Of a stretch of 64,000 nucleotides of DNA, positions 1 to 64,000 are shown piece by piece. The notes under the pieces were generated by a model that was not told the origin of the DNA, did not search any database, and was given only the letters and a program-made list of their open reading frames with translations. Position numbers and translations under genes: made by a program. The stretch is from Fabrea salina (lineage: Eukaryota > Ciliophora > Heterotrichea > Heterotrichida > Fabreidae). Positions within the stretch are counted from its first letter, which is position 1, and each line of letters begins with the position of its first letter. The stretch covers positions 1 through 64,000 of the forward strand of contig JALIHJ010000038.1 of NCBI GenBank assembly GCA_022984795.1. Reading direction: 5' to 3'.

Positions 1-197
1 ACACCCTAACACCACCCTAACACCCTAACACCCTAACACCCTAACACCCTAACACCCTAACACCCTAACACCCTAACACCCTAACACCCTAACACCCCAA
101 CACCCTAACACCCTAACACCCTAACACCCTAACACCCTAACACCCTAACACCCTAACACCCTAACACCCTAACACCCTAACACCCTAACACCCTAAC
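1..197. repeat. Telomere, CACCCTAA repeats
   Basis: About 24 tandem copies of an 8-base unit, CACCCTAA (G-strand TTAGGGTG), fill the left edge. There is an irregular junction near base 12 and one CACCCCAA variant near base 95. The 8-base unit CCCTAACA is the telomere repeat reported for the heterotrichs Stentor and Blepharisma, so this is a true chromosome end and not an interstitial tract. The unique sequence begins at CTACTAAAAAC around base 198. Confidence 0.97.
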
Positions 198-433
198 TAC
201 TAAAAACATTGCTTTTAGGGGCTCAGATTCACTTGAGAAGGTTTTTAGGTTGCGTATGCGTGCTGGAAGGTAGTTGCAATTAGACTTGATTCTGGAGAAC
301 CTGCACAAGTTGGCGACTCCACAAGGCAGTTTAAAGTCAGTTTTATATCCTCAAAACTTTTGGGGAGACTAAGTGCTTCACTGTACTCAGGGTCCCTGTA
401 AACTAGGTTATTGTTTATAATGATTCTCCCCAT
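198..433 (-). pseudogene. Unknown gene cut off by the telomere
   Basis: A minus-strand frame starts at ATG 433, in the AATAAATG context seen at many starts here and three bases after the GST stop. It runs 62 codons to a stop at 245. A one-base shift near 250 would continue it in an open frame, without a stop, right up to the telomere junction at ~198. The product has no feature I recognise. It looks like the 5' part of a gene lost to telomere addition, with one length change. It could also be a short hypothetical protein ending at 245. Confidence 0.35.
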
Positions 434-436
434 TTA

Positions 437-1036
437 TTAAGGCCTCCTTTGGACGTATGCTTTTACTTCAGGCAAGGTTTCTACGAACCTTTCAGAGTAC
501 TCAAGCAACTTAGGAGCGTTTTCTCTTAAAATGGCATTTCAGCTCTTGAGTCTTCACTGTGGAGCCACCTGTCGTAAAAAGTACTCTGCTATTTCGAAGT
601 CAGCTATTGTAGGGAATCCCCCAAAAAGTACTTCTGGTCGTTAAGCCTAGCTTCAAACATCCTCAGTATCCCAGGCATTGACTCCTTGATGTAGTTTTCC
701 CAAGCCGCTCTGTTCTTGTCCAGAATGACGTGCTTGAAAAAGGTCTTCATAATGTCTTCTTTAAGTCAATTAGTGACTCTACCAAGTATCTGGTAGGCGT
801 CATGGGGGTGCATGTTGTGCTTTTGAGCAACGTACCGCATTATAGCTCTGCTTTGGACTAACTTCATCCCGTCAATCTCTAAGCAAGGAACCTGATGGAA
901 CTCGTACTCGCCTTAAGTTGGGCCAGTCTTCCCGAGAGATCCTGCTGTCTACAAAGTCCAATTCCTAAGTAGCTCAGCAGCCACCTTATAGGTTCCCTCT
1001 TCCTTGGAAGTCAAAGTAATGAATCACCACACTCAT
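437..1036 (-). pseudogene. Glutathione S-transferase, interrupted
   Basis: Read across frames on the minus strand this is a whole cytosolic GST (sigma/alpha type). The start ATG at 1036 follows AATAA. The N-terminal thioredoxin fold has YFDFQGRG then EPIRWLLSYLGI. The glutathione-binding part has QVPCLEIDG and [10 protein letters not shown], and the C-terminal helical part has LTIADFEIAEYF. The frame ends in TAA at 437. At least five one- or two-base length changes break it, several in runs (GGG, AAA, TTTTT), plus one in-frame TGA near 766. No large piece is missing. It is either a young pseudogene or a real gene with homopolymer errors in a thinly covered contig end. Family assignment is firm; the functional status is not. 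Confidence 0.8.
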
Positions 1037-1175
1037 TTATTAGCCAAGCATTGTTAGTTACTATTAGTATAATGCACCTATGCTTGCAATGACAACGAAG
1101 TTGTTAGAAGTGACTTCGTACAAGCTGTAGTGATGCAAAGTTTAGAAAACTTCCAACTGCTAGCTTAGCTTATAG

Positions 1176-1193
1176 CGCTGATTAAGATAAATT
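1176..1193. repeat. 18-bp direct repeat, left copy
   Basis: The word CGCTGATTAAGATAAATT recurs with one mismatch at 3348-3365. The left copy abuts the tail of repeat copy A. The right copy abuts the truncated 5' end of copy B and overlaps the 3' end of the large interrupted gene. The arrangement looks like a target-site duplication around the 2.15-kb block 1194-3347. Confidence 0.6.
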
Positions 1194-2013
1194 TATTTAT
1201 TTATTATTACGTTACCAAGCCCTTAGGCCTTTTTAGAGTTACAGTGAGAGGGGTTTGTTTCGCTTGTATTTCTCTTCCGGGTACAATCGTTTGTATTTTT
1301 TGTGTTTGTTGTTTGTCTGGTGTCTATTTTTGTGCTTCTGGGTAGTGGTTCTTTCTGTTTTTGTGAGAGCTCTTCTTGGTTTTCTGTGTCCAGTCTTGTT
1401 TCTTCAAAGGTTGTTTGGGCTTTGTTTTTGCTGTCTTGGAGCTTTCTCTTTTTTTTCGCTTCTTTCCCTCGTTGCTCTTTTTACGCTGGGTGTGCTGCGT
1501 TTGTTGTTTTCTCCTGATTCTTTTTCCTTTCTGTTGATCTTTTTTTTAGGCTAACTTCTTTTCTTCCCGTTTTGTCTTTCTTCAACCAGAATTGGTTCTT
1601 CATCGTCCAGGTTTCCTCGTGATTGCATCGAGCAATTTGTCTTATTTGCTTTTTCAGTGAGAGTTTCCTTTGTCTTTCTTTGTGGATTTTTTGTTGCGAG
1701 CTCCATGTCTTCGTCCAGGTTCTCTTCCGTATTTAGCCTCTCTAGGAGTACTTCCAGGTCCGGAGTCTTCTTCTGAGTCTAGGTCTGTGTCTTCTTCCCA
1801 ACTTAAGTAAGAATCTATATCTGAGTCTGAGTTCTCCTCGAAGTCTGAGTCTTCGCTCCATTGGTCGTCTGAGTATTTCTCCTCTTCAGTTAAGGTCACA
1901 GAGCGCCGGAGGCTCCTGTATTTTCTTAGGGTGTCTAGGAAGTTAGCGAAGTAATCGCAGCCTTTTGGCCTTTCTGTGCTTTCGTCATCTGATGATTTGT
2001 TGTAAGCTTTATT
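1189..2013 (-). mobile_element. (TAAA)n-tailed repeat, copy A
   Basis: On the minus strand this copy ends in GGCTTGGTAACG followed by AATAATAAATAAATAAA. Its last ~230 bases (1189-1415) match copy B at roughly 90% or better. The minus-strand translation is acidic near 1900-1720 (SEDSDFEENSDSD) and then Lys/Arg/Thr/Asn-rich, with several stops and shifts. The same acidic-to-basic layout appears in copy C at 57 kb. Common 3' ends with simple-repeat tails and different 5' extents suggest a retroposon (LINE or SINE type). No reverse transcriptase is visible. The upstream boundary is uncertain and placed at the TGTTGTAAGCTTTATT word. Confidence 0.5.
1998..2013. repeat. 16-bp direct repeat, left copy
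   Basis: TGTTGTAAGCTTTATT is identical at 3112-3127, where it spans the last YKT6 codons and the tail of repeat copy B. The two copies bracket a 1.1-kb segment holding repeat D, a small gene and YKT6. It may mark a recombination breakpoint. Confidence 0.5.
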
Positions 2014-2047
2014 AATTAGTTAAAGGCATGTCCAGCTTCAAAGTGGA

Positions 2048-2090
2048 TCTGGCCCAGGCGGCTTGTACCAGCTTGAATAAATAAATAAAC
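2048..2090 (+). mobile_element. (TAAA)n-tailed repeat, copy D (3' end only)
   Basis: About 40 bases ending in CAGGCGGCTTGTACCAGCTT and AATAAATAAATAAA. It matches the 3' end of copy C (57861-57902) almost base for base but lies in the opposite orientation to copies A and B. Nothing upstream matches, so it is a strongly 5'-truncated copy. Confidence 0.55.
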
Positions 2091-2263
2091 ACTTAGACGA
2101 CTGAGAGAATTTTAAGTGCAACAAAAGACCCACTTGAAAGCATCTTCTAGGCATAATCCAAAAAGTTAAGACTCAAGCAAATTAAATTAAGTTTATTTAC
2201 GTTTAGAGTAGAAGTCCCTTGCTTGTTCCTTCTGCTCTACTCTTAGTTCGTACATCATATGCT

Positions 2264-2543
2264 CTATACGGCCAAATCCTCTCCCAACTTCGTATTGAGT
2301 TCCTCTTCAGGCTCTGCTGGTCCGCTCTGGCCTCCTTGTCGGTAAGTTTCAATTTGCTGTTTCAGTTCAGTCTTCAGTTCTTGGTAGTCAGACCTCAACT
2401 CCTGCCTAAGATTGCTTTGAGCTGGTACAGTAGACCTGCTACTGCAGCAACTGAGGCTACCTTCCCCAGAGTTTGATAACTCAAGCTTCCTCCTCTCAGA
2501 AACTCCTGAGCAGTTTTGAAGCTCCTGCAATACTTCTGAACAT
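2264..2543 (-). CDS. Small unknown charged protein
   Basis: A minus-strand frame of about 88 codons ends in TAG at 2264. It is Glu/Gln/Ser-rich with a short helical stretch near SDYQELKTELKQQIETY. The frame has no ATG of its own. An ATG just upstream, near 2543, is one base out of register, so either a one-base length change lies near 2532 or this is not a gene. It would be divergent from the YKT6 gene. I do not recognise a family. Confidence 0.3.
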
Positions 2544-2569
2544 TAAAGATTTATCTCACAGGATTTGGA

Positions 2570-3126
2570 TTGCTAAATGGAGGTGATATCAGTGCCTTAG
2601 AGAGTGGTTTTTGGTGGTTTTCACAAGAACTCCAAACGAGATTCAAATTGCAAGTGCAACAAGGGACCTGTGAAGCAGTCAGTCTTCTCTGTATATCTAG
2701 AGAAGGTTTATTAGAGTAAACACGCAGGAATATGCTATATAGCAGCACCCTCTGCACTTGCAGTGACTGTAGTAACCGACACTGAGTACCCTCAGCGTAG
2801 TGTTTTCACTGATAGCAGAACTAATGCAGAACTTTTTGCAGTCAGGAATTGGAGGGCAGGGTTTGCAACGCGACTCTGAAATTAAGTTTCCTCTCCTTGC
2901 AGGAAAGCATCCGACTTACCAAACCCTGCTGAAGCCGACAAACTCATGAAAATTGAAAGTGAGTTGGACCAAGTCAGGGAGATCATGCATAAGAATATTG
3001 ACGAGTTGCTTAAGAGAGGAGAGACTTTGGAGTCTTTGATGGCTAAAAAAGTGAAGATTCTTGTCAACCGTTTCTTATGACTTCTTCAAAAGAGCCAAAA
3101 GAAATAACCAGTGTTGTAAGCTTTAT
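2570..3126 (+). pseudogene. YKT6: YKT6 R-SNARE, interrupted
   Basis: YKT6 is the prenylated R-SNARE of ER-Golgi, endosomal and autophagosome fusion. The longin domain shows VVTDTEYPQR then LIAELMQNFL (2770-2840). The linker has YQNPAEADKLMKIE, and the SNARE helix follows with REIMHKNIDELLKRGETLE. The end reads DFFKRAKRNNQCC, the double-Cys lipidation site. At least four one-base changes separate these pieces. Three of them (near 2925, 3049 and 3060) are shortenings of A or T runs. The first third is hard to read and the start codon is not certain. The 3' end runs straight into the tail of repeat copy B. Decay and sequencing error are both possible. Confidence 0.75.
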
Positions 3127-3347
3127 TTATTTATTTGTTATGTTACCAAGCCCCTTTTGGGCCTTTTTAGAGTTAAAGTGAGAGGGGTTTGTTTCGCTTG
3201 CATTTCCTCTTCTTCCGGGCACAGTCGTTTGTGTTTTTTGTGTTTGTTGTTTGCCTGGTGTCTATTTTTGTGCTTCTGGGTAGTTGTGGTTCTTTCTGTT
3301 TTTGTGAGAGCTTCTTCTTGGTTTTCTTGTGTCCAGTCTTGTTTCTT
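3119..3347 (-). mobile_element. (TAAA)n-tailed repeat, copy B (5'-truncated)
   Basis: This 229-bp segment repeats 1194-1415 at about 90% or better, same orientation, with tail AATAAATAAATAAA on the minus strand. Homology stops sharply at GTTTCTTC (3347/1415). It sits between the YKT6 end and the stop codon of the large interrupted gene, with one half of an 18-bp direct repeat at its truncated end. A plus-strand hydrophobic frame here is just the complement of a Lys/Thr-rich strand. Confidence 0.6.
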
Positions 3348-3365
3348 CGATGATTAAGATAAATT
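3348..3365. repeat. 18-bp direct repeat, right copy
   Basis: CGATGATTAAGATAAATT matches 1176-1193 at 17 of 18 positions. It overlaps the likely stop codon of the large interrupted gene to the right, so this copy probably holds the original target sequence. Confidence 0.6.
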
Positions 3366-6300
3366 AATTATTAACCTTACTGTTTTCGAATTTCGAAAGT
3401 GTGGTCTTCTGTTTCAAAGTTTTCTGACTTAGCACTTCTGGGACCACTTTTGCTTGGTTTCTTTCTTTCCAAAGAATATGCGGTTTTGAGTTCTGCTTTA
3501 TCTCCGCGATCTCGCTTGTTTCTAACTTTTCTTCTACAGCACTTTTGGTATACGAAGTAGCAGATTGTAACTAGTGACTGTACACTTGTACCTACTACTA
3601 AGCATATAATGCAGATTTTAAATGATTGAAGCTCACACCAAGTTAGTCCGGAGGAAATAGATACAGAAACACCAACTGAGCAACGCCGAAGAAAGATTAG
3701 CTAACAGTCTTTTCTTTTCAAAGGGAATACTGATTAGAAAACAATGAAAAACATCACCCAAAGGCATTGATACTAGCTTTGATCGTGGTGAAGTTTAAGC
3801 AGCAACCAGGTTAATCGAAAACAGCATTCTTCTTAGAATGAATACTGTAGGTTAAGCTAGGCTGAATTTAGAGTTACAGTCAAACTCATAGAAGAGTGTT
3901 CCCAGCTTAAGTAGAAGTTAGATTCATCAATCGGATTAATAATCCAGCCCCTGTATTTCTTGCAGAATCCAAACAACACAAAAGGAGTTGCTACTATAGA
4001 AAGTAACTAAGAACCCTGCTATAAAGTTAACAACTCAATTGTTTCCGAGTCAGGAACTGAAGACACCTGTATAAAGCAAGCCATCGACAGTTCCAGGTAA
4101 CATTGAATCTAGCATCTAAGAATGCATTGTACCTATACTGCCTAAGCACTGGTTTGAGTTTTTTTTTCTTGGAAGACGTGGAATCTTGGAAAGTACACGA
4201 TAGGCCAACTCAGCAGCATAAGGAACATTATCAATGCTTATTCCAGCATTGAACAGGAACATTTCTGAAGTTATTCCGTACTTGTCTCCGTAGTACGAGT
4301 CTTTTGTGACTAACTTAAGTAAGTAGCTGAATAAGTCAGAGGCGTATTGGAACACATCAAGTCCTTCAAAAAAACCCTTCAATGTAGGGGTTAGTGGGTT
4401 GTTAGTCATAACGAGATAAGAAAGTAGTTGCATGGTGTTCATCATTGACCAGATGTCTGCAGGGTTACCGTTTATAAGTATTGAGATCCCGCCTGTAATT
4501 CCTGCAACTGCTGCTGCTGTTTGGGATGTTGTTTTCTTACCTTTATCAAATAAAGGTTTGTAAGTATCGTGCTTTGATAGTTTTGTTTCTAGGTGGTTTA
4601 CTCCCAAATCCAAGCCCTGAAGTGCTGTTTACTTCAGACAACAACTCCAGTGTAACTATCTCTCCTTCTGCTACATAGCTCTTAAACTCCAGGTCGATCT
4701 CATATTTGGTGTTGTTTACTTTTCGAATGAGTAGGTGTATTCTATGCTTTTGTTTTGGAGTTGAATGGCAATGCTTTCATTGGTGAGTGAAAATACTAGT
4801 TGCTCTGAAAAGTTCAGTGTAAGTAGGTTGTTATTATCACAAGTCAAGTTTGAGTAGAAGTTAGTACAGACTTGGTCTCTTATAACTTCTTCAAGCATTC
4901 ACAGGAGTTGTTGAAGCTAGTGAATCCTTCTTTGTTGCAGGAACAAGTGTTATTGGGGTTAAGAAACGCATTTCCTGTGCACTCTGTGCATTCGTCTTCA
5001 CTTATGCAAGTTGCACATAACTCCATGCATTCTAAGCATTCAGTCTCTAAGTATGTTCCATTAGGGCAAGGCCCGCAGGTTCCGTCTTTATGTAGGTAAA
5101 ACCATGACATGAAAAACAGTCATTGGGCTCCGGACCTGAACAAGTTTTGCACGAGGAGTGGCATTCAGTATACACTCAATTCCGGTAGAATTGCTATTGA
5201 AGTACCCCTCTGCACAGTAACACTTATTGTTAATCACTTCTCTTCCCATAGAAGACTCACACTCAATACATTCTAGGTCAAGTCTGTCTAGTCCGTAGCC
5301 TGGATCGCATACACAAGGGTTTCCAGAGGCATTAGCCTTGCACTCACTACAGTCTCCTTCTTCAAAGCTGCTGCAGTTTATGCACAAAGAGTTTATACAC
5401 AAGTTGCAAGTGTTGTCTAGAGCATCCACTTGTACACTCAGAGTCACATCTCCACACACTCACTTCCATTCCAGAAGTCAGTTATCAGGCAGTTGGGTAA
5501 GCATTGATCTTGGTTGTCTATAGGACAGAAACTGCAGAAGTCACAACTAGAAGACTCCAATAGAGTAGGATCTTTGTTTGAGTTGTAAATTCCTTACTTC
5601 CCAGATAAACCCAGTATAGAAGTTGGTTAGAGTGCTTTGGTCTGAGTGCTTGGCCTCATTGTAAACAAGAACCCTGACTCTAGGTCCTCCAACCAGTTTC
5701 CTCCTAAGCTGTGTTGAGTGTTTTGGTGTTGTTTAAGAACAAAGAGAGTTTGAACTCAGGAACTGCAGAGTCTAGATAAGTCTCTCACAGCTAAGAAGTT
5801 CCATCCTTCAGTAAGTGCTTGAGTATCTGTCTGAGCAGTGTACCCAGTTATGTCTAGGTCTACAGTCTTCATGGAAGATAGCCCAACTTCAAGTTTAGTG
5901 GGCACAGTAGAAGAGTCTTCTTGCTTGGAGATGAGAGTGCCTTGGCTAACAGGTCTAGTCCACATTGTCAGAGTGAACTCAGGTCCCAGAGTTAAGAAAG
6001 GAGAAGCAGTTCCAGTGTAAGGCGGTAGTTGCATGTAGGAAGTACTCTGTGAAGTAACCCTCTGTCCTTGGCAGGAATAGGATCTGTGGAGTCTGCAGTG
6101 GGGTAGAAGGGAAGTGTCTTTGCCTGTCTGCACTGGAATGGATGATTGGGTGTCTGTGACAGTGTCTTGAATGGCGTGAGGTTGTAGGTGGAACACAAAG
6201 CTGTCTGAGGTCGTGCAAGTTCCAGACACACATCAGAGTAGCCTGTAGGGCAGAATGAGTGACATACTCCTTCAATCAGTCGTGCAAGTTCCAGACACAT

Positions 6301-9300
6301 CAGAGTAGCCTGTAGGGCAGAATGAGTGACGTACTCCTTCAATCAACAAGTAACCAGAACTGCAATCCGTCAATGATTCCGAAGAAGTGCAAGCCTGTAT
6401 CAGTTCATTCACAGGTTCCAGAGGAGTCACCAGCGTTAGTTTTGCATTCTTTGCATCCTACTCCAAAGGTATCACACTTATGGCACAGTTCATCCTTGCA
6501 CAAGTTACAGTGCTCTGCCCTCACACACCCTTCAGAGCATCCCACACAACTAGAACACCCTTCTGAGTCTGGAAACCATAGGGCAGTCACTCCTTGAGCC
6601 TGAGAAGGGGTAGTCAGTGCCTGTTTTGTCAGGTGCCTGGAACACCTTTAAACTCCACAAAAATGAGCTTCCTATTGTGAGTCTATGAGTAGAGTCATCA
6701 CTGAAGAAAGTAGCTACAGAGGACTGGGCAGTAAACTCAGTAGAGGAGTCTATGGTGACTGTAAGCTTGGTTTCTCCAGTTCCCAGTATGTCTGAACTCA
6801 CTGCAAAGTACTTCCATGAGTCCTTTAAGTCGGTTGATCCAGACCCAGAGACCACTTCGTCTACAGTAGTCAGGTCCACTGAAATGCTTCCTCCACTGAA
6901 AGTAATGTGGAGTTTGTGGTCAGCTGAGTTGTCTCCCTTGTAAATGAATGTGCCTGAGTCAGAAATGAGCTTGAGCCATCCCAGTACAGTGAACTTAGGA
7001 GCAATTAGGAGTGATTTCTGGGTAAAGGCACTAGTGTGGAAGTAGTAGCCTCTGTCTTTGGCTGGCCAGGGGTCGTTGGTGTCTAGGTCAGGATAGAAAT
7101 TATCTATGTTAGAACCAAAGGTGAACCCGTCTAAGTCTCCTTTGATTTGGTCGTAGAACTGCAAGTCCACCACTAGTTCAGTAGAAAGGTCACAAGTAGT
7201 TGATGGGTTGTCATACCCAGTAGGACAAGGTGAAACACACATCATGGAGTAGAGTAGGTAACTGCCTGAGACACAAGCTGAGCATTGGTAATACTCAGAA
7301 GAAGAACACTGACTACAACCTGAGTAACAGGATTTGCATTCGTTTTCTAGTGCATAAAACTCAGAATCGCAAACGCAGTTGGGCTCACTAGAAGCATTAG
7401 AGACACAAGAAGTGCAAGCACCATCATCAAAACTAGTGCACTCGCCACACAAGTCATCAGAACAAGGAATGCAGTCAGTTCCTCTTACACAGCCTTCACT
7501 GCAAGTTCCGTCACAAGCTACACAGTTGCCAGAGTCATCTTCATACTGGTTGTAGTCACAGTCCCAGAAGTCGTTTGAACAGTTAGAGCTTCCACAAAAC
7601 TCATACTCAGCACTGAAGTCACTTTTCGCAGTCTGCCATATTTTGATCCGGTAAATGAACCCAGAAGAGTCGTGTCCTCCTATTTGAATGCTGTTGCCTG
7701 TGGAGTGTCTGAAGATGTAGTCTGCAGTTGAGGCAGTGCTGTCTTGAGTGTTGTCTTTGTAAGTAGTTAACTTGGTTTGGTAGCTGGAAGTGAACTCACA
7801 CACAAAAGCCAAGAACACCCAGTTTGAAGTAGCAGAAACTGAGACTGAAGCTGAAGTAGTAGTTGGTGTGATGTTTTCGAGAGTGAGTGTCATGCCTGAG
7901 TCACTGATTTCAAGGAAGCTTGTCAACTAGAATCTTGCCAGAAGTAGACACTTTGACCAAATGAATATTGAAGTCGTGGTAGAACATCAAAGGGGTTAGT
8001 GGAAATCAGCTTCCTACTAGAGGTGAAAGTAGAACTCTGTTCTTCGCAAGCAGTACATCTGAGGCACCCCCAGGGTGAAATGGGTGAAAGCACATTAAGA
8101 AGTGACTTCCTGCTACAGAAGTTAGTGAAGTCTTTGGGAACCTTGCGAAGTCTTCTTCTGAGACTGCAGTAGTGGGTAATGTTCCAGGACAACTACCATA
8201 CGCCATTGGACAGGCCATTCAAGCACACTCCTCCAGCAAACACCAGACCCAGACACACACGAATCAGACTTACAGAACCTGTTGAACTCATCGCAGTTAG
8301 AACATTTGTAGTCGCACTAAAAACAATCTGGTTCTTGAGTGATAGAATTGCAATCAAGAGGAAGAAGAAACAGCTTGTTGATCACATATAATGCAGTTAT
8401 TGTCTTTGTAACACCAAGGCCAGTCATTACTGCACAGAGAACACTCCTTACGAGAACCGTCATTGTCCACGTAGTAGTTGAATTCACATGTTGATAATCC
8501 TAGAAGAATCGCCAACACTAACATCATGGCTATTAACAAATTCAATTCTGTAAACAAGCCCAGTGAATCCATCCCCAACGTACCACTTCAGGGTGTTTAT
8601 GTCAGGTCTACTCATTATCCAGTGGTCTTCTACTCTTGTCTTGATTTCTAGCTCGTCATTTTTCTTAGAAAGGAATTCAAACCACCTACCACTTCCGAAT
8701 CCCAGGTGCCGAAATGAAACCTATCCCAGGCATTAATATTCTGGGGCAAAGTGACTTCTTTATCTAAGTAAACAGAGTCTGAAGTTCCAAGTGTTTTGGC
8801 TCTGTAACGCTAATGACGTTCCATCAAACTCGAGAATTAGGTGAGTCTGTGAGTCGTCTTTAGCTTGAATTATTACTCCTGAACCTTTGGGCCTTCCCTG
8901 AAAGGCGAATTTGTGATAGATGAAGTAAGTGTAGGGTTGATCAGATACCATAGAAAAAGTGGACTTGAGGTAAGATCCCCTTTCTTGGGTAGGAATAGGG
9001 TTGTTTTGGGAGTCCCTGAATGCACTTCCGTCAGGTGTACTGAAAGTGTCCACAGAATTAGCTGAGTAGTCAGTTATGTCTTTGAAATTTAGGTCAAAAA
9101 CTTGTGCCCATCATCATTGGATCAATCATATCTTAATTCCCCGGCTTTGGATTGGTGCTAAAGCTAGTGGGACAGTGTTCATAGCAATAAGCCCCCCTTT
9201 TGTAATAGTTTGAAGCACAGCTATCGCAAGTATATCCATTAGAATTGGGAGTAGCACAATTAGGAAGTCCAGAAACCATTTCTACAAAAACTAAAAGCAC

Positions 9301-9318
9301 AGCACAAGCACCTTTCAT
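3364..9318 (-). pseudogene. Large LamG/Cys-rich multi-TM protein, interrupted
   Basis: A relative of the intact gene at 10068-14240, broken into about ten frames. It starts at ATG 9318 with a signal peptide (MKGACAVLLVFVEM) and a first Cys-rich patch. Four rounds of LamG-like domain plus furin/TNFR-like Cys-rich stretch follow. The best preserved piece is 6550-7926, with CSEGCVRGTDC, a LamG (KDRGYYF) and CPTGYDNP. The membrane-proximal part (4116-4613) has LTPTLKGFFEGLD, matching LTPTLLGFFEGLN in the intact gene. TM segments and a basic tail (VQSLVTICYFVYQKCCRRK) end near 3364. The extracellular part differs from the relative: LamG modules replace IPT and PA14 domains. Breaks are one-base shifts and a few stops. 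Dead gene or sequencing errors remain open. Confidence 0.7.
6211..6345 (-). repeat. Tandem duplication of a ~67-bp Cys-rich segment
   Basis: Two near-identical copies (6211-6278 and 6280-6345) begin TCGTGCAAGTTCCAG and end CTCCTTCAATCA. They differ by a CA dinucleotide and one substitution. Each encodes a CHSFCPTGYSD module of the interrupted LamG protein. A length not divisible by three in one copy shifts the frame, so the duplication is either neutral or recent. Confidence 0.8.
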
Positions 9319-9404
9319 ATTTATAATTCTTTCACCCAAAAGGTTCAGCAAAGCATGCGAAGAATTCATGAACATAACAGAGTCCACTGGAAAAACAAAC
9401 CCAA

Positions 9405-9731
9405 ATGAAGCCCTACATTAAATAAAACATCACGAAGAGAAGCTCAATAGCAACGATCTACGACTTAGCGTGCATACAAACAAAAGGCACCTTCAAAAAT
9501 GGAACAACTATCAAATGTGCAGCCAGACAGAAACAGTAAGCCACATAACCGAAGAATGCTCAGCATGCCAAGAAAGAAGACCTAAAATTGCAAAACCTGG
9601 ACAACAAAATGATCTCTAGCCACAGTACTGCATAGCAAAGAATTTGGAGAGCAAATAAAAACCGAAAAACTGAACATGAAACACTCAGAGAAATCCGTAG
9701 AAAATCCACTGAAGAAGGAATAACAAAATAA
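9405..9731 (+). mobile_element. LINE-like reverse-transcriptase C-terminal remnant
   Basis: A plus-strand frame from about 9428 to 9619 reads LRLSVHTNKRHLQKW, then MCSQTETVSHITEEC, then CQERRP. This resembles the Cys-His element at the C-terminus of many non-LTR retrotransposon polyproteins (C..tETv.Hil..C), although the first Cys of the usual pair is absent. After a stop and a shift a second piece reads HETLREIRRKSTEEGITK and ends in TAA. The rest of the element is missing. It lies in the 750-bp gap upstream of the interrupted LamG gene. Family assignment rests on this short motif only. Confidence 0.4.
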
Positions 9732-10067
9732 TGATATAATTCATTCACCATTCTGGTGCTAAGAGTTCAATATTCAGGAATTTAAAGCTTAAACTTAGAC
9801 TCATTATATGTGAGAGAAGTTATATAGCATTAACGGTTCTTAGTCCTAATTTTACCGAATAAGTCTTCTGTCCAGACTCTAGAAGCGGTCTGAAGCTTTA
9901 GTAACCCAATCAATAATTACTTTAATTCATTTCTATTGAGTTTTGATAAAGACCTATTTTGGAATTTCTTCAAATTCTAGTCAATGTAAACTGGAAGAAA
10001 TTAACCATGACTGTGAATCTAGTAAGCTCCTGCATCAGAGATATTGAGTAATGATTAATTACTTAAG
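9732..10067. other. AT-rich spacer, nothing recognised
   Basis: Between the LINE-like remnant and the stop of the intact LamG/PA14 gene. I see no reading frame, hairpin or repeat worth naming. Confidence 0.5.
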
Positions 10068-13000
10068 CTATTCTTTCCTGAATTGGGTCTCAGGACTAAA
10101 CATAGTAGTAGCTACTTGTCCTCTTGTTTCGTTGACTTGGCCTTGACTATTTCCATCCAAAACTACTACTTTAGTTACTGAGTTGGTTTTCTTAGAACAA
10201 CACCTAGCAAGCAGACTGAACAAAGGTGCCAAGGATTGAACTGCAGTTATTCCAGCAACTAGCCAAATGATTAACTGCTCTACTAGAGTGTCTATTAATC
10301 GCCAGTTGTTTTGCAGAAAGTAAACTACTAGGGTAAACACTAAACTGGTAACTAGTTCTGCTAGGATTGAAAAAGCTAGAACTGAGTTCTTGGGGTAAGG
10401 TCTAACTGCCAGTATGAAACCAAAGAACCCCAGCATGCAAACTAAGTTCAGAGATGCTTGGAAATAGGGGTAGGCTCCTAAGGTTCCAACACTGACTGCA
10501 AAAACTACTCTTTTTAAGGTAAACACAAAGTAGAAGAAGGAAAATTCTGGATTATCAGTGCAATCGAACTCGTAAAGCAGTGCTCTCCACTTCTGGTAGA
10601 ACTCTGGGTCTTCATTAACTATGTTTTCTCTGTTTCTTTTCACAAACAGAAACAAGGCACCTGGAGTTACTCCAAGAAGAACCACTACAAAGCACGCAGA
10701 GGCATAGTTAAAGACTCCTACTACCTCTACATTGGGCACTGAAACTAACTGAACAAACCCTGCAATAGACAAGTCCAGGTAGCACTGCATCCAGTACCTA
10801 GTGAACACATTGAACCTGTACTCTGCTAGTAGTTTGCTAAATGGTGCTTTGCAGTAAGGGGCCTTTGAAAGCACCCACACTAAAGGCCAGAGCAGTAGCA
10901 GAATGCCTATGATGAGTATGCTGACTCCAGCGTTCAGAAGAAACAGTTTCGAGTCACTTGCTAGGTACTTAGTGAAGTAGCTAGACTCCTCTCCAGTTAC
11001 AAGCTGAATCAAGTAGTCAACTCCAACTGGAATGGAGTCCAGCATGTTCAGTCCTTCAAAGAACCCTAGTAGAGTAGGTGTGAGTTGGTTGTTAGTTGAA
11101 GGAATGTAGGAAAGTATCTCTAGAGTGTTCATGACTCTCCAGAAATCAGAGGGGTTAGAAATGAATAGTGAGACACTGCTTGTTGTTGTTGCTACTAATA
11201 CTGCTTGTTGAGTTCTGGTTTTGGATTCCTCAGTTACTGAAATAGAGGGATCATACTCTTCTAGTTCTACTTTCAAAGTTTTGTTTGCTAGTAAGTAGTT
11301 GCTTTGACTAGTGATGTCCCCTTTAAACTCAAGCAGAGCTATTTCTCCCTTAGAAACATAATCTTGAAAGTCCATGGTGATGTTATACTCCCTATCACTA
11401 GTCATTTCCATCTCATACCTGAACTTGATGTTTTCATTTTGCAGAGTTATTTTAAAGTCTTGTTTGTTCAGTTCAGACTCTAAACTTTCGGAGAACTCTA
11501 AAATCAGTTGATTGTCTTTGTTTTTGAGTTGGGCGCTGAAGAGCTGCCTTTCACAGAACCCGTACTTACTGGAATAGCCCTCTAAGCACTCACAAGTTCT
11601 TTGGGAGTTTAACTTTCCACTTTCTACACAGCTAGTGCACTGCTCAAAGTTGCAGTTAGTGCACAGGTCGTTGTTGCATAAACTGCAAGTGGAGTTGTTT
11701 AAGCAGCCAAAGTAGCAGTCGGACTTGCACTGCTCACAGTATTCTCCGTTCCAAAACTCATTAATCAGGCACAAAGGCAAGCATTCATGATAAACAGGAC
11801 AGAACTCACAGTCCCCACAAGAATCCCCTAGCAAAGTATTTGTGTGAATTGCTGAGTTGTAAGCCCTAACTTCCCATATGAAGCCTTTAAAGAAGTTTGC
11901 CAAGGAGTGCTTAGCTCCTAGAGTTAAGTAGTGGCTTTGTGTGTCGCGAAACCAGTTACTTCCTAAACTCTCTGAGGTTATCAAAGTAGTGTTGGAGTAA
12001 ACTTCAAGTTTAAACTCAGACTCTAAAAACACCTTTACCAACAGCAAGTTCCAGTAGCTGCTTAGTTGGCTTTGACTCTGTAAAGAGTTAACAAGCACAT
12101 AAAAGTTACTCAATTCAATTTCCAAAATGCTTTTGGAGTCAGTTTGTTGTTTACTCAGAACTGTTCCCCACCCAGAAACTGGCCTAAGCCAAACAGCTAC
12201 AGTGAATTCAGGAGACAGAGTTAGTAAGGGCTCTGAAACGTTGTTATAAGGCGGCAGTTGCATAACTGAAGACCCTCTGAAGTAGTAACCTCTGTCCTTA
12301 GTGGGGTAGGGGTCTGTTTCATGGAAAAATGGGTAGAACTGGTCATTAATACCTGTAAGCACTGGAATGGAGCTTTGGAGGTCATTAACTACATTCTGCA
12401 TAGTGTTGAGTTGCAGGTGAAACACAAAACTAGAACTTGAAACTTTAGACTCCTTAGAAGAACAAAGGTACCCAGTAGGACACAAATCAGTGCAAACACC
12501 CTGAACTAAGTAGTAACCTTGAGAACACTCTAAACACTGGAGTTCCGAAGGGGAATAACATGCTGCACAGTTTTCAGCACAAAACAGAGAAACCTGGCAG
12601 TCTCCTCTACACAGAGTGAGTCTGTCATCAATCCAAACTCTGAGTTGGGGTCTGGTTTCATAAGTTCTCAAGAAGTCCGAAGGAATCACAAACCAGAACT
12701 GGGACTCCGAAGAAGCTTGATGCAGTGTTTCTCCATAAACTTCACTTCCGTCTACTTTGAATTTCAAGTCATTGGGGTCAGGGTTCATGTAACTTGGCAG
12801 CAGCGCATAAAGGTAATTGTCGTGACAGTAAACGTATAGGTTAAAGTACCTTTTGCTAATGTAGTTTTGGTGCTTGCCATTTCTAGAACTACATTCATCA
12901 GGTTGAAAATTCCAAATTCTTTTGATCTGGCTTTTGTAGATAAAAGGGTAATTGTAACTGAGAGTGCCTGAACTCAAGTCTAGTTTCTTCACCATAGGGA

Positions 13001-14240
13001 ATCCATTTCTGTACCCACTGCCAGGGATCCTCACTCCCAAAGAAAAAGAAATTCTTCCTGCAGAGCTCAAATGCTCTATTTCTATGTAGTAAGACTCTCC
13101 TTCCACCATAGCTATAGGCCCAGATTCATTGCTCTCAGAGGTAAAGTACAAGTATTCATTTGACTCTTGACTTGAGTTAATGACTTCTTGCTTGTTAGAA
13201 GACCTAGAGTCCGAACTAAGGTACACCCTAACACTTCCTCTAAAAGAAGCATAAAAGGTATAATCTCCAGTCCGGGGAGCTCTAAAGAGTCCGTAAATCA
13301 AGGAGTCGTAACTGTCAGTAGTTGTGAGTATCGTTGCTGAAGAGATAACTTCTCTGTTCACAAGTTCACTAGCAACTCTAATGTTTCGTTGAGTGTATGT
13401 TTCCCTTACTAAGCCTGCACTTCCTTGATAGTACTCTGAGTTCTTAGCATCAAAGTAGACTCCATTGATGCACTTAATACTACTGAAACTGGCTTGAGTA
13501 ACTTGACACTCAGTGCCGTCCAGTTCCACCCTTATTCTGGAAGTTTCACTAGGAAAAGACTTACCAGCAATCATTGTTTCATTGCCTAAGTTGACAGATA
13601 TACTTTCAACAGAAGCAATAACTCTGAAAGGGTACTCAGTGCCTTCAACAGTGTACCCTCCTACCCACAAGAACCCTCTTGTTTTGCCCCAAAAGGAGTA
13701 CTCTAAGGTATGGTCTCCATGGGCATTGTTGCCTAACTCCACATTTATAATATACGGCCTTGAAGCTTCTATAGGAGCAGGATCAAGGATCACATCGACT
13801 CCTCCGATCGCTAGATGTTTTATGTTTTCTTGGTCAGTTTCTTCTTTGAGGAAGTAAAAGTTAACAGTATCCCCAGCAACTGCTTCGTTGGGGTTGAAAA
13901 CAACTAGAGGAAGAGGCCACTTTCCATAAGAAAAAACATTGGACTCTGAATATATCAGAACAGAGTTATGCAAAACTTTCAGTTCAGGTTCAATTTCATC
14001 GTCAATATCATGCCAGGGAGGAATGATGCATTCAATCTCATCTAGCTTTATAGAAAGCAGATCGCAGTCTTTCAGTCCTAGTTTGACTTGATAGTTGCTA
14101 GGGTCTAGGTCTTCGAAGTCCCCAAACAAAAACAAGCTACTTAGTCCATAAAAAACTGTGGGGCCAACAAAGTCTTTGTTTGGAGTGGCTATCTGGGTGA
14201 CTTTAGCAGCTTGACACAACCCCAACAAAAGGAGCATCAT
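10068..14240 (-). CDS. IPT/PA14/LamG/Cys-rich multi-TM surface protein
   Basis: A 1390-aa predicted cell-surface protein. A signal peptide (MMLLLLGLCQAA) is followed by IPT/TIG-like beta domains to about 290. A PA14-like domain lies at about 300-410 (LFRAPRTGDYTFYAS, then VEGESYYIEIEH), as in the fibrocystin-like PKHD1 family. A Cys-rich furin/TNFR-type stretch is near 545-600, a LamG-like domain near 615-800 (KDRGYYF, LTLSPEFTVAVW), and a second Cys-rich stretch to about 900. After a beta-rich membrane-proximal part come roughly eight TM helices from about 1070 to 1350 and a short cytosolic tail (ARCCSKKTN). The large ectodomain plus TM bundle suggests an adhesion or sensory receptor; the ligand is unknown. 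It ends in TAG and starts 9 bp after the upstream small gene. An interrupted relative lies immediately downstream. Confidence 0.85.
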   Translation of the reverse strand: MMLLLLGLCQAAKVTQIATPNKDFVGPTVFYGLSSLFLFGDFEDLDPSNYQVKLGLKDCDLLSIKLDEIECIIPPWHDIDDEIEPELKVLHNSVLIYSESNVFSYGKWPLPLVVFNPNEAVAGDTVNFYFLKEETDQENIKHLAIGGVDVILDPAPIEASRPYIINVELGNNAHGDHTLEYSFWGKTRGFLWVGGYTVEGTEYPFRVIASVESISVNLGNETMIAGKSFPSETSRIRVELDGTECQVTQASFSSIKCINGVYFDAKNSEYYQGSAGLVRETYTQRNIRVASELVNREVISSATILTTTDSYDSLIYGLFRAPRTGDYTFYASFRGSVRVYLSSDSRSSNKQEVINSSQESNEYLYFTSESNESGPIAMVEGESYYIEIEHLSSAGRISFSLGVRIPGSGYRNGFPMVKKLDLSSGTLSYNYPFIYKSQIKRIWNFQPDECSSRNGKHQNYISKRYFNLYVYCHDNYLYALLPSYMNPDPNDLKFKVDGSEVYGETLHQASSESQFWFVIPSDFLRTYETRPQLRVWIDDRLTLCRGDCQVSLFCAENCAACYSPSELQCLECSQGYYLVQGVCTDLCPTGYLCSSKESKVSSSSFVFHLQLNTMQNVVNDLQSSIPVLTGINDQFYPFFHETDPYPTKDRGYYFRGSSVMQLPPYNNVSEPLLTLSPEFTVAVWLRPVSGWGTVLSKQQTDSKSILEIELSNFYVLVNSLQSQSQLSSYWNLLLVKVFLESEFKLEVYSNTTLITSESLGSNWFRDTQSHYLTLGAKHSLANFFKGFIWEVRAYNSAIHTNTLLGDSCGDCEFCPVYHECLPLCLINEFWNGEYCEQCKSDCYFGCLNNSTCSLCNNDLCTNCNFEQCTSCVESGKLNSQRTCECLEGYSSKYGFCERQLFSAQLKNKDNQLILEFSESLESELNKQDFKITLQNENIKFRYEMEMTSDREYNITMDFQDYVSKGEIALLEFKGDITSQSNYLLANKTLKVELEEYDPSISVTEESKTRTQQAVLVATTTSSVSLFISNPSDFWRVMNTLEILSYIPSTNNQLTPTLLGFFEGLNMLDSIPVGVDYLIQLVTGEESSYFTKYLASDSKLFLLNAGVSILIIGILLLLWPLVWVLSKAPYCKAPFSKLLAEYRFNVFTRYWMQCYLDLSIAGFVQLVSVPNVEVVGVFNYASACFVVVLLGVTPGALFLFVKRNRENIVNEDPEFYQKWRALLYEFDCTDNPEFSFFYFVFTLKRVVFAVSVGTLGAYPYFQASLNLVCMLGFFGFILAVRPYPKNSVLAFSILAELVTSLVFTLVVYFLQNNWRLIDTLVEQLIIWLVAGITAVQSLAPLFSLLARCCSKKTNSVTKVVVLDGNSQGQVNETRGQVATTMFSPETQFRKE

Positions 14241-14249
14241 CTTTATTAT

Positions 14250-14474
14250 TTAGTTTGAATTATTAGTGTTTGTGTTTTCCAAAAGGGTTCTTCCTTCTTG
14301 TTCAAGCATGTCTGACTCAGAAACTTCGTGGACTTCTGTTTGGTTTGAACTCGAAAAGTAGTTTATCAAAGGTAAAGTTACAGCCACTCCTGCCAATAGC
14401 AACCTAAGAACTTTTAGTTGCCTGTTTTTAGAGCCTTTTTCTAGTTGGTAAACTTTTAACTTAGGCAATTTCAT
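14250..14474 (-). CDS. Small single-pass membrane protein, unknown
   Basis: A 74-aa product with a basic N-terminus (MKLPKLKVYQLEKGSKNRQ), one hydrophobic segment (LLLAGVAVTLPLINYF) and an acidic tail. The start sits in the TTAATAAATG context typical here and overlaps the last 14 bases of the deaminase gene in another frame. It ends 9 bp before the next ATG. The size and topology would suit a membrane-complex accessory subunit, but no family is recognisable. Confidence 0.55.
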   Translation of the reverse strand: MKLPKLKVYQLEKGSKNRQLKVLRLLLAGVAVTLPLINYFSSSNQTEVHEVSESDMLEQEGRTLLENTNTNNSN

Positions 14475-15369
14475 TTATTAACTTAACTTCTGAAAAAGCC
14501 ATGTCTGCAGCGTCTTGTTGCAGCTTTTTCAAGTCTTCAATTGAAAGTCCAAAGCCTTTGCGCAGAATCTCTAGTTCTTGAGTCAAACTTGTGTTGAAAA
14601 GCAAAGTATCGTCTGTGCAAACAGCCATTGGGTGGTTCCTGCTAAAGAAGTACCCGAAGTGGTGGTCTATGATTGAGTCAAGTCCAATAGTAGCCATGTT
14701 GGAACTAGGACAAACTTCAATGGGAATTTTGTTTTCTACTATAAACTGTTGGGCTTCTTCGCTTAAAAAGTTGCAGTGGCCCAGTCGGTCAGGCTTGAAG
14801 TTTAGGATTTCAAGGGTATCTTGTTCGTCAGGAACTTCTCCAGTGTGAACGGTTACTTTGAGTCCAGAAGCTCTTGCTTCTTCAAAAACTGCTTTGAACT
14901 GGCTGAACTTTCCAATTGTGGGGTTTCCTGAAAAGTCCAAACCTACACATACAGAGGACTTCTTAGCTAGTTCAAGGTTCTCTTTAGCTTCTTCCAAAGA
15001 GAAGCTTCTGTTTACACTTACCAGGAGTTTTACAGTCATTTGTCCAGAGTAGTTTTGTATAGTTTCTGTGACAGCTTGCATGTAGTCCCTTTTAGTCATG
15101 TGGTCTGAAGCTTTAGGAGTTGTTCGGATTTCTAGGTAAACACAACCCTCTGCCTGGAAGTCTTCTATCATTTCTTGTATAATCTTGGATACCCTTTGCG
15201 GAGTAGTAACTACTGAGTGGACTAACTTGAAAAGACGAAAGGCCTCTTCCAAAGTTACTTTTTGGGAAAAAGACTCAGAGGAACCCTCTTGGGAAAGAAA
15301 CTCCTGCAAAGTTGACCTGCGGATAGAGCCGTGCAAGTGGGCGTGCAGCTCTATTTTTGGTATGTCCAT
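14461..15369 (-). CDS. ADAL: N6-methyl-AMP deaminase-like (ADAL/MAPDA)
   Basis: A metal-dependent adenosine/AMP deaminase family member, about 302 aa. Zinc-site signatures are present: HAHLHGS near the N-terminus, HTGE near 190, and an SSN...D stretch near 240. The C-terminal metal Asp pair is in VCTDDTLLF. YLEIRTTPK and the overall length fit the ADAL/MAPDA subgroup, which removes the methylamino group of N6-methyl-AMP from m6A RNA turnover, better than classical adenosine deaminase. I chose ATG 15369 (MDIPKIELHAH). An ATG at 15390 is in frame but would overlap the V-ATPase start on the other strand. Confidence 0.88.
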   Translation of the reverse strand: MDIPKIELHAHLHGSIRRSTLQEFLSQEGSSESFSQKVTLEEAFRLFKLVHSVVTTPQRVSKIIQEMIEDFQAEGCVYLEIRTTPKASDHMTKRDYMQAVTETIQNYSGQMTVKLLVSVNRSFSLEEAKENLELAKKSSVCVGLDFSGNPTIGKFSQFKAVFEEARASGLKVTVHTGEVPDEQDTLEILNFKPDRLGHCNFLSEEAQQFIVENKIPIEVCPSSNMATIGLDSIIDHHFGYFFSRNHPMAVCTDDTLLFNTSLTQELEILRKGFGLSIEDLKKLQQDAADMAFSEVKLINEIA

Positions 15370-15381
15370 CTCTGACAATAA

Positions 15382-16533
15382 ATGGAGCATTGGCTTGTAT
15401 CAGTGTACTGTGGCAGTAACCAGGAAGAAAGCACCTGGTCTGTGATTCGGGAAGAAGTTCTGGGAACCCAAAGGCCTTTAGGACAAGCTTTCAGGTTTAA
15501 TGTTCCCAACCACTTTAAAGTAGGCTCTTTAGACAATCTAGTTTCCCTTGCAGACGAAATTGGCAAACTAGACCACCACCTTGAGGGCACTATCAAGAAG
15601 ATAGAACGCCAGTACAGCGACATTGAGCCTAACTCTAAACTCAAAATAGAAAACCCCAACCCTGGAGTGCAAGAAACACTTGCTCCTGAGATTTATTTAG
15701 CCAACTTTAAGTGGAACAACTCTAAGTACCCCCCAACTAAGTCCTTAGCTGAACTTTCTTCCCTAATCGGAGAGCGACTCCGCACTATGGACGAAGACGT
15801 TAAAAACAAAGCTGCTAAGTTCCAGGAGTCCAGGAATGTTGTGTCTGCTTTTTCGAAAAAGGAGTCAGGGAACTTAATCACCAAGGACCTGACTGAAGTT
15901 TTAACTTCCAAAGTGTGTTCCCAAAACGATTTTGTGTTTACAGAAAACCTCAAAACACTGTGTGTTATACTCCCTAGAAAAGACACCAACAAGTGGTTGG
16001 AGACCTACGAGTTCTTGGACGAAGGAGTAGTTCCTAGAAGCACCAAGCAGTTCCAAGTAGAGGACAAAGACGACCTAACTATCTGGAGAGTAGTGCTTTT
16101 GGCTGCTTCCACTGACTCCTTCACTGCAGCTTGTAAAAGCAACAAGTGGGTAGTTCGGGAGTACTGTTTGGACCCTGAGTACATTTCTAACCAACAAGAG
16201 TCCAAAGAAAAGGCCAAGCAGTCCTACCAGCACCAGCACAACCTGCTTTCGAGGTCTTGCAAAGTCAGTTTCAGTGAACTTTACATTGCTCTGGTACACC
16301 TGAAAGCAATGAGGGTGTTTGTGGAGTCTGTTTTGAGGTACTCGTTGCCTCCGCAGTTTTACTGTGCGTGCATCACTCCTGAGCAAGGCAGAGAAAAAAA
16401 GGTGATTGACACTATGATAAAGCGCTTCATAAACCCCGGAGAGAACCCTGAGATGTACGGAACCCGCGAAGAAACTGAAGACGGAGAAGACTTCTTTCCC
16501 TTTGTGTTTTTGAGAGTTCCTCAGTTTAATTAA
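15382..16533 (+). CDS. ATP6V1C: V-ATPase V1 subunit C
   Basis: Subunit C is the stator arm of the V1 sector, which clamps V1 to Vo and regulates reversible disassembly in the proton pump of contractile vacuole, lysosome and phagosome membranes. The 383-aa length matches the family. Typical stretches are near the N-terminus (VPNHFKVGSLDNLVSLADEIGKLD), the mid-region (EIYLANFKWNNSKYP) and the C-terminus (LHIALVHLKAMRVFVESVLRYSLP-like, ending in FPFVFLRVP). It starts in ACAATAAATG, 12 bp from the divergent deaminase. It ends with its TAA directly against the TMCO1 stop. Confidence 0.96.
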   Translation: MEHWLVSVYCGSNQEESTWSVIREEVLGTQRPLGQAFRFNVPNHFKVGSLDNLVSLADEIGKLDHHLEGTIKKIERQYSDIEPNSKLKIENPNPGVQETLAPEIYLANFKWNNSKYPPTKSLAELSSLIGERLRTMDEDVKNKAAKFQESRNVVSAFSKKESGNLITKDLTEVLTSKVCSQNDFVFTENLKTLCVILPRKDTNKWLETYEFLDEGVVPRSTKQFQVEDKDDLTIWRVVLLAASTDSFTAACKSNKWVVREYCLDPEYISNQQESKEKAKQSYQHQHNLLSRSCKVSFSELYIALVHLKAMRVFVESVLRYSLPPQFYCACITPEQGREKKVIDTMIKRFINPGENPEMYGTREETEDGEDFFPFVFLRVPQFN

Positions 16534-17082
16534 TTACCTAGAGGGTTGGTCCCACATGCTAAAGGGAGTCCGGGGAGTGAACCCAAAGTACTTCTGGATG
16601 TTTTGTCGCATCAAGTAAGAAGTCAGGATGTAAATGAACAACATACTGCAGTCTGTGTAGTCGTTTCCTGGCAAGCTGCGGTGAGTGATTCCTTGCAGCA
16701 TGGAAAAAGGCACGAAAGGAAGTTTGGCCACCACTACTCCGTGGTAAGTGCTGTTCAGAGTTGACATAAAGGCTATCATGAAAATAGCTATGATTCCTGT
16801 GCTCTTCATTTTGGACATGCTGAGTTTCTGGTTCCAGCTCTTCAAAGAACTGTCGAGTTTGGCTATTTTCTTTTCTTGGTTTTTTTGTTCTGAAGCAGTC
16901 ACCATTCTGTCCTTTTCTCTTTCTAGTTGTTTAGAGATCGTTTCTATTGACTTTTTGGTTTGTTTGAACTCGTCGAAACGGTAAATAAGTAGCCAACTCA
17001 AGAACTCCGAAAGCGAAGCTGTGAAGGTGGCTGCTAGTAAAATAGGGAAGGTTTCTGTCCAAGATATTTCTGTGTCGTACAT
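16534..17082 (-). CDS. TMCO1: TMCO1-like ER membrane protein
   Basis: A 182-aa ER multipass protein of the Get1/EMC3/TMCO1 (Oxa1) superfamily. It acts with the multipass translocon and has been reported as an ER calcium-load-activated channel. A luminal/TM segment is followed by a coiled coil (SKQLEREKDRM...KKIAKL). Next comes the conserved MSKMKSTGIIAIF, then VVAKLPFVPFSMLQGITHR and NDYTDCSMLFIYIL, and finally MRQNIQKYFGF. These follow human TMCO1 closely across its length. It is convergent with V-ATPase C, with no base between the two stop codons, and starts 11 bp after the GTPase gene. Confidence 0.95.
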   Translation of the reverse strand: MYDTEISWTETFPILLAATFTASLSEFLSWLLIYRFDEFKQTKKSIETISKQLEREKDRMVTASEQKNQEKKIAKLDSSLKSWNQKLSMSKMKSTGIIAIFMIAFMSTLNSTYHGVVVAKLPFVPFSMLQGITHRSLPGNDYTDCSMLFIYILTSYLMRQNIQKYFGFTPRTPFSMWDQPSR

Positions 17083-17093
17083 TTTTAAATTAC

Positions 17094-18086
17094 TTACTGG
17101 ATTTCACAAGAAGGTTTTTCTCTGAGTTGGGACTGCAGGAATGCATCGGTTTGCTGTACAGACTCATGCAGCAGTCTGAGTGAGTGGAAGTCAATGTTGA
17201 GTTCAGGTTCGAACTTCCCTTCATGGTAGTTCTCAATGAAGTGCACTGAACTCCTTGGAATTCCCAGCTTCAAAACTACACTTTCGATTTTCATGTCCAA
17301 GATTTCCCTAAGTTCTTCTTCTGCTTCAATGTCTTTTTCTACTTTGTCAATTCTAGTGAGCACTACTTGTGGGTAGAAGTAGCCTTTGCTGCGGGCTATT
17401 TGGAGGATTTCTTTGTAAAACTGGGTTTCTTCTTCTCCGTTAGGAATCTCTTCTAAGCTGCCGTCAAACACAAACAGCAAACAGTGGGGCTTGTCTTCTA
17501 GAGTGGGGGTCTTTTTCATGATCTCAGTAGGGAAAAGTTGACTTTGTGACTTCCAGAACTCCCAAAGCAAGTAAGCGTACCTCTGGGTTCTTTGTTCAAC
17601 CCGGCTCATGTCTTTGACTCTGCCTTGGAGAACTAACTCAGCTTGTGCTTGTTCTCTGGAGTCCATCCAGATCTGACCTCGAGTGTCGTGGACTTTGATG
17701 CCAGCAGTGTCTCCAGGTTCTTTAAGAGTCACAGTGGTGTAGAGGGTAGTTCCTTCGTTCCGGGAAGTACCTTTGACCACTACTTTGTGTCTGATTTCTC
17801 CAGGGAGTTCAGAGGTGTTGTGGAGTGCTCTGAAGAAAGTCCGGATTAAAGATGACTTGCCTGAGCCACTAGGCCCAAAGACTATTATATTGCTGGAAGA
17901 AGGCAAGTCTTGGTAGTTAAGTTTGGGGTTTGTTCTGTTGGGCAAGATTTGAAATTCATTAAGGGACTGCCGCAGTTGGTTGACCTGGCGCACCATGAGG
18001 TCAGCCATGGTGTTGGAGAGGGGCTTTTTGGGAGTTTTGAGTTGCCTTCGGTCAGCTGGGGGGGCTGGGAAGCGTTTCTGTTCCAT
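17094..18086 (-). CDS. P-loop GTPase-like protein
   Basis: A 330-aa protein with a G domain: Walker A GPSGSGKSS (about residue 71), switch-II type HDTRGQ (about 133) and a G4-like TRID near 245. The region around VVVKGTSRNEGTTLYTTV would be the switch I area. It resembles the interferon-induced IFI44/GvpD-like group of large-loop GTPases more than Ras or septins, but assignment is loose. The N-terminus is basic and Pro-rich and the C-terminus helical. It is divergent from the next gene over 80 bp. Confidence 0.6.
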   Translation of the reverse strand: MEQKRFPAPPADRRQLKTPKKPLSNTMADLMVRQVNQLRQSLNEFQILPNRTNPKLNYQDLPSSSNIIVFGPSGSGKSSLIRTFFRALHNTSELPGEIRHKVVVKGTSRNEGTTLYTTVTLKEPGDTAGIKVHDTRGQIWMDSREQAQAELVLQGRVKDMSRVEQRTQRYAYLLWEFWKSQSQLFPTEIMKKTPTLEDKPHCLLFVFDGSLEEIPNGEEETQFYKEILQIARSKGYFYPQVVLTRIDKVEKDIEAEEELREILDMKIESVVLKLGIPRSSVHFIENYHEGKFEPELNIDFHSLRLLHESVQQTDAFLQSQLREKPSCEIQ

Positions 18087-18166
18087 TATTAATGTTTATT
18101 CGGACAGTGGGACTCTAGAAACATGTTACAAGTTGGTTGGAAAATGCAAGCTGTTAAATATTAGAA

Positions 18167-19249
18167 ATGGAAACATTTGAGAAGAAGTCCTCTGGAAGGT
18201 GTTTCCGGCCAAAAGCAGCAGAAGAGATTGGTGCACAGAAAAAGGAACTCTTAAGGATGCTTAAAGACCAGAAGAGCACAGCTTTGCTAGCTGAGTTCAA
18301 AGAACTCGCTGGAAAATGGGAAAACTTATTTAAAAAACTCCACAGTAACTACAAAACTCTTAAGTCCAAAAACAGAGTTTTTTACCAAGAAGAAAAGAAA
18401 AAGTCCCAGTCTCAGAAAAAAAAGTCTGACTTCGTCAAACAAAAACTAAACGACAAAAACGGAAACCAGTTAAAAGAAAACAGATTCAACAGCTCACTCA
18501 AAACAATCAAACAGATCTGGGACGATAACATCAAAGAACTAGAACTCAGCTTAAACGAACAAAAACAAGCTAGGTACCGAATGAGTGCCAACCATAAACT
18601 CCAAATCCAACTAATTGACGATGAACTTGGAGAACCTATACAAACTCCTAGTTCCAACAAACAACAGTTCCACAACTTACTTAAAAAAGACTGGGCCTGC
18701 ATGCCCTTGCAGATCCCTTCCCCTCCTTCACTCAACTCTTCGCTTGCTTTCGAACAAATGATGCAAGATCTTCCCTACGACGACCCTGACATTTCCAGGA
18801 TCTCCCTTGAAAAAGACCCAGGCAGGTGGATGAGTGACTTAGAGAGTGAAGAAGAAAGCCAAGTGGACGTCCAGGAAGTCAAGGACGCCATGCAGGTGCT
18901 CAGCCAAGCAAACTTGCTGGAAGGAGAACTTGCTGACCTAGCCCAAGACCAAGACGGCAACTTAGAGTTGCTGGTGCAGTTGCTTCAGTTTGACTCTGAC
19001 GGCAGAAAAACACCCAACACTCGAAGTCTCCACAAAAGCATAAAAGAAAACACTTTGGAGTTCACTACTCCTATGAGTTCTTTGTTTGGGTCCAACTTGC
19101 AGTCCAACGAAGACGAAAAACCTGAAGACTTCGAAAGTGAAGTTAAGTGCGAAGACCCCAAACCCCAAAAAACAGACCACTTAAAAGAGTTTGTGAGTCC
19201 TAAAAGCAACTACAGTTCTACTTCGCCTGACTCTATTCCTAAAGCTTAA
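18167..19249 (+). CDS. Coiled-coil protein, unknown
   Basis: A 360-aa protein I do not recognise. Residues about 20-140 are Lys/Glu/Gln-rich and should form a long coiled coil. The second half is acidic and disordered, with a short hydrophobic helix (LLVQLLQF) near 270. The start has a TTAGAAATGG context and the stop TAA lies 15 bp before the next gene. No membrane segment or signal peptide is visible. Confidence 0.75.
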   Translation: METFEKKSSGRCFRPKAAEEIGAQKKELLRMLKDQKSTALLAEFKELAGKWENLFKKLHSNYKTLKSKNRVFYQEEKKKSQSQKKKSDFVKQKLNDKNGNQLKENRFNSSLKTIKQIWDDNIKELELSLNEQKQARYRMSANHKLQIQLIDDELGEPIQTPSSNKQQFHNLLKKDWACMPLQIPSPPSLNSSLAFEQMMQDLPYDDPDISRISLEKDPGRWMSDLESEEESQVDVQEVKDAMQVLSQANLLEGELADLAQDQDGNLELLVQLLQFDSDGRKTPNTRSLHKSIKENTLEFTTPMSSLFGSNLQSNEDEKPEDFESEVKCEDPKPQKTDHLKEFVSPKSNYSSTSPDSIPKA

Positions 19250-19264
19250 CTATTTAACTGTATA

Positions 19265-20032
19265 ATGTTTAACTTATTTGCTTTCGAAAAAAAGCAAAAT
19301 GAACTCAACTCAACTAAAAACACTGAAAAAAGAACTAAGCAGCAAGAGCTACTTTGCAGCCGTTACAGAATCCGAATCCACGACCAAATGAAACAACTAG
19401 CTGCAGAGGCCCCAGAAGAAAGACCTTCAAGTTGCCACTTTGCTAAAAGGTCTTTTCTCAAAAGCAGAGGAAACTCCACACAATGCGAGAGACTCCAAGA
19501 AGCCCAAGAAAAAAACAAGTGGCTGGACACCACTCCTGCAGACAACTCTTACAAGTTCAGAACCCGCAACAAGAACAAAGAAATACAACCACCTATGAAC
19601 TTCGGGCACAAAAAAGCCCTAAGTTTTACTGCTGACGCCCAGTCCCTAAAGTCGACTCCTAAAAACAAAATGAGCCTAATTGGGTTTTTTAAAAGGAAAA
19701 AAAGGTACTTTAAATCTATTGAAAGTGTAGGCTTGCACAACTCTTTAGGAACCCAAACCAGGGACAAGTTCAAAGAACAACTGGGTTTGGAAAAACTAGG
19801 ACTCTCTGATTCTGTTAGTTACAAAAGAACCCTGTTAAGCACCCAAACTGAACTCGCCAAACAAATCAAAAACAGCCTTAAGCCCAACGAAATAATACTC
19901 ACTAATGAAGACTTAAAACCCCTGTCTACAGAACTGCTTGAAAAGTTCGGCTACATAAGTGCCAATGGAAGAAGGAGGAGCATGCACCGCTCTACCTACA
20001 AAGGTAAGTCATTTACCCAGGCTTCACCGTAA
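19265..20032 (+). CDS. Basic protein, unknown
   Basis: A 255-aa Lys/Arg-rich protein without a recognisable domain. The end is unusual: a candidate 17-nt intron (20004-20020, GTAAGT...CCCAG) would, if spliced, remove the stop and place the frame in register with the ATG of the cNMP-binding protein at 20044, making one 600-aa protein. Against this, every intron provable in this window is 15 nt, and TAATTAATAAGAAAATGG looks like an ordinary intergenic stretch here. I therefore list two genes. Confidence 0.65.
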   Translation: MFNLFAFEKKQNELNSTKNTEKRTKQQELLCSRYRIRIHDQMKQLAAEAPEERPSSCHFAKRSFLKSRGNSTQCERLQEAQEKNKWLDTTPADNSYKFRTRNKNKEIQPPMNFGHKKALSFTADAQSLKSTPKNKMSLIGFFKRKKRYFKSIESVGLHNSLGTQTRDKFKEQLGLEKLGLSDSVSYKRTLLSTQTELAKQIKNSLKPNEIILTNEDLKPLSTELLEKFGYISANGRRRSMHRSTYKGKSFTQASP

Positions 20033-20043
20033 TTAATAAGAAA

Positions 20044-21078
20044 ATGGTAAAACCCCGAAAAAACAGTTTCAACAACTCAATCGGAAGTTTAGAAAACAAC
20101 CCCCGAAGCACTCTGAGGTTCCTTTACAAGTTCCCAGATGTAAAGAAAGTTTTCGACTTTTTGCCCTTTACCGAAAGGTCAGAATTAGCTTCCAAGCTAG
20201 AACTTAAAAGGTTCGAGCCAGGAGAAGTGCTTTTTGAGAAAGGAAGTTTTCCAACCCATGTGTACATAGTAGTTTCGGGAAGCATAAGCCTTTACACAGT
20301 TACTCAGCACGGAGAAAAAATTCTGGACTCAGTTATCAAAGAAGGCAAAATCATAGGCGAAAGGTCAATATCCAGAAACCGTCCCCACTCAGTTCTTTGC
20401 AAGGCTAACAAAAACTGTTGGGTGTTTTTATTAAACTCTCAAGACTTCAAAAGGTTCATTATGCAACCACTTGTTTCAAGCATTGGCCAAAGACTTGAAT
20501 TTATCCAAACCTACATTCCAGGCATGTCTAAGTACTCAAGCAGTCAAGTCAACAGACTGGTTTACGCATTCCGACTTAAGAACTACGGCAAGCACAAGGT
20601 CATAGCGAAACAAGGAGAACCCACTTCCAGGGTGTTTATACTAGTGGAAGGCAGTTGCATTATGGTCAGAAAAGAAAACTCCACTACACAAAACGTTGCT
20701 TATTTGCAAAAAGGAAGTTTTATAGGTGAGGAAAGTGTTTTGTTCCAGGAGCCATCCAAGTACACAGTTTACGTAGCCTCACAAAGTGCCAAGCTTTACA
20801 GAATCCGGGACTACGACTTCCAGCACTTAATGCCTATTTACACCAAAAACATCTTAAAAGACAACTACTGCAAAAGAGACCTTGAAAGAAGTACTCACTT
20901 GCCCAGAATAAAAGAGTCAAACTCCCAAAAAGACTTTAAAATGGCAAGTCCTAGAGCCATTAAAGGCTTGATTCTTTCCTCGAAACTAAAGCGCCACTCT
21001 TCAAAAACTTCACTCATTACTTCGCACTTTAAAAACATACTGCAAACTTACTCTAGCCACAACCTAAAAAGAATCTAA
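20044..21078 (+). CDS. Protein with two cyclic-nucleotide-binding folds
   Basis: A 344-aa protein with two cNMP-binding beta-barrels. The first, at about 30-150, has FEPGEVLFEKGSFPTHVYIV, SGSISLY and KIIGERS. The second, at about 165-285, has VIAKQGEPTSRVFILVEG and SFIGEESVLF. The phosphate-binding cassettes lack the canonical Arg-Ala pair (first: GERSISRNRPHS), so cAMP/cGMP binding may be weak or lost. There is no kinase or channel domain, so it resembles a PKA-regulatory-like or axonemal cNMP-binding protein. It is convergent with the SAP-domain gene; their last 15 bases overlap. Confidence 0.85.
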   Translation: MVKPRKNSFNNSIGSLENNPRSTLRFLYKFPDVKKVFDFLPFTERSELASKLELKRFEPGEVLFEKGSFPTHVYIVVSGSISLYTVTQHGEKILDSVIKEGKIIGERSISRNRPHSVLCKANKNCWVFLLNSQDFKRFIMQPLVSSIGQRLEFIQTYIPGMSKYSSSQVNRLVYAFRLKNYGKHKVIAKQGEPTSRVFILVEGSCIMVRKENSTTQNVAYLQKGSFIGEESVLFQEPSKYTVYVASQSAKLYRIRDYDFQHLMPIYTKNILKDNYCKRDLERSTHLPRIKESNSQKDFKMASPRAIKGLILSSKLKRHSSKTSLITSHFKNILQTYSSHNLKRI

Positions 21079-24000
21079 CTTAAATTTATTCTGTAAGTGG
21101 TTGACTAGTTGGACTCTTTTAGTTTCTTCCATTTCGTTCCAAAGCTTAGTTCTCAGTCCCAAGACTCTGAAACCACTGATCTTTTCTATCTGCTCTTTGA
21201 TGACTTTGTTGATAAAAGTAACTCCGGCTTCTTGGCCGTTGGCGCTGTAAAGTGCTTCTTTTTCTGTGTGCGCAAAGATTGCCAACTTGCTTGCGTCAAA
21301 AAGCAAGTCAGGTTTCCATTGTGTAATGGGGTCTGATCTGTTTTCGTTGTTTTTGAATTCCATGACGCGGTGTCTCTTTGCGTAGCCCAGAACTTTCAAA
21401 AAGGAGTAACGGAACTCTTGCAGTTCTGGGTCTTGAGCTCGTTGTTTGTAGTACTCGTTCACAGCAGAGTGTGCTTCTTCTAGGTGTTCCATTTTCAACG
21501 CGTTTAGGATTGAGTGTACTTTTTTGTAGAAGAATATTTCTTGTTGGGGCATCATTGGTTCTGGCGAGTACACTATGTACCTAGACCTGAGGTCAATGTC
21601 GTTTGAAGTAACTGAGCGAGGCTCTAGTTTAGTTGTGTACGTAAAAGCAGGGTAGCACTTCAGTCCCGATTTAGGGTGCACAAACTCTTCCTCTGAGGAA
21701 GCTCCTTTGTTGATTCCTTTTTTGAAAAGGTCCACTATGTGTGCAGGTGCGCTTTTAATAGTTTGTGGACTTTCTGAGTGCAAAAACAAGTAGTTCACAA
21801 TACTGCGGAAAGGAAGGATTTGCCAAAGGTTGTACCTGTCAAGGCACTCCTGGATGTTGTTTATAATGATTTCAGCCTGGCCAATCACTGAAGAGGTTTC
21901 TAGTAACTTATCAACTAACTCAATGAGTTCGTTTTCTTCCTTCAGTCTAGGCAGCAGAGTCAGGTATGCGTTAAGTAGTCCAGGAAGGGCAATTCTTTGG
22001 TTTTTAAAAGATTCTATTAAGTGGATGTTTTTGAAACTAGGTCGTATGTTTTGTGCCACTTGAACTAGTTTTTCCCGAACTACTGAGCCTTCAGTGAACT
22101 CGTTAATCCGCTCGATGTCTGGAGAAGAGTTGAGTTCTACAGACTCTAGGTACTTTTTAAGTTCCAAGTTAATGCTTTGCCACTGGGGTCTTAACAGCGA
22201 AGTCAGCATCAAGCAGTGAGTTTGGTCTATTTGGTTTATGTAGTGACTTAAGTAATCAGAAATGCCTTCTAAGTCCAGGTTTTCTGAACCGCAAGCACAC
22301 AAAGTTTCTATGAGATCATTCACTACTTTGGTCTGCAAAAGGGGTTCTGCGCGGTTCCGGAAACCTAGGTTTTCAGAAGCTTTGGGAAACTGCGAGAAAC
22401 TACTTGCTCGACCTAGCATGATTAAGTTCTTAACAAGCACTCCGTCAAAGCACCTTCCAAGTTGGATTCTGGACTCGAGTTCCTGCAGCAAAGAGTCTTT
22501 GGGAGTTTTACTGAAGTTATAAAGTATTGGCAAGGAGTAACTATCATAGTTTTCCACAAAGTTCAGAGCTTGCTGCTTGATGCTTTCCAAAGAAATGTAG
22601 GCATCGGAAGTAATTTGCTCATCAATTAAGTTAACTTGCGACAACAAGTAAGCAGCTTGGGAGTCTTGGGGGTTTTCTTTAGAAAGGGTTTTGAAAGCCC
22701 TTTGCACTATGGGGATGAGTTGTTCTTTGGTGTAGAGGTACTTGAACTTCCAAAGAGCTTTAGCAAAAGGAGCTATTGAACCGACTGGAATGCTTTGTTC
22801 AAAGACACTTTTTTCAGGAGCTTTTTCACACAGGTTTGAACTGTAGAACTCAAACAACTCAGAAGAAGTGCTTTCGAAGTTCTCCAAAATTCTAGCAATA
22901 GCAGCTCCTAGTTGCTGCTTGGTGTTGGTGACTAACTGGGAGTAAGACTGGAACTGGTAGTTGAAAATCGGTTTTTCTTTCGTAGTTTCAACTAAGTCAG
23001 ACATGATTTTGAGTAAGAAGTGAGTCAGTTCTTTCCAACGGTTGTCAGTAGAGTCAAGAGCCATGAGTTCTTGGATAAGTCTAGAAGCCAAGGAGTCATT
23101 TGACATGTGGGGCAAGTAACACAGTGAAATCTTCAAAGCTGAAACTAAGTCTAGGTTTTCTTCGTTCACAATGCACCTGTTCAGCAAAGCCACCCTTTGG
23201 AGCACCATTGCAAAAATGTTGTGTTCGTGGAGCAAGTAAATATAGTTAGCGTACAGAGCCAACCCTGTGGAGTCTACGAAGTTGTGTGCTGCAAGTATTT
23301 CCATGATGTTCCTAGCCATGTCTACTGAGAGTTTTTCTTGCTCACAAAGGATCTTAGCTGTTTGCACCAAAGAAAGAGGCGCTAGTCTCCGCAAAAAGTC
23401 ACGCGGCAAAAAGTTAAGCTCCAAAACTAAGTTAACTGGAAAAGGCGCTCCTAGGTTCTTCAGGGTGTACAAAGTTTGCAGAGGCCTTTCAAACTTGGAG
23501 TTCCTAGGTTTGTAGTAGACTTTTTTAACAATGCTGTCAATGACTTCTTTGTGTGTGTGGTAGCTGCCAGGCGGAAAAGCGTCTAGTAAGGTAAGCAGTT
23601 GGTTTTCTGTGTAAACACTTAAGTCTTCAAGACTGTCTGCTACTTTGTGTTTGAGTTCGTTTTGGATGTTCTGTATTCTTACAGAAGTAGTTAGTTTGTT
23701 GGACATTTCAATCACCTTGGCTATTTCGTAAGGACTGTAGTGGGAGGTGTGCTTGGAAATCTGACTCAACAGGTGCTCTAAACTCTCAACGTCAATTCTT
23801 GACCCTGCTGAGAAGTTCTTCATGAAGAAGTTCTGCAAAATGGGCAAAGACTTCAGGATTACGTACAAGTTTTGTGGCGACAGTTCGTCTAAGTGCTTGA
23901 AAACCAATTCCCAGACTGGAACTAACAAGTCGCTGTCGGTGTTCAAAAGCACGTTCATGTCTAACTGGGAGATATGGTACAAGTCAGAGAGGCTGTCTAG

Positions 24001-24426
24001 AACTAAGCAAATACTTTCGGAGGACAAGCTTTGGTAGTTGCGGTGGAGTCTCAGAATTAAGCTTCTAAGGTCCTTTACGTTGATTTCAAGACCGCGCTCG
24101 CCAATGATTATGGAGTTCAGGATTTCAATGAGTTTTTTCTTGTTTAAGCGTTGTGAAACTTGCATGCCAGGTCTCCTTTTAAGGATTTCTTCCAGAATGT
24201 AGCTTTTGTTGAGGGACTCTAGGTTCTTGGCTTCGAGTTGTTCTTCTTGTTCTTCAGTAAGTTGCAACTCTGCAGGCGGGGGCCGCACAATTTCACTTTC
24301 TACCAGTCTTTTAACCAGTTCTTGTTTGGTGCCTCCTCGTTTAAGTCCCCGCTTCGCCAGTTCGTCCCGCAGCTGCAACAGAGTGAGTGACGACCACTTG
24401 TCAGTGGAAAACAGTCTCCTTAGCAT
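21064..24426 (-). CDS. SAP-domain, helical-repeat organellar protein
   Basis: A 1120-aa protein. The N-terminus (MLRRLFSTDKWSS) looks like a mitochondrial presequence. A SAP motif follows at about 14-48 (LTLLQLRDELAKRGLKRGGTKQELVKRL, given in part). The body is nearly all alpha-helical with Leu-rich repeats of roughly 35-40 residues, as in FASTK, OPR and related organelle RNA-binding proteins. The last ~60 residues (ISGFRVLGLRTKLWNEMEE) weakly resemble a RAP domain. Role by analogy: mitochondrial RNA processing or ribosome assembly. Three other genes here have similar helical bodies. Ends in TAG. Confidence 0.65.
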   Translation of the reverse strand: MLRRLFSTDKWSSLTLLQLRDELAKRGLKRGGTKQELVKRLVESEIVRPPPAELQLTEEQEEQLEAKNLESLNKSYILEEILKRRPGMQVSQRLNKKKLIEILNSIIIGERGLEINVKDLRSLILRLHRNYQSLSSESICLVLDSLSDLYHISQLDMNVLLNTDSDLLVPVWELVFKHLDELSPQNLYVILKSLPILQNFFMKNFSAGSRIDVESLEHLLSQISKHTSHYSPYEIAKVIEMSNKLTTSVRIQNIQNELKHKVADSLEDLSVYTENQLLTLLDAFPPGSYHTHKEVIDSIVKKVYYKPRNSKFERPLQTLYTLKNLGAPFPVNLVLELNFLPRDFLRRLAPLSLVQTAKILCEQEKLSVDMARNIMEILAAHNFVDSTGLALYANYIYLLHEHNIFAMVLQRVALLNRCIVNEENLDLVSALKISLCYLPHMSNDSLASRLIQELMALDSTDNRWKELTHFLLKIMSDLVETTKEKPIFNYQFQSYSQLVTNTKQQLGAAIARILENFESTSSELFEFYSSNLCEKAPEKSVFEQSIPVGSIAPFAKALWKFKYLYTKEQLIPIVQRAFKTLSKENPQDSQAAYLLSQVNLIDEQITSDAYISLESIKQQALNFVENYDSYSLPILYNFSKTPKDSLLQELESRIQLGRCFDGVLVKNLIMLGRASSFSQFPKASENLGFRNRAEPLLQTKVVNDLIETLCACGSENLDLEGISDYLSHYINQIDQTHCLMLTSLLRPQWQSINLELKKYLESVELNSSPDIERINEFTEGSVVREKLVQVAQNIRPSFKNIHLIESFKNQRIALPGLLNAYLTLLPRLKEENELIELVDKLLETSSVIGQAEIIINNIQECLDRYNLWQILPFRSIVNYLFLHSESPQTIKSAPAHIVDLFKKGINKGASSEEEFVHPKSGLKCYPAFTYTTKLEPRSVTSNDIDLRSRYIVYSPEPMMPQQEIFFYKKVHSILNALKMEHLEEAHSAVNEYYKQRAQDPELQEFRYSFLKVLGYAKRHRVMEFKNNENRSDPITQWKPDLLFDASKLAIFAHTEKEALYSANGQEAGVTFINKVIKEQIEKISGFRVLGLRTKLWNEMEETKRVQLVNHLQNKFKLDSF

Positions 24427-24481
24427 ATTTATTCTAAACTTTGTTTGCTTTTAGTAAAAAGCTTTGAGTATTCTAATTTAG

Positions 24482-26314
24482 TTAGCTACGCTGCAAAATA
24501 CTTTGAGGCACGTTCCAGATGAAAATAGCACCTTCTGAACCAGTGCTGATGAGTGACCGTTGGTCTGGACTGAAAGTTGTCTTGGTAATGGTTGCGGAGT
24601 GTCCAAGTCCTTCGTGGAGCACCACTCCTTCGTCATAACTCCAGATCTTGACTAACTGGTCTTCTCCTCCTGAAGCAAAGTACTCTCCGTCTTCAGTCAT
24701 AGCAAGGGTGTTCACCTCACCATCTTCGCTTCCGTCCAGCATCCTAATGGCTTGTCCGTCAAACGTGTCCCAGTAGGTGATTTTTCTGTCCGAACCTGTT
24801 GTTAAGAGTTGGCTCTCATCTGGGTGGAAAAGCACTTGTTTGAACATTGTGCTTTCAAATAGACAAGTAAGTCTAGTGAAGTTCTTCAGGTCCCATACTA
24901 TGCATGAACCGTCAGAACTAGCACTTACAGCTTGTTCGTTGCTTTTATTGACCTGTATGGCCCAAACTCGTCCTCTGTGCTCCTTCATGGACACTTCCAT
25001 CGTTTGGGTCTGCTTGCCAATGCGCCAGATCCTGACTTCGCCCTCCATTCCTCCTGATATAAGTCTTGAAGAGTCCAGTGTAGTAGTTATTGCTGTCACT
25101 CCGTGGCGGTGTGCGTCGTTTATGACGTACATAAGTTTACCTGACTGGGGCAAGAAAGCCCTGATTTTGCCGTCGTTCCACCCACTAATGATGCTTTTGC
25201 CGTCTTGAGCAAATCCCACGCAAAAGCTTTCTAGGTTTGGCACTTGAATTCGGAGTAGTTCTTGTCGGTTCCTGGCGTTCCACACTCGGATGTCGTTTAT
25301 TGAGCAAGTTGCAAAGACTTCTGAGTAGTTGTGAGGAAAAGCAATGTCGTTGATCTTTTCGTAGTGGCAGGTGTTCCTCAGTTCGCAGTTAAGTTGGTCA
25401 GTGTCCACGAGGTAGGTGTTTGACTGATTCGTACCCAAAAAGAAGTGAGTTCCGTCACCAGTTAAACTAATAGAAGTGACTGCTCCCATCACTTGGCTTT
25501 GGGCTTTCACAGCTAAGTTCTGGCATCCTAGTTTAGCAATGATGCCTTCGCCTGTCCCCACCAGTAAGTCACCGTTAGGTAAGAGCTCCATGCACTGAAC
25601 TCCTAAAGAGAAAAGCTTTCTGGCAGGTCCACTGCGCTTGTAAATAGCTCTTTCTAAGTTAAGTTCTAGAATGTCTCCAGTCCTAGTTCCTACGTAGGCG
25701 TAAACGTCAGTTGGGTGTATGACTACGTTCATGATGTGGCGCTTAAGGTTGCCCAGGTTCACACCAGTGTTGTTAAGTTTCTTAGCTGAGTAGTCAGCAT
25801 GCCAAATCTTCACGTTGAGGTTCTGCACAGTGATCATGTTGTTGTTTGAAGAGTTGAAGAACTTAACTTGGTTTGCGGGTTCGTGACCTACAGAAGACCC
25901 ACAGAGTCCTTTTCCTGTCGCAACGTCCCAAACAATCAGCATGTTGTCATCTTGGCCTCCTAGTGAAGCAAGGTACTCCTCAGATGGGGAGAAGCTCAAA
26001 GACTGAATGAGCACTTTGTGAAGCTTCATCTTTTGGAATGGTTGTTTGGTGGCAAAGTCCCAGATGATCACCTCTGCTTGGAATCCCATGTGGGTTTGCT
26101 GGCCACTAGCAATGTAGGTCCCGGATCTAGAAACTGTGATGCAGGAAATCCGCTGGTCGTGCCCGCGCAGGAAGGATTGAGTACGAGACACAATGTGCCG
26201 AATAACAATTGTAGAGCCTAGTGGGAAGATCAGGTGCTCGTTGTCAGGGTGCAGAACGAGGCCCTGACTTACTGTTCCTGTGAATCCTATAACTGCGCTG
26301 AGTTCCAGTTCCAT
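24482..26314 (-). CDS. CFAP52: Cilia- and flagella-associated protein 52
   Basis: A 610-aa WD40 protein with two seven-bladed propellers. CFAP52 (WDR16) is an inner-junction and microtubule inner protein of motile axonemes, linking A and B tubules. Diagnostic stretches match the animal protein closely: VIGFTGTVSQGL, HPDNEHLIFPLGSTIVI, SCITVSRSGTYIASGQ, SIISGWNDGKIRAF, YVINDAHRHGVTAI and LISGGMEGEVRIWRIG. Length matches too. It fits a heavily ciliated cell. It is divergent from the next gene over 61 bp. Confidence 0.97.
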   Translation of the reverse strand: MELELSAVIGFTGTVSQGLVLHPDNEHLIFPLGSTIVIRHIVSRTQSFLRGHDQRISCITVSRSGTYIASGQQTHMGFQAEVIIWDFATKQPFQKMKLHKVLIQSLSFSPSEEYLASLGGQDDNMLIVWDVATGKGLCGSSVGHEPANQVKFFNSSNNNMITVQNLNVKIWHADYSAKKLNNTGVNLGNLKRHIMNVVIHPTDVYAYVGTRTGDILELNLERAIYKRSGPARKLFSLGVQCMELLPNGDLLVGTGEGIIAKLGCQNLAVKAQSQVMGAVTSISLTGDGTHFFLGTNQSNTYLVDTDQLNCELRNTCHYEKINDIAFPHNYSEVFATCSINDIRVWNARNRQELLRIQVPNLESFCVGFAQDGKSIISGWNDGKIRAFLPQSGKLMYVINDAHRHGVTAITTTLDSSRLISGGMEGEVRIWRIGKQTQTMEVSMKEHRGRVWAIQVNKSNEQAVSASSDGSCIVWDLKNFTRLTCLFESTMFKQVLFHPDESQLLTTGSDRKITYWDTFDGQAIRMLDGSEDGEVNTLAMTEDGEYFASGGEDQLVKIWSYDEGVVLHEGLGHSATITKTTFSPDQRSLISTGSEGAIFIWNVPQSILQRS

Positions 26315-26375
26315 TTAAATTATTACAGCAGTTATTTATGACTTTTGTTTCTCAGACACTTAAGTTTATAAAATC

Positions 26376-27461
26376 ATGTCAAATTTGCTTAGAAATGCTT
26401 TGTTGGTTCTCAAACAAACTAGCCCTGACTCGAATTCTTTGTTCAGAGCTTTGGACCAACTGGTGCTTTCAAAAGAAGCAAGTGCTGAGGACTGGAGTCT
26501 ATTCCAACACAAACTTTTAGAGACTCAAATAAACCCTAAGCAGCTGCGAGCTGTGCTGGGGCTTTTCCAGAAACTTAAAGTTCCCCTTCAAACAGAGTTT
26601 AAAGAACACACCAAAAGTTTAATTCTGAGCCCAAACTCCTTTCAGGACCCTGGGATCCTCACTGACTATTTGTTGCTTTCAAAAGACTTCAGTGTTTTAG
26701 AAGCCTTTTCAAAACACCCAGCCATTCTAAGGCAGAATTTATTAAGGATGTATTTAGAGTCTAGTGAGGAGTCCGTTCTAAGTCAGATCGACGCTATCTT
26801 TACTCAAGAAACCACAGAACCTAACTTTTGTATCCGGCACTTTGTTTTAGCCTGCAAAAAACAAAGCCAAACCATCCACCAAATATACGCCAAGTACCTC
26901 AACTCTTTGCCGCCTGAGTACCATGCCAGGCTGCTTTCCCAAGCTTCTAAGCACCGATTACTTACCCAAGACAACTTGTGGGAAGCAGAAAACCTAGTAG
27001 AGGAGAACTTGGATAAGTACACTTTCAGTGACCTAGTTTCTTTGCTAGACATTTTAGCTTGGAAGCAGTCTGTTAACTTACCACTTATAAAAAGGATCTC
27101 AGAAATTGTTTTGAGTTGCAGCAATGGGATTAACTCTTTGGAATTGACTTTGCTTGTGCACGGGCTTTCTAAACTAGCTCCTTCTTATGTCAAGTATTTG
27201 CTTCCGCAAGCCAGAAGCAACCTAAAAATTTTGCTTGGTCAAAAGGAATACCATAAACTAGGAGTACTTTGTTTTTCCTTAGTTAGGTCTCAACAACTGA
27301 CTCCAGAATTCATTCAAAAGGACTTAGAGCCTGTGCTTTTGGCAGCCAAGCCTTACCTTAAAACGAAGTACGTCCAGTACATAAGCCAATTCTTCCGGGC
27401 ATGCCCAGAAATGTGCTCACAGAACTTTTTAGAGCAATTCTTAAGTAAATGGCACAAATAG
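26376..27461 (+). CDS. Helical-repeat protein, FASTK/OPR-like
   Basis: A 361-aa, almost entirely alpha-helical, Leu-rich protein starting MSNLLRNALLVLKQT. The Lys/Leu amphipathic start could be a mitochondrial presequence. It has no catalytic motif. Composition and helix spacing resemble the bodies of the proteins at 21064, 41635 and 43465. The last 13 bases overlap the Pcf11 start in another frame. Function unknown; an organelle RNA role is inference from the look of the repeats. Confidence 0.6.
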   Translation: MSNLLRNALLVLKQTSPDSNSLFRALDQLVLSKEASAEDWSLFQHKLLETQINPKQLRAVLGLFQKLKVPLQTEFKEHTKSLILSPNSFQDPGILTDYLLLSKDFSVLEAFSKHPAILRQNLLRMYLESSEESVLSQIDAIFTQETTEPNFCIRHFVLACKKQSQTIHQIYAKYLNSLPPEYHARLLSQASKHRLLTQDNLWEAENLVEENLDKYTFSDLVSLLDILAWKQSVNLPLIKRISEIVLSCSNGINSLELTLLVHGLSKLAPSYVKYLLPQARSNLKILLGQKEYHKLGVLCFSLVRSQQLTPEFIQKDLEPVLLAAKPYLKTKYVQYISQFFRACPEMCSQNFLEQFLSKWHK

Positions 27462-28537
27462 ACCCCATTTGGAAGTTCTCGCAACTTTTAGACAGACTTG
27501 TTCGGAACGATAAACGCATAATTGACTGCTTAACTGCTATTGCAAGGGACTACCCTCAACTTACTCCTCACTTAGTAGAGAAGCTAGAATCTAGGCTTTA
27601 CTCAGCCCAAGAAGGGTTCAGGAAACTTTTGTTTTTATATGTAGTTGACTCGCTTTCTTTCAACGTTCCAGCTATGAGGGACTTCCTAGGGATGCGTGTA
27701 GCCCACTTTTTCAACCACTCTTTCCACATGGCAGATCCTATGGTGAAGCGGGACATGGACAAACTTTTGCAAGTTTGGGAGTCGCAAATCCGCTTTCCCC
27801 AAGAAGTTTTGGAGGATATGCGTGAGAAAATGGCCCCTGCCCCTCCTTTGATATCCTCTCCTATGCACACTGGGTCGGGCATGTTCGACTTAGGCGAAGT
27901 AGGCGACTGGCTGGGACACCACTCCTACACTCCTAAAGAGTTACTTTTGCAAGCCACACAAGACGAGTACAGTTCGCTTTTCGACAGAATCTTAACTAAA
28001 GAACGCAGCAACGCTGAACGCGAAAAACTCGAAATGCGACTTGCTGTGATCGACCCTCGAGAAACCCACAGAAGGCTTTTGTATGAACTCTATGACGAAC
28101 TCCCTAGGCAATGCCTCAACTGTGGACTGAGGTTTGGACTGGACTCAGAACTAGACTTACACCTTGACTGGCACTTCCAACAAAACGTGCGCAAACGCGG
28201 ACCAAAAGCTTGGCTTCCTGATGGAGAGAGTTGGTGCGACCCCAAAGTCCAGTTTGGACTAGTTCAGGAAGAAACACAAATTGAAGTCTACGAAGAACAG
28301 TTGTCCTGGGCACCCTGTAACCCTGACCAGCTTTATTGCCAAGTCTGTGGAGAAGCTTTTGAAATAGTGCCTTTTGAAAACGCTTGGTTTTGCAAAGACG
28401 CTGCGCGAGTTTGGGTAAGTGACCAGAACCGAGAAGTCACTTTGCACATGCCTTGCATTATGGGAATTGTGCAAAATTCGCACAGTGCTAAACCTAGTGA
28501 AGAAGCTTTTCTTGAGGAAGGCACTAAAGTTCAGTAG
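27449..28537 (+). CDS. PCF11: Pcf11-like cleavage/polyadenylation factor
   Basis: A 362-aa protein with an N-terminal CID (about 1-130), the fold that reads the RNA polymerase II CTD in 3'-end formation and termination. Matching stretches are LLDRLVRNDKRIIDCLTAIA and LYVVDSLSFNV. The C-terminal half has two Cys-rich zinc modules: CLNCGLRF...HLDWH near 220-245 and CQVCGEAFEIV with FENAWFCKDA near 300-325. This is the order seen in Pcf11, where they bind Clp1 and other CF IA/CFIIm partners. The starting ATG lies inside the previous gene. Ends in TAG. Confidence 0.88.
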   Translation: MAQIDPIWKFSQLLDRLVRNDKRIIDCLTAIARDYPQLTPHLVEKLESRLYSAQEGFRKLLFLYVVDSLSFNVPAMRDFLGMRVAHFFNHSFHMADPMVKRDMDKLLQVWESQIRFPQEVLEDMREKMAPAPPLISSPMHTGSGMFDLGEVGDWLGHHSYTPKELLLQATQDEYSSLFDRILTKERSNAEREKLEMRLAVIDPRETHRRLLYELYDELPRQCLNCGLRFGLDSELDLHLDWHFQQNVRKRGPKAWLPDGESWCDPKVQFGLVQEETQIEVYEEQLSWAPCNPDQLYCQVCGEAFEIVPFENAWFCKDAARVWVSDQNREVTLHMPCIMGIVQNSHSAKPSEEAFLEEGTKVQ

Positions 28538-28583
28538 CATTAAGAATTTAAATTGTGTTCTTATAAATGGAACTTCTGAGAAA

Positions 28584-28859
28584 GGTTATACCTAAGCTTC
28601 TAAAGAAGGGTGTAACCAGGCTCTTAAGAATTCAGTTGAGCAATAACTTCATGGTTCAGTTTGGTTTTGAAATGAACCATATGATTTAAGTTATTGCACG
28701 AGACTGGAGTTCTTGAGTGATATTTATAAAGATCGCTTTTGAAAGTCCTTTTTGAGACAAGCCATGAAGAGCATATCACTCCGTCGCTTCTTTAAAACTC
28801 TGAGTCACTAGCCCTGTGGCAGGTTCTAAAGAGTGTGTTAGGAAAGTTGTGTGGAGTGA
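28584..28859 (+). ncRNA. Candidate structured RNA, three hairpins
   Basis: This sits in the only large gap between intact genes (405 bp). Hairpin 1: 28584-28592 (GGTTATACC) pairs with 28609-28617 (GGTGTAACC), with CTTC/GAAG inside. Hairpin 2, 28621-28717, is long: CTC, AAGAATT, CAGT, GCAATAACTT and ATGGTTCA on the left pair with complementary blocks on the right, about 31 pairs with small bulges. Hairpin 3, 28776-28859, has TCACTCC/GGAGTGA at the base, then CTT/AAG, then ACTCT/AGAGT, and a GCC-CTGT-GGC tip. No match to U1, U2, U4-U6, SRP, RNase P or a telomerase template is evident. The strand is unproven; pairing holds on both. Confidence 0.5.
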
Positions 28860-28942
28860 CAAAGACTTGCTCAAGTGTCATGTCAAACTAAATGTTATTA
28901 AATTAAATTATTAAGGATTAGAAATACGTACATAAATCTGTA

Positions 28943-31900
28943 ATGAAAATTAGCCCTAATCAAGATTTTAACTCAGTTGCTACTGGAGAAGACCAGCTCC
29001 TGGAAGACCTTGACCAAGTACTTAAGAACTTAGAGCCTTGTAAAGTTTTGAGAGCTCATACAAAGGAAGTTACTTGTTTAAAAGTTGCGGGAAACTACCT
29101 GGCTTCAGGGTCACAAGACAGCACTGTGAGGCTTTGGAACCCAGACATCAAGCAAGAAGTGGGTGTTTTAAGAGGCCACATTGAAAGTGTGGAGTGCTTA
29201 GAAGTTATTGAAGGGTATTTAGCTTCGGGGTCGGAAGACTGCACTGTGAGGCTTTGGAACGTGCAAACCAAAACTCAAGAAGCAGTGTTGAGGGGGCACA
29301 GCGACAGTGTTATGTGCTTGAAAGCTGTTGGGGAGTACTTAGCTTCAGGGTCTGACGACAGCACTGTGAGACTATGGAGCATGCAAACTAAAACCCAAGA
29401 GGCCGTTTTGGAAGGGCACACAGCTCCTGTTGTTTGCTTAAAAGTTGTGAAGGAGTACCTAGCGTCTGGATCGAGAGATGGCACTGTGAGACTCTGGAGC
29501 ACAGAAAACAAAACCCAAGAAGCAGTGCTGGAAGGCCACAGTAACGAAATTACTTGTTTGAAAGTTGTAAGGCAGTACCTAGCTTCAGGGTCTAGAGATG
29601 GCACTATAAGACTCTGGAACATCGAAAGAAAAACCCAAGAACTAGTGCTGGAGGGCCACGAAGGCATAGTCTGGTGTCTAGGAGTTGTAAGTGGGTACCT
29701 GGCATCAGGGTCTGTAGACCGCACTGTGAGGCTTTGGGACTTGGAGACTGAAGAAGAAGTTGTTCTTAAAGGACACACCAGTTACGTTTGGTGCTTGAAA
29801 GCAGCAGGAGAATACCTAGTTTCGGGTTCCTGGGACTACACTGTTAGGCTCTGGAATGTAGAAACCAAGGAACAGTTGGCTGTTTTTGAAGGGCACCTTG
29901 GAGACATAAACTGCTTAAAGGAAGTTGGGGACTGCTTGGTTTCGGGGTCTGGAGATGGCACTTTGAGGTTCTGGAAACTTCACACTAAGACTGAAGAAGT
30001 TGTGTTGGACGGGCACTTAGATACTGTTAACTGTTTGAAAGCTGTAGGGCAGTTTCTGGCTTCAGGTTCTGCAGATAGCACTATAAGAGTATGGAACTTG
30101 CAAACGAAAACTGAACAAACTGTTTTAAGGGGTCACATGGAGCCTGTTAGGTGTTTGGAAGTTGTTGGAGAGTATTTAGCTTCAGGGTCGCAGGACAGAA
30201 CTATAAGGCTTTGGGACATGCAAAGCAAAACGGGAGAATCCATAGCAGTAGCCCATGAGGTTACTTGCTTGCAAAGTGAAGAGGTTGTGCTTGAAGGCCA
30301 CACTGAAACTGTTACTTGCTTGAGAGTTGTGGGGGACTACTTGGCTTCAGGTTCTAGGGACGCCACTGTAAGACTTTGGAACTTGCACACTGAAACCCAA
30401 GAAGCTGTTTTAGTGGGCCATACTGAAGAAGTGTGGTGTCTAAAAGTAGTAGGAGACCATTTGGTTTCGGGGTCTGAAGACTGCACTATCAGACTCTGGA
30501 GTATAGTGACTAAGGAAGAACTTTGCGTTTTCGAAGGACACACAGGTCCTGTTTGGTGCTTAAAGCTCGTAGGGGGTTACTTAGCGTCAGGTTCTGTGGA
30601 CAAAACTATAAGGCTTTGGAACTTAGCAACAGGCGAAGAGGAAGCTGTTTTAGTTGGGCATGCGAGTCCTGTGAGGTGCTTAAAGGCTTTGGGGGACTAC
30701 TTAGTGTCGGGGTGCTTTGAAGGCAGTGTGAAGATTTGGAACTTAGAAACCACTCAAGAAACTACACTTAAGGGGCATCAAGAAAGCGTGACCTGTTTGG
30801 AAGTGGTGGAGGACTACTTGGCTTCAGGTTCCGGGGACGGCACAGTGAGGTTTTGGAGTCTCCACACTAAAGCGGAAGAGGCTATTTTTGAAGGCCACAA
30901 AGACCCTGTTTGGTGTTTGAAAGTAGTAGGTAACTACTTAGCTTTTGGGTCCTCAGATGGCACAGTGAGACTTACAAAGTTGTGCTACGACTACAGGTGC
31001 TCTCCAGGACCAGTGCACGGTATGCACCTTTTTAAGAGAATAACTGAGTCGAAAAGTTTTGAGTACAACAAAAACATGAACCACTTAGCAGTGATGCCTT
31101 ACGGAATTAACCTTCTGCACGCACTTGCTTACCAAGGAAAAGACAAGTTGTTGCAAAGGGCACTGCAAGAAGGCTGTTACTATTTAGAGTCTGCTGAAGG
31201 CAAAACTCCACTTACACTGTCGCTTGAAAGAGGGCACAAAAAATGCACTGAAGTTATTTTAAAGTACATTTCAGAGCTGCAAGACACTCAAAAGCAAGAA
31301 ATGATTTTTTCAATGATTTCAAAAGACCTTCCGAGGATTTTCCAAGAAGCCCAAGCAAGGTTTATTTGTGAAGCAACTACTTCAAGTGTCAAAAAGCCTC
31401 TTAGGATAAAGAACCTTCCCTGTTACACTACAAGTGAAGCTGCGTTTATAAACTACTCTGAAGAATCTGAATGCAAAGAAGTCAAAGTAGGTCGAAGTAA
31501 GTTTAGGTACAACTTTGTAGAAGGATCTGAGGACAGTTTGACTTTACTAAGGAGTCTTTTAGAGACTGAAAGTGAGTGCCTGCGATGTAACTTTGTGCAT
31601 GCTTTAGTTAGTCACAAGTGGAACAAGTTTAAAAAAGCTTTGTGGACTATAGCTTTGTTTAACCTGCTAAGTATAGTTTTTATAGTGGGAATAACTTTTT
31701 TCGAAAATAACTATGCAAAGCAAGTGCTTACTGGGTTTTTTTTGCTTAACAACCTTGTTTTAACAGCCTTTGAAGCACTTCAGCTTTGGCTGCTCAAAAA
31801 GAACTACTTTAAGTCAGTCAGCAACTGGTTCAGTCTTGCAAGACTGTTTCTAGGGTACGTTTGGGGAGTAGTTTCGATAGCTTTGGAGTTTGGAAACTTA

Positions 31901-32728
31901 AACTCAGGCGACCTACTGACACTTACTGCAAGTCTTTTGTTTTGGTTGGAAGGAGTTAATGCTTTTAAGGTGTTTGACTTAACTAGGCACTACGTTTGGC
32001 TAGTGCAGCAAGTTGTAAAGGACAGTGCTGGGTTTTTACTACTACTTGGATACTTTGTTTTGGCTTGCTGGGCATTGATGGGCACTACAGAAAACTTAGG
32101 CCCCTGGGAAGCCTTTAAGCTTGGCTATAGGTTGCTTTTAGGCGACCCAGGGGACTTTAACGAGGTTCAGTGGGTTTTGTTTACAGTGGGTTCTTTACTA
32201 GGCTTAATACTGCTACTTAACTTTTTGATTTCAGTAGTTTCTGAGTCCTTTGAAAAAGCAGCCTTCAAGAAAACCGAACTGGACACTTTAACTAAACTAG
32301 AACTGATTTTTAAGCTAGAAAACTGTCTTTTTAAAAACAGAAACAAAGAAAACCACCAGTACCTGTACTACGTAAAACCTTTGAAAGAGCAATGGGAAAG
32401 TAGCCTAAGGGAACTCCACAAACAAGTCCAAGCTGTCAAAAACAAAACAAATAAAAACCAAGGAAAAACCCAAAGTGAAATCCAAAAAGCAAGACAAGAA
32501 ACGCAAAAAGGCATCCAAAACATAGACTTGAAAGTTCAAAGCATTGAGGGAAAAGTCCAAGAAATCGACACTAAGTTCCTTGACATAGACTATAAGGTCC
32601 AAAGCATAAGTGAAAAAACCATGAGCATCGAAAACAAGTTCCAGGAGTTCCAAGACAAAGTCCAAAGTATGGACGAGAAACTTGAAGCTGTCCTAAAGTT
32701 CCTCAGTAAAAAAGTAACTAAAAAGTAA
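28943..32728 (+). CDS. WD40-ankyrin-TRP-like channel 1
   Basis: A 1261-aa fusion. Residues ~36-680 hold 16 WD40 repeats of about 40 aa plus one degenerate half repeat (near IAVAHEVTCLQS). A short ankyrin-like region lies at ~720-790 (INLLHALAYQGKDKLL, GKTPLTLSLERGH). From ~893 there are six TM helices; the pore loop is YRLLLGDPGDF (~1061) and S6 is GLILLLNFLISVVSESF, close to the TRP signature LLNLLIAIMS.TF. A tail of ~100 residues is a coiled coil with KVQSI/KVQEI heptads, likely for assembly. This predicts a membrane cation channel with a large cytosolic propeller array. A second copy lies at 58037. Its TAA touches the PARN ATG. Confidence 0.88.
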   Translation: MKISPNQDFNSVATGEDQLLEDLDQVLKNLEPCKVLRAHTKEVTCLKVAGNYLASGSQDSTVRLWNPDIKQEVGVLRGHIESVECLEVIEGYLASGSEDCTVRLWNVQTKTQEAVLRGHSDSVMCLKAVGEYLASGSDDSTVRLWSMQTKTQEAVLEGHTAPVVCLKVVKEYLASGSRDGTVRLWSTENKTQEAVLEGHSNEITCLKVVRQYLASGSRDGTIRLWNIERKTQELVLEGHEGIVWCLGVVSGYLASGSVDRTVRLWDLETEEEVVLKGHTSYVWCLKAAGEYLVSGSWDYTVRLWNVETKEQLAVFEGHLGDINCLKEVGDCLVSGSGDGTLRFWKLHTKTEEVVLDGHLDTVNCLKAVGQFLASGSADSTIRVWNLQTKTEQTVLRGHMEPVRCLEVVGEYLASGSQDRTIRLWDMQSKTGESIAVAHEVTCLQSEEVVLEGHTETVTCLRVVGDYLASGSRDATVRLWNLHTETQEAVLVGHTEEVWCLKVVGDHLVSGSEDCTIRLWSIVTKEELCVFEGHTGPVWCLKLVGGYLASGSVDKTIRLWNLATGEEEAVLVGHASPVRCLKALGDYLVSGCFEGSVKIWNLETTQETTLKGHQESVTCLEVVEDYLASGSGDGTVRFWSLHTKAEEAIFEGHKDPVWCLKVVGNYLAFGSSDGTVRLTKLCYDYRCSPGPVHGMHLFKRITESKSFEYNKNMNHLAVMPYGINLLHALAYQGKDKLLQRALQEGCYYLESAEGKTPLTLSLERGHKKCTEVILKYISELQDTQKQEMIFSMISKDLPRIFQEAQARFICEATTSSVKKPLRIKNLPCYTTSEAAFINYSEESECKEVKVGRSKFRYNFVEGSEDSLTLLRSLLETESECLRCNFVHALVSHKWNKFKKALWTIALFNLLSIVFIVGITFFENNYAKQVLTGFFLLNNLVLTAFEALQLWLLKKNYFKSVSNWFSLARLFLGYVWGVVSIALEFGNLNSGDLLTLTASLLFWLEGVNAFKVFDLTRHYVWLVQQVVKDSAGFLLLLGYFVLACWALMGTTENLGPWEAFKLGYRLLLGDPGDFNEVQWVLFTVGSLLGLILLLNFLISVVSESFEKAAFKKTELDTLTKLELIFKLENCLFKNRNKENHQYLYYVKPLKEQWESSLRELHKQVQAVKNKTNKNQGKTQSEIQKARQETQKGIQNIDLKVQSIEGKVQEIDTKFLDIDYKVQSISEKTMSIENKFQEFQDKVQSMDEKLEAVLKFLSKKVTKK

Positions 32729-34180
32729 ATGGAAGTAACCAGGTTTAACTACCCCCAACTATACTCCTTCGTCAAATCTACACTCCAGAAAGCACACTTT
32801 ATTTCCTTTGACTTGGAGTTCTCAGGACTGTACCTGCACCCCAACTTAAGAAACACATCTCTAGACTCAATGGAGCACAGGTACTTAAAGCTCCACACAA
32901 GCATTACTTCTTTCTGTCCACTGCAAATAGGACTCTGTGCATTTAACTTAATGGACTCAGGAGCAAAAGCGACTCCTTTTTCCTTTTACTTGTACCCCAG
33001 TTCCCCAGAGGTACTTGACCGCACATACAGTTTCCAGGCCTCTTCAATGAACTTCCTTTCCCAGCATGGATTTGACTTTAACAAAGCTATTGGAGAGGGG
33101 CTGGGGTTCCTTAACTCCAAGGAAAAACAGCTCCTCAAGGACAAAGAAGTCCAAGCTAAAAGGGAGTTCAACAGAGCTGGAGTCACAGACGAAATGAAAG
33201 CTTACCTGAACTGGGCACGTGATAAGGTGCTGGAGAAGCCTGGAGAAGAAGTTTTTTTGGACGGAGAGTACGTTAAAAGCAGTGTACTTTACTACACTAT
33301 CCGTGAACTTGAAAAGGAATTTGAGTTGATAGGCGAAGTCAAGAAAGAAGGAACCTTTAACTTAGGAATTGAACTTAAGCCTGGCAAAAGAGAACACACA
33401 ACAGAAGACATCAGGGGGTTTTCTGAAGTGATTGACATGATTCAAGGCAAGCCTTTAGTTGGACACAATATGCTCATGGACCTTATGCACCTGTACGACA
33501 AGTTCATGGAGCCACTGCCTCCTTCGCTTTATGAGTTTTTAAGCGGAATCAATTCGAAGTTTCCTGTAGTCTACGACACCAAACACATGATTCAGTCCTC
33601 TACTTACCTAAAGAACTTCTTTGACAAAGACTACGGAGTCATTGCTTTGGAAGAGTCTTTTAAAACTATACAGAAAGACACTGAAAGGTTCAAAAACTAC
33701 CCCATACATGTAGACAAAGCTATTTCCAACGAGCTTCCTCACGACGCAGCTTTTGACGCGTTCTCTACAGGAAGTTTGTTTTTGAGGTTACTGTCTTTAC
33801 TGGACACTGACTTCAAGAGCTCACACAAAAGTCTCAAGCACTTAAAGAACACAGTCCCGGTGGCTGGCAGAAAAATACCCTTGAAACTGGACTCCAAACC
33901 TCGTGAAGAAAACTACAAGGACATCTTTGTGATCACTCTAGGTGAGCACGTGACTCCTGAAAGTGTAAAAGCTGTTTTGGAACAAGAGTTTGGCTCAGTA
34001 GCCGTGTACAAAATCTTCTGGTCGAAAGACATATTTTACGTAATGCCTTCTTCTTTAGAGTCTAGGGAACTTATGAAGCAACTCAGTGGGAAAACCCAGT
34101 TTGAAGTAGAAAACACAGTAGGGGTTCTCAGAAGTTACCATGACTTCGTTAAGCAAGAAGAAACTTTATGGGGTAATTAA
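32729..34180 (+). CDS. PARN: Poly(A)-specific ribonuclease PARN-like
   Basis: A 483-aa DEDD-family deadenylase. The first acidic pair is in FISFDLEFSGL (~24), the third motif Asp in LVGHNMLMDLMHLYDKF (~245-260), and the fourth in LPHDAAFDAFSTG (~333-345). This order, with a long insert between the first two motifs that would hold the R3H-like region, is that of PARN, which trims poly(A) and snoRNA/telomerase RNA tails. The C-terminal ~100 residues may be the RRM-like cap-binding part (VFVITLGEHV-type start). The ATG directly follows the TAA of the channel gene. Confidence 0.9.
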   Translation: MEVTRFNYPQLYSFVKSTLQKAHFISFDLEFSGLYLHPNLRNTSLDSMEHRYLKLHTSITSFCPLQIGLCAFNLMDSGAKATPFSFYLYPSSPEVLDRTYSFQASSMNFLSQHGFDFNKAIGEGLGFLNSKEKQLLKDKEVQAKREFNRAGVTDEMKAYLNWARDKVLEKPGEEVFLDGEYVKSSVLYYTIRELEKEFELIGEVKKEGTFNLGIELKPGKREHTTEDIRGFSEVIDMIQGKPLVGHNMLMDLMHLYDKFMEPLPPSLYEFLSGINSKFPVVYDTKHMIQSSTYLKNFFDKDYGVIALEESFKTIQKDTERFKNYPIHVDKAISNELPHDAAFDAFSTGSLFLRLLSLLDTDFKSSHKSLKHLKNTVPVAGRKIPLKLDSKPREENYKDIFVITLGEHVTPESVKAVLEQEFGSVAVYKIFWSKDIFYVMPSSLESRELMKQLSGKTQFEVENTVGVLRSYHDFVKQEETLWGN

Positions 34181-34182
34181 TA

Positions 34183-34512
34183 ATGTTTACAGTGTGTCTC
34201 AAACAGCAGCAGTTGATGAACTCAACTCACCTTAGAGAAACCCTGAACTTAATATTCCAGGTCAGGGGTCAAACCAACCAAAACAAACTTCTTAAAGACT
34301 GGGAACTACTAGTTAAGCAATCCCAAAATGCAATGAAGAAACCTTACTTGCTCAGAGCGCAACTTCCAGAAATCATGACGTTCAAAAAACTAGTGATTGC
34401 TGAGCACTTTATTGAAGGCCCTTCTTACACAGAGACTCCACCTGAATTTGTAAGTTTTATTCAGCACGACAAGTTAAAAAGCTTATATTTGAAGTACGAG
34501 ATTTTAAGTTAA
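34183..34512 (+). CDS. Small protein, unknown
   Basis: A 109-aa protein two bases after the PARN stop. Helical and slightly basic, without a signal peptide, TM segment or Cys motif. The middle, LLRAQLPEIMTFKKL, looks like ordinary folded sequence. Start context TTAATAATG. The gene is framed on both sides by real genes in the same orientation with minimal spacing, which supports it being real. Confidence 0.6.
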   Translation: MFTVCLKQQQLMNSTHLRETLNLIFQVRGQTNQNKLLKDWELLVKQSQNAMKKPYLLRAQLPEIMTFKKLVIAEHFIEGPSYTETPPEFVSFIQHDKLKSLYLKYEILS

Positions 34513-34517
34513 TTATA

Positions 34518-35519
34518 ATGACTGAAAACCAATCTAAGTTGGAACTCATCAGAAGGGGTCCGATTATAGGCGGACTGATTCAAACTTGCATGCGTCTGGG
34601 AATTCCTGAGATGCTTGCAGACGGAGACAAGTCACTGGACGAATTAGCTACCCGCACTTTTTTGCACCCAAACCAGCTAGAAAGTTTGTTGCTAGGTTTG
34701 GAGTGCACAGGTTTTGTTAAGAGAAACAGAACTACTGACCTTTGGTCTAACACTAAAAACTCTTCTGACTTGCTAGAAGAACCTCTTCGTTCAAGAGCCC
34801 TTTACCGCACTCTTCCCGAAAACTACAAGTCACTTTCTAACTTTGTAGACTCAATGACTACTGAAAAGTCTGCTTCTGAGATATTCCACAGAAAGCCACT
34901 TTCCAAAGTCATGAGTCAGGAACAAGGAACCTTTGAAATCTTCCAAAACTATGTCAACGGGAACCTTGTTTCTAACTTAGACGACGCTTTAGGCGTTATG
35001 GACTTTACTGGGTCCAAAAAGATTCTGGAGATCGGAGGTGGCGACGGGTCGCTTACTATGCAGATTGCAAAAGAATGCAGACACGCAGACGTAGCGGTTT
35101 TGGAAATGCCTGAAAACGTCAAAGTGATCAAAGAAAGCATTTCCAAGCACAACATGCTGAACAAGATCCAAGTAATCCAGGGGAACTATAACTTAAAAGT
35201 ACCGCCTGACTTCGACACTCTTATTCTGAGGAACGTAATGCATGAGTTGTCTGACTTCCAAGCAGGAATAGTTTTGAAGAACTGCAGAGAAAGTTTAGAA
35301 GCAGGTGGAAAGATGTTTATTATAGAAGCTCTTTTAGACAGAAGCAGTCCTCACTACAAAGCTTTGCGTTTCCAAGACATTGAAATGATGACTCAAGTCA
35401 ATGGGAAAGAAAGAAGTGCTGAGCAGTTCGAAGAGTTACTTGGGTCTGCAGGGTTTACTTTGCTGAGTGTGACTCAGGCTTCTTCAAGGGACTACGTGTT
35501 GGTGGTAGAGGCTTTGTAA
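34518..35519 (+). CDS. O-methyltransferase, COMT/ASMT family
   Basis: A 333-aa class I SAM-dependent small-molecule O-methyltransferase. An N-terminal winged-helix dimerisation domain (SLDELATRTFLHPNQLESLL) precedes the catalytic domain. The SAM glycine motif ILEIGGGDGSL is near 172, VLEMPENV near 197, and RNVMHELSD (the region holding the catalytic His) near 240; GGKMFIIEALL follows. The subgroup includes plant phenylpropanoid, bacterial polyketide and animal hydroxyindole methyltransferases; the substrate cannot be told. A secondary-metabolite role is possible. Confidence 0.9.
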   Translation: MTENQSKLELIRRGPIIGGLIQTCMRLGIPEMLADGDKSLDELATRTFLHPNQLESLLLGLECTGFVKRNRTTDLWSNTKNSSDLLEEPLRSRALYRTLPENYKSLSNFVDSMTTEKSASEIFHRKPLSKVMSQEQGTFEIFQNYVNGNLVSNLDDALGVMDFTGSKKILEIGGGDGSLTMQIAKECRHADVAVLEMPENVKVIKESISKHNMLNKIQVIQGNYNLKVPPDFDTLILRNVMHELSDFQAGIVLKNCRESLEAGGKMFIIEALLDRSSPHYKALRFQDIEMMTQVNGKERSAEQFEELLGSAGFTLLSVTQASSRDYVLVVEAL

Positions 35520-35525
35520 ATAAAT

Positions 35526-35933
35526 ATGCAGGACTTAGGCATTATCCTTATATCTTGTATTTCAATTCCGCTGTCAACTATTATAAACTTGGTGCTGTTG
35601 TTTCCCTTTCCTAGGTTTTTAAAAGAACTCTGCAAAACCCAAGTGAAAATTAACCTTTACTCAGGGCCTTTTCTGTCGGTTCTGCTGTTTATGTTTTACA
35701 CGTACAACTTTGCTACCAGTGAGTATGATGCTACTGAAGGCGATACCCAAGCAATTCGTTACGAAGCACAGGCTAGGATTTGGAAACTAGAAAGGAACTT
35801 CCACATATCGCTTTTTAACTTAGCAAACTGGTTAGTAGTAGTAGGAACAATCAACTTGTTAAAAAGAAAAGAAGAGGTCGAAAAGCCCCCAGAAAGACAA
35901 CCTAGACCTAGACAACAAGATGCTGCTAACTAG
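35526..35933 (+). CDS. Bap31/Bap29-like ER membrane protein
   Basis: A 135-aa protein with three TM helices followed by a short polar Pro/Arg/Gln tail. The pattern is N-terminal TM, FPRFLKEL, second TM, a polar loop ending in KLERNFHISLFNLANWLVV, then a dibasic KRKEE. This follows the membrane domain of Bap31-type ER sorting factors (RNLYIAGFSLLL in human). The long coiled-coil tail of animal Bap31 is absent. Ends in TAG, convergent with the next gene after two bases. Confidence 0.7.
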   Translation: MQDLGIILISCISIPLSTIINLVLLFPFPRFLKELCKTQVKINLYSGPFLSVLLFMFYTYNFATSEYDATEGDTQAIRYEAQARIWKLERNFHISLFNLANWLVVVGTINLLKRKEEVEKPPERQPRPRQQDAAN

Positions 35934-35935
35934 AG

Positions 35936-36283
35936 TTACTTTATCTTCTTCTTAGCCAAAATGTAGTTGTGGACTTCGACTTCTTTAAGTATTTGCTTGT
36001 ATTCAGTTTGGTCTTCGTAAATGGACTTCCAAGAAAGCAGTTGCTGGAACCAAGCTGTGCTTTCTTTAGTTTCTCTGAGTGGCTCAAGTATGATTTTGTT
36101 AGTGCGTTCAGGTATTTGGACTTCACGGGCAGACACGAACTTTTGAAAGCGCTTGCTAGGCTTGAACTTAGGAACTCTAGTCAAGTTGAGTTTGGGGAAC
36201 TCAGGTTGGGTTTTAAGTTTCAAAGGAGGCAAAGAAGTAGACTTCCAGTTATTCACAGTAGTTTTTTCAAAGGTTTTGTTCAT
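35936..36283 (-). CDS. Small basic protein, unknown
   Basis: A 115-aa Lys/Pro-rich protein (LPPLKLKTQPEFPKLN) with a helical C-terminal half containing WFQQLLSWKSIYED. No family recognised. It starts in TTAATTACCAATG and is convergent with the Bap31-like gene with a two-base gap; it is divergent from the NDR kinase over 68 bp. A short axonemal or cortical protein would look like this, but that is a guess. Confidence 0.55.
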   Translation of the reverse strand: MNKTFEKTTVNNWKSTSLPPLKLKTQPEFPKLNLTRVPKFKPSKRFQKFVSAREVQIPERTNKIILEPLRETKESTAWFQQLLSWKSIYEDQTEYKQILKEVEVHNYILAKKKIK

Positions 36284-36351
36284 TGGTAATTAAAATGAGT
36301 TATTCTGTTGAACTTTAAATACTAAAGAAGTTTCGCTCTTCTATCATTTAA

Positions 36352-37800
36352 ATGGCAAACGTACGCACTAGTCCTGGTCAAAAAAAAGACAGGAAAGAAC
36401 CCAACCCAGTCTCCAACCAATCACGGGAAAGAGCCGAAGCTGCTAAGGCTTACATAGAGCAGAAGTACTCCAAAATGAAACGCGAAGAATCCGAGAAAAA
36501 GGAATGCTGGGAAGAACTCTCTCGCAAGATGCAGGAACTCAACTTGTCCCAAACCGAACAACACCTCATCAGACAAAACATCCTCCACGAAGAAGCCGAG
36601 CAACTCAGACTTCGTCGCAAAAAGATTTCGGTTTACGACTTCGAATCCATAGCTATAATTGGTAAAGGAGCTTTTGGCGAAGTCCGTTTGGTCAGAAGTC
36701 AACTGACTGGCGAAGTCCTTGCACTCAAAAAGATGAACAAAAGCGAAATGGTGCATAAAAACCAAGTCCAGCACGTTCGCGCCGAAAGAAATGTACTTGC
36801 AACTGCTGACAACCCTTGGATAGTTGAGCTCAAGTACTCCTTCCAAGACGAAAAGTTCTTGTACCTAGCAATGGAGTACCTTGCAGGGGGTGACTTAATG
36901 ACTATACTTATGAAACGAGACATCTTGCCTGAAGACGAAGCTAGGTTTTACATGGCTGAAGCTATTTTGGCAATTGAGTCCGTGCACAAGATGAACTACA
37001 TACACAGAGACCTGAAGCCTGACAACATTTTAATTGACAGTTCTGGACACGTTAAACTCTCTGACTTTGGTTTGTGTAAACACACTGAAATCACAGGGTC
37101 CAACCCTTACTCCAACTTGAGGAAGATCGACGCAGACCTCCGTCACAAAGCTTATAACGAAAGAAGGAACGAGTTCAAGCGCAACCGCAAATTGGCTTTT
37201 TCGACAGTGGGGACTCCTGACTACATTGCTCCAGAGATCTTCAGAAGGTCTGGCTACGACGAAACAGTTGACTGGTGGTCTTTAGGAGTGATATTTTTCG
37301 AAATGGTAGTGGGGTACCCTCCTTTCTTTGCAGATGAACCTTCAGTTACTTGTCAGAAGATTCTGCACTGGAAACAAACTCTGCAAGTCCCTAGGGAAGC
37401 AGGGCTTTCATTAGCTGCTACTGACTTAATTCATAAACTGGTCTGCGAGCCTGCAGACCGACTGGGTTCCAAAGGGGTGGAGGAGATCAAGAACCACCCT
37501 TTCTTTTTAGGAGTCCGTTGGGACAGAATCAGGCAGTCCCGGGCTCCTTGGATTCCTGAACTCGAAAGTGAAATTGACACTAGTAATTTTGACAAGTTCG
37601 ACGAAACAGAACCTTTTTACCCAGAAGAAACTCAGCGCAAACGAAGAACTAGGAAGGACGTTAACTTCATAGGCTACACTTACAAAAGAGAAGACGAAGA
37701 AAGCCAAAGGTCCGGACTTGTGAACGCTTTGCAAGAACTAGAGTCAGTTAGGGCCTCAGCTAGTAGGTCTAGTTTCAGGCCGTCTAAGAAGCACGAATAG
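36352..37800 (+). CDS. NDR/LATS-family AGC kinase
   Basis: A 482-aa kinase of the NDR/LATS/Dbf2 group. The N-terminal helix (AKAYIEQKYSKMKREE) is the MOB-binding region. The glycine loop is IIGKGAFGEVRLV (~102), HRDLKPDN lies at ~222 and DFGLCK at ~241. A basic insert of ~45 residues precedes the activation segment AFSTVGTPDYIAPE, as in NDR. The C-terminal hydrophobic motif FIGYTYKR carries the Thr phosphorylated by Hippo-type kinases. NDR kinases act with Mob1 in polarity and cytokinesis, and Mob1 is known to be needed for Stentor patterning and regeneration. Ends in TAG. Confidence 0.94.
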   Translation: MANVRTSPGQKKDRKEPNPVSNQSRERAEAAKAYIEQKYSKMKREESEKKECWEELSRKMQELNLSQTEQHLIRQNILHEEAEQLRLRRKKISVYDFESIAIIGKGAFGEVRLVRSQLTGEVLALKKMNKSEMVHKNQVQHVRAERNVLATADNPWIVELKYSFQDEKFLYLAMEYLAGGDLMTILMKRDILPEDEARFYMAEAILAIESVHKMNYIHRDLKPDNILIDSSGHVKLSDFGLCKHTEITGSNPYSNLRKIDADLRHKAYNERRNEFKRNRKLAFSTVGTPDYIAPEIFRRSGYDETVDWWSLGVIFFEMVVGYPPFFADEPSVTCQKILHWKQTLQVPREAGLSLAATDLIHKLVCEPADRLGSKGVEEIKNHPFFLGVRWDRIRQSRAPWIPELESEIDTSNFDKFDETEPFYPEETQRKRRTRKDVNFIGYTYKREDEESQRSGLVNALQELESVRASASRSSFRPSKKHE

Positions 37801-37830
37801 TTATCTAAATAAGTTCTGTAGTAAACTAAG

Positions 37831-38634
37831 ATGCAAGGACTCAAAGTTATAGTCACAGGGGCCAACCGAGGAATTGGAAGAAAAGTAGTTGAAGAACTTG
37901 CCAAGGACTCCACAGGCATACACAAAGTAATCATGACCTCCAGAAACCCCCAGCAAGGCCTTCAGGTTCAACAAGAAATTCTAGAAACCTTTTCTTGTGG
38001 AGACTTGTTAGACTATCACCAACTAGACATGCTCGACCCTAAAAGCATCAGGGCCTTTGCTGAGTTCATAGCTGGGAACTACTCGCCTGTAGATGTTTTA
38101 CTCAATAACGCAGGAGTTTACTTCAAAGAGCAGTGCGAGTACGACAAAGCCAAAGACTGCATTCAAACTAATCTAATCAACCTTATGGAACTCAACCAGT
38201 TGCTCCTTCCCCACTTTTCTGAAAAAGGGCATATTATAAACGTTTCTTCTGTGCTAGGGAGTCTTCAAAACATTCCAGGTGACCAAGTAAAGCAAGCACT
38301 CTATTCGCCCGAACTCACTCTTGAAGGAATCAAACAACTTGCAGATGACTTTTTGGACTCCATAAAAAACAGAACTTTTGCACAGAGAGGATGGCCTGCT
38401 TGCAGTTACTTTGCCTCTAAAGCTTTGCTGAATGCTTACACTCGAGTGATCTCTAAAGAGGTAGGCATTAGAGTGAATGCACTCCATCCTGGATGGGTGA
38501 GAACTGACATGGGAGGCAACTCAGCTACTAAGTCAATAGATGAAGGAGCCAAGACTCCTCTGCTACTTATAAGGCACCAAGGTCCTGAAACTGGGACTTA
38601 TTGGGTAGATGAAGCTAGGGCTGAGTGGATTTAA
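37831..38634 (+). CDS. Short-chain dehydrogenase, carbonyl-reductase-like
   Basis: A 267-aa classical SDR of the carbonyl reductase 1 type. The cofactor motif TGANRGIGRKVV is at residue ~8, NNAG at ~91 and NVSS at ~136. The catalytic pair is in SYFASKALLNAY (Tyr and Lys of YxxxK, ~190), and HPGWVRTDMGG is near 213. The insert before the catalytic Tyr (NRTFAQRGWP) is typical of monomeric CBR1-like NADPH reductases, which reduce quinones and aldehydes. Confidence 0.92.
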   Translation: MQGLKVIVTGANRGIGRKVVEELAKDSTGIHKVIMTSRNPQQGLQVQQEILETFSCGDLLDYHQLDMLDPKSIRAFAEFIAGNYSPVDVLLNNAGVYFKEQCEYDKAKDCIQTNLINLMELNQLLLPHFSEKGHIINVSSVLGSLQNIPGDQVKQALYSPELTLEGIKQLADDFLDSIKNRTFAQRGWPACSYFASKALLNAYTRVISKEVGIRVNALHPGWVRTDMGGNSATKSIDEGAKTPLLLIRHQGPETGTYWVDEARAEWI

Positions 38635-38665
38635 ATTAACTAAAGTTAACCACATAATCATTAAA

Positions 38666-39328
38666 ATGGACAATGGTACTCAGGGAAGAATCTACTGCTG
38701 TGCTTGTTGCGTGCTGGCTTTTTTTGGAGCAAGTGTCCTTTTGGTTGCAGTTGATGTAGAAGTGCTGTCAGAATCCTTGCCAGAAACTACTTATTCTTTG
38801 CTGTGTTACATTTGGTTAGTTGGGATGTGTCTTACCCTTACCTTTGCACTTATCAGTATTCCTGTAATGTTGTTTTTGGTGGTATTTAACAGTGTGTGGG
38901 CAAAAGGTCTAGGAGTAATGCTTTTGTTCCTAGGAGGGCCTAACTTAATGTTCTGGAACGTGTTGGGGTGCAGTGTAGACGCTTTAAAGCTGAGCTTAAT
39001 TGTAGGGGGTGAAAGTGACGGGAACTTAGAGGTGAGTTCTAAGATTTTCTTGTGGACTCTGTTGTATACTTTAAGTGTGTTTTGTAGTTACCTTTTAGTT
39101 TTGTTCACTATCAAAAGAAGCAGGTCAGCCAGGAGAGCTTATGGTAAGCAGTTTAAAGTAGACTATGGCACAGAACTTCTTGAAAAAGCTTGTGCCATCT
39201 GCATGGAAACCTACACTTTAAAAGAACGCACAATTTACTTGAAGTGTGGTCATGACTTCCATAAGCACTGTGTAGATACTTGGCTTCAGCAGGTTTATTC
39301 GTGTCCTGTTTGTCGGAGGACTTTTTAA
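38666..39328 (+). CDS. RING-H2 membrane E3 ubiquitin ligase
   Basis: A 220-aa protein with four TM helices followed by a C-terminal RING-H2: CAICMETY, CGHDFHKHCVDTWL, CPVCRRTF (about 170-220). This is the layout of small membrane-anchored E3s that ubiquitinate ER or endosomal clients. I place the start at ATG 38666 (ATTAAAATGG); an upstream in-frame start would lie inside the reductase gene. Convergent with MAK16 over 20 bp. Confidence 0.88.
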   Translation: MDNGTQGRIYCCACCVLAFFGASVLLVAVDVEVLSESLPETTYSLLCYIWLVGMCLTLTFALISIPVMLFLVVFNSVWAKGLGVMLLFLGGPNLMFWNVLGCSVDALKLSLIVGGESDGNLEVSSKIFLWTLLYTLSVFCSYLLVLFTIKRSRSARRAYGKQFKVDYGTELLEKACAICMETYTLKERTIYLKCGHDFHKHCVDTWLQQVYSCPVCRRTF

Positions 39329-39348
39329 GCCTACTACATTTTTAATTA

Positions 39349-40053
39349 CTATAGCTGATTGAGTTCTTCAAGTTCATGCTCATACTCGTACTCGTACTTC
39401 TGCTTCTTGCTGGGCAGTAGCGAGTCCAAGTCTTCTATGTCTTCTGAAATTTCTTCTTCTACATACTCCACTTCGTCTTGTTCGTCCAACCACTTGTTGT
39501 ACACTTTAGGTGGGTAGTTGTAAATCTCTCCGTAAGTTCCGCTTTTGAGTCTTTCCAAAAGTTCTTTTTCTATCGAAACTTCTAGTTGGGCTGCGTTTTC
39601 TGCTTTGGCTTCTCGGTTGCGTTCTCTGCGTTCGGTTTTCTTTTTCACAGTGACGTACTTTGTGTTGGCTTGCTTTGAAAGTTTTCTGCGGCGTATTAGG
39701 TATTGGACGATTTTAGTGAATCGTTGTTTGTTTTTGTGTATGAGGAACTCAGGCCAGTGCTCTAAGTAGGAGTCTATTTGCTTCAGGGCGTCTTGGTAGT
39801 TCTCGCGGAGTTTAACTCTCTGCCAGAGGTTTTTGGGTGTGTGGGCTCTTTCGGGAACTTTGATGTACAAGTAGCACTTGCCCTCTTTTTCAATGACTGT
39901 GGCGTATCGACTGTTGGCTAGAGGGCAGGACCTTCGGTTGCACTGGCCTGTTACGTTGTAAGGGTTCCTGCAGAAGTTTTCAGTGGTTGTTTTGGTTCTG
40001 AAGGAGCAGTGGTTGTGTCCTATTACACCCCATATTACTTCATCGTTTTGCAT
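39349..40053 (-). CDS. MAK16: MAK16 ribosome-biogenesis protein
   Basis: A 234-aa nucleolar protein needed for 60S subunit assembly (pre-66S particles, with Rpf1). The whole N-terminal domain follows yeast and human MAK16: VIWGVIGHNHCSF, NFCRNPYNVTGQCNRRSCPLA, RYATVIEKEGKCYLYIK, ERAHTPKNLW and KQRFTKIVQYLIR. It then continues with the KELLERLKSGTYGEIYN block and an acidic C-terminus. The Cys pattern is the Fe-S/zinc-type cluster of the family. Ends in TAG. Confidence 0.97.
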   Translation of the reverse strand: MQNDEVIWGVIGHNHCSFRTKTTTENFCRNPYNVTGQCNRRSCPLANSRYATVIEKEGKCYLYIKVPERAHTPKNLWQRVKLRENYQDALKQIDSYLEHWPEFLIHKNKQRFTKIVQYLIRRRKLSKQANTKYVTVKKKTERRERNREAKAENAAQLEVSIEKELLERLKSGTYGEIYNYPPKVYNKWLDEQDEVEYVEEEISEDIEDLDSLLPSKKQKYEYEYEHELEELNQL

Positions 40054-40068
40054 TTTATTAAGTGTACA

Positions 40069-41625
40069 TTAAGCTAAGGCAATGACTTGACAGTTCAAGC
40101 ACTTAAAAGAGCCCCTGCAAATAACTGGGTTGCCAAAGGTTTCGGAACAACTAGAAGTGCAGTTAAGCAAGTCGCTGTCAATAGTCAAAGCAGGACCTTC
40201 GCCACCGCCTCCGAAGATCAACAACTCTTTAGAAACGTAAACAAACATTTCGTTTAGGCCTTTGGGTTCGTAAACCTTTAACTCAGGTTCCAACTCAAAC
40301 ATGAAGCAGTCTACTCCTCCAAAATACCCTTTGTTCACGTGCAGAGCACAGTCCAAGAACACCCCTACTACTTCGTTTGACTCCGAGTAAATCTTAAGCA
40401 CCATTGGTGTGTTGGGTGGGAACCTTGCAGCCTTAGTTAAAAGCACAGACAAGGTCATTCCATGTTCTTGTGAGGTGTAAACTAACTTAGGAACCATTAT
40501 TTGGTACCTAGGTTGGAGTCTTCCCCAAAGCTTTTCTAGACCTAGTTCTTTTGCACCTGTTCCAGTTAAGTTGTTGTTAATTGACACCTGGACTTTTGTC
40601 CGGAAGCCATTAGAAACTAGTTGGTTCACGTCTTCGATTTGTCCACAGAACTGTTTGAGCTTAGCTTTTAAGTCAGTAACTATTTCATAAGGCAGTTCGT
40701 GCTGGATCATTTGGAAGATGCTGTGGATGATTCTGATCAAAGCTTTTTGGCCTTCGCTTAAAAAACAAAGCAGAATCCTGAGCAGTCCTGGGAGTTTGAT
40801 GTAACCTATTAAAAAGTTGTCAAACATGTCTTTGATGCAGTCCGTTAAATTAAGTTCCATTCCCTGAACTAAGTTTTTTAAGGAGGTAATGTCCCTCAGC
40901 AGCAAGTCTGACAAAGAATTAGCCATTGCTAAGTTTTCTTCTTCACTGAAGTTGAAGTGCAGTCGTTTGTAGTTCTGGTGCTCCTCTGAAAAGCTCAGCA
41001 ACCTAGTCATCACTGAGTACGTCTCGGCTTCGTTTAAGTATACCAAAAGCAAACTTGACACTGAAAGCACTTGTGGACAGTGCTTAACGAAGGGGTGAAA
41101 TTCACTCAAAACCCAAAGCACTCGTTTCCAAGCACAAATGCCTTCAGGCATTAAGTAGACGTCGTTCAAAAAACTTTCAGGGTTTTCTTTGTTTGAAAAA
41201 GTGGGAACTTTGCTGAAGCTGCTTGGCACTGAGTCTCCGAATATCTGTTTGAGAAGGGAGTTGTAGAGTTCTGGAGGGTTTTTGATCTGCAGGAGTTTAA
41301 GAATCACTGTTTTTGCGTACTGGTCTGGAACGCCTCTGCTTAAGGATTACGCCCTGATGTACTGCTTCCAGTTCTCTTTGAGTTGTGGTTGATACAGCTC
41401 ACTGGGGTGTTCTTCGTGGGTTTTTTTCAAGCTTTTTCTTTGTTTCTTCCAGTTTTTGGTGTATAGTTGTTGGTTGCGTGCATTTAAGTAGTCTGAACAC
41501 TGCAAGTTAAAAAGCATTGGGTCGCAGTAACCCTGCTTCACCCAAGTGTTGTTTTCTAGTGAAAATCTTTTGATTTGCTTTGAAGAAATGGAGCTGTTTG
41601 AGCTCTTTCCACAGTTCTGTCCCAT
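40069..41625 (-). CDS. TBC-like plus TLDc protein, two exons
   Basis: Exon 1 is 41625-41351 and exon 2 is 41335-40069, giving 513 aa. The start MGQNCGKSS is a typical N-myristoylation plus palmitoylation signal. A TBC-like helical domain begins across the splice site (WKQYIRAGVPDQYAKTV), though the catalytic Arg/Gln fingers are not evident. The C-terminal ~170 residues are a TLDc domain (LVYTSQEHGMTLSVLL, TPMVLKIYSESNEVVGVFLD, LLIFGGGGEGPALTID). The architecture matches TBC1D24-type proteins, which bind membranes and the V-ATPase; TLDc proteins regulate V1 assembly. V-ATPase C is in the same window. Confidence 0.88.
41336..41350 (-). other. 15-nt intron in the TBC/TLDc gene
   Basis: On the minus strand GTAATCCTTAAGCAG. 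It contains an in-frame TAA, so it must be removed. Splicing joins codon GC|A (Ala) and restores a continuous TBC domain start. The TTA at positions 8-10, giving an A at position 10, is shared with both CCDC93 introns. Confidence 0.92.
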
Positions 41626-41634
41626 TTATTATAG

Positions 41635-43431
41635 TTATTTTAAAAGGTTGCCAAGTTCTTCTGGGTTGTTGGTCTCTGTAACTATAGTTTTCTTGCTTAC
41701 TTGTGTTAAGTTCTGTTTGTGTAACTCAAAGATTCCTAGTAAACTTCTTTTGTCAGAGGTCGTGACTTTCTGAGTTAGTGGCCAAACACTAGTCATGTGC
41801 TTTGGTATGTAGATTGGAGTCCATATGTTTTTCACAGAGTACCCAACTAAGCACTTTATGCCTTTGGATTCTAGGTTCTCTTTTATAGAGTTTAAGAACT
41901 GGTGACTAAGGCCGAAGTGCTTAAGGGGGTCAACTTGCTGGGACATTTCCTTAACAGGGGTCTTGAGGTTTTTTAGGTAGTTAGCTAGGATGTATTCTTC
42001 GAGTCTGAAAAGTTTGGAAGAGTTGCATTTGTTGAAGTAAGCTATAGTTGATTTTAGGTGCGAAGAAACTTCAGGGAGGTGTTTGAAAGTTACTAAACCT
42101 AGCATCCAGTCAATTAAGTCTATTTCAGAAAGCATGTTTTGGGCTTCTACTGCTTTGACAAGTCCAGTTAGGTGGTGAGCTGGCCAGTTCTGGTACTTAA
42201 GTTGGGCTAAGCTACCTAAAAAGTCACTGGAATACTTAAGGTTCCCATAAAGGTCTGTGTGAAAGTCAGAAACTATGTTTTGGATTAAGTCTAGGTTTTG
42301 GAACCCTTTTTTGGCTAAGCAGTTGAGTAGCCTAATTTTAAGTTTAGTGCTTAAAAAGTTGTATCTTGTGTGAATAGTGTTTATGACTTCACTTAGTTCA
42401 TCTAAGTTGCATATAGGATGTCTGGAGAAGTTTTCTAGTGAAAAGATTAACTGGTCTAAGCTTAGTTTGTCTCTGTGCTCCAGAATCTTTTTTAAGGAGG
42501 CTTCTAGAATCTGGTCTTTTGACTCTGCTTGTTGGCAAGCCAAAGGAAGCTCCTCGATAAAACCCATTAATTCGTCGATCCTGGCGAAGTCCAAGTTGCT
42601 TATTTTTTCACAGAAGATGTTGACGAACTGGGTTGGTTCAGGCCACTCCAAAAGGGCCAAAGCATTCCATTTCATAGACTCGAACTTTGAGTTTTCGTCT
42701 AGCAAACTGAGGACTTCTTCTGTGCTGGGGTTTGTAGACTTAGAAGCTACTTTAATGAAGGTTTCTGTTCTGTAGTTTTTGAGTTGGCTAAATTCAATTA
42801 TCCTGTCTGCAACCTCAGGTTTTAAGATCCCGAGAGTCGCCATGCATTCAGCTGTTTCAAAAATTTCAGGTTTATCTAAAAATATTCCGGAAATTGACTC
42901 GAGCTCTTTCTGGAATTTCAAGTACATAGGTTTGAGTAGCTCAAGTAAACCTCTTTTAGAAAACTCATGACTGAACCGACCGTGGAACTCAAGGTAAGTT
43001 TTTGAAAGAAAAGCATCTGAACGCAGTTTGTTGAAGTTCTCTGCGAACTTGTGCATGTAGATTAGGTCTGTGTCTTTGTTGATGAACTTTGACAACTTAA
43101 GTATAAAGTTGGAGTCTTCTCGGGTCATAGAGAAGGAATCTTTTTGTTCCTCAAGAGAAAGTAAGAAAAACAAAGTCTTTGGGTGCATTAGTCTTTCAGA
43201 GTTCATAATAGACCCTCTTAACTTTTCCAGCGATTTTGACTGGACTAGGGACTCGTACTCTTTGGGCACAATATTGTGGAACCTAAAGGCACTTCTTATT
43301 AGCCGAGGCAGGTCGGATTTTTGGTCCGTTTCTCTGAGTGCTCTTAGAAAGACTGGTTTAAGCATTTGACTAGTTTCTCTGGAAATCTCAGACGTATCCA
43401 GCTGATCTAAAATGCTAAAGGGCCTTTCCAT
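41635..43431 (-). CDS. Helical-repeat protein, FASTK/OPR-like
   Basis: A 598-aa, Leu- and Lys-rich, all-helical protein with no catalytic motif. The final ~90 residues (GIKCLVGYSVKNIWTPIYIP) change character and may form a small alpha/beta domain at the place where RAP domains sit. Start context GATAATGG, 33 bp from the next gene of the same type at 43465. The two could be an old tandem pair. A mitochondrial RNA role is inference. Confidence 0.6.
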   Translation of the reverse strand: MERPFSILDQLDTSEISRETSQMLKPVFLRALRETDQKSDLPRLIRSAFRFHNIVPKEYESLVQSKSLEKLRGSIMNSERLMHPKTLFFLLSLEEQKDSFSMTREDSNFILKLSKFINKDTDLIYMHKFAENFNKLRSDAFLSKTYLEFHGRFSHEFSKRGLLELLKPMYLKFQKELESISGIFLDKPEIFETAECMATLGILKPEVADRIIEFSQLKNYRTETFIKVASKSTNPSTEEVLSLLDENSKFESMKWNALALLEWPEPTQFVNIFCEKISNLDFARIDELMGFIEELPLACQQAESKDQILEASLKKILEHRDKLSLDQLIFSLENFSRHPICNLDELSEVINTIHTRYNFLSTKLKIRLLNCLAKKGFQNLDLIQNIVSDFHTDLYGNLKYSSDFLGSLAQLKYQNWPAHHLTGLVKAVEAQNMLSEIDLIDWMLGLVTFKHLPEVSSHLKSTIAYFNKCNSSKLFRLEEYILANYLKNLKTPVKEMSQQVDPLKHFGLSHQFLNSIKENLESKGIKCLVGYSVKNIWTPIYIPKHMTSVWPLTQKVTTSDKRSLLGIFELHKQNLTQVSKKTIVTETNNPEELGNLLK

Positions 43432-43464
43432 TATCCTGGGTTCCTTGAGTTCACTAAGTAAGCT

Positions 43465-44799
43465 TTACCAGTCAAGTATGTCCTGGAGTAAGTTGTTGAT
43501 TTCTGGGTACTTTTTTGAAGCCTTAACCAAGCAATCAAATTCTGGAAGTTTCTTGTAGGTGGGTTGATTCTTGAACTTTGTTTTAAAAGCTTTGTAGTCA
43601 CCCAGTAGTTCTTGTGGACTGACGTCCAAGTCAAGTTTTGCTGAGCTCATAAGTATTCTGGCTCTTGTGTTAGGGGACAGTTGGACTTCAAGAACTGCTT
43701 TTTCTAAAAAAGGTTTTAGCTCAGACAAATCATACTTGAACTCATGCAGAGTTCTTAAGAACCTAATGAGAATATTGCTTTTGACTAACTCATTTTTGAG
43801 CCCAAAGCGAATTCTTTGATAAATTTTGTGTTGCAAAGAGGAGCTCATTTCTAAGTTGATTTTGCCAGTGATTTCAAAAAGGATAGAAAAAACCCGAAAA
43901 AATTCTTCAATAGAGACTTCTTCCGGGTCTTTTTCTAAGATGCTTTCTAGTCTTTCTAAGGTTGAGTTGATTATGCTTTTAGACAAGTCAGGAGTAATTT
44001 CGTAAATTCTCATAACTTTGAGCATTTCTAATAACTCCAACTGACTTGTCCTTGAAAGCACTTCTCTGTAGTACCTGTAGAACTGGTCTTCTAGATTCCT
44101 TCTGTAGTACTTTCCAAATAAAGCTTCTATCCTTGTGACTAGGTGCCCCATGGTTTCAATGTCGATTTTCTGAAGGTCGTACATTCCCAAGCGAAATGAT
44201 ATACTGTCTAACAGTTGACTTCCAACGCTTTTTCTGGACTCATTTGCAGCTATAATAACCTGAATTGTTTCTTTAGGGTCAACTACTTCTTTGGGGTCTT
44301 TCAACAACTCAGAAATTTTTTTTGTAAAGTCAAAGTTTGGAATTTGGATTTTTGCCAGGTCATAGTTGATGGAGACGAGTTGCCTAGTAGTGAAAGCATC
44401 CATCTTAAGTTTGTTTTGGATCAACTCCATGAACCTTTCAATGTCTGAATCGTCAGCTTGACTAAGGTTTTCCAACACTGTTACTCTGAACCAAAAAGAA
44501 AAGTCTGAAATTTCTTGGGCGCCAGCTTTCTCTAGGTTAGACCAGGTGTTTTCTACAAGTTGTTTGTAGTAAGTGTTGGAGAGTATTGCTTTTTCCATGC
44601 CGGATTTTTTAATGCTTCTCGCAATTATTCTTAGACCGAAGCACTGGTGCGAAATGTTGGCAGATGGGGACTGCAAAAGGTACAGCACTTCTCTCATGTT
44701 AGAATTACCAGAAGCAACAGAAAGCTTTATGTTGAGTTCTTGTGCCTGGTCTATACTTCTGTATGATCCCAAACAGCGCTTGACTAGGACACGCAACAT
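43465..44799 (-). CDS. Helical-repeat protein with presequence-like start
   Basis: A 444-aa helical protein. I take ATG 44799 as the start (AATAAATATG context). The product then opens MLRVLVKRCLGSYRS, a plausible mitochondrial presequence. The upstream in-frame extension lies inside the NDK-domain gene. The body has repeated pairs of amphipathic helices (LLEMLKVMRIYEITPDL) as in FASTK or OPR proteins. It has no other motif and sits five bases after the NDK-domain gene stop. Confidence 0.6.
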   Translation of the reverse strand: MLRVLVKRCLGSYRSIDQAQELNIKLSVASGNSNMREVLYLLQSPSANISHQCFGLRIIARSIKKSGMEKAILSNTYYKQLVENTWSNLEKAGAQEISDFSFWFRVTVLENLSQADDSDIERFMELIQNKLKMDAFTTRQLVSINYDLAKIQIPNFDFTKKISELLKDPKEVVDPKETIQVIIAANESRKSVGSQLLDSISFRLGMYDLQKIDIETMGHLVTRIEALFGKYYRRNLEDQFYRYYREVLSRTSQLELLEMLKVMRIYEITPDLSKSIINSTLERLESILEKDPEEVSIEEFFRVFSILFEITGKINLEMSSSLQHKIYQRIRFGLKNELVKSNILIRFLRTLHEFKYDLSELKPFLEKAVLEVQLSPNTRARILMSSAKLDLDVSPQELLGDYKAFKTKFKNQPTYKKLPEFDCLVKASKKYPEINNLLQDILDW

Positions 44800-44804
44800 A
44801 TTTA

Positions 44805-46247
44805 TTATAACTTGCGTTTGTATATGTGGGTGTTGGCTCCGGGGTGTTTGCTTGCTACGTAGTTGTCCCACAGTCCGTGCCTTCCAGGGGCGTACTCTCT
44901 TAAAAGCCGCACGTTATTGGCTGTGCTTACTGAGTTCAAAGCTTTGCCCTCTGCAATTTGGAAAGCATCTCTGTGCAGTCTTTTGAACAGGGCAACTTTT
45001 TCGGCGTTAGGTCCTAGTTTAGGAGCGTCTGCTATGCTTTTGTCGTAACGAGTTGAAGACTTAGGGGGTATTTTTTTAACTTCACTGATGGTAAGTGGCA
45101 GACTGCGGCCACTTTCGGGGTCTTCGAATAAAGTAGGCATACTCTCCACTGGTTTCCCTATGATTTTTGACAGCCAAAAGTTCATTCTGATCTTTCTGTC
45201 GTTCATAATAACTTTTTGGACCTCGTAAAAGTCCATTCGTCCGTAGTAGTCTTTTTCAAGGTTGCCTAGTAAACTTGTAACTTGGGTAGCTGTGTAGTAG
45301 AGTTCTTTTGGGTACTTAAAGTCAATAGTCAGCATTATGGTTTTGGCAGCAGTTCCTTTGATCTTGCGGAGTATTTCTTCTAGTTCGTTTCTGTTGAACT
45401 CGTCAATTAAGTTCTTTATTTCGATGTCAGTCATTAGGTGCTGGGCTCCGTTTCCCCCGGTTAAATGAGAGTAGTTTTCGCAGTGGAGTTTGCAGTCTTC
45501 ACACAACTCTTCCCAGATGTCAATGATTTCTTGTTCGTTTACTAGTCTGCGGTTGCCTTCTTTAGTTCTTTGTTTGGATATACTGACTTGGAGTCCTTTG
45601 ATCTTTTGCCGTGCACTTCGGCTGCACTTTAAACAAAAGCAGTTTTGGTCCACAGAGTGGTAGTTTACAATAGGTCCATACAAGGCCAAAACGTCCAGTC
45701 TTCCGCTCACATCAGGGTGTTCTAAGTGAGGCGGAAACAAAAACTTCTGGATTGTTTCTAAACTTAGTTTGTACTTGTCGAACTCAAAGTCTGGCTCTCT
45801 GAGAGGAGTGGGGAAGTCAAATATGTCTATTTCGCGAGCAGCTTGGTAGCTAGTTAAGCTTCCGTGGAGTTCGTTCTTTACAACAGACGTTCCGTAAACA
45901 GCCCTTAAGGACTCTGGAGCTTTAAGCTTTGCTTCAGAGGGTTCTCGTGGGCCTATTAAGTTGCGCCAGGTTTCTATGGGGTCTCCTTCGTTCATGGTGA
46001 GTAGGAGTATTTGAACAGGTCCACTCATCATGTAATCAAGTAGTTCTTGGAAGAAGTCTTCACCTTTTAGTTTAGCGTAGAGGTTGATAACGTCTTCTTT
46101 GTCTAGGACTCGGGTTTCCTTTTGGTAGATTTCTAAGCCTGCGTTTTGGGTCTTTTCGAGAATAGCTTCTACTTTTTCTTGCGAGGCAGCGGTGTCAGGT
46201 TTGATAAGTGCCAAAGTAAAAGGCACTACTTTCATCTTGGTTTCCAT
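44805..46247 (-). CDS. NDK-domain protein with long C-terminal extension
   Basis: A 480-aa protein. Residues ~8-150 form a nucleoside diphosphate kinase domain: TLALIKPDTA, then YGTSVVKNELHGSLTSY with the active-site His in HGS. The usual Arg and Asn positions around it are altered (HGSLTS, not HGSDS), so activity is uncertain. The ~330-residue extension has a CFCLKCS...CEDCKLHC Cys set, an EF-hand-like region and a tail (GRHGLWDNY, HIYKRKL). NDK domains joined to other modules are typical of axonemal NME5/7/8/9-type proteins. The ATG directly follows the FKBP stop codon. Confidence 0.7.
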   Translation of the reverse strand: METKMKVVPFTLALIKPDTAASQEKVEAILEKTQNAGLEIYQKETRVLDKEDVINLYAKLKGEDFFQELLDYMMSGPVQILLLTMNEGDPIETWRNLIGPREPSEAKLKAPESLRAVYGTSVVKNELHGSLTSYQAAREIDIFDFPTPLREPDFEFDKYKLSLETIQKFLFPPHLEHPDVSGRLDVLALYGPIVNYHSVDQNCFCLKCSRSARQKIKGLQVSISKQRTKEGNRRLVNEQEIIDIWEELCEDCKLHCENYSHLTGGNGAQHLMTDIEIKNLIDEFNRNELEEILRKIKGTAAKTIMLTIDFKYPKELYYTATQVTSLLGNLEKDYYGRMDFYEVQKVIMNDRKIRMNFWLSKIIGKPVESMPTLFEDPESGRSLPLTISEVKKIPPKSSTRYDKSIADAPKLGPNAEKVALFKRLHRDAFQIAEGKALNSVSTANNVRLLREYAPGRHGLWDNYVASKHPGANTHIYKRKL

Positions 46248-47837
46248 TTACTTATTACTAAAGATTTTAGAGTAAAGTTGTTTTTCTTTTGAATAGTGTT
46301 TCTTACGAAGCATTTGGACCCTTTTGATCTCTTCTTCAATTGACTTCAAAAGAGGGTTGTTGGTTTCTTCTGAGCATTCTTTGGCAAGTTTAAGGTCTGA
46401 AAGCGAGTTTTCGTAACTGGTAAGGCCTTTCCGAGCCACTCCTCTTCTGAAAAGAGCTTTCACTTCTTGGGGGTTGTAGTCAAGTACTTTGTTGGCGAAG
46501 TTTTCTGCTTCGTGCCAGTTTTGAAGCTTAATGTGGCAGAGAGTTATGTTTCCATAAATCAGCATTTGGAGAGGTCTGAAGTTGTGGGGGTCGTCCGAAA
46601 TAGGCTCTAAGGTAGAGTTGGCGGTTTCGTACTTTTCTAAAGCTTTTTCGAACCTACTTACTCTGAACAGTTTAGTCCCAGCTTCTTTGATTCGTAAAGC
46701 TTCGTTTAGTCTGTCTTGGTTGGTCATGTTGTAGTTGACTTTGCCCATGTCAAAAGACACCAGCTTTATGTAAAAGACTGCTGAGTGGACTCCTTCCTTT
46801 GTGTAGGTGTCGAAGTTGTACTTAGGGTCTAGTCCGTCACTTAAGTAGTGAGAATGCAGTCCCATCAAGTTGCACTCTACTCTAACTAAGTCGCCTTCTT
46901 TCATTTGTCTTAAGCAGTGCGTCCAGACTGAGGGCACTTCGTCTTCGTCCATTATGAGCTCCAACAAGTCTTCTTCGAAGTTACTCAAAACCACTTCGCT
47001 TCCAACTTCAAGTTTGTACTGAACTCTAACTCGAGCATTGGAGTTAGGAAGGTTCTTGCCTTCGCCGTCTTCTATGAGTCTTTTGTAAAAGCTTCCGTCT
47101 AAGTACATGTCTTCTACTTTTTGCAAGTTAACTACTTCTACTTCTGCCCAGATTTCTCCTTCTGATAACTCTGAAAGGCACTCTTTGAGGTTGCTTCGGA
47201 AGTAGTTTTCTTCTATAAGCACTTGAGAGTGTTCCTGGAGCTTCATGCTTTTCAAGATTTCAATTAGTCCTTCAGGTAAGTTTTCAGGTTCCACAGAGGT
47301 TTTGAAGTTTTGTTTTTCAAGAAGGGTTTTGTTGCCTTGGGTGACTTTAAAGTTGACTTCAACGTCGTCTTTAAAGTCTACTCTGTCGTAACCAAAACCC
47401 TTTTTAAGGATCCTTTTAATGAGAGTTCCGTCTGCTTTGAGGTCGTGCACTGAGACCCAAGAAATAACCTTTAGTTTGAACTTGCGTTGTGTGCCTTCTG
47501 CTAGTTCAGAAGGGATTTCTGTGATAGCTGTTTCTTCTGCACGCATTGTAGTGATGACTTCTTCTAACGCAGGAAGTAACTTTCCTGAGCCTAGTCTCAA
47601 AGTAGTCGGTTCTGGAAGTTCTTGAGGTTCCTCTTCTGTGTACTCAGTTAGTTTCAAAGTAACCTCGTCGATAGTTCCAGGTTTGTCGTAGCCGTCGCCT
47701 ACTTCTCTGATGATTTTAAAGAAGTTTTTGTTTTTTTTCCTGATGTAGATAGGCTCGTTTAGGGGGTCCTGGGGTACTTCGTTGTCTGAAGTCATGCTGA
47801 TGTTGCTTTGGTTGCTTGAGTCTGAGTCTTCAGCCAT
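46248..47837 (-). CDS. FKBP-type immunophilin with TPR domain
   Basis: A 529-aa protein with FKBP-like beta domains in tandem (about 25-130, 140-240, 250-370) and a C-terminal TPR domain at about 385-510 (LKEAGTKLFRVSRFEKALEKY-type start, NITLCHIKLQNWHEAENFANKVL, ALFRRGVA). This is the FKBP52/ROF1 type, an Hsp90 co-chaperone. The FKBP active-site aromatics are poorly kept, so the isomerase function may be lost. Start at 47837 (CTAAAATGG); an upstream in-frame TTG is not a start. Confidence 0.8.
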   Translation of the reverse strand: MAEDSDSSNQSNISMTSDNEVPQDPLNEPIYIRKKNKNFFKIIREVGDGYDKPGTIDEVTLKLTEYTEEEPQELPEPTTLRLGSGKLLPALEEVITTMRAEETAITEIPSELAEGTQRKFKLKVISWVSVHDLKADGTLIKRILKKGFGYDRVDFKDDVEVNFKVTQGNKTLLEKQNFKTSVEPENLPEGLIEILKSMKLQEHSQVLIEENYFRSNLKECLSELSEGEIWAEVEVVNLQKVEDMYLDGSFYKRLIEDGEGKNLPNSNARVRVQYKLEVGSEVVLSNFEEDLLELIMDEDEVPSVWTHCLRQMKEGDLVRVECNLMGLHSHYLSDGLDPKYNFDTYTKEGVHSAVFYIKLVSFDMGKVNYNMTNQDRLNEALRIKEAGTKLFRVSRFEKALEKYETANSTLEPISDDPHNFRPLQMLIYGNITLCHIKLQNWHEAENFANKVLDYNPQEVKALFRRGVARKGLTSYENSLSDLKLAKECSEETNNPLLKSIEEEIKRVQMLRKKHYSKEKQLYSKIFSNK

Positions 47838-47865
47838 TTTAGAATTTCTGGAAGTTAATTGCAAG

Positions 47866-48915
47866 TTAATTAATAAGACTCTTAACTTTATGTAAGATTT
47901 GAGAGGGTTTGCTTTGGACAGGCAGTTTGAGTGCTCTTCTCATGTGGTGCAAAAATGATTTCATTTCGTGCACAAACAAAAACATGTTGTCAATGTCAGT
48001 GATGATTTCGCCTGAGTTTCCAAAAAGCTTTTTGAAGTAAGGCACAGCACTGCAGTTGTGCAGGATAGTATCCGAGTTTGAGTCACGCGGAATACCTAGG
48101 GCCTTAGTTACTTCACTTTTGAACTTAAGTTGGCTTTTAATGGTTTTTTTGTACTTAACTACTTCGCACTGAAGGTTGCTAAGGGTTTCTTCGTTTAACT
48201 CAATTAAAGGCTCTTCAAACAAGGTGTTATAAACATTGTGGACAAACTGACTAAAAGGCACTTTTAGGTTGTTTGGTTTTTTAGAGTTAAACTCAAAGTT
48301 GAGTTTTCTGCTGTAAGAAGGCTTTTTAATAGGACTGATGGATGCTGACTGCATGAACTCAGGTTCTGACTTTTTTTTGAATAACTTCATTTCTTCCTCG
48401 TACATAGTAATGATTCCTAGGACTTTAATGTCGTCTTCTTTAGAAGGGTTGAACTCTCTATGCATAAACGATTCAAAAATGTTTTCTTCTTCTGTACACG
48501 GAGACATTCCAGCCCCTGCGGTGTTGTAAGAAGACGAAGTAGACTGCTCTTTTTCAGTAGGAGTTTCGGTTAGTAAAGTAATCAAAATTTCAAGCAGCGA
48601 ATCTAAGTCGCCCTCTTGAACTTTAGAAAAGCCGCGTTTCTTCAGCAAAGAGTTCAGTAAAGTCCACTTGGGGTCCTCTCGTTCAGTCTTTTGAGGTTTA
48701 ATAGGAGTGCGTGAGTGACTAAGAGGAGTAGTGTTTCGGCAAGCGTTGGAGAGTTTGGAGAGTTCCGTTCTGATTTCAGTAGTGCTTTTTAGAAACTGAC
48801 TGGAACTTTGAGACCTTGAATGGAATGGCCTGAATGATGACACTGTCCGAGAAGAGTTAAGGGTTTGGTACCGGTTTTGAGTTACGCTTCTGAAGTCTAA
48901 TTGAGGAATTTCCAT
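47866..48915 (-). CDS. Ser-rich protein, unknown
   Basis: A 349-aa protein. The first ~90 residues are Ser/Arg-rich and probably disordered. The rest has helical patches (WTLLNSLLKKRGF, LDSLLEILITLLTE) and a C-terminal helical block (FLFVHEMKSFLHHMRRALKL). The alternation of disordered and helical parts suggests a scaffold, possibly cortical or centriolar. I do not recognise it. Divergent from the next gene over 93 bp. Confidence 0.7.
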   Translation of the reverse strand: MEIPQLDFRSVTQNRYQTLNSSRTVSSFRPFHSRSQSSSQFLKSTTEIRTELSKLSNACRNTTPLSHSRTPIKPQKTEREDPKWTLLNSLLKKRGFSKVQEGDLDSLLEILITLLTETPTEKEQSTSSSYNTAGAGMSPCTEEENIFESFMHREFNPSKEDDIKVLGIITMYEEEMKLFKKKSEPEFMQSASISPIKKPSYSRKLNFEFNSKKPNNLKVPFSQFVHNVYNTLFEEPLIELNEETLSNLQCEVVKYKKTIKSQLKFKSEVTKALGIPRDSNSDTILHNCSAVPYFKKLFGNSGEIITDIDNMFLFVHEMKSFLHHMRRALKLPVQSKPSQILHKVKSLIN

Positions 48916-49008
48916 TTAAAAATAAGAAATCAATTCCTAACTTGATTTTTTGTGATTCGACTATATCGCTTAAAACGGCTTTTTAATATTCTAGAATGGT
49001 GTAATAAA

Positions 49009-49497
49009 ATGTTGAATATCACCAAATGGATTTCACTCGCAAAGCTGCTAGATTGCTATTCAGTTAAACTCAGGGAAGAAGTGGATGCCACTTCTGAACT
49101 ACTAGATAACCTTTCTAGGTACCTAACTGATACCCATGCAAGAATAAAGCATTTGAATCATCAAACCGAAGTCAGTGCCGAAGACATAGATGCCCAAAAC
49201 GCCCATATAGCTACTATGACTAGCATGCTTTTCAGAAGGAACAAAGGTTTAGTTTCACTGGCAGCTTCTGAGTGCTCAGAAAAGCTGAAAAAAATCCTTA
49301 AGAAGTTCAAGGGTTTCGACCAGCAATACTTAAACGACATAAATGAAACTTTGAGTCAGAACCTCGAAGGCTTAGACTTAGATTCGTTTAAAAAAGAAAA
49401 AGTACTTATCAAGAAGTTCCTTAAAAGGGCCAACAAATTCCAAGCTGAGATAAAACGGAATTCATTCCAAATAGAAGAAAAAATGGAATCCATATAA
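49009..49497 (+). CDS. Coiled-coil protein, unknown
   Basis: A 162-aa protein that is helical nearly end to end, with a conserved-looking central stretch (AQNAHIATMTSMLFRRNKGL). Start at 49009 in the AATAAAATG context. Any in-frame extension upstream would need a non-ATG start. No family recognised. Confidence 0.6.
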   Translation: MLNITKWISLAKLLDCYSVKLREEVDATSELLDNLSRYLTDTHARIKHLNHQTEVSAEDIDAQNAHIATMTSMLFRRNKGLVSLAASECSEKLKKILKKFKGFDQQYLNDINETLSQNLEGLDLDSFKKEKVLIKKFLKRANKFQAEIKRNSFQIEEKMESI

Positions 49498-49541
49498 TTA
49501 AACTGTCAAGTATTTAGATAACTAAGCAACTTTGCTAATAA

Positions 49542-50378
49542 ATGGAAAAGGTAGTACTGCTAACGAGCCTAGTAGTTAGCTTAGCTCACGAACACCACCA
49601 CGAAGACTCCTTAGAGTGGGTGCAGAGCAATGCTTTAACCTCTTCATTGGTTCCTTTTATTCAACAACTAGGTCCCACTTACTCATCACTACTTGCGTCT
49701 GCTTTCACTACTTTAGCTGCCTTGGGGAACTTCTTTTTGATCCTGGCACTTCAGCTTCGAGAGGGCAAAGAGTTCCTTAACTCGATGCTGGGCTTTGCAT
49801 GCGGAGCTATTTTAGGAGACGTGATGCTGCACATTCTGCCAAGTATTTCTTTGAACCACAGCAGCAGCTTTTTAATCCTCGGAGGGATTCTTTTGTTTTA
49901 CTCAATAGACAGAGGACTCTCCCACGATCACACTCAGGGTCACAATGTAGTGTTGCTAATCCTAGCTGACATTTTGCACAACACAACAGACGGAATGGCA
50001 ATAGGAGCTAGTTTTTGCATAAGTCCTTACATGGGGATTTCAACTACTCTGGCGATCCTGTTCCACGAGATTGCCCACGAAACAGGGGACTTCATAGCTT
50101 TGATCCAAGCAGGTTACTCTTTGAAAAGAACTTTGGGGTGCAACTTAGTCACCGGAGTAGGATCTTTACTTGGAGCAGTGGCAGCTAACTACTGGAGTGA
50201 CTTAGAAGCCCTTAAAGGAGTAGTGCTGCCAATAGTAGTAGGGAACTTTTTATACATTGCTTTGTCTTCTATGATGGGGTCACTCAAAGAACAAGGCAAA
50301 AAGGGAAATTTATTTTGGGAAGTTTTCTTTTTCATAATGGGAGTGGTTATGATTTACTTGTTGGAGTCTTTTGAGTAA
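49542..50378 (+). CDS. ZIP-family metal transporter (SLC39-like)
   Basis: A 278-aa zinc/iron importer of the LIV-1 type. A short hydrophobic leader precedes a His patch (HEHHHEDS). TM4 carries HNTTDGMAIGAS (metal residues His, Asn, Asp) and TM5 carries HEIAHETGDF (HExxHE). Between them lies a His loop (LSHDHTQGH), as in the ER/Golgi members SLC39A7 and A13. About seven to eight TM helices. The missing Pro in HEIAHE (usually HEIPHE) is a small oddity. Confidence 0.93.
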   Translation: MEKVVLLTSLVVSLAHEHHHEDSLEWVQSNALTSSLVPFIQQLGPTYSSLLASAFTTLAALGNFFLILALQLREGKEFLNSMLGFACGAILGDVMLHILPSISLNHSSSFLILGGILLFYSIDRGLSHDHTQGHNVVLLILADILHNTTDGMAIGASFCISPYMGISTTLAILFHEIAHETGDFIALIQAGYSLKRTLGCNLVTGVGSLLGAVAANYWSDLEALKGVVLPIVVGNFLYIALSSMMGSLKEQGKKGNLFWEVFFFIMGVVMIYLLESFE

Positions 50379-50406
50379 GTTTAATGCATAATAAAATCAA
50401 CTTAGT

Positions 50407-51963
50407 ATGGCTGACAGGTTTAGGCCTACTTCAGGGATTTCAAATCAATTCAAAAAACAAAGAAGAAGTCCAAACTCAGTGTTTTCAAGAGGCAAAAGTA
50501 CCTCTCGCAAAACCAGTCCTAAAACGGTTTCAAAACGCAGTTCAGGGTCTAGTCTTTCTCCATACTCAAACACATCCAAGGACCCCAATAAACTTTTTGT
50601 GGACCCTAAAAGACAAACTAACTTTAACTTCTGTGTTAGGAAAAAAAAACCTCAGAGGAACCTGGGGTCTCCTCAATACACACACAGAAGAAATAGGTCT
50701 GACGGTCCTCAGCGCACGGAGTCTCCTTACGTCCAAGGAAGGGCTTTTGAGTTACCACAACAAAAAACCAAAAAGTACTATGGAAGACAAGCTTCAGCTG
50801 AGCAAACTCTGAGAAAAGAACCCAACCCAGAAGACTACCAAATGATGAAAGTAAGTTCAATCAGGTCTTTAGGAAGTTCTTTCCAGTCAAGTAAAAAAGA
50901 CCGCTTTGAAACTGAAAAAGAAAACCTCACAAGGTTTATTTTAAAAAGCTTCCGCACAAAAGGACTGCCCCCAGTGACCACTTTGGACTTCTACAAGATC
51001 ACAAAACAAATAGGAAAAGGAGCCTTTGGAAAAGTTTACCTAGGAATCCACAAACTCTCAGGAATTGATGTTGCTATCAAAACCATAGACAAGAGTTCAA
51101 TCTGCGACGAAAGAACTCGTCGTAAAGTTTTCCAAGAAGTTTTTGTGATGAAAAGAATCAACCACAAAAACGTGATTAAACTACTTGAAGTTTTCGAAAG
51201 TCCACAACACTTAATGATAGTGCTTGAGTACGCTGGAGGAGGAGACCTACTTCAGCACGTTAGGTCCCGCATAAAGTTGTCTGAAGCCGAAGCAAAACTT
51301 ATATTCCACCAAGTGGTGTTAGGAGTTAAGGCTTGCCACGACAAACTAGTTATACACAGAGACCTTAAACTAGACAACGTTTTGCTCAACACCAACCTTA
51401 CTGAAGCTAAGCTGTGCGACTTCGGAGTTGCTCGCACTGCCAAGAACGGAGAACGAGTTAAAGAACAATGCGGAACTCCAGCTTACTTAGCTCCTGAAAT
51501 CATCGCAGACACGGACTACGAACCTTTTCTTGTGGATTTGTGGAGCTTAGGAGTGGTGCTTTACGCTATGCTTTGTGGAACAGTTCCCTTCAAAGCAAGT
51601 TCTTTAGGAGACCTCCACAAGTTGATTCTGAAGTGCGACTACGTGTTGCCAGACTGGCTGAGCTACGAAGCAAGAGACTTGATTGTAAGGATGCTGAACC
51701 CTATTCCTCAGCACAGAATAAAACTAGAAGCTATACTAGACCACAGGTGGTTTTACATATTTGACGAAGAAAGTCTCGAAGACTCCATCCGGCCTAGGTT
51801 CACGGGGAACAACTCTTCAAGGACTGTCCGCACAGACACTAAACTCATACTCAAAACTCTGAAACAGATGGGTTTTCCAGAGGAGTACGTGGTCCAAAGC
51901 TTGAAGTTCAAAGACATAAACCACGCAACAGCAACTTACCACCTTTTAGAGATGAACTTTTAA
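50407..51963 (+). CDS. CAMK/AMPK-related Ser/Thr kinase with UBA-like tail
   Basis: A 518-aa kinase. The first ~190 residues are basic and disordered. The kinase domain spans ~195-455: IGKGAFGKVYLG, VAIKTIDKS, HRDLKLDN, DFGVAR and the activation loop end CGTPAYLAPE, with LWSLGVVLYAMLCG after. The C-terminal ~45 residues (ILKTLKQMGFPEEYVVQSLKF...ATATYHLL) form a UBA-like helical bundle, as in AMPK-related kinases such as MARK, SNRK and plant SnRKs. Upstream regulators cannot be told, but a Thr at the LKB1-type T-loop site is not evident (the segment runs ERVKEQCGTP). Confidence 0.92.
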   Translation: MADRFRPTSGISNQFKKQRRSPNSVFSRGKSTSRKTSPKTVSKRSSGSSLSPYSNTSKDPNKLFVDPKRQTNFNFCVRKKKPQRNLGSPQYTHRRNRSDGPQRTESPYVQGRAFELPQQKTKKYYGRQASAEQTLRKEPNPEDYQMMKVSSIRSLGSSFQSSKKDRFETEKENLTRFILKSFRTKGLPPVTTLDFYKITKQIGKGAFGKVYLGIHKLSGIDVAIKTIDKSSICDERTRRKVFQEVFVMKRINHKNVIKLLEVFESPQHLMIVLEYAGGGDLLQHVRSRIKLSEAEAKLIFHQVVLGVKACHDKLVIHRDLKLDNVLLNTNLTEAKLCDFGVARTAKNGERVKEQCGTPAYLAPEIIADTDYEPFLVDLWSLGVVLYAMLCGTVPFKASSLGDLHKLILKCDYVLPDWLSYEARDLIVRMLNPIPQHRIKLEAILDHRWFYIFDEESLEDSIRPRFTGNNSSRTVRTDTKLILKTLKQMGFPEEYVVQSLKFKDINHATATYHLLEMNF

Positions 51964-51978
51964 TGTAAACTAATAAAT

Positions 51979-53701
51979 ATGTTCGAGGAATCAGAAACTT
52001 TGTCTTCTCAAGGAGAACAAATAACAGACATGCTTTTGGCAGCAGGTTATTTCAGAGCCAGGATTCCTACGCTTTCTGCATTTGACAAGATTTTAGGAGG
52101 AATTGCTTGGTGCATCACCCTGGCGAACGAAGACATTTCAATGGAGTTTTCGGACGAAATGAACATGCGCAAGAAACTGTAATAGTTACTTAGTGCTTTG
52201 AGCGAAAACGTAGTGAACGCTTTGAAGAAGATGGAGTGTCCCCATTTAATTCAACCCCACCAAATCCACGGACTGGACTTCCCTAACATATTCCCAGTTG
52301 TTCAGTGGCTAGTTAAGGCTGTTTTAAGTTCCCAACAAGAAACTGCGAGTATATCACAGAAACAAGCTGACCTCCACTACTACAAAAACATCACTCAGAA
52401 AAACCCTACTCAGATCAAGAACCTGAACAACTTGTACAAGCCCAAAAGGCAGTTTAAAACCAACTCCACCACCAAACTCAACGACCCAATTAGGGTTTAC
52501 TCAGCTTTACTAGAGTACGGAGACAAAACAGCTGGAGCTAGTTACGACCAGTACTTAAGAAACACCAAAAGAAGCACTGAAAAGTCCCTAGAAGAGTCCC
52601 AACAGCAAACCAACCTGTTTGAAAAAGCAGAAGAAGAAGAAACCAACCCTCTTTTAGAAAGCACCGAAAAAGTAGTGATTAAGTCAACAGCTGCTGTTTC
52701 AGGAAAGAACTTAGCTAAGATCGTCAAAGCTAAAGACATTGGAGACGCCAGAAACGAGTACCTTGAAAACAAAAAAGAAGACGACCCCGAAATACTCCAA
52801 AGAAAACTTGAAAAAGAAAGAATTGAAAGAACCATCCAAACACTCACTAAACAAATCGAAAGCAAACTAGAAAACAAAGGGAAACTTCTAAACGACTCCA
52901 GCATTGCTACGAATCACCTGGAGTCTGAAGAAGCCAAACTCCAAGAAGCCAAAGAACTTAACGAGAAACTAATCAGTTCAATATCTACTTTGGAAACCAA
53001 CATACAAGAAGCAAAGAAACAACTTGGAGACGAAAAGTTCGACTTAATAGTGTCTAAGGTAGAAGAAGTCAGTTCTCTCAAACGAAAGCAAAAAAAAGTA
53101 AGACTTACTTAGTTCAAAGAAGAGTGCAGTTCCACCCTTAAAGACTTCAAAGAAAAACAAGCCCAAGAAATCGACCAAGACGTTAAAACTTGGTACTCAA
53201 AAATCGAAAAGTCTTACTCAGACACCCTCGTTAAGTACGAAAAAGCCCGCAAAATCCTAGCTGAAAAAGCCCAAGAACTCGCCATCATCCAAAGACGCCT
53301 TGAAAACAAACCTTCGCAAACCGAACTAACTCAGTACCAAAAGCGCTTTGTGGAACTCTACGAACAAATCAACCTTAAAATGGAAGAAAACCGGAAGTTC
53401 TACGATAATTACAACAAACTCATAGAAGTAAGAGACCTTCTTCCAAAACGAAGTAGACATCCTAGAAAGCTTCCAACAAGGCTTCAAAGGTGCCAAAAAG
53501 TCCAAGGAAAAAGAAGCCTTTGCCAAGTCAGTCCAAGAAGCTATTTCCCAAGTCCAGAACAAAGGCAACAGGGCCCAAGACAAGGTTTCCCAACTGCAAC
53601 AAGAAATTAAAACTAAAGAAAACCAACTCAAAGACATGCTGGAAAAAGAGCGCGAGTACTTCCAGCTAGTCAAAGAGTTCCATTCACTCTTAGGTAACTA
53701 A
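51979..53701 (+). CDS. CCDC93: CCDC93 (Commander complex), three exons
   Basis: Exons 51979-52178, 52194-53097 and 53113-53701. CCDC93 and CCDC22 form the coiled-coil core of the CCC part of Commander, which recycles endosomal cargo with Retriever. The N-terminal calponin-like domain follows the human protein (FDKILGGIAWCIT, ALSENVVNALKKMECPHLIQPHQI, DFPNIFPVVQWLVK). The C-terminal coiled coil has ELTQYQKRFVELYEQI. Within exon 3, near 53438, the frame moves by one base with no possible 15- or 16-nt intron. Beyond it the protein continues with NEVDILESF and VKEFHSLLGN, colinear with human CCDC93. One extra base, from error or a real frameshift, is the simplest explanation. Confidence 0.93.
52179..52193 (+). 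other. 15-nt intron 1 in CCDC93
   Basis: GTAATAGTTACTTAG. It contains in-frame stops, and removal joins CT|T (Leu) and links two blocks that are contiguous in CCDC93 of other eukaryotes. An A lies at position 10. Confidence 0.95.
53098..53112 (+). other. 15-nt intron 2 in CCDC93
   Basis: GTAAGACTTACTTAG, between codons, ending in an in-frame TAG. It differs from intron 1 at only three positions and also has an A at position 10. The protein is continuous once it is removed. Confidence 0.95.
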
Positions 53702-53717
53702 TCCTTAAAGACATGTG

Positions 53718-54521
53718 TTATTTAGGAGATACGAAATTCTGGAAACCTTGACTCGTCGAAAGAGAGCCTAAGAAAGCAGAATTTCCAAAGAAACCTAATG
53801 ACAAGTGCTGAGCTCTGTCATAAGTAGAAAAGTTCTCAAAGTCCCAAGAAGGACTGCTTTCTGAGAACTTAAAAAACTTGTTTTGTGTAGAGGCAACTGT
53901 GAAAGGAGATATGAACTTTGTAGGAGCCACAACGCCAGTTTCACTCAAAAACGAGGAACAAACCAGCGCCCTTCGGGAGTCCTTGGCTAGTTTAACAAGG
54001 ATCTCAGACCCTTCGTCTTCAGGCTCTTTGAGGATTTCCAACCTTCTGGATCTCCGAGGAGACTCAGGACGTTTGGCTTTGCCACAGGGCCGAATTATGG
54101 CGTGGGCGACTTCTGGGTTCTTTATCAGGGTCTGAATTGGCCCGTTGTACTGGAGGTGTTTAGGCTGTGTTTTGTTCAACTGACGAAGATTCCGTCGGAT
54201 GCTGCTATAAAAGTGGTTCTTGATGGCGTTATCGCTCCTGCCTTTCAAGTGCTTTGCGATTTCTGACCACCTGTTGCCGTAGATCTGTTGGTACTCGAAG
54301 AGTTTTTCCTCTTCAGAAGGAGTCCAGTCATCTTTGTTAATATCCGGAGAGAGGTGGTTATGCCAGCGTTCCCTGCACTGTTTTCCAGTTCTCCCCTTTA
54401 TACGGTACTGGTCTTTGAGTTTCTGTGCAATGATAGACCAATGCTTGTCGCCATAAAGCTGTACAAGCTCCTTAATGCAGTTGTCTTCCTCTGGAGTCCA
54501 GGCTCTCCTATGTTTTACCAT
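53718..54521 (-). CDS. Two-repeat Myb transcription factor
   Basis: A 267-aa protein with two Myb repeats at residues ~5-55 and ~62-108. The tryptophan triads are W-W-W in the first (RAWTPEEDN, HWSIIAQKL, RERWHNHL) and W-W-F in the second (DWTPSEEEKLF, RWSEIAKHL, KNHFYSSIRR). The recognition helices are those of c-Myb R2R3 (GKQCRERWHNHL, DNAIKNHFYS), which bind AACNG sites. The remaining ~150 residues are Ser/Pro-rich and presumably regulatory. c-Myb-type proteins control cell-cycle and ciliogenesis genes in other eukaryotes. The stop is 16 bp from the convergent CCDC93 stop. Confidence 0.94.
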   Translation of the reverse strand: MVKHRRAWTPEEDNCIKELVQLYGDKHWSIIAQKLKDQYRIKGRTGKQCRERWHNHLSPDINKDDWTPSEEEKLFEYQQIYGNRWSEIAKHLKGRSDNAIKNHFYSSIRRNLRQLNKTQPKHLQYNGPIQTLIKNPEVAHAIIRPCGKAKRPESPRRSRRLEILKEPEDEGSEILVKLAKDSRRALVCSSFLSETGVVAPTKFISPFTVASTQNKFFKFSESSPSWDFENFSTYDRAQHLSLGFFGNSAFLGSLSTSQGFQNFVSPK

Positions 54522-54523
54522 TA

Positions 54524-55387
54524 TTAAAATGTTCCTCGTTTTAAGTGTCTCGTCATCTTCCAGAAAACACTTGCCCAGGGGCTCCTCAAGGCTTTAGGGT
54601 CCAGCACGTTAAAGTTGTGTTTTTCTAGCCTATTGTAAAACTTTTCAGCTTCGACAAGTGGAAGGAAAACTAAGTTGGCGTGTTTGGGCAAAGTGTACTC
54701 TCGGGCTTTTTCTAGGTTCTTCTTGCCGTAAGTCGCTACTTCAAGCACTACATCGTAAAAGGACTCAGGCACTTTGTTGGTTTGGTTGGTTTCGTCTTCT
54801 ATAGTTACACTGAGGGGAAGTGAGTGCTTGATCAAGAGTTCTTCGGGCAAGTAGCACCTGCCTCTGTCTAAGTAGTACTTAGTCATCAGTAGCAAGTTGT
54901 AAATGCCCCAACTCCTCCCAGCAAATGTAGCAGCTTGGAACTCAGTTTCTTCGTACAAGTGAAACAACTCCAAGAGGATGTAAAAACTCATAGTGTAGTT
55001 GTTGTCAATGAACCAGTCTAGGTTCTCCCAGGTCTTAATGTCTGTTTCCTGGAGTCTCCCTCTTATCATTCTTTCGAAGTGGGACTTGCGCACTATGTGG
55101 TACTTCCTTAGTTCTTTTAAAGCAATACTTATAGGTTCCATTGCCGGAGTTCCGTCCCAAATGCCTTCTAGGTTCTCTAGCCACCAAGTTAGTTTGCCTG
55201 ACTTTAAAGTTGAGTTCTGCATTGACTCTCGAGTCTTCAGCATCTCTAAACGAAGTGCGTGTACAGCGTAGTAGTAAGGCCTGATCTCTGGAGGAAGGAA
55301 CCTTCCGTGGATGTAGTGACCTATGTCCTTTTTAGTGACTTCAGCTTCGCAGTGCTCGAGTGCCTTTACAGGTTCGTAAATACTCAT
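54524..55387 (-). CDS. NDUFAF6: NDUFAF6-like complex I assembly factor
   Basis: A 287-aa member of the squalene/phytoene synthase fold. The first Asp-rich catalytic motif is lost, and the sequence follows NDUFAF6, a mitochondrial inner-membrane factor for assembly of the ND1 module of complex I. Diagnostic parts are KDIGHYIHGRFLPPEIRPYYYAVHALRLEM (given in part), FAGRSWGIYNLLL, and the LEKAREYTLPKHANLVFLP region near the end. Two bases separate it from the Myb ATG. Confidence 0.85.
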   Translation of the reverse strand: MSIYEPVKALEHCEAEVTKKDIGHYIHGRFLPPEIRPYYYAVHALRLEMLKTRESMQNSTLKSGKLTWWLENLEGIWDGTPAMEPISIALKELRKYHIVRKSHFERMIRGRLQETDIKTWENLDWFIDNNYTMSFYILLELFHLYEETEFQAATFAGRSWGIYNLLLMTKYYLDRGRCYLPEELLIKHSLPLSVTIEDETNQTNKVPESFYDVVLEVATYGKKNLEKAREYTLPKHANLVFLPLVEAEKFYNRLEKHNFNVLDPKALRSPWASVFWKMTRHLKRGTF

Positions 55388-55398
55388 TTTTACTTACA

Positions 55399-55992
55399 CT
55401 ACTCCATATCTTCTTTAGAAACTTCAGCTTCGGAGGCCCTTCCTTCTTCAAAGAGCTCCTTCCCAGTCTTCCTTGCCCAAACTTCTTCGTAAGTAAGAGA
55501 GTTCACGCAGATTTGGTTCCTGCGCTTTTCGTCAAGTTCTCTACGAATTTCTTCTTGCTCAGCAAAGTAAGCTTCTCGCCAAGACGTGAAGGACTCGTAA
55601 GTCACAGGAGTGAAAGTGGAGTAGGTTTTTTTCTCTTCTTGGGGGACTGCTTCTTGTGTTTCTTCTTGGGAAGTTTGTTCATTCAGCCACTCTTTGATAG
55701 CGTCAATTATGTCAAAGATCATAGGCGACCCTATATCTTTTTCAATCACGTCGTTGATGTAAGGCTTGACTTCTTCTGCTTTTTCTGGTGAAAGACTGAA
55801 CAAGGGCTTAATTGAGTAGTTAGGGGGTTCGTTGGGGTATTCTTGCGTGTAGTAAACTGAAAGTCTAAGGCCTATTGGCTCCTCAGAGTCGGGCAGAACC
55901 TGTATGTCGAAGGCAGTGTCTGAGTGCTGTGTGAGAATGTCAGGGTATATGCTGTTTAAAGCCTCTATTTCGTCTGTTTGTTCTTCGTTCAT
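55399..55992 (-). CDS. RWD-domain protein, RWDD1/Gir2-like
   Basis: A 197-aa protein. The N-terminal RWD domain (~1-110) has the usual DEIEALNSIYPD and YPNEPPNYSI, the latter containing the family YPxxxP. The acidic linker is followed by TPVTYESFTSWREAYFAEQ and KTGKELFEEG, the C-terminal signature of RWDD1/Gir2. These are partners of the DRG GTPases, and Gir2 binds Gcn1 in translation control. Ends in TAG. Confidence 0.9.
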   Translation of the reverse strand: MNEEQTDEIEALNSIYPDILTQHSDTAFDIQVLPDSEEPIGLRLSVYYTQEYPNEPPNYSIKPLFSLSPEKAEEVKPYINDVIEKDIGSPMIFDIIDAIKEWLNEQTSQEETQEAVPQEEKKTYSTFTPVTYESFTSWREAYFAEQEEIRRELDEKRRNQICVNSLTYEEVWARKTGKELFEEGRASEAEVSKEDME

Positions 55993-56047
55993 TATTTACT
56001 TATTCCAAGGTTACTCAGTTAGTTACTTTAAAAGCCATTGAATTATA

Positions 56048-56941
56048 ATGATTTCGAGTTTGGTGGAACCGATACTTCAGAAGTGCCGAAAAGCTGAGTT
56101 CTACAGAACTAAAGACCAGATCTCGTTTGTTTTCAATACCCTGAGACTAGGCTTAGCAGCTTACCTTTTAGGAAGATGGCCTTGTTTCTACCCTACATTC
56201 AATATTGTGTCGGCACTTATATTTTTGCCGATTAGAATAGCCCACTACAGCTACATACGCTGGCACTACACCCTTATAGACTTTTGCTACTACGCTAACT
56301 ACATGGTCATTATCCACCAATACTTCTACCCGGAAAGTATTTTCCTTCATAACGTTTCGTTCGCATTTTCTTTCGGACCGATACTTATGGCAGTTTTAAT
56401 GCTCCAGAATGCAGTGGTGCCTCACTCCTTCGACAAGATAATCAGCAACTACACCCACATAGGGCCAGCTTTAAGCTTGATCGCAGTCCGGATTAACACA
56501 TGCCAAGACTACCCTATTCTGCCTGCATTTCCTTTTTGGGAATACATGGCTTACTCTACAGGGTGTTACTTACTTTGGGCTGTTCCTTTTTACTTCATTA
56601 CTTTTGTGCTTGCTTACGAAAGCAACATAAAGAACAATAATGTGACGCTTTACGGGTTTCTTATGGCTACGAGAAAGAACACCTTAAGTCATAGTTTTTG
56701 TGGAATGTTGGGTGAAAGGTTCAGGCCTTTAATGTTTATGCTTGAGCATTTTCTCTTTGCTATTGGAACCTTTCCTTTAACATATATTTTCATTTCAAAT
56801 GTTCACCTTTGTATAAGCTCTTTGGTATTGGCTTTGAGCTATGGTATTTGGAACGGGGCTACTTTTTACGTGAGTTACATGCCCAAGAAATACGAAAAGA
56901 ACTTACAAGCTATAGAGGACTATGGTAGTAAATTCAAATAA
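56048..56941 (+). CDS. GPC1: Glycerophosphocholine acyltransferase GPC1-like
   Basis: A 297-aa, eight-TM protein of the GPC1 (DUF2838) family, which acylates glycerophosphocholine to lysophosphatidylcholine in the ER. Matching stretches are KDQISFVFNTLRLGLAAYLLG, IRIAHYSYIRWHYTLIDFCYYANY, SFAFSFGPILMAVLMLQNAVVPHSFDKI and SNYTHIGPAL (each read in part). The polar, His-containing WHY and HSFDK segments inside TM stretches are characteristic. Confidence 0.85.
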   Translation: MISSLVEPILQKCRKAEFYRTKDQISFVFNTLRLGLAAYLLGRWPCFYPTFNIVSALIFLPIRIAHYSYIRWHYTLIDFCYYANYMVIIHQYFYPESIFLHNVSFAFSFGPILMAVLMLQNAVVPHSFDKIISNYTHIGPALSLIAVRINTCQDYPILPAFPFWEYMAYSTGCYLLWAVPFYFITFVLAYESNIKNNNVTLYGFLMATRKNTLSHSFCGMLGERFRPLMFMLEHFLFAIGTFPLTYIFISNVHLCISSLVLALSYGIWNGATFYVSYMPKKYEKNLQAIEDYGSKFK

Positions 56942-56977
56942 TATCAAAGTAAGCAATTAATCTTCGTCAAGCTAAAA

Positions 56978-57815
56978 ATGAAATATGGTATGGACTCTGA
57001 GCTCCTAGACCTCTCGGAAGATGAACCTAGATGGGACTCTGAGGAGTCCCTGTCTGGGGGACATGGCACGGAGGATGAAGACTCAACTCAAGAGTACATA
57101 TTTGACGACGATGAATCACACTACGACGATATACAACCTTTTGAGTCATCAGAGGAAAAACCGCTCGACGAAAGCAGCGAACTATCAGAAGATGACGAAC
57201 TCTACCTCGCTTATCAGATGCCCTGGAAAAGAACCAAGACTTCTTCCTGTACAAGGGGCCTACTACAAAATGGCGCGAAAATATGGGAGCCCTACGTCTT
57301 CACCCGGGGAAAGTTCGACAGAAGAAGAACTTTACTCAGATGACGACAGCTTCCAGTGGGACGAAGACTTAGACGAAATCTTTGACCCCAGCAAAGACCC
57401 ACTAGAAATGATAGCAGAAATAGTGGTTAAAATCCAAGAAAAGCGCGAAAACAAAAGAATGATGGAAAGACTGTTCGAGTCACCAATGATCAAGGACTTG
57501 CAGAAAATGGAACCTGAACTACCCGATGAAGAACTGGTCCTGATCCAGGAGAAAACAGAGCAACAAGAAAAGGGAAAAAAACTTGAAAACAAGCCAAAAA
57601 ACCAAAAAACAGCGAAAACTGAAGAAAGACTACCTGAAAACTTGAAGAAACAAAAAGAACCAAGACAACAACCGAGAAGAAAAATTCAGGAACTCACGCA
57701 AAAAGTAAGAAAGGAAACACTACTGCTCTGGATTAAAAGCAAGATCAAAAAACGACACAAAAACACGAGACAACAAGAAAAAGCACGAGAAAGAAAAAAG
57801 CAGCAAACACCCTAA
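56978..57815 (+). pseudogene. Acidic/basic repeat-encoded protein, two frames
   Basis: The frame opens at ATG 56978 with an acidic stretch (SELLDLSEDEPRWDSEESL, DDDESHYDD). After a shift of one base near 57200-57260 it continues with KYGSPTSSPGES, a second acidic block (STEEELYSDDDSFQWDED) and a very Lys/Gln/Glu-rich C-terminus ending at 57815. No GT...AG pair of 15 or 16 nt fits the shift. It is joined to a (TAAA)n-tailed 3' end shared with the subtelomeric repeats, and repeat copy A has the same acidic-to-basic order (TEEEKYSDDQWSEDSD, then AKYGREPG). This suggests a mobile-element protein, possibly nucleic-acid binding through its tail, not a host gene. Confidence 0.45.
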
Positions 57816-57904
57816 GAACGAAACACCCAACCGAAAGCGACGACCCACTAATTCAACTCAGAGGCCTAGGCGGCTTGTACCAGCTTTAATAAATAAATAA
57901 ATAT
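57816..57904 (+). mobile_element. (TAAA)n-tailed repeat, copy C 3' end
   Basis: The stretch GGCCTAGGCGGCTTGTACCA then GCTTTAATAAATAAATAAAT closes the repeat copy that carries the acidic/basic frame. It matches copy D at 2 kb almost exactly and copies A and B more loosely (GGCTTGGTAAC). It is about 56 kb from the telomere, so the family is not confined to the subtelomere. The next 130 bp up to the channel gene hold nothing I recognise. Confidence 0.6.
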
Positions 57905-58036
57905 TAAAGGAAGCCTTCTAAGTTTCTGGGTTAAAAAGTTGGTCCCTTGGTTTTGACCGGGATTTCAGAATGGTTCGCATTCTTATTGTAAAGGATTTCA
58001 CGTGAAAAAAAACTCATCCGCTAACCGCGATAATAA

Positions 58037-61000
58037 ATGGTTGAAAAAGAAAGCGCACTTCTAGCAGAATATTCCCTTGCAAATGACCACAAAGAACAAA
58101 TGATTGAAGAATTAAACCAAATAGTAAAGAACCTACAACTTTCGGTCGTCATAAAAAAGCACACTGATGTCGTAACTGCTCTAGCAACAATTAAAGGGTA
58201 CTTGATATCCGGAGCTGCTGACAATACCCTCAAGATATGGGACACTGAGTCCTTACAAGAAATAGCTACTCTTGAGGGGCACACTGGGGCCGTTCTTTCT
58301 TTAGCTGAATTCAATGGTTGGATAGCCTCTGGTTCATATGACAATTCAATCATTCTGTGGGATTGTGAAACAGGAGAGAAAATAGACGTTTTTGAAGGCC
58401 ATACGGGCGCAGTAGAGTCCTTGGTCATTATCAAAGGCTATTTAGCATCTGCTTCCTGGGACTATACAGTTGGACTATGGGATATTAACAGAAGGAAAGC
58501 GGTTTTTCTTGAAGGACACACCAACAGCGTCAATTGCTTAGCAGTGGCAAATGGCTATCTAGCATCCGGGTCTGACGATAAAACAATTAGACTGTGGGAC
58601 GTTGAAGCTCAGAAAAAAATAGCTATTCTCAAAGGTCACACTGACATCGTGGAGTCCCTAACAGTGACTGATGAGTACTTGGTATCGGGCTCCAAAGACA
58701 CCACAGTCAGACTGTGGAACATTGAAACGTACCAAGAAGTAGGCATTCTCGAAGGCAACCCTGGTTCCATTCGTGCCTTGATATGGTTAGATGGATACTT
58801 AGCTTGTGGGTCTACTGATAGCACAATCAGACTATGGGACATAGAAGCAATTAAAGAAGTAGCAGTTTTAGAAGGACACACCAACGGAGTGATTTCATTA
58901 ACAACGATAAACGGATACTTAGTTTCTGGATCCTGGGACAACGACATAAGGTTTTGGGAAATTCATAGTGGGAAAAAAGTAACAGTCTTCAGAGAAGATA
59001 GCGACTTCATAAGGTCTTTAACGGAAGTAGATGGAGTCTTGGTTGCTGGATTTGGAAACAAAATGAAGATATTGAACACCACTACTGGAAGATTTGAAGC
59101 CACGATTGAAGGACATACTGGGACCGTGCGTTCTCTAGCGCCACTCAAGGGATACTTAGCTTCTGGGTCTTTTGATAGTACCATTAGGATCTGGGATGTC
59201 GATAGGAGGGAGCAAATAGCTATTCTTGAAGGGCACAAAGGTGCTGTGACCTGCTTGGCAAGAGTGGGGAAATGGCTGGCGTCTGGGTCCAACGATGAAA
59301 CCATAATGATATGGGCTATGGATACAGGAAAGCAATTAGCTGTTTTCAAAAAGCACACCGAAAAGGTTAACTGCTTAACAGCAATTGGGGAGTACCTTGC
59401 ATCTGGGTCTGACGATAAAACAATCAGAGTATGGGATATTGAAGCAGAGGAGCAAGTAGCTGTTTTGGTAGGCCACACTGATGACGTTAATTGCCTGATC
59501 GAGATCGAAGGCTACTTGGTATCTGGCTCCGTAGACAAAACAATTAGAATATGGGAAGTAGAGACAAGACGGCAAGTACACATTCTTCGAGGGCATACCA
59601 GTGCTGTGACTTGCTTAGCGAGAGTTGGAAGTAACTTGGCATCTGGTTCTCAGGATAGCACCATCATGATATGGAACATTGCAGAAGAAAAGGAGGTGGC
59701 TGTTATCAAGGAACATTCAGACACTGTGTTCTGCTTAACAACAATTAGTGATTACTTAGTGTCTGGCTCCTGGGATAAAACAATTAGACTTACAAAACTT
59801 ACGTACGATTACAGGTACCTTCCTGGAGCTACTATTGGAATACATTCCCTTAAGACTTTGGCCACCAGAAGATCTGCTAATTACCACCCAATCATTAACG
59901 AAATAACAATAGCCTCTCAAAGAATCAACATCCTCCACATTCTCGCTTACCAAGGAAGAGACATAGTCCTTAGAGAGGCACTTGAGCATGGATGCCATTT
60001 TATAAAGTCCTCTGAAGGAAAGTCGCCTCTAACTATAGCTCTTGAGCAAGAAAATGAAAGGTGTGCCGAAGTAATACTTGAACATATAGGAGGCTTAAAA
60101 AACAAGGAAAGGCAGAAAGCTATGCTTATGAAAATCCACAGCGATCTTCCAAAAGTCATACGAACAAATTCAGTTTATACAGAAAAAGTTCTTAAAGCAG
60201 CTACTTCTAACTTCATAGATTCTATCAGAATAAATCAAGTACCCGTGTACACCAATACTCCAAATCCATTATTCGCAAGGCCGGAGTCTCATGCAGATTT
60301 CAAAGATGTTAGGATAGGCCATACCAAAATGGGATTCAACTTCTTAGGAGGTTCAGATAACAGCATAGACTTGATGAAGGCTCTTGAAAGCACTGAACGT
60401 TCAGAATGTCTGCGTAGTGACCTAGTTCAAACTTTGGTGGGTTATAAGTGGAATAGGTTTAAGTGGATCATCTGGTTGTTAGGGTTTTTGAAGTTGGCTA
60501 GCGTGGGACTCCTCATGGGAATTACTTTTTTTAGAAGCACTTCTAGTAAAGAAGTACTTATGTGGACCTTCTTGGGAATCAACCTTTTTTTTGCTTTTTT
60601 TGAATTGGTCCAAGTATTTTCTACTAAGCTTGAGTATATTTACTCGCTCAGAAATTACCTAGATGTTATAAGATTGGCTTTAGGCTTTATATTGGGAGTA
60701 CTGTCTTTGGTATCTGAATTTGACAACTTTAACTCAACTAACATTTTAACAATAACTACGAGTTTGCTTTTCTGGCTTGAAGGAATTGCTGCATTCGAAG
60801 TATTTAGCTCTACAAGGTCTTACGTGCTGCTGATTGAAGAAGTCATTAAGGACATAAGAGGATTTTTGTTGATACTAGTATACTTTGTGACTGCTTACTG
60901 TGCTTTGATCGGAACTACAACTAGCTCAGACTTTTCAGACACTTTTAAGCTATCCTATGATCTTCTACTGGGAGACTTCAGCAGTTCAGAACTCGATGAT

Positions 61001-61372
61001 GTGCAGTGGTTTGTGTTTGTGATTGGTTCAATAGTGAATTTAATTATTCTGCTGAACCTGCTGATCTCAATTATCTCTGACTCCTTTGACAGAATCAACG
61101 CTCAGCAAATGGAGTCAGAAACTAGAGTCAGGTTGGGACTGGTATTGGAGATAGAAAACACAATGTTTTGGAACAGAGACAAGGAAGAACTAACGTACCT
61201 TTCCTTCATAAACGAATACAGAAACGAAGAAGCTCAAGAAGAGTGGGAAAGTAGAATCAGTGAGCTGCAAAAAGACAACCAAGAAATCAAAAACAAGATT
61301 GAAGAGAACTCAAAAGAAATCAAAAAAGTCTCAGAAAAAATCGACAACCTACTGAGTACTTTAACTAACTAA
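58037..61372 (+). CDS. WD40-ankyrin-TRP-like channel 2
   Basis: A 1111-aa paralogue of the gene at 28943. Fourteen WD40 repeats (~39-585), the number for two seven-bladed propellers; repeats 6 and 8 are degenerate (LEGNPGSIRALI, FREDSDFIRSLT). Ankyrin-like repeats lie at ~630-690 (INILHILAYQGRD, GKSPLTIALEQEN). Six TM helices run from ~805; the pore loop is YDLLLGDFSSSEL (~973) and S6 LIILLNLLISIISDSFD, a clear TRP signature. The coiled-coil tail is shorter than in copy 1. Codon use is more varied than in the neighbours. The start is ATG 58037 (GATAATAAATG). Confidence 0.88.
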   Translation: MVEKESALLAEYSLANDHKEQMIEELNQIVKNLQLSVVIKKHTDVVTALATIKGYLISGAADNTLKIWDTESLQEIATLEGHTGAVLSLAEFNGWIASGSYDNSIILWDCETGEKIDVFEGHTGAVESLVIIKGYLASASWDYTVGLWDINRRKAVFLEGHTNSVNCLAVANGYLASGSDDKTIRLWDVEAQKKIAILKGHTDIVESLTVTDEYLVSGSKDTTVRLWNIETYQEVGILEGNPGSIRALIWLDGYLACGSTDSTIRLWDIEAIKEVAVLEGHTNGVISLTTINGYLVSGSWDNDIRFWEIHSGKKVTVFREDSDFIRSLTEVDGVLVAGFGNKMKILNTTTGRFEATIEGHTGTVRSLAPLKGYLASGSFDSTIRIWDVDRREQIAILEGHKGAVTCLARVGKWLASGSNDETIMIWAMDTGKQLAVFKKHTEKVNCLTAIGEYLASGSDDKTIRVWDIEAEEQVAVLVGHTDDVNCLIEIEGYLVSGSVDKTIRIWEVETRRQVHILRGHTSAVTCLARVGSNLASGSQDSTIMIWNIAEEKEVAVIKEHSDTVFCLTTISDYLVSGSWDKTIRLTKLTYDYRYLPGATIGIHSLKTLATRRSANYHPIINEITIASQRINILHILAYQGRDIVLREALEHGCHFIKSSEGKSPLTIALEQENERCAEVILEHIGGLKNKERQKAMLMKIHSDLPKVIRTNSVYTEKVLKAATSNFIDSIRINQVPVYTNTPNPLFARPESHADFKDVRIGHTKMGFNFLGGSDNSIDLMKALESTERSECLRSDLVQTLVGYKWNRFKWIIWLLGFLKLASVGLLMGITFFRSTSSKEVLMWTFLGINLFFAFFELVQVFSTKLEYIYSLRNYLDVIRLALGFILGVLSLVSEFDNFNSTNILTITTSLLFWLEGIAAFEVFSSTRSYVLLIEEVIKDIRGFLLILVYFVTAYCALIGTTTSSDFSDTFKLSYDLLLGDFSSSELDDVQWFVFVIGSIVNLIILLNLLISIISDSFDRINAQQMESETRVRLGLVLEIENTMFWNRDKEELTYLSFINEYRNEEAQEEWESRISELQKDNQEIKNKIEENSKEIKKVSEKIDNLLSTLTN

Positions 61373-61454
61373 AAAGCTTGAGGCAAAACTTATAGTTATG
61401 TTATGCCTAACTAGTTTGGTCTCAGTTAAAAGAAACAGGCCTAACTTAAACTCA

Positions 61455-62642
61455 TTAGTGATGCTCATTTGGATACTCAGGGGCTGCATGGATGGTTTTG
61501 ATATACACACCAGAGTGGTTTTGACGGTGGCCTTCCCAAGCAAGGTACCTTCCTGGGTACTCAAAGAGTGTGTGATAGGTGAACTGCCGAAAAGAATGCG
61601 AAGCTTGGCCTTCCACGTCGCTGATTTCCCCGTCTTCAAGGTTTTCGACTTGTTCAATTTGGGTTTCTTTGGGACTTGGCTTTTGAGCCTCAAAGGCCTT
61701 TACTACTTTTTCAAGCAACTTTATGCTTTTTTCAGGGTCCATTTCGGGCTTTCTGCCGTTGGTTAGTGAAGAGTAAATTGAGTGGTAAACTCTATCAGGC
61801 CGCTTGAAGATAAAGGAGTAGGGGTGGAGGTCGCACCTTCCATCCAACTTAAGACGCGAGTAGTTTTTCAAAACCTTTTCAGCAGCTTCGTGGCTCTTCA
61901 TAACTGCTAAGGTGCACAACTCGCCCGAAACCATTCTGGGAGGTTCTATGCGTGCTGCTAGTTCGCCAAATCTGTGTCTTAGACTCTCTATTGTAATGTT
62001 GCGTCTGAGTCCTCTGAGGATTAAACCTGTCCACTCCAAATTTGGCTCTAAAACCCTGTTTATGAACCACCTCACGCTAATGTTTTGCTGGGCTCCTGGG
62101 ATTCTGTATATCACTGAGTTCAGGAGACCTTTTTCTTCGTAGCCTCTCAAACGGTCGTAAGTGGTTTTTGCCTCCGCATAGCAACGGAAGTAAGCAATAG
62201 CACAGTGTATGAAGTTGCCAACTGAGAAAAAATCTACGTTGTGAACCCGGACAAGCCCAGGACTGAGCTTAGTAAGTACTGAAAGCAACATGTGGTGGGT
62301 CATATGAGAGTCTAAGTTGAAAAAAATCAGTGCCGGAAGGTGAAATGAGTGGGCTTCAGCCTCAACTGTGATGTTGGTGTTGTGGGAGTCCAAAATGGTT
62401 TCTGTTACTTTGCGCACTGAAGGAAAGCGAGGTGCGTCTTCAGAATCCTCGTCACTCGTGGGGGGTTCCAGCAAGACTCGAGGGTCTGGCCCTACGTCTC
62501 TGTAAGCTTCGCGAGATGATAATAACCCTAGACGTGGCCTTTCGCATCCCTGCAGTTTCCCTATCAAGCTCGCAGTGTTGACTTCTTTGAAATTGCTTTT
62601 AAAACTTTCTAAGAAACTAGATAACTCTGTTTTTTCTTCCAT
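61455..62642 (-). CDS. RNA-binding protein with two RRM-like domains
   Basis: A 395-aa protein. RRM-like folds at about 95-165 (LPALIFFNLDSHMTHHMLLSVLTK, in part, with VDFFSVGNFIHCAIAYF) and about 190-270 (WTGLILRGLRRNITIESLRHRF, with ELCTLAVMKSHEAAEKVLKNY). Canonical RNP1 aromatics are incomplete in both, so RNA binding is inferred from the fold pattern. The C-terminus ends in an unusual Tyr/His-rich stretch. Convergent with the channel gene over 82 bp. No close family recognised. Confidence 0.65.
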   Translation of the reverse strand: MEEKTELSSFLESFKSNFKEVNTASLIGKLQGCERPRLGLLSSREAYRDVGPDPRVLLEPPTSDEDSEDAPRFPSVRKVTETILDSHNTNITVEAEAHSFHLPALIFFNLDSHMTHHMLLSVLTKLSPGLVRVHNVDFFSVGNFIHCAIAYFRCYAEAKTTYDRLRGYEEKGLLNSVIYRIPGAQQNISVRWFINRVLEPNLEWTGLILRGLRRNITIESLRHRFGELAARIEPPRMVSGELCTLAVMKSHEAAEKVLKNYSRLKLDGRCDLHPYSFIFKRPDRVYHSIYSSLTNGRKPEMDPEKSIKLLEKVVKAFEAQKPSPKETQIEQVENLEDGEISDVEGQASHSFRQFTYHTLFEYPGRYLAWEGHRQNHSGVYIKTIHAAPEYPNEHH

Positions 62643-62783
62643 CTCAAATATTTAATAATCTACTCCAGTTAAATCCTTAAGATTATAAATGGTCCAGTTC
62701 CCTGGAGAGTTGGGCTAGTTTGTTTTCATATTTACTAGAGTTATTGGTGCTTTTGCATACCTTTGAAATACTTCAATATAAAG

Positions 62784-63995
62784 ATGAGAAGAGGAAGAAG
62801 AAGAGGCAATGACACTCCTATGGTAAAGCTTTCGAAGCTCTTGTCTTGGGCTTTGCGTCACGGAGCTCAAGACCTTGGACTCAATATGACTCCAGAAGGT
62901 TATGTGAGTTTATCAGAACTTTTGTCCAAACACCAGTTTTCCAACTATACTATTAAACAAGTAAGAGAGGTAGTTGAAACCAACGACAAAAAACGCTTCA
63001 AGCTCACGGAGCAAGCAGGGGAACTGTGTATACGCGCAAACCAAGGCCACACAATAAACTCAGTAAGTGAAGATAAATTGCTCAGGGAAATCACTGACTT
63101 CAATGAGTTCCCTACAGTTATCCACGGAACAACTAAAAGTGCTTTAACCAGTATTTTGAAAAGAGGTTTGTTCAGAATGAATCGGAACCATATTCATCTA
63201 GCAGCTGGAATGCCTGGACAAGTTATTAGTGGAGCAAGGGCTAACTGCAACGTGTTCATTGAAGTAAACATGCCTTTGGCAATGCAGGAAGGAATTAAGT
63301 TTTATGTTTCAGATAACAACGTAGTGCTTACAAGTGGGGTTAGTGGATTCCTGCACCCTAAGTACTTTAAAAGCTTAATAGTAGACGGAGTACACAAGGA
63401 GCCCAACTACGGTTCCCAGTTCCTGGACCTAGACTACATTTTGGTGCTGGACTTTGAGGCTAACTGTCTGAGAACAGGAAGAATGCCTTGTCAAGAAATA
63501 ATTGAGTTCCCCGTTCAAGCACTAAACTGCAGAACACTAGAAGTAGAAAAAGTATTTCACTCCTACGTGCTTCCTGAAGTGGTTCCAGAAATATCAGAAT
63601 TCTGTACAGAACTTACAGGAATCACTCAAGAAACAGTAAAAGACTCCCCTACAATCAAAGAAGTTTTATCTAGTTTTGATGAGTTTTTAAGCAACTTTGT
63701 TGGAACCAACTTTGCTTTTTTGACTTGTGGAGACTGGGACTTAAAAACCTGTTTGCCCAAAGAGCTTTCTTACAAAGGAATTCCTGTTCCAAGTTACTTC
63801 GACAGATGGATCAACTTGAAAAAAGTAATGCCACTAGGCCGAGGAATGATGGAAGCCCTCAAAGCCCTTAACATAGAACACCAAGGAAGACATCACTCTG
63901 GAATAGATGACGTTAAAAACATCACAAAGTGTGTAGTTGCCCTTGTTCAAGCTGGAGTGCAAATCTTCGAAGACGACTTTTCACACAGAGTTTAA
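62784..63995 (+). CDS. Tpt1-ERI1 fusion: tRNA 2'-phosphotransferase and exonuclease
   Basis: A 403-aa fusion. Residues ~10-195 are a Tpt1/KptA NAD-dependent RNA 2'-phosphotransferase: SKLLSWALRHGA (first catalytic Arg), RANQGHTI (second), VIHGTT, then HIHLAAGMPGQVISGAR and GFLHPKYF. This enzyme removes the 2'-phosphate left by tRNA ligation. Residues ~215-400 are a DEDDh exonuclease of the ERI1 type: LVLDFEANC, IIEFPVQALN, FCTELTGITQ, LTCGDWDLKTCL and HHSGIDDVKNI (His/Asp of motif III). ERI1 trims histone mRNA, 5.8S rRNA and small RNAs. Start at ATG 62784; the upstream in-frame TTG is not a start. All catalytic residues look present in both halves. Confidence 0.93.
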   Translation: MRRGRRRGNDTPMVKLSKLLSWALRHGAQDLGLNMTPEGYVSLSELLSKHQFSNYTIKQVREVVETNDKKRFKLTEQAGELCIRANQGHTINSVSEDKLLREITDFNEFPTVIHGTTKSALTSILKRGLFRMNRNHIHLAAGMPGQVISGARANCNVFIEVNMPLAMQEGIKFYVSDNNVVLTSGVSGFLHPKYFKSLIVDGVHKEPNYGSQFLDLDYILVLDFEANCLRTGRMPCQEIIEFPVQALNCRTLEVEKVFHSYVLPEVVPEISEFCTELTGITQETVKDSPTIKEVLSSFDEFLSNFVGTNFAFLTCGDWDLKTCLPKELSYKGIPVPSYFDRWINLKKVMPLGRGMMEALKALNIEHQGRHHSGIDDVKNITKCVVALVQAGVQIFEDDFSHRV

Positions 63996-64000
63996 TAAAA

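Follow-up and report, generated by a model that had tools for sequence, protein, structure and literature searches.

The window analyzed here comprises the first 64,000 nucleotides of contig JALIHJ010000038.1 of the ciliate Fabrea salina (G+C ~42%). It contains two long genes, 29 kb apart, that share one domain order: a WD40 array, an ankyrin-like stretch, a six-helix channel domain, a TRP-helix-like segment, and a coiled-coil tail (Table 1). In both genes, ~125 residues without a named domain lie between the ankyrin-like stretch and S1. A tblastn search with both C-terminal parts over the window (E ≤1e-3) returned these two genes only.

Table 1. Features of the two WD40-TRP channel genes, with positions in the window
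Feature	Position	Strand	Basis or remark
WD40-TRP channel gene 1 (P0001, 1261 aa, ends with TAA)	28943..32728	+	single ORF; WD40 431 bits
Gene 1 WD40 array, 16 repeats of ~40 aa	29036..30976	+	repeat listing
Gene 1 period-120 tandem repeat, inside the WD40 array	29220-29737	+	tandem-repeat search
Gene 1 vestige, probably of an additional WD40 repeat, flanked by repeats 10 and 11	30233..30280	+	paralog comparison
Gene 1 ankyrin-like stretch	31085..31267	+	Ank_2 E 9e-4, below Pfam cut-off
Gene 1 six-helix channel domain S1–S6	31646..32230	+	hydropathy, paralog alignment (S4), low-confidence model, PDB profile
Gene 1 putative selectivity filter LLLGD	32132..32146	+	between S5 and S6; identical in paralog
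Gene 1 TRP-helix-like segment	32255..32350	+	HMMER alignment with TRPV2 post-S6 segment
Gene 1 coiled-coil tail	32387..32716	+	heptad score; 63-nt repeat; long helix in model
WD40-TRP channel gene 2 (P0002, 1111 aa, ends with TAA)	58037..61372	+	single ORF; WD40 317 bits
Gene 2 WD40 array, 14 repeats	58139..59800	+	best of five models; Foldseek best match 2ymu
Gene 2 ankyrin-like stretch	59918..60091	+	Ank_2 E 7e-5, below Pfam cut-off
Gene 2 six-helix channel domain S1–S6	60467..61066	+	six hydropathy peaks; PDB profile
Gene 2 putative selectivity filter LLLGD	60962..60976	+	identical in paralog
Gene 2 TRP-helix-like segment	61091..61186	+	HMMER alignment with TRPV2 post-S6 segment
Gene 2 short coiled-coil tail	61223..61369	+	heptad score

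Genome context and gene models

The start of the window (13-197) is formed by an array of CCCTAACA, the telomere unit that is given for Blepharisma in PMC9942806, together with introns of mainly 15 and 16 bp. A loose intron screen of the window, allowing lengths of 13–19 nt, yielded 15 candidates. Three of these have 15 nt (53098 on the + strand, 43468 and 41350 on the − strand), and all three start with GTAA and end with AG. None of the 15 has 16 nt; most of the other 12, with lengths of 14, 17, or 18 nt, probably arose by chance. Both the telomere repeat and the 15-nt candidates are of the heterotrich type and make a heterotrich ciliate the most likely source.

For the assignment of stop codons, 36 ORFs were chosen from 42—leaving out one without Pfam match, two on the strand opposite the channel genes, and three close to the telomere. 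All 36 end with TAA (28 of 36) or TAG (8 of 36), often with the next gene close behind, and a ciliate code with TAA and TAG as Gln was hence rejected. Reading TGA as Trp leaves both channel ORFs unchanged and makes five other ORFs somewhat longer at their 5' side. A continuation of gene 1 into its downstream neighbor via an 18-nt GT-AG stretch at 32725 was discarded as well: the neighboring ORF matches CAF1 from its residue 3 onward, and 18 nt is unlike the 15-nt introns.

WD40 arrays and ankyrin-like linker

Both proteins score far above the gathering score of 27 for WD40 (PF00400; Table 1). The repeat listing confirms the 14–16 repeats counted in the earlier note, with 16 full repeats plus a remnant in gene 1 and 14 repeats—one of them degenerate—in gene 2. 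The remnant is a stretch of ~15 residues that forms an insert relative to the paralog and widens the repeat spacing to 55 instead of 40 aa. The repeat cores are on average 58% identical in gene 1 and 44% in gene 2, with a maximum of 72%; hereby, the degenerate gene 2 repeat with its internal gap was kept, both here and in the contact-position counts below, and lowers the identities of this gene. Among the repeats of gene 1, 1071 comparisons of fourfold sites show agreement in 46% versus 29% expected, which only hints at a turnover of repeats, as the expectation is pooled over amino acids.

Structure prediction, named in the earlier note as a check for both full-length proteins, was carried out with AlphaFold2 for gene 2 at full length with a two-row alignment and for gene 1 in its C-terminal part. 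It gave good propellers in one of the five gene 2 models, and the channel part came out with low confidence for both genes, mostly below pLDDT 50. The best gene 2 model reaches a mean pLDDT of 59.6, the other four being much worse (45.5 to 39.1). In its propeller region, block pLDDT values are mostly 70–95, and the 56 strands fall into two runs of 28, between which the value drops to 41 (residues 311–320)—as expected, as far as this model goes, for two seven-bladed propellers. Foldseek ranks the propeller 2ymu first, with 27% identity across 589 columns, and lists many tandem-propeller proteins after it. The TM-score of 0.45 by target and rmsd of 10.4 for 2ymu imply that the propeller arrangement either differs from that of 2ymu or is poorly predicted. 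The highest target-normalized TM-scores among the best 50 matches, 0.71 and 0.68, belong to the designed eight-bladed Tako8.

The ankyrin-like linker named in the earlier note is recovered in both genes as an Ank_2 match of ~60 residues, each time below the Pfam cut-off. In single-sequence searches of the PDB, the C-terminal part of gene 1 found only ankyrin-type chains in the best 60 of 245 matches, and that of gene 2 mostly ankyrin matches among the best 60 of 97.

The channel domain is probably TRP-like

The channel domain is divergent, as judged from its sequence. Hydropathy gives six segments in gene 2 and five above threshold in the channel part of gene 1, where S4 was placed by alignment to gene 2; an extra peak inside the WD40 array of gene 1 is false. 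In both proteins, S4 is a hydrophobic stretch in which we saw no basic residue by eye, and it does not display the arginine ladder of a voltage sensor. The motifs LLLGD, LLNFLIS, and LLNLLIS are present as previously described. The coiled-coil tails hold up as well, with heptad scores that were reached by 0 of 2000 shuffles for each gene; the tail of gene 1 is modeled as a long helix with block pLDDT up to 79.

The earlier note had called the pore a six-TM TRP-type pore. The TM helices agree with this, as does their order in the low-confidence models of both genes, and so do the PDB matches of a TM profile, which are all to TRP channels; the Pfam family Ion_trans (PF00520), however, stays below its gathering score of 25—a score cut-off and no biological feature—with 20.9 and 15.8 bits. 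With the trimmed domain, the best E value against Ion_trans over both genes is 2.9e-5, gene 2 scores 19.0 bits, and PKD_channel is matched by gene 2 only (20.5 bits vs a cut-off of 22.4). The assignment hence rests on the PDB profile matches, and we use the term TRP-like.

A two-sequence profile of the TM part matched 31 PDB sequences at E ≤10, and all 31 are TRP channels, mostly TRPV, one of them—named only "Inactive"—presumably also a TRPV; as PDB sequences are redundant, these correspond to few independent proteins. The best matches, themselves weak, are the TRP-like channel 6pw4 (E 5.7e-4) and TRPV2 (E 1.4e-3). A profile from the pore to the TRP helix has TRPV2 first (E 1.2e-3) among the best 60 of 140 matches; voltage-gated sodium channels (starting at E 0.014), TRPC6 (0.042), a tape measure protein (0.078), and a polycystin (0.17) are also among these 60. 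In both profile searches, HMMER aligns S6 and the following segment with TRPV2, which marks the TRP helix. With gene 2 as single sequence, 6pw4 was found at 1.8e-4 and TRPV2 at 0.3 among the best 60 of 97 matches.

The model of the gene 1 C-terminal part (mean pLDDT 44.6) has helices at the expected positions of S1–S6, the pore helix, and the TRP helix. In Foldseek, the first 26 of its best 50 matches are TRPV1, TRPV2, or TRPV3, with a TRPM3 and a CatSper match after them, and 7 of 304 matches have E ≤0.001. With TM-scores of ~0.2 and rmsd values of 17–22 Å, these fold matches are consistent with a TRPV relationship and no proof of it. Taken from the profiles, the channel part is likely TRP-like and nearest to TRPV among solved structures.

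An old fused frame maintained by purifying selection

The paralogs were compared over 1096 aligned codons. Their identity is 44% in the shared WD40 part (gene 1 residues 30–586), 39% in the ankyrin-like linker, 35% in the stretch ahead of S1, and 46% in the TM part. Over these segments, pS lies at 0.66–0.78 and pN at 0.34–0.40; for the WD40, linker, and TM segments alone, pS is 0.73–0.78 versus pN of 0.34–0.38. A 52-codon window at the junction shows 40% identity (pS 0.52, pN 0.43) and the TRP-helix segment 36% (pS 0.64, pN 0.36). At fourfold sites, the paralogs have the same third base in 67 of 210 cases (32%), little more than the 28% expected. Identity of ~40% to either side of the junction, together with near-saturated synonymous sites, shows that the duplication is old and that purifying selection has held the fused frame.

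The argument made earlier, that an intact frame in two diverged copies disfavors a misjoin, is borne out: both ORFs run without internal stop, and the junction is kept. Stop-free runs of 1261 and 1111 codons have chance probabilities of ~5e-35 and 6e-31 at the base frequencies of the window. Misjoined or split transcripts were rejected on the basis of the conserved junction in two copies with near-saturated synonymous sites.

Variation is concentrated at contact positions

According to PMC3419727, the top-face residues R1-2, R1, and D-1 are generally required for contacts of WD40 propellers; by the rule given there, they fall on positions 7, 9, and 23 of the repeat core, which has 32 residues. 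These three rank among the most variable positions: of 4960 position triples, only 7 (gene 1) and 2 (gene 2) reach their summed entropy. In gene 1, tryptophan occupies R1 in 5 of 16 repeats. At the contact positions, pN and pS are 0.68 and 0.68 in gene 1 and 0.71 and 0.72 in gene 2, compared with 0.22 and 0.70 (gene 1) and 0.32 and 0.75 (gene 2) elsewhere. This corresponds to a pN/pS of ~1 at contact positions versus ~0.3 and 0.4 elsewhere in genes 1 and 2, a ratio that cannot demonstrate positive selection, as pS is saturated. Such variability of the top face may be common among WD40 proteins; in the window's other WD40 gene, taken as control, the repeat pattern found one repeat.

Variable contact positions on a conserved scaffold fit a multivalent docking surface. 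The docking platform proposed in the earlier note is thus plausible from where the variation is concentrated.

Proposed mechanism and alternatives

A WD40 array on a TRP-like channel is an unusual pairing, which suggests that the channel docks on a partner protein or is gated by one. The reading that we favor, and hold to be reasonably probable, is that both genes encode divergent TRPV-like cation channels in which a WD40 docking platform replaces most of the ankyrin domain. The 14 or 16 WD40 blades would probably form two or more propellers ahead of the ankyrin-like linker, and four subunits would assemble into a cation pore, with the coiled-coil tails holding the tetramer together. The LLGD filter with its acidic residue might pass Ca2+ and other cations. 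On the cytosolic side, the propellers could serve as a multivalent platform whose top faces bind partner proteins—cytoskeletal or ciliary ones as a first guess—and binding to or pulling on this platform might be transmitted to the gate via the ankyrin-like linker and the TRP helix. A more far-reaching version, which we put forward tentatively and with more doubt than belief, is a separate heterotrich TRP subfamily: here, the propellers would replace the ankyrin spring, and the tetramer would present at least eight of them as a recognition or tether ring that gates the channel directly through partner binding or force.

A special form of the favored explanation is a force-gated tether, in which propellers anchored to microtubules or the cortex pull on the gate—the role proposed for the ankyrin chain of NOMPC. 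The WD40 blades do sit on a linker ahead of the channel, and four of the best 50 Foldseek matches of gene 2 are doublet-microtubule entries; yet tandem WD40 folds resemble many unrelated proteins, with the small-subunit processome foremost among these 50, and we regard this form as unlikely. The array might instead be a fast-changing sensor of self, nonself, or prey as in fungal NLRs, with the channel as output via ion flux and depolarization. The contact positions with a pN/pS of ~1 against 0.3–0.4 elsewhere speak for such a recognition receptor, as do the differing repeat numbers of the paralogs, the remnant repeat, and the hint of turnover in the fourfold sites of gene 1 (46% vs 29%, the latter pooled). 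The fungal NLR (HNWD) sensors likewise combine a conserved scaffold with variable contact positions. In PMC4986451, however, high internal conservation in fungal NLRs is set at a threshold of 85% repeat identity. The repeats found here do not exceed 72%, far under this threshold, and a WD40 sensor of high internal conservation was therefore rejected; the part attached to the repeats is also another one, namely a channel. As near-saturated synonymous sites leave positive selection not demonstrable, a recognition receptor seems quite unlikely.

Two further explanations concern the pore and the gene models. The proteins could be non-conducting or regulatory subunits, whose pore no longer conducts or works for another TRP channel: the LLGD filter is without the first glycine of the TRPV-type filter, and the Pfam scores are sub-threshold. 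Old paralogs that keep the filter identical and S6 largely conserved argue against this, making it very unlikely. That assembly or missed introns joined separate genes draws on a very compact genome whose neighboring genes nearly abut; with the same junction in two copies 29 kb apart, near-saturated synonymous sites, and no stop in either frame, such an artifact is extremely improbable.

Comparison with known systems

The earlier note knew of no described channel family with an N-terminal WD40 array. This agrees with a search of an open-access paper collection, in which no title or abstract opening returned describes a WD40-TRP fusion; an annotated but undiscussed eukaryotic relative may well exist. 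In the accessible text of PMC7935092, a paper that mentions TRP channels and Stentor, WD40 and ankyrin are absent. Two scans of viral contigs returned no relatives. A scan with the full-length paralog alignment, whose patterns fell in WD40, led to 62 prokaryote loci in GTDB, whose WD40 repeats resemble those found here, the best segment reaching up to 37% identity. By pattern, 30 of the 62 loci gave 32 ORFs with at least four WD motifs, the remaining 32 loci having no such ORF, and none of these 32 ORFs has three or more predicted TM helices on either side of the WD40 array. The highly repetitive propeller 2ymu, top fold match of gene 2, is a protein of 577 residues and bears no channel.

Mechanosensation and habituation are classically studied in heterotrichs, few of whose channels are, to our knowledge, known at the molecular level. 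If the channel conducts, the N-terminal module of TRP channels would be exchangeable for a quite different protein-binding scaffold, and the two proteins would be convenient for testing how TRP pores are gated by cytosolic domains.

The protist TRP channel 6pw4—which we take to be Chlamydomonas TRP1—is the best match of the TM profile, with two short stretches matched. TRPV channels (TRPV2 and TRPV1; PDB 6bwj and 8t0c) have in common with the two proteins the 6TM order, S6 and the TRP helix by profile, and an ankyrin-like stretch before the channel. The N-terminal domain of TRPV consists of six ankyrin repeats, and the TRPV filter ends with G-M-G-D. Neither protein of F. salina bears such a six-repeat domain; its place is taken by the WD40 array, whose blades stand in front of a short, sub-threshold ankyrin-like stretch, and the filter reads LLGD.

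Chromosome end and subtelomeric region

The telomere array shows that the window begins at a chromosome end, in a genome of the heterotrich type. In the subtelomeric region, which is poor in genes, a segment of ~190 bp is present twice, the copies lying 1.9 kb apart and their matching pieces sharing 85–97% identity. The large surface-type protein farther inward bears several C-terminal transmembrane helices, a weak TRP match (PF06011), and a laminin-G match marginally under the cut-off. The fragmentary stretches resembling it are probably a decayed subtelomeric paralogue.

Features at the chromosome end
Feature	Position	Strand	Description
Telomere array	13–197		CCCTAACA units
Repeated segment, copy 1	1223–1412
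Repeated segment, copy 2	3157–3355
Fragmentary stretches	3902–7812	minus	26–43% identity to the large surface-type protein
Large surface-type protein	10071–14240		PA14 and TIG matches

Gene arrangement and stop codons

Channel gene 1, a WD40-TRP-like channel ORF, abuts a CAF1-family ribonuclease ORF with zero intergenic bases: at 32726–32731 the stop codon of the former runs straight into the ATG of the latter. Elsewhere, single ORFs combine a Tpt1/KptA RNA 2'-phosphotransferase with an RNase T-type exonuclease domain (62763–63995) and a TLDc domain with a RabGAP-TBC match (40069–41307).

The main ORFs of the window end in TAA (28/36) or TAG (8/36) and none in TGA (0/36); TGA may be avoided, or rarely decoded as an amino acid.
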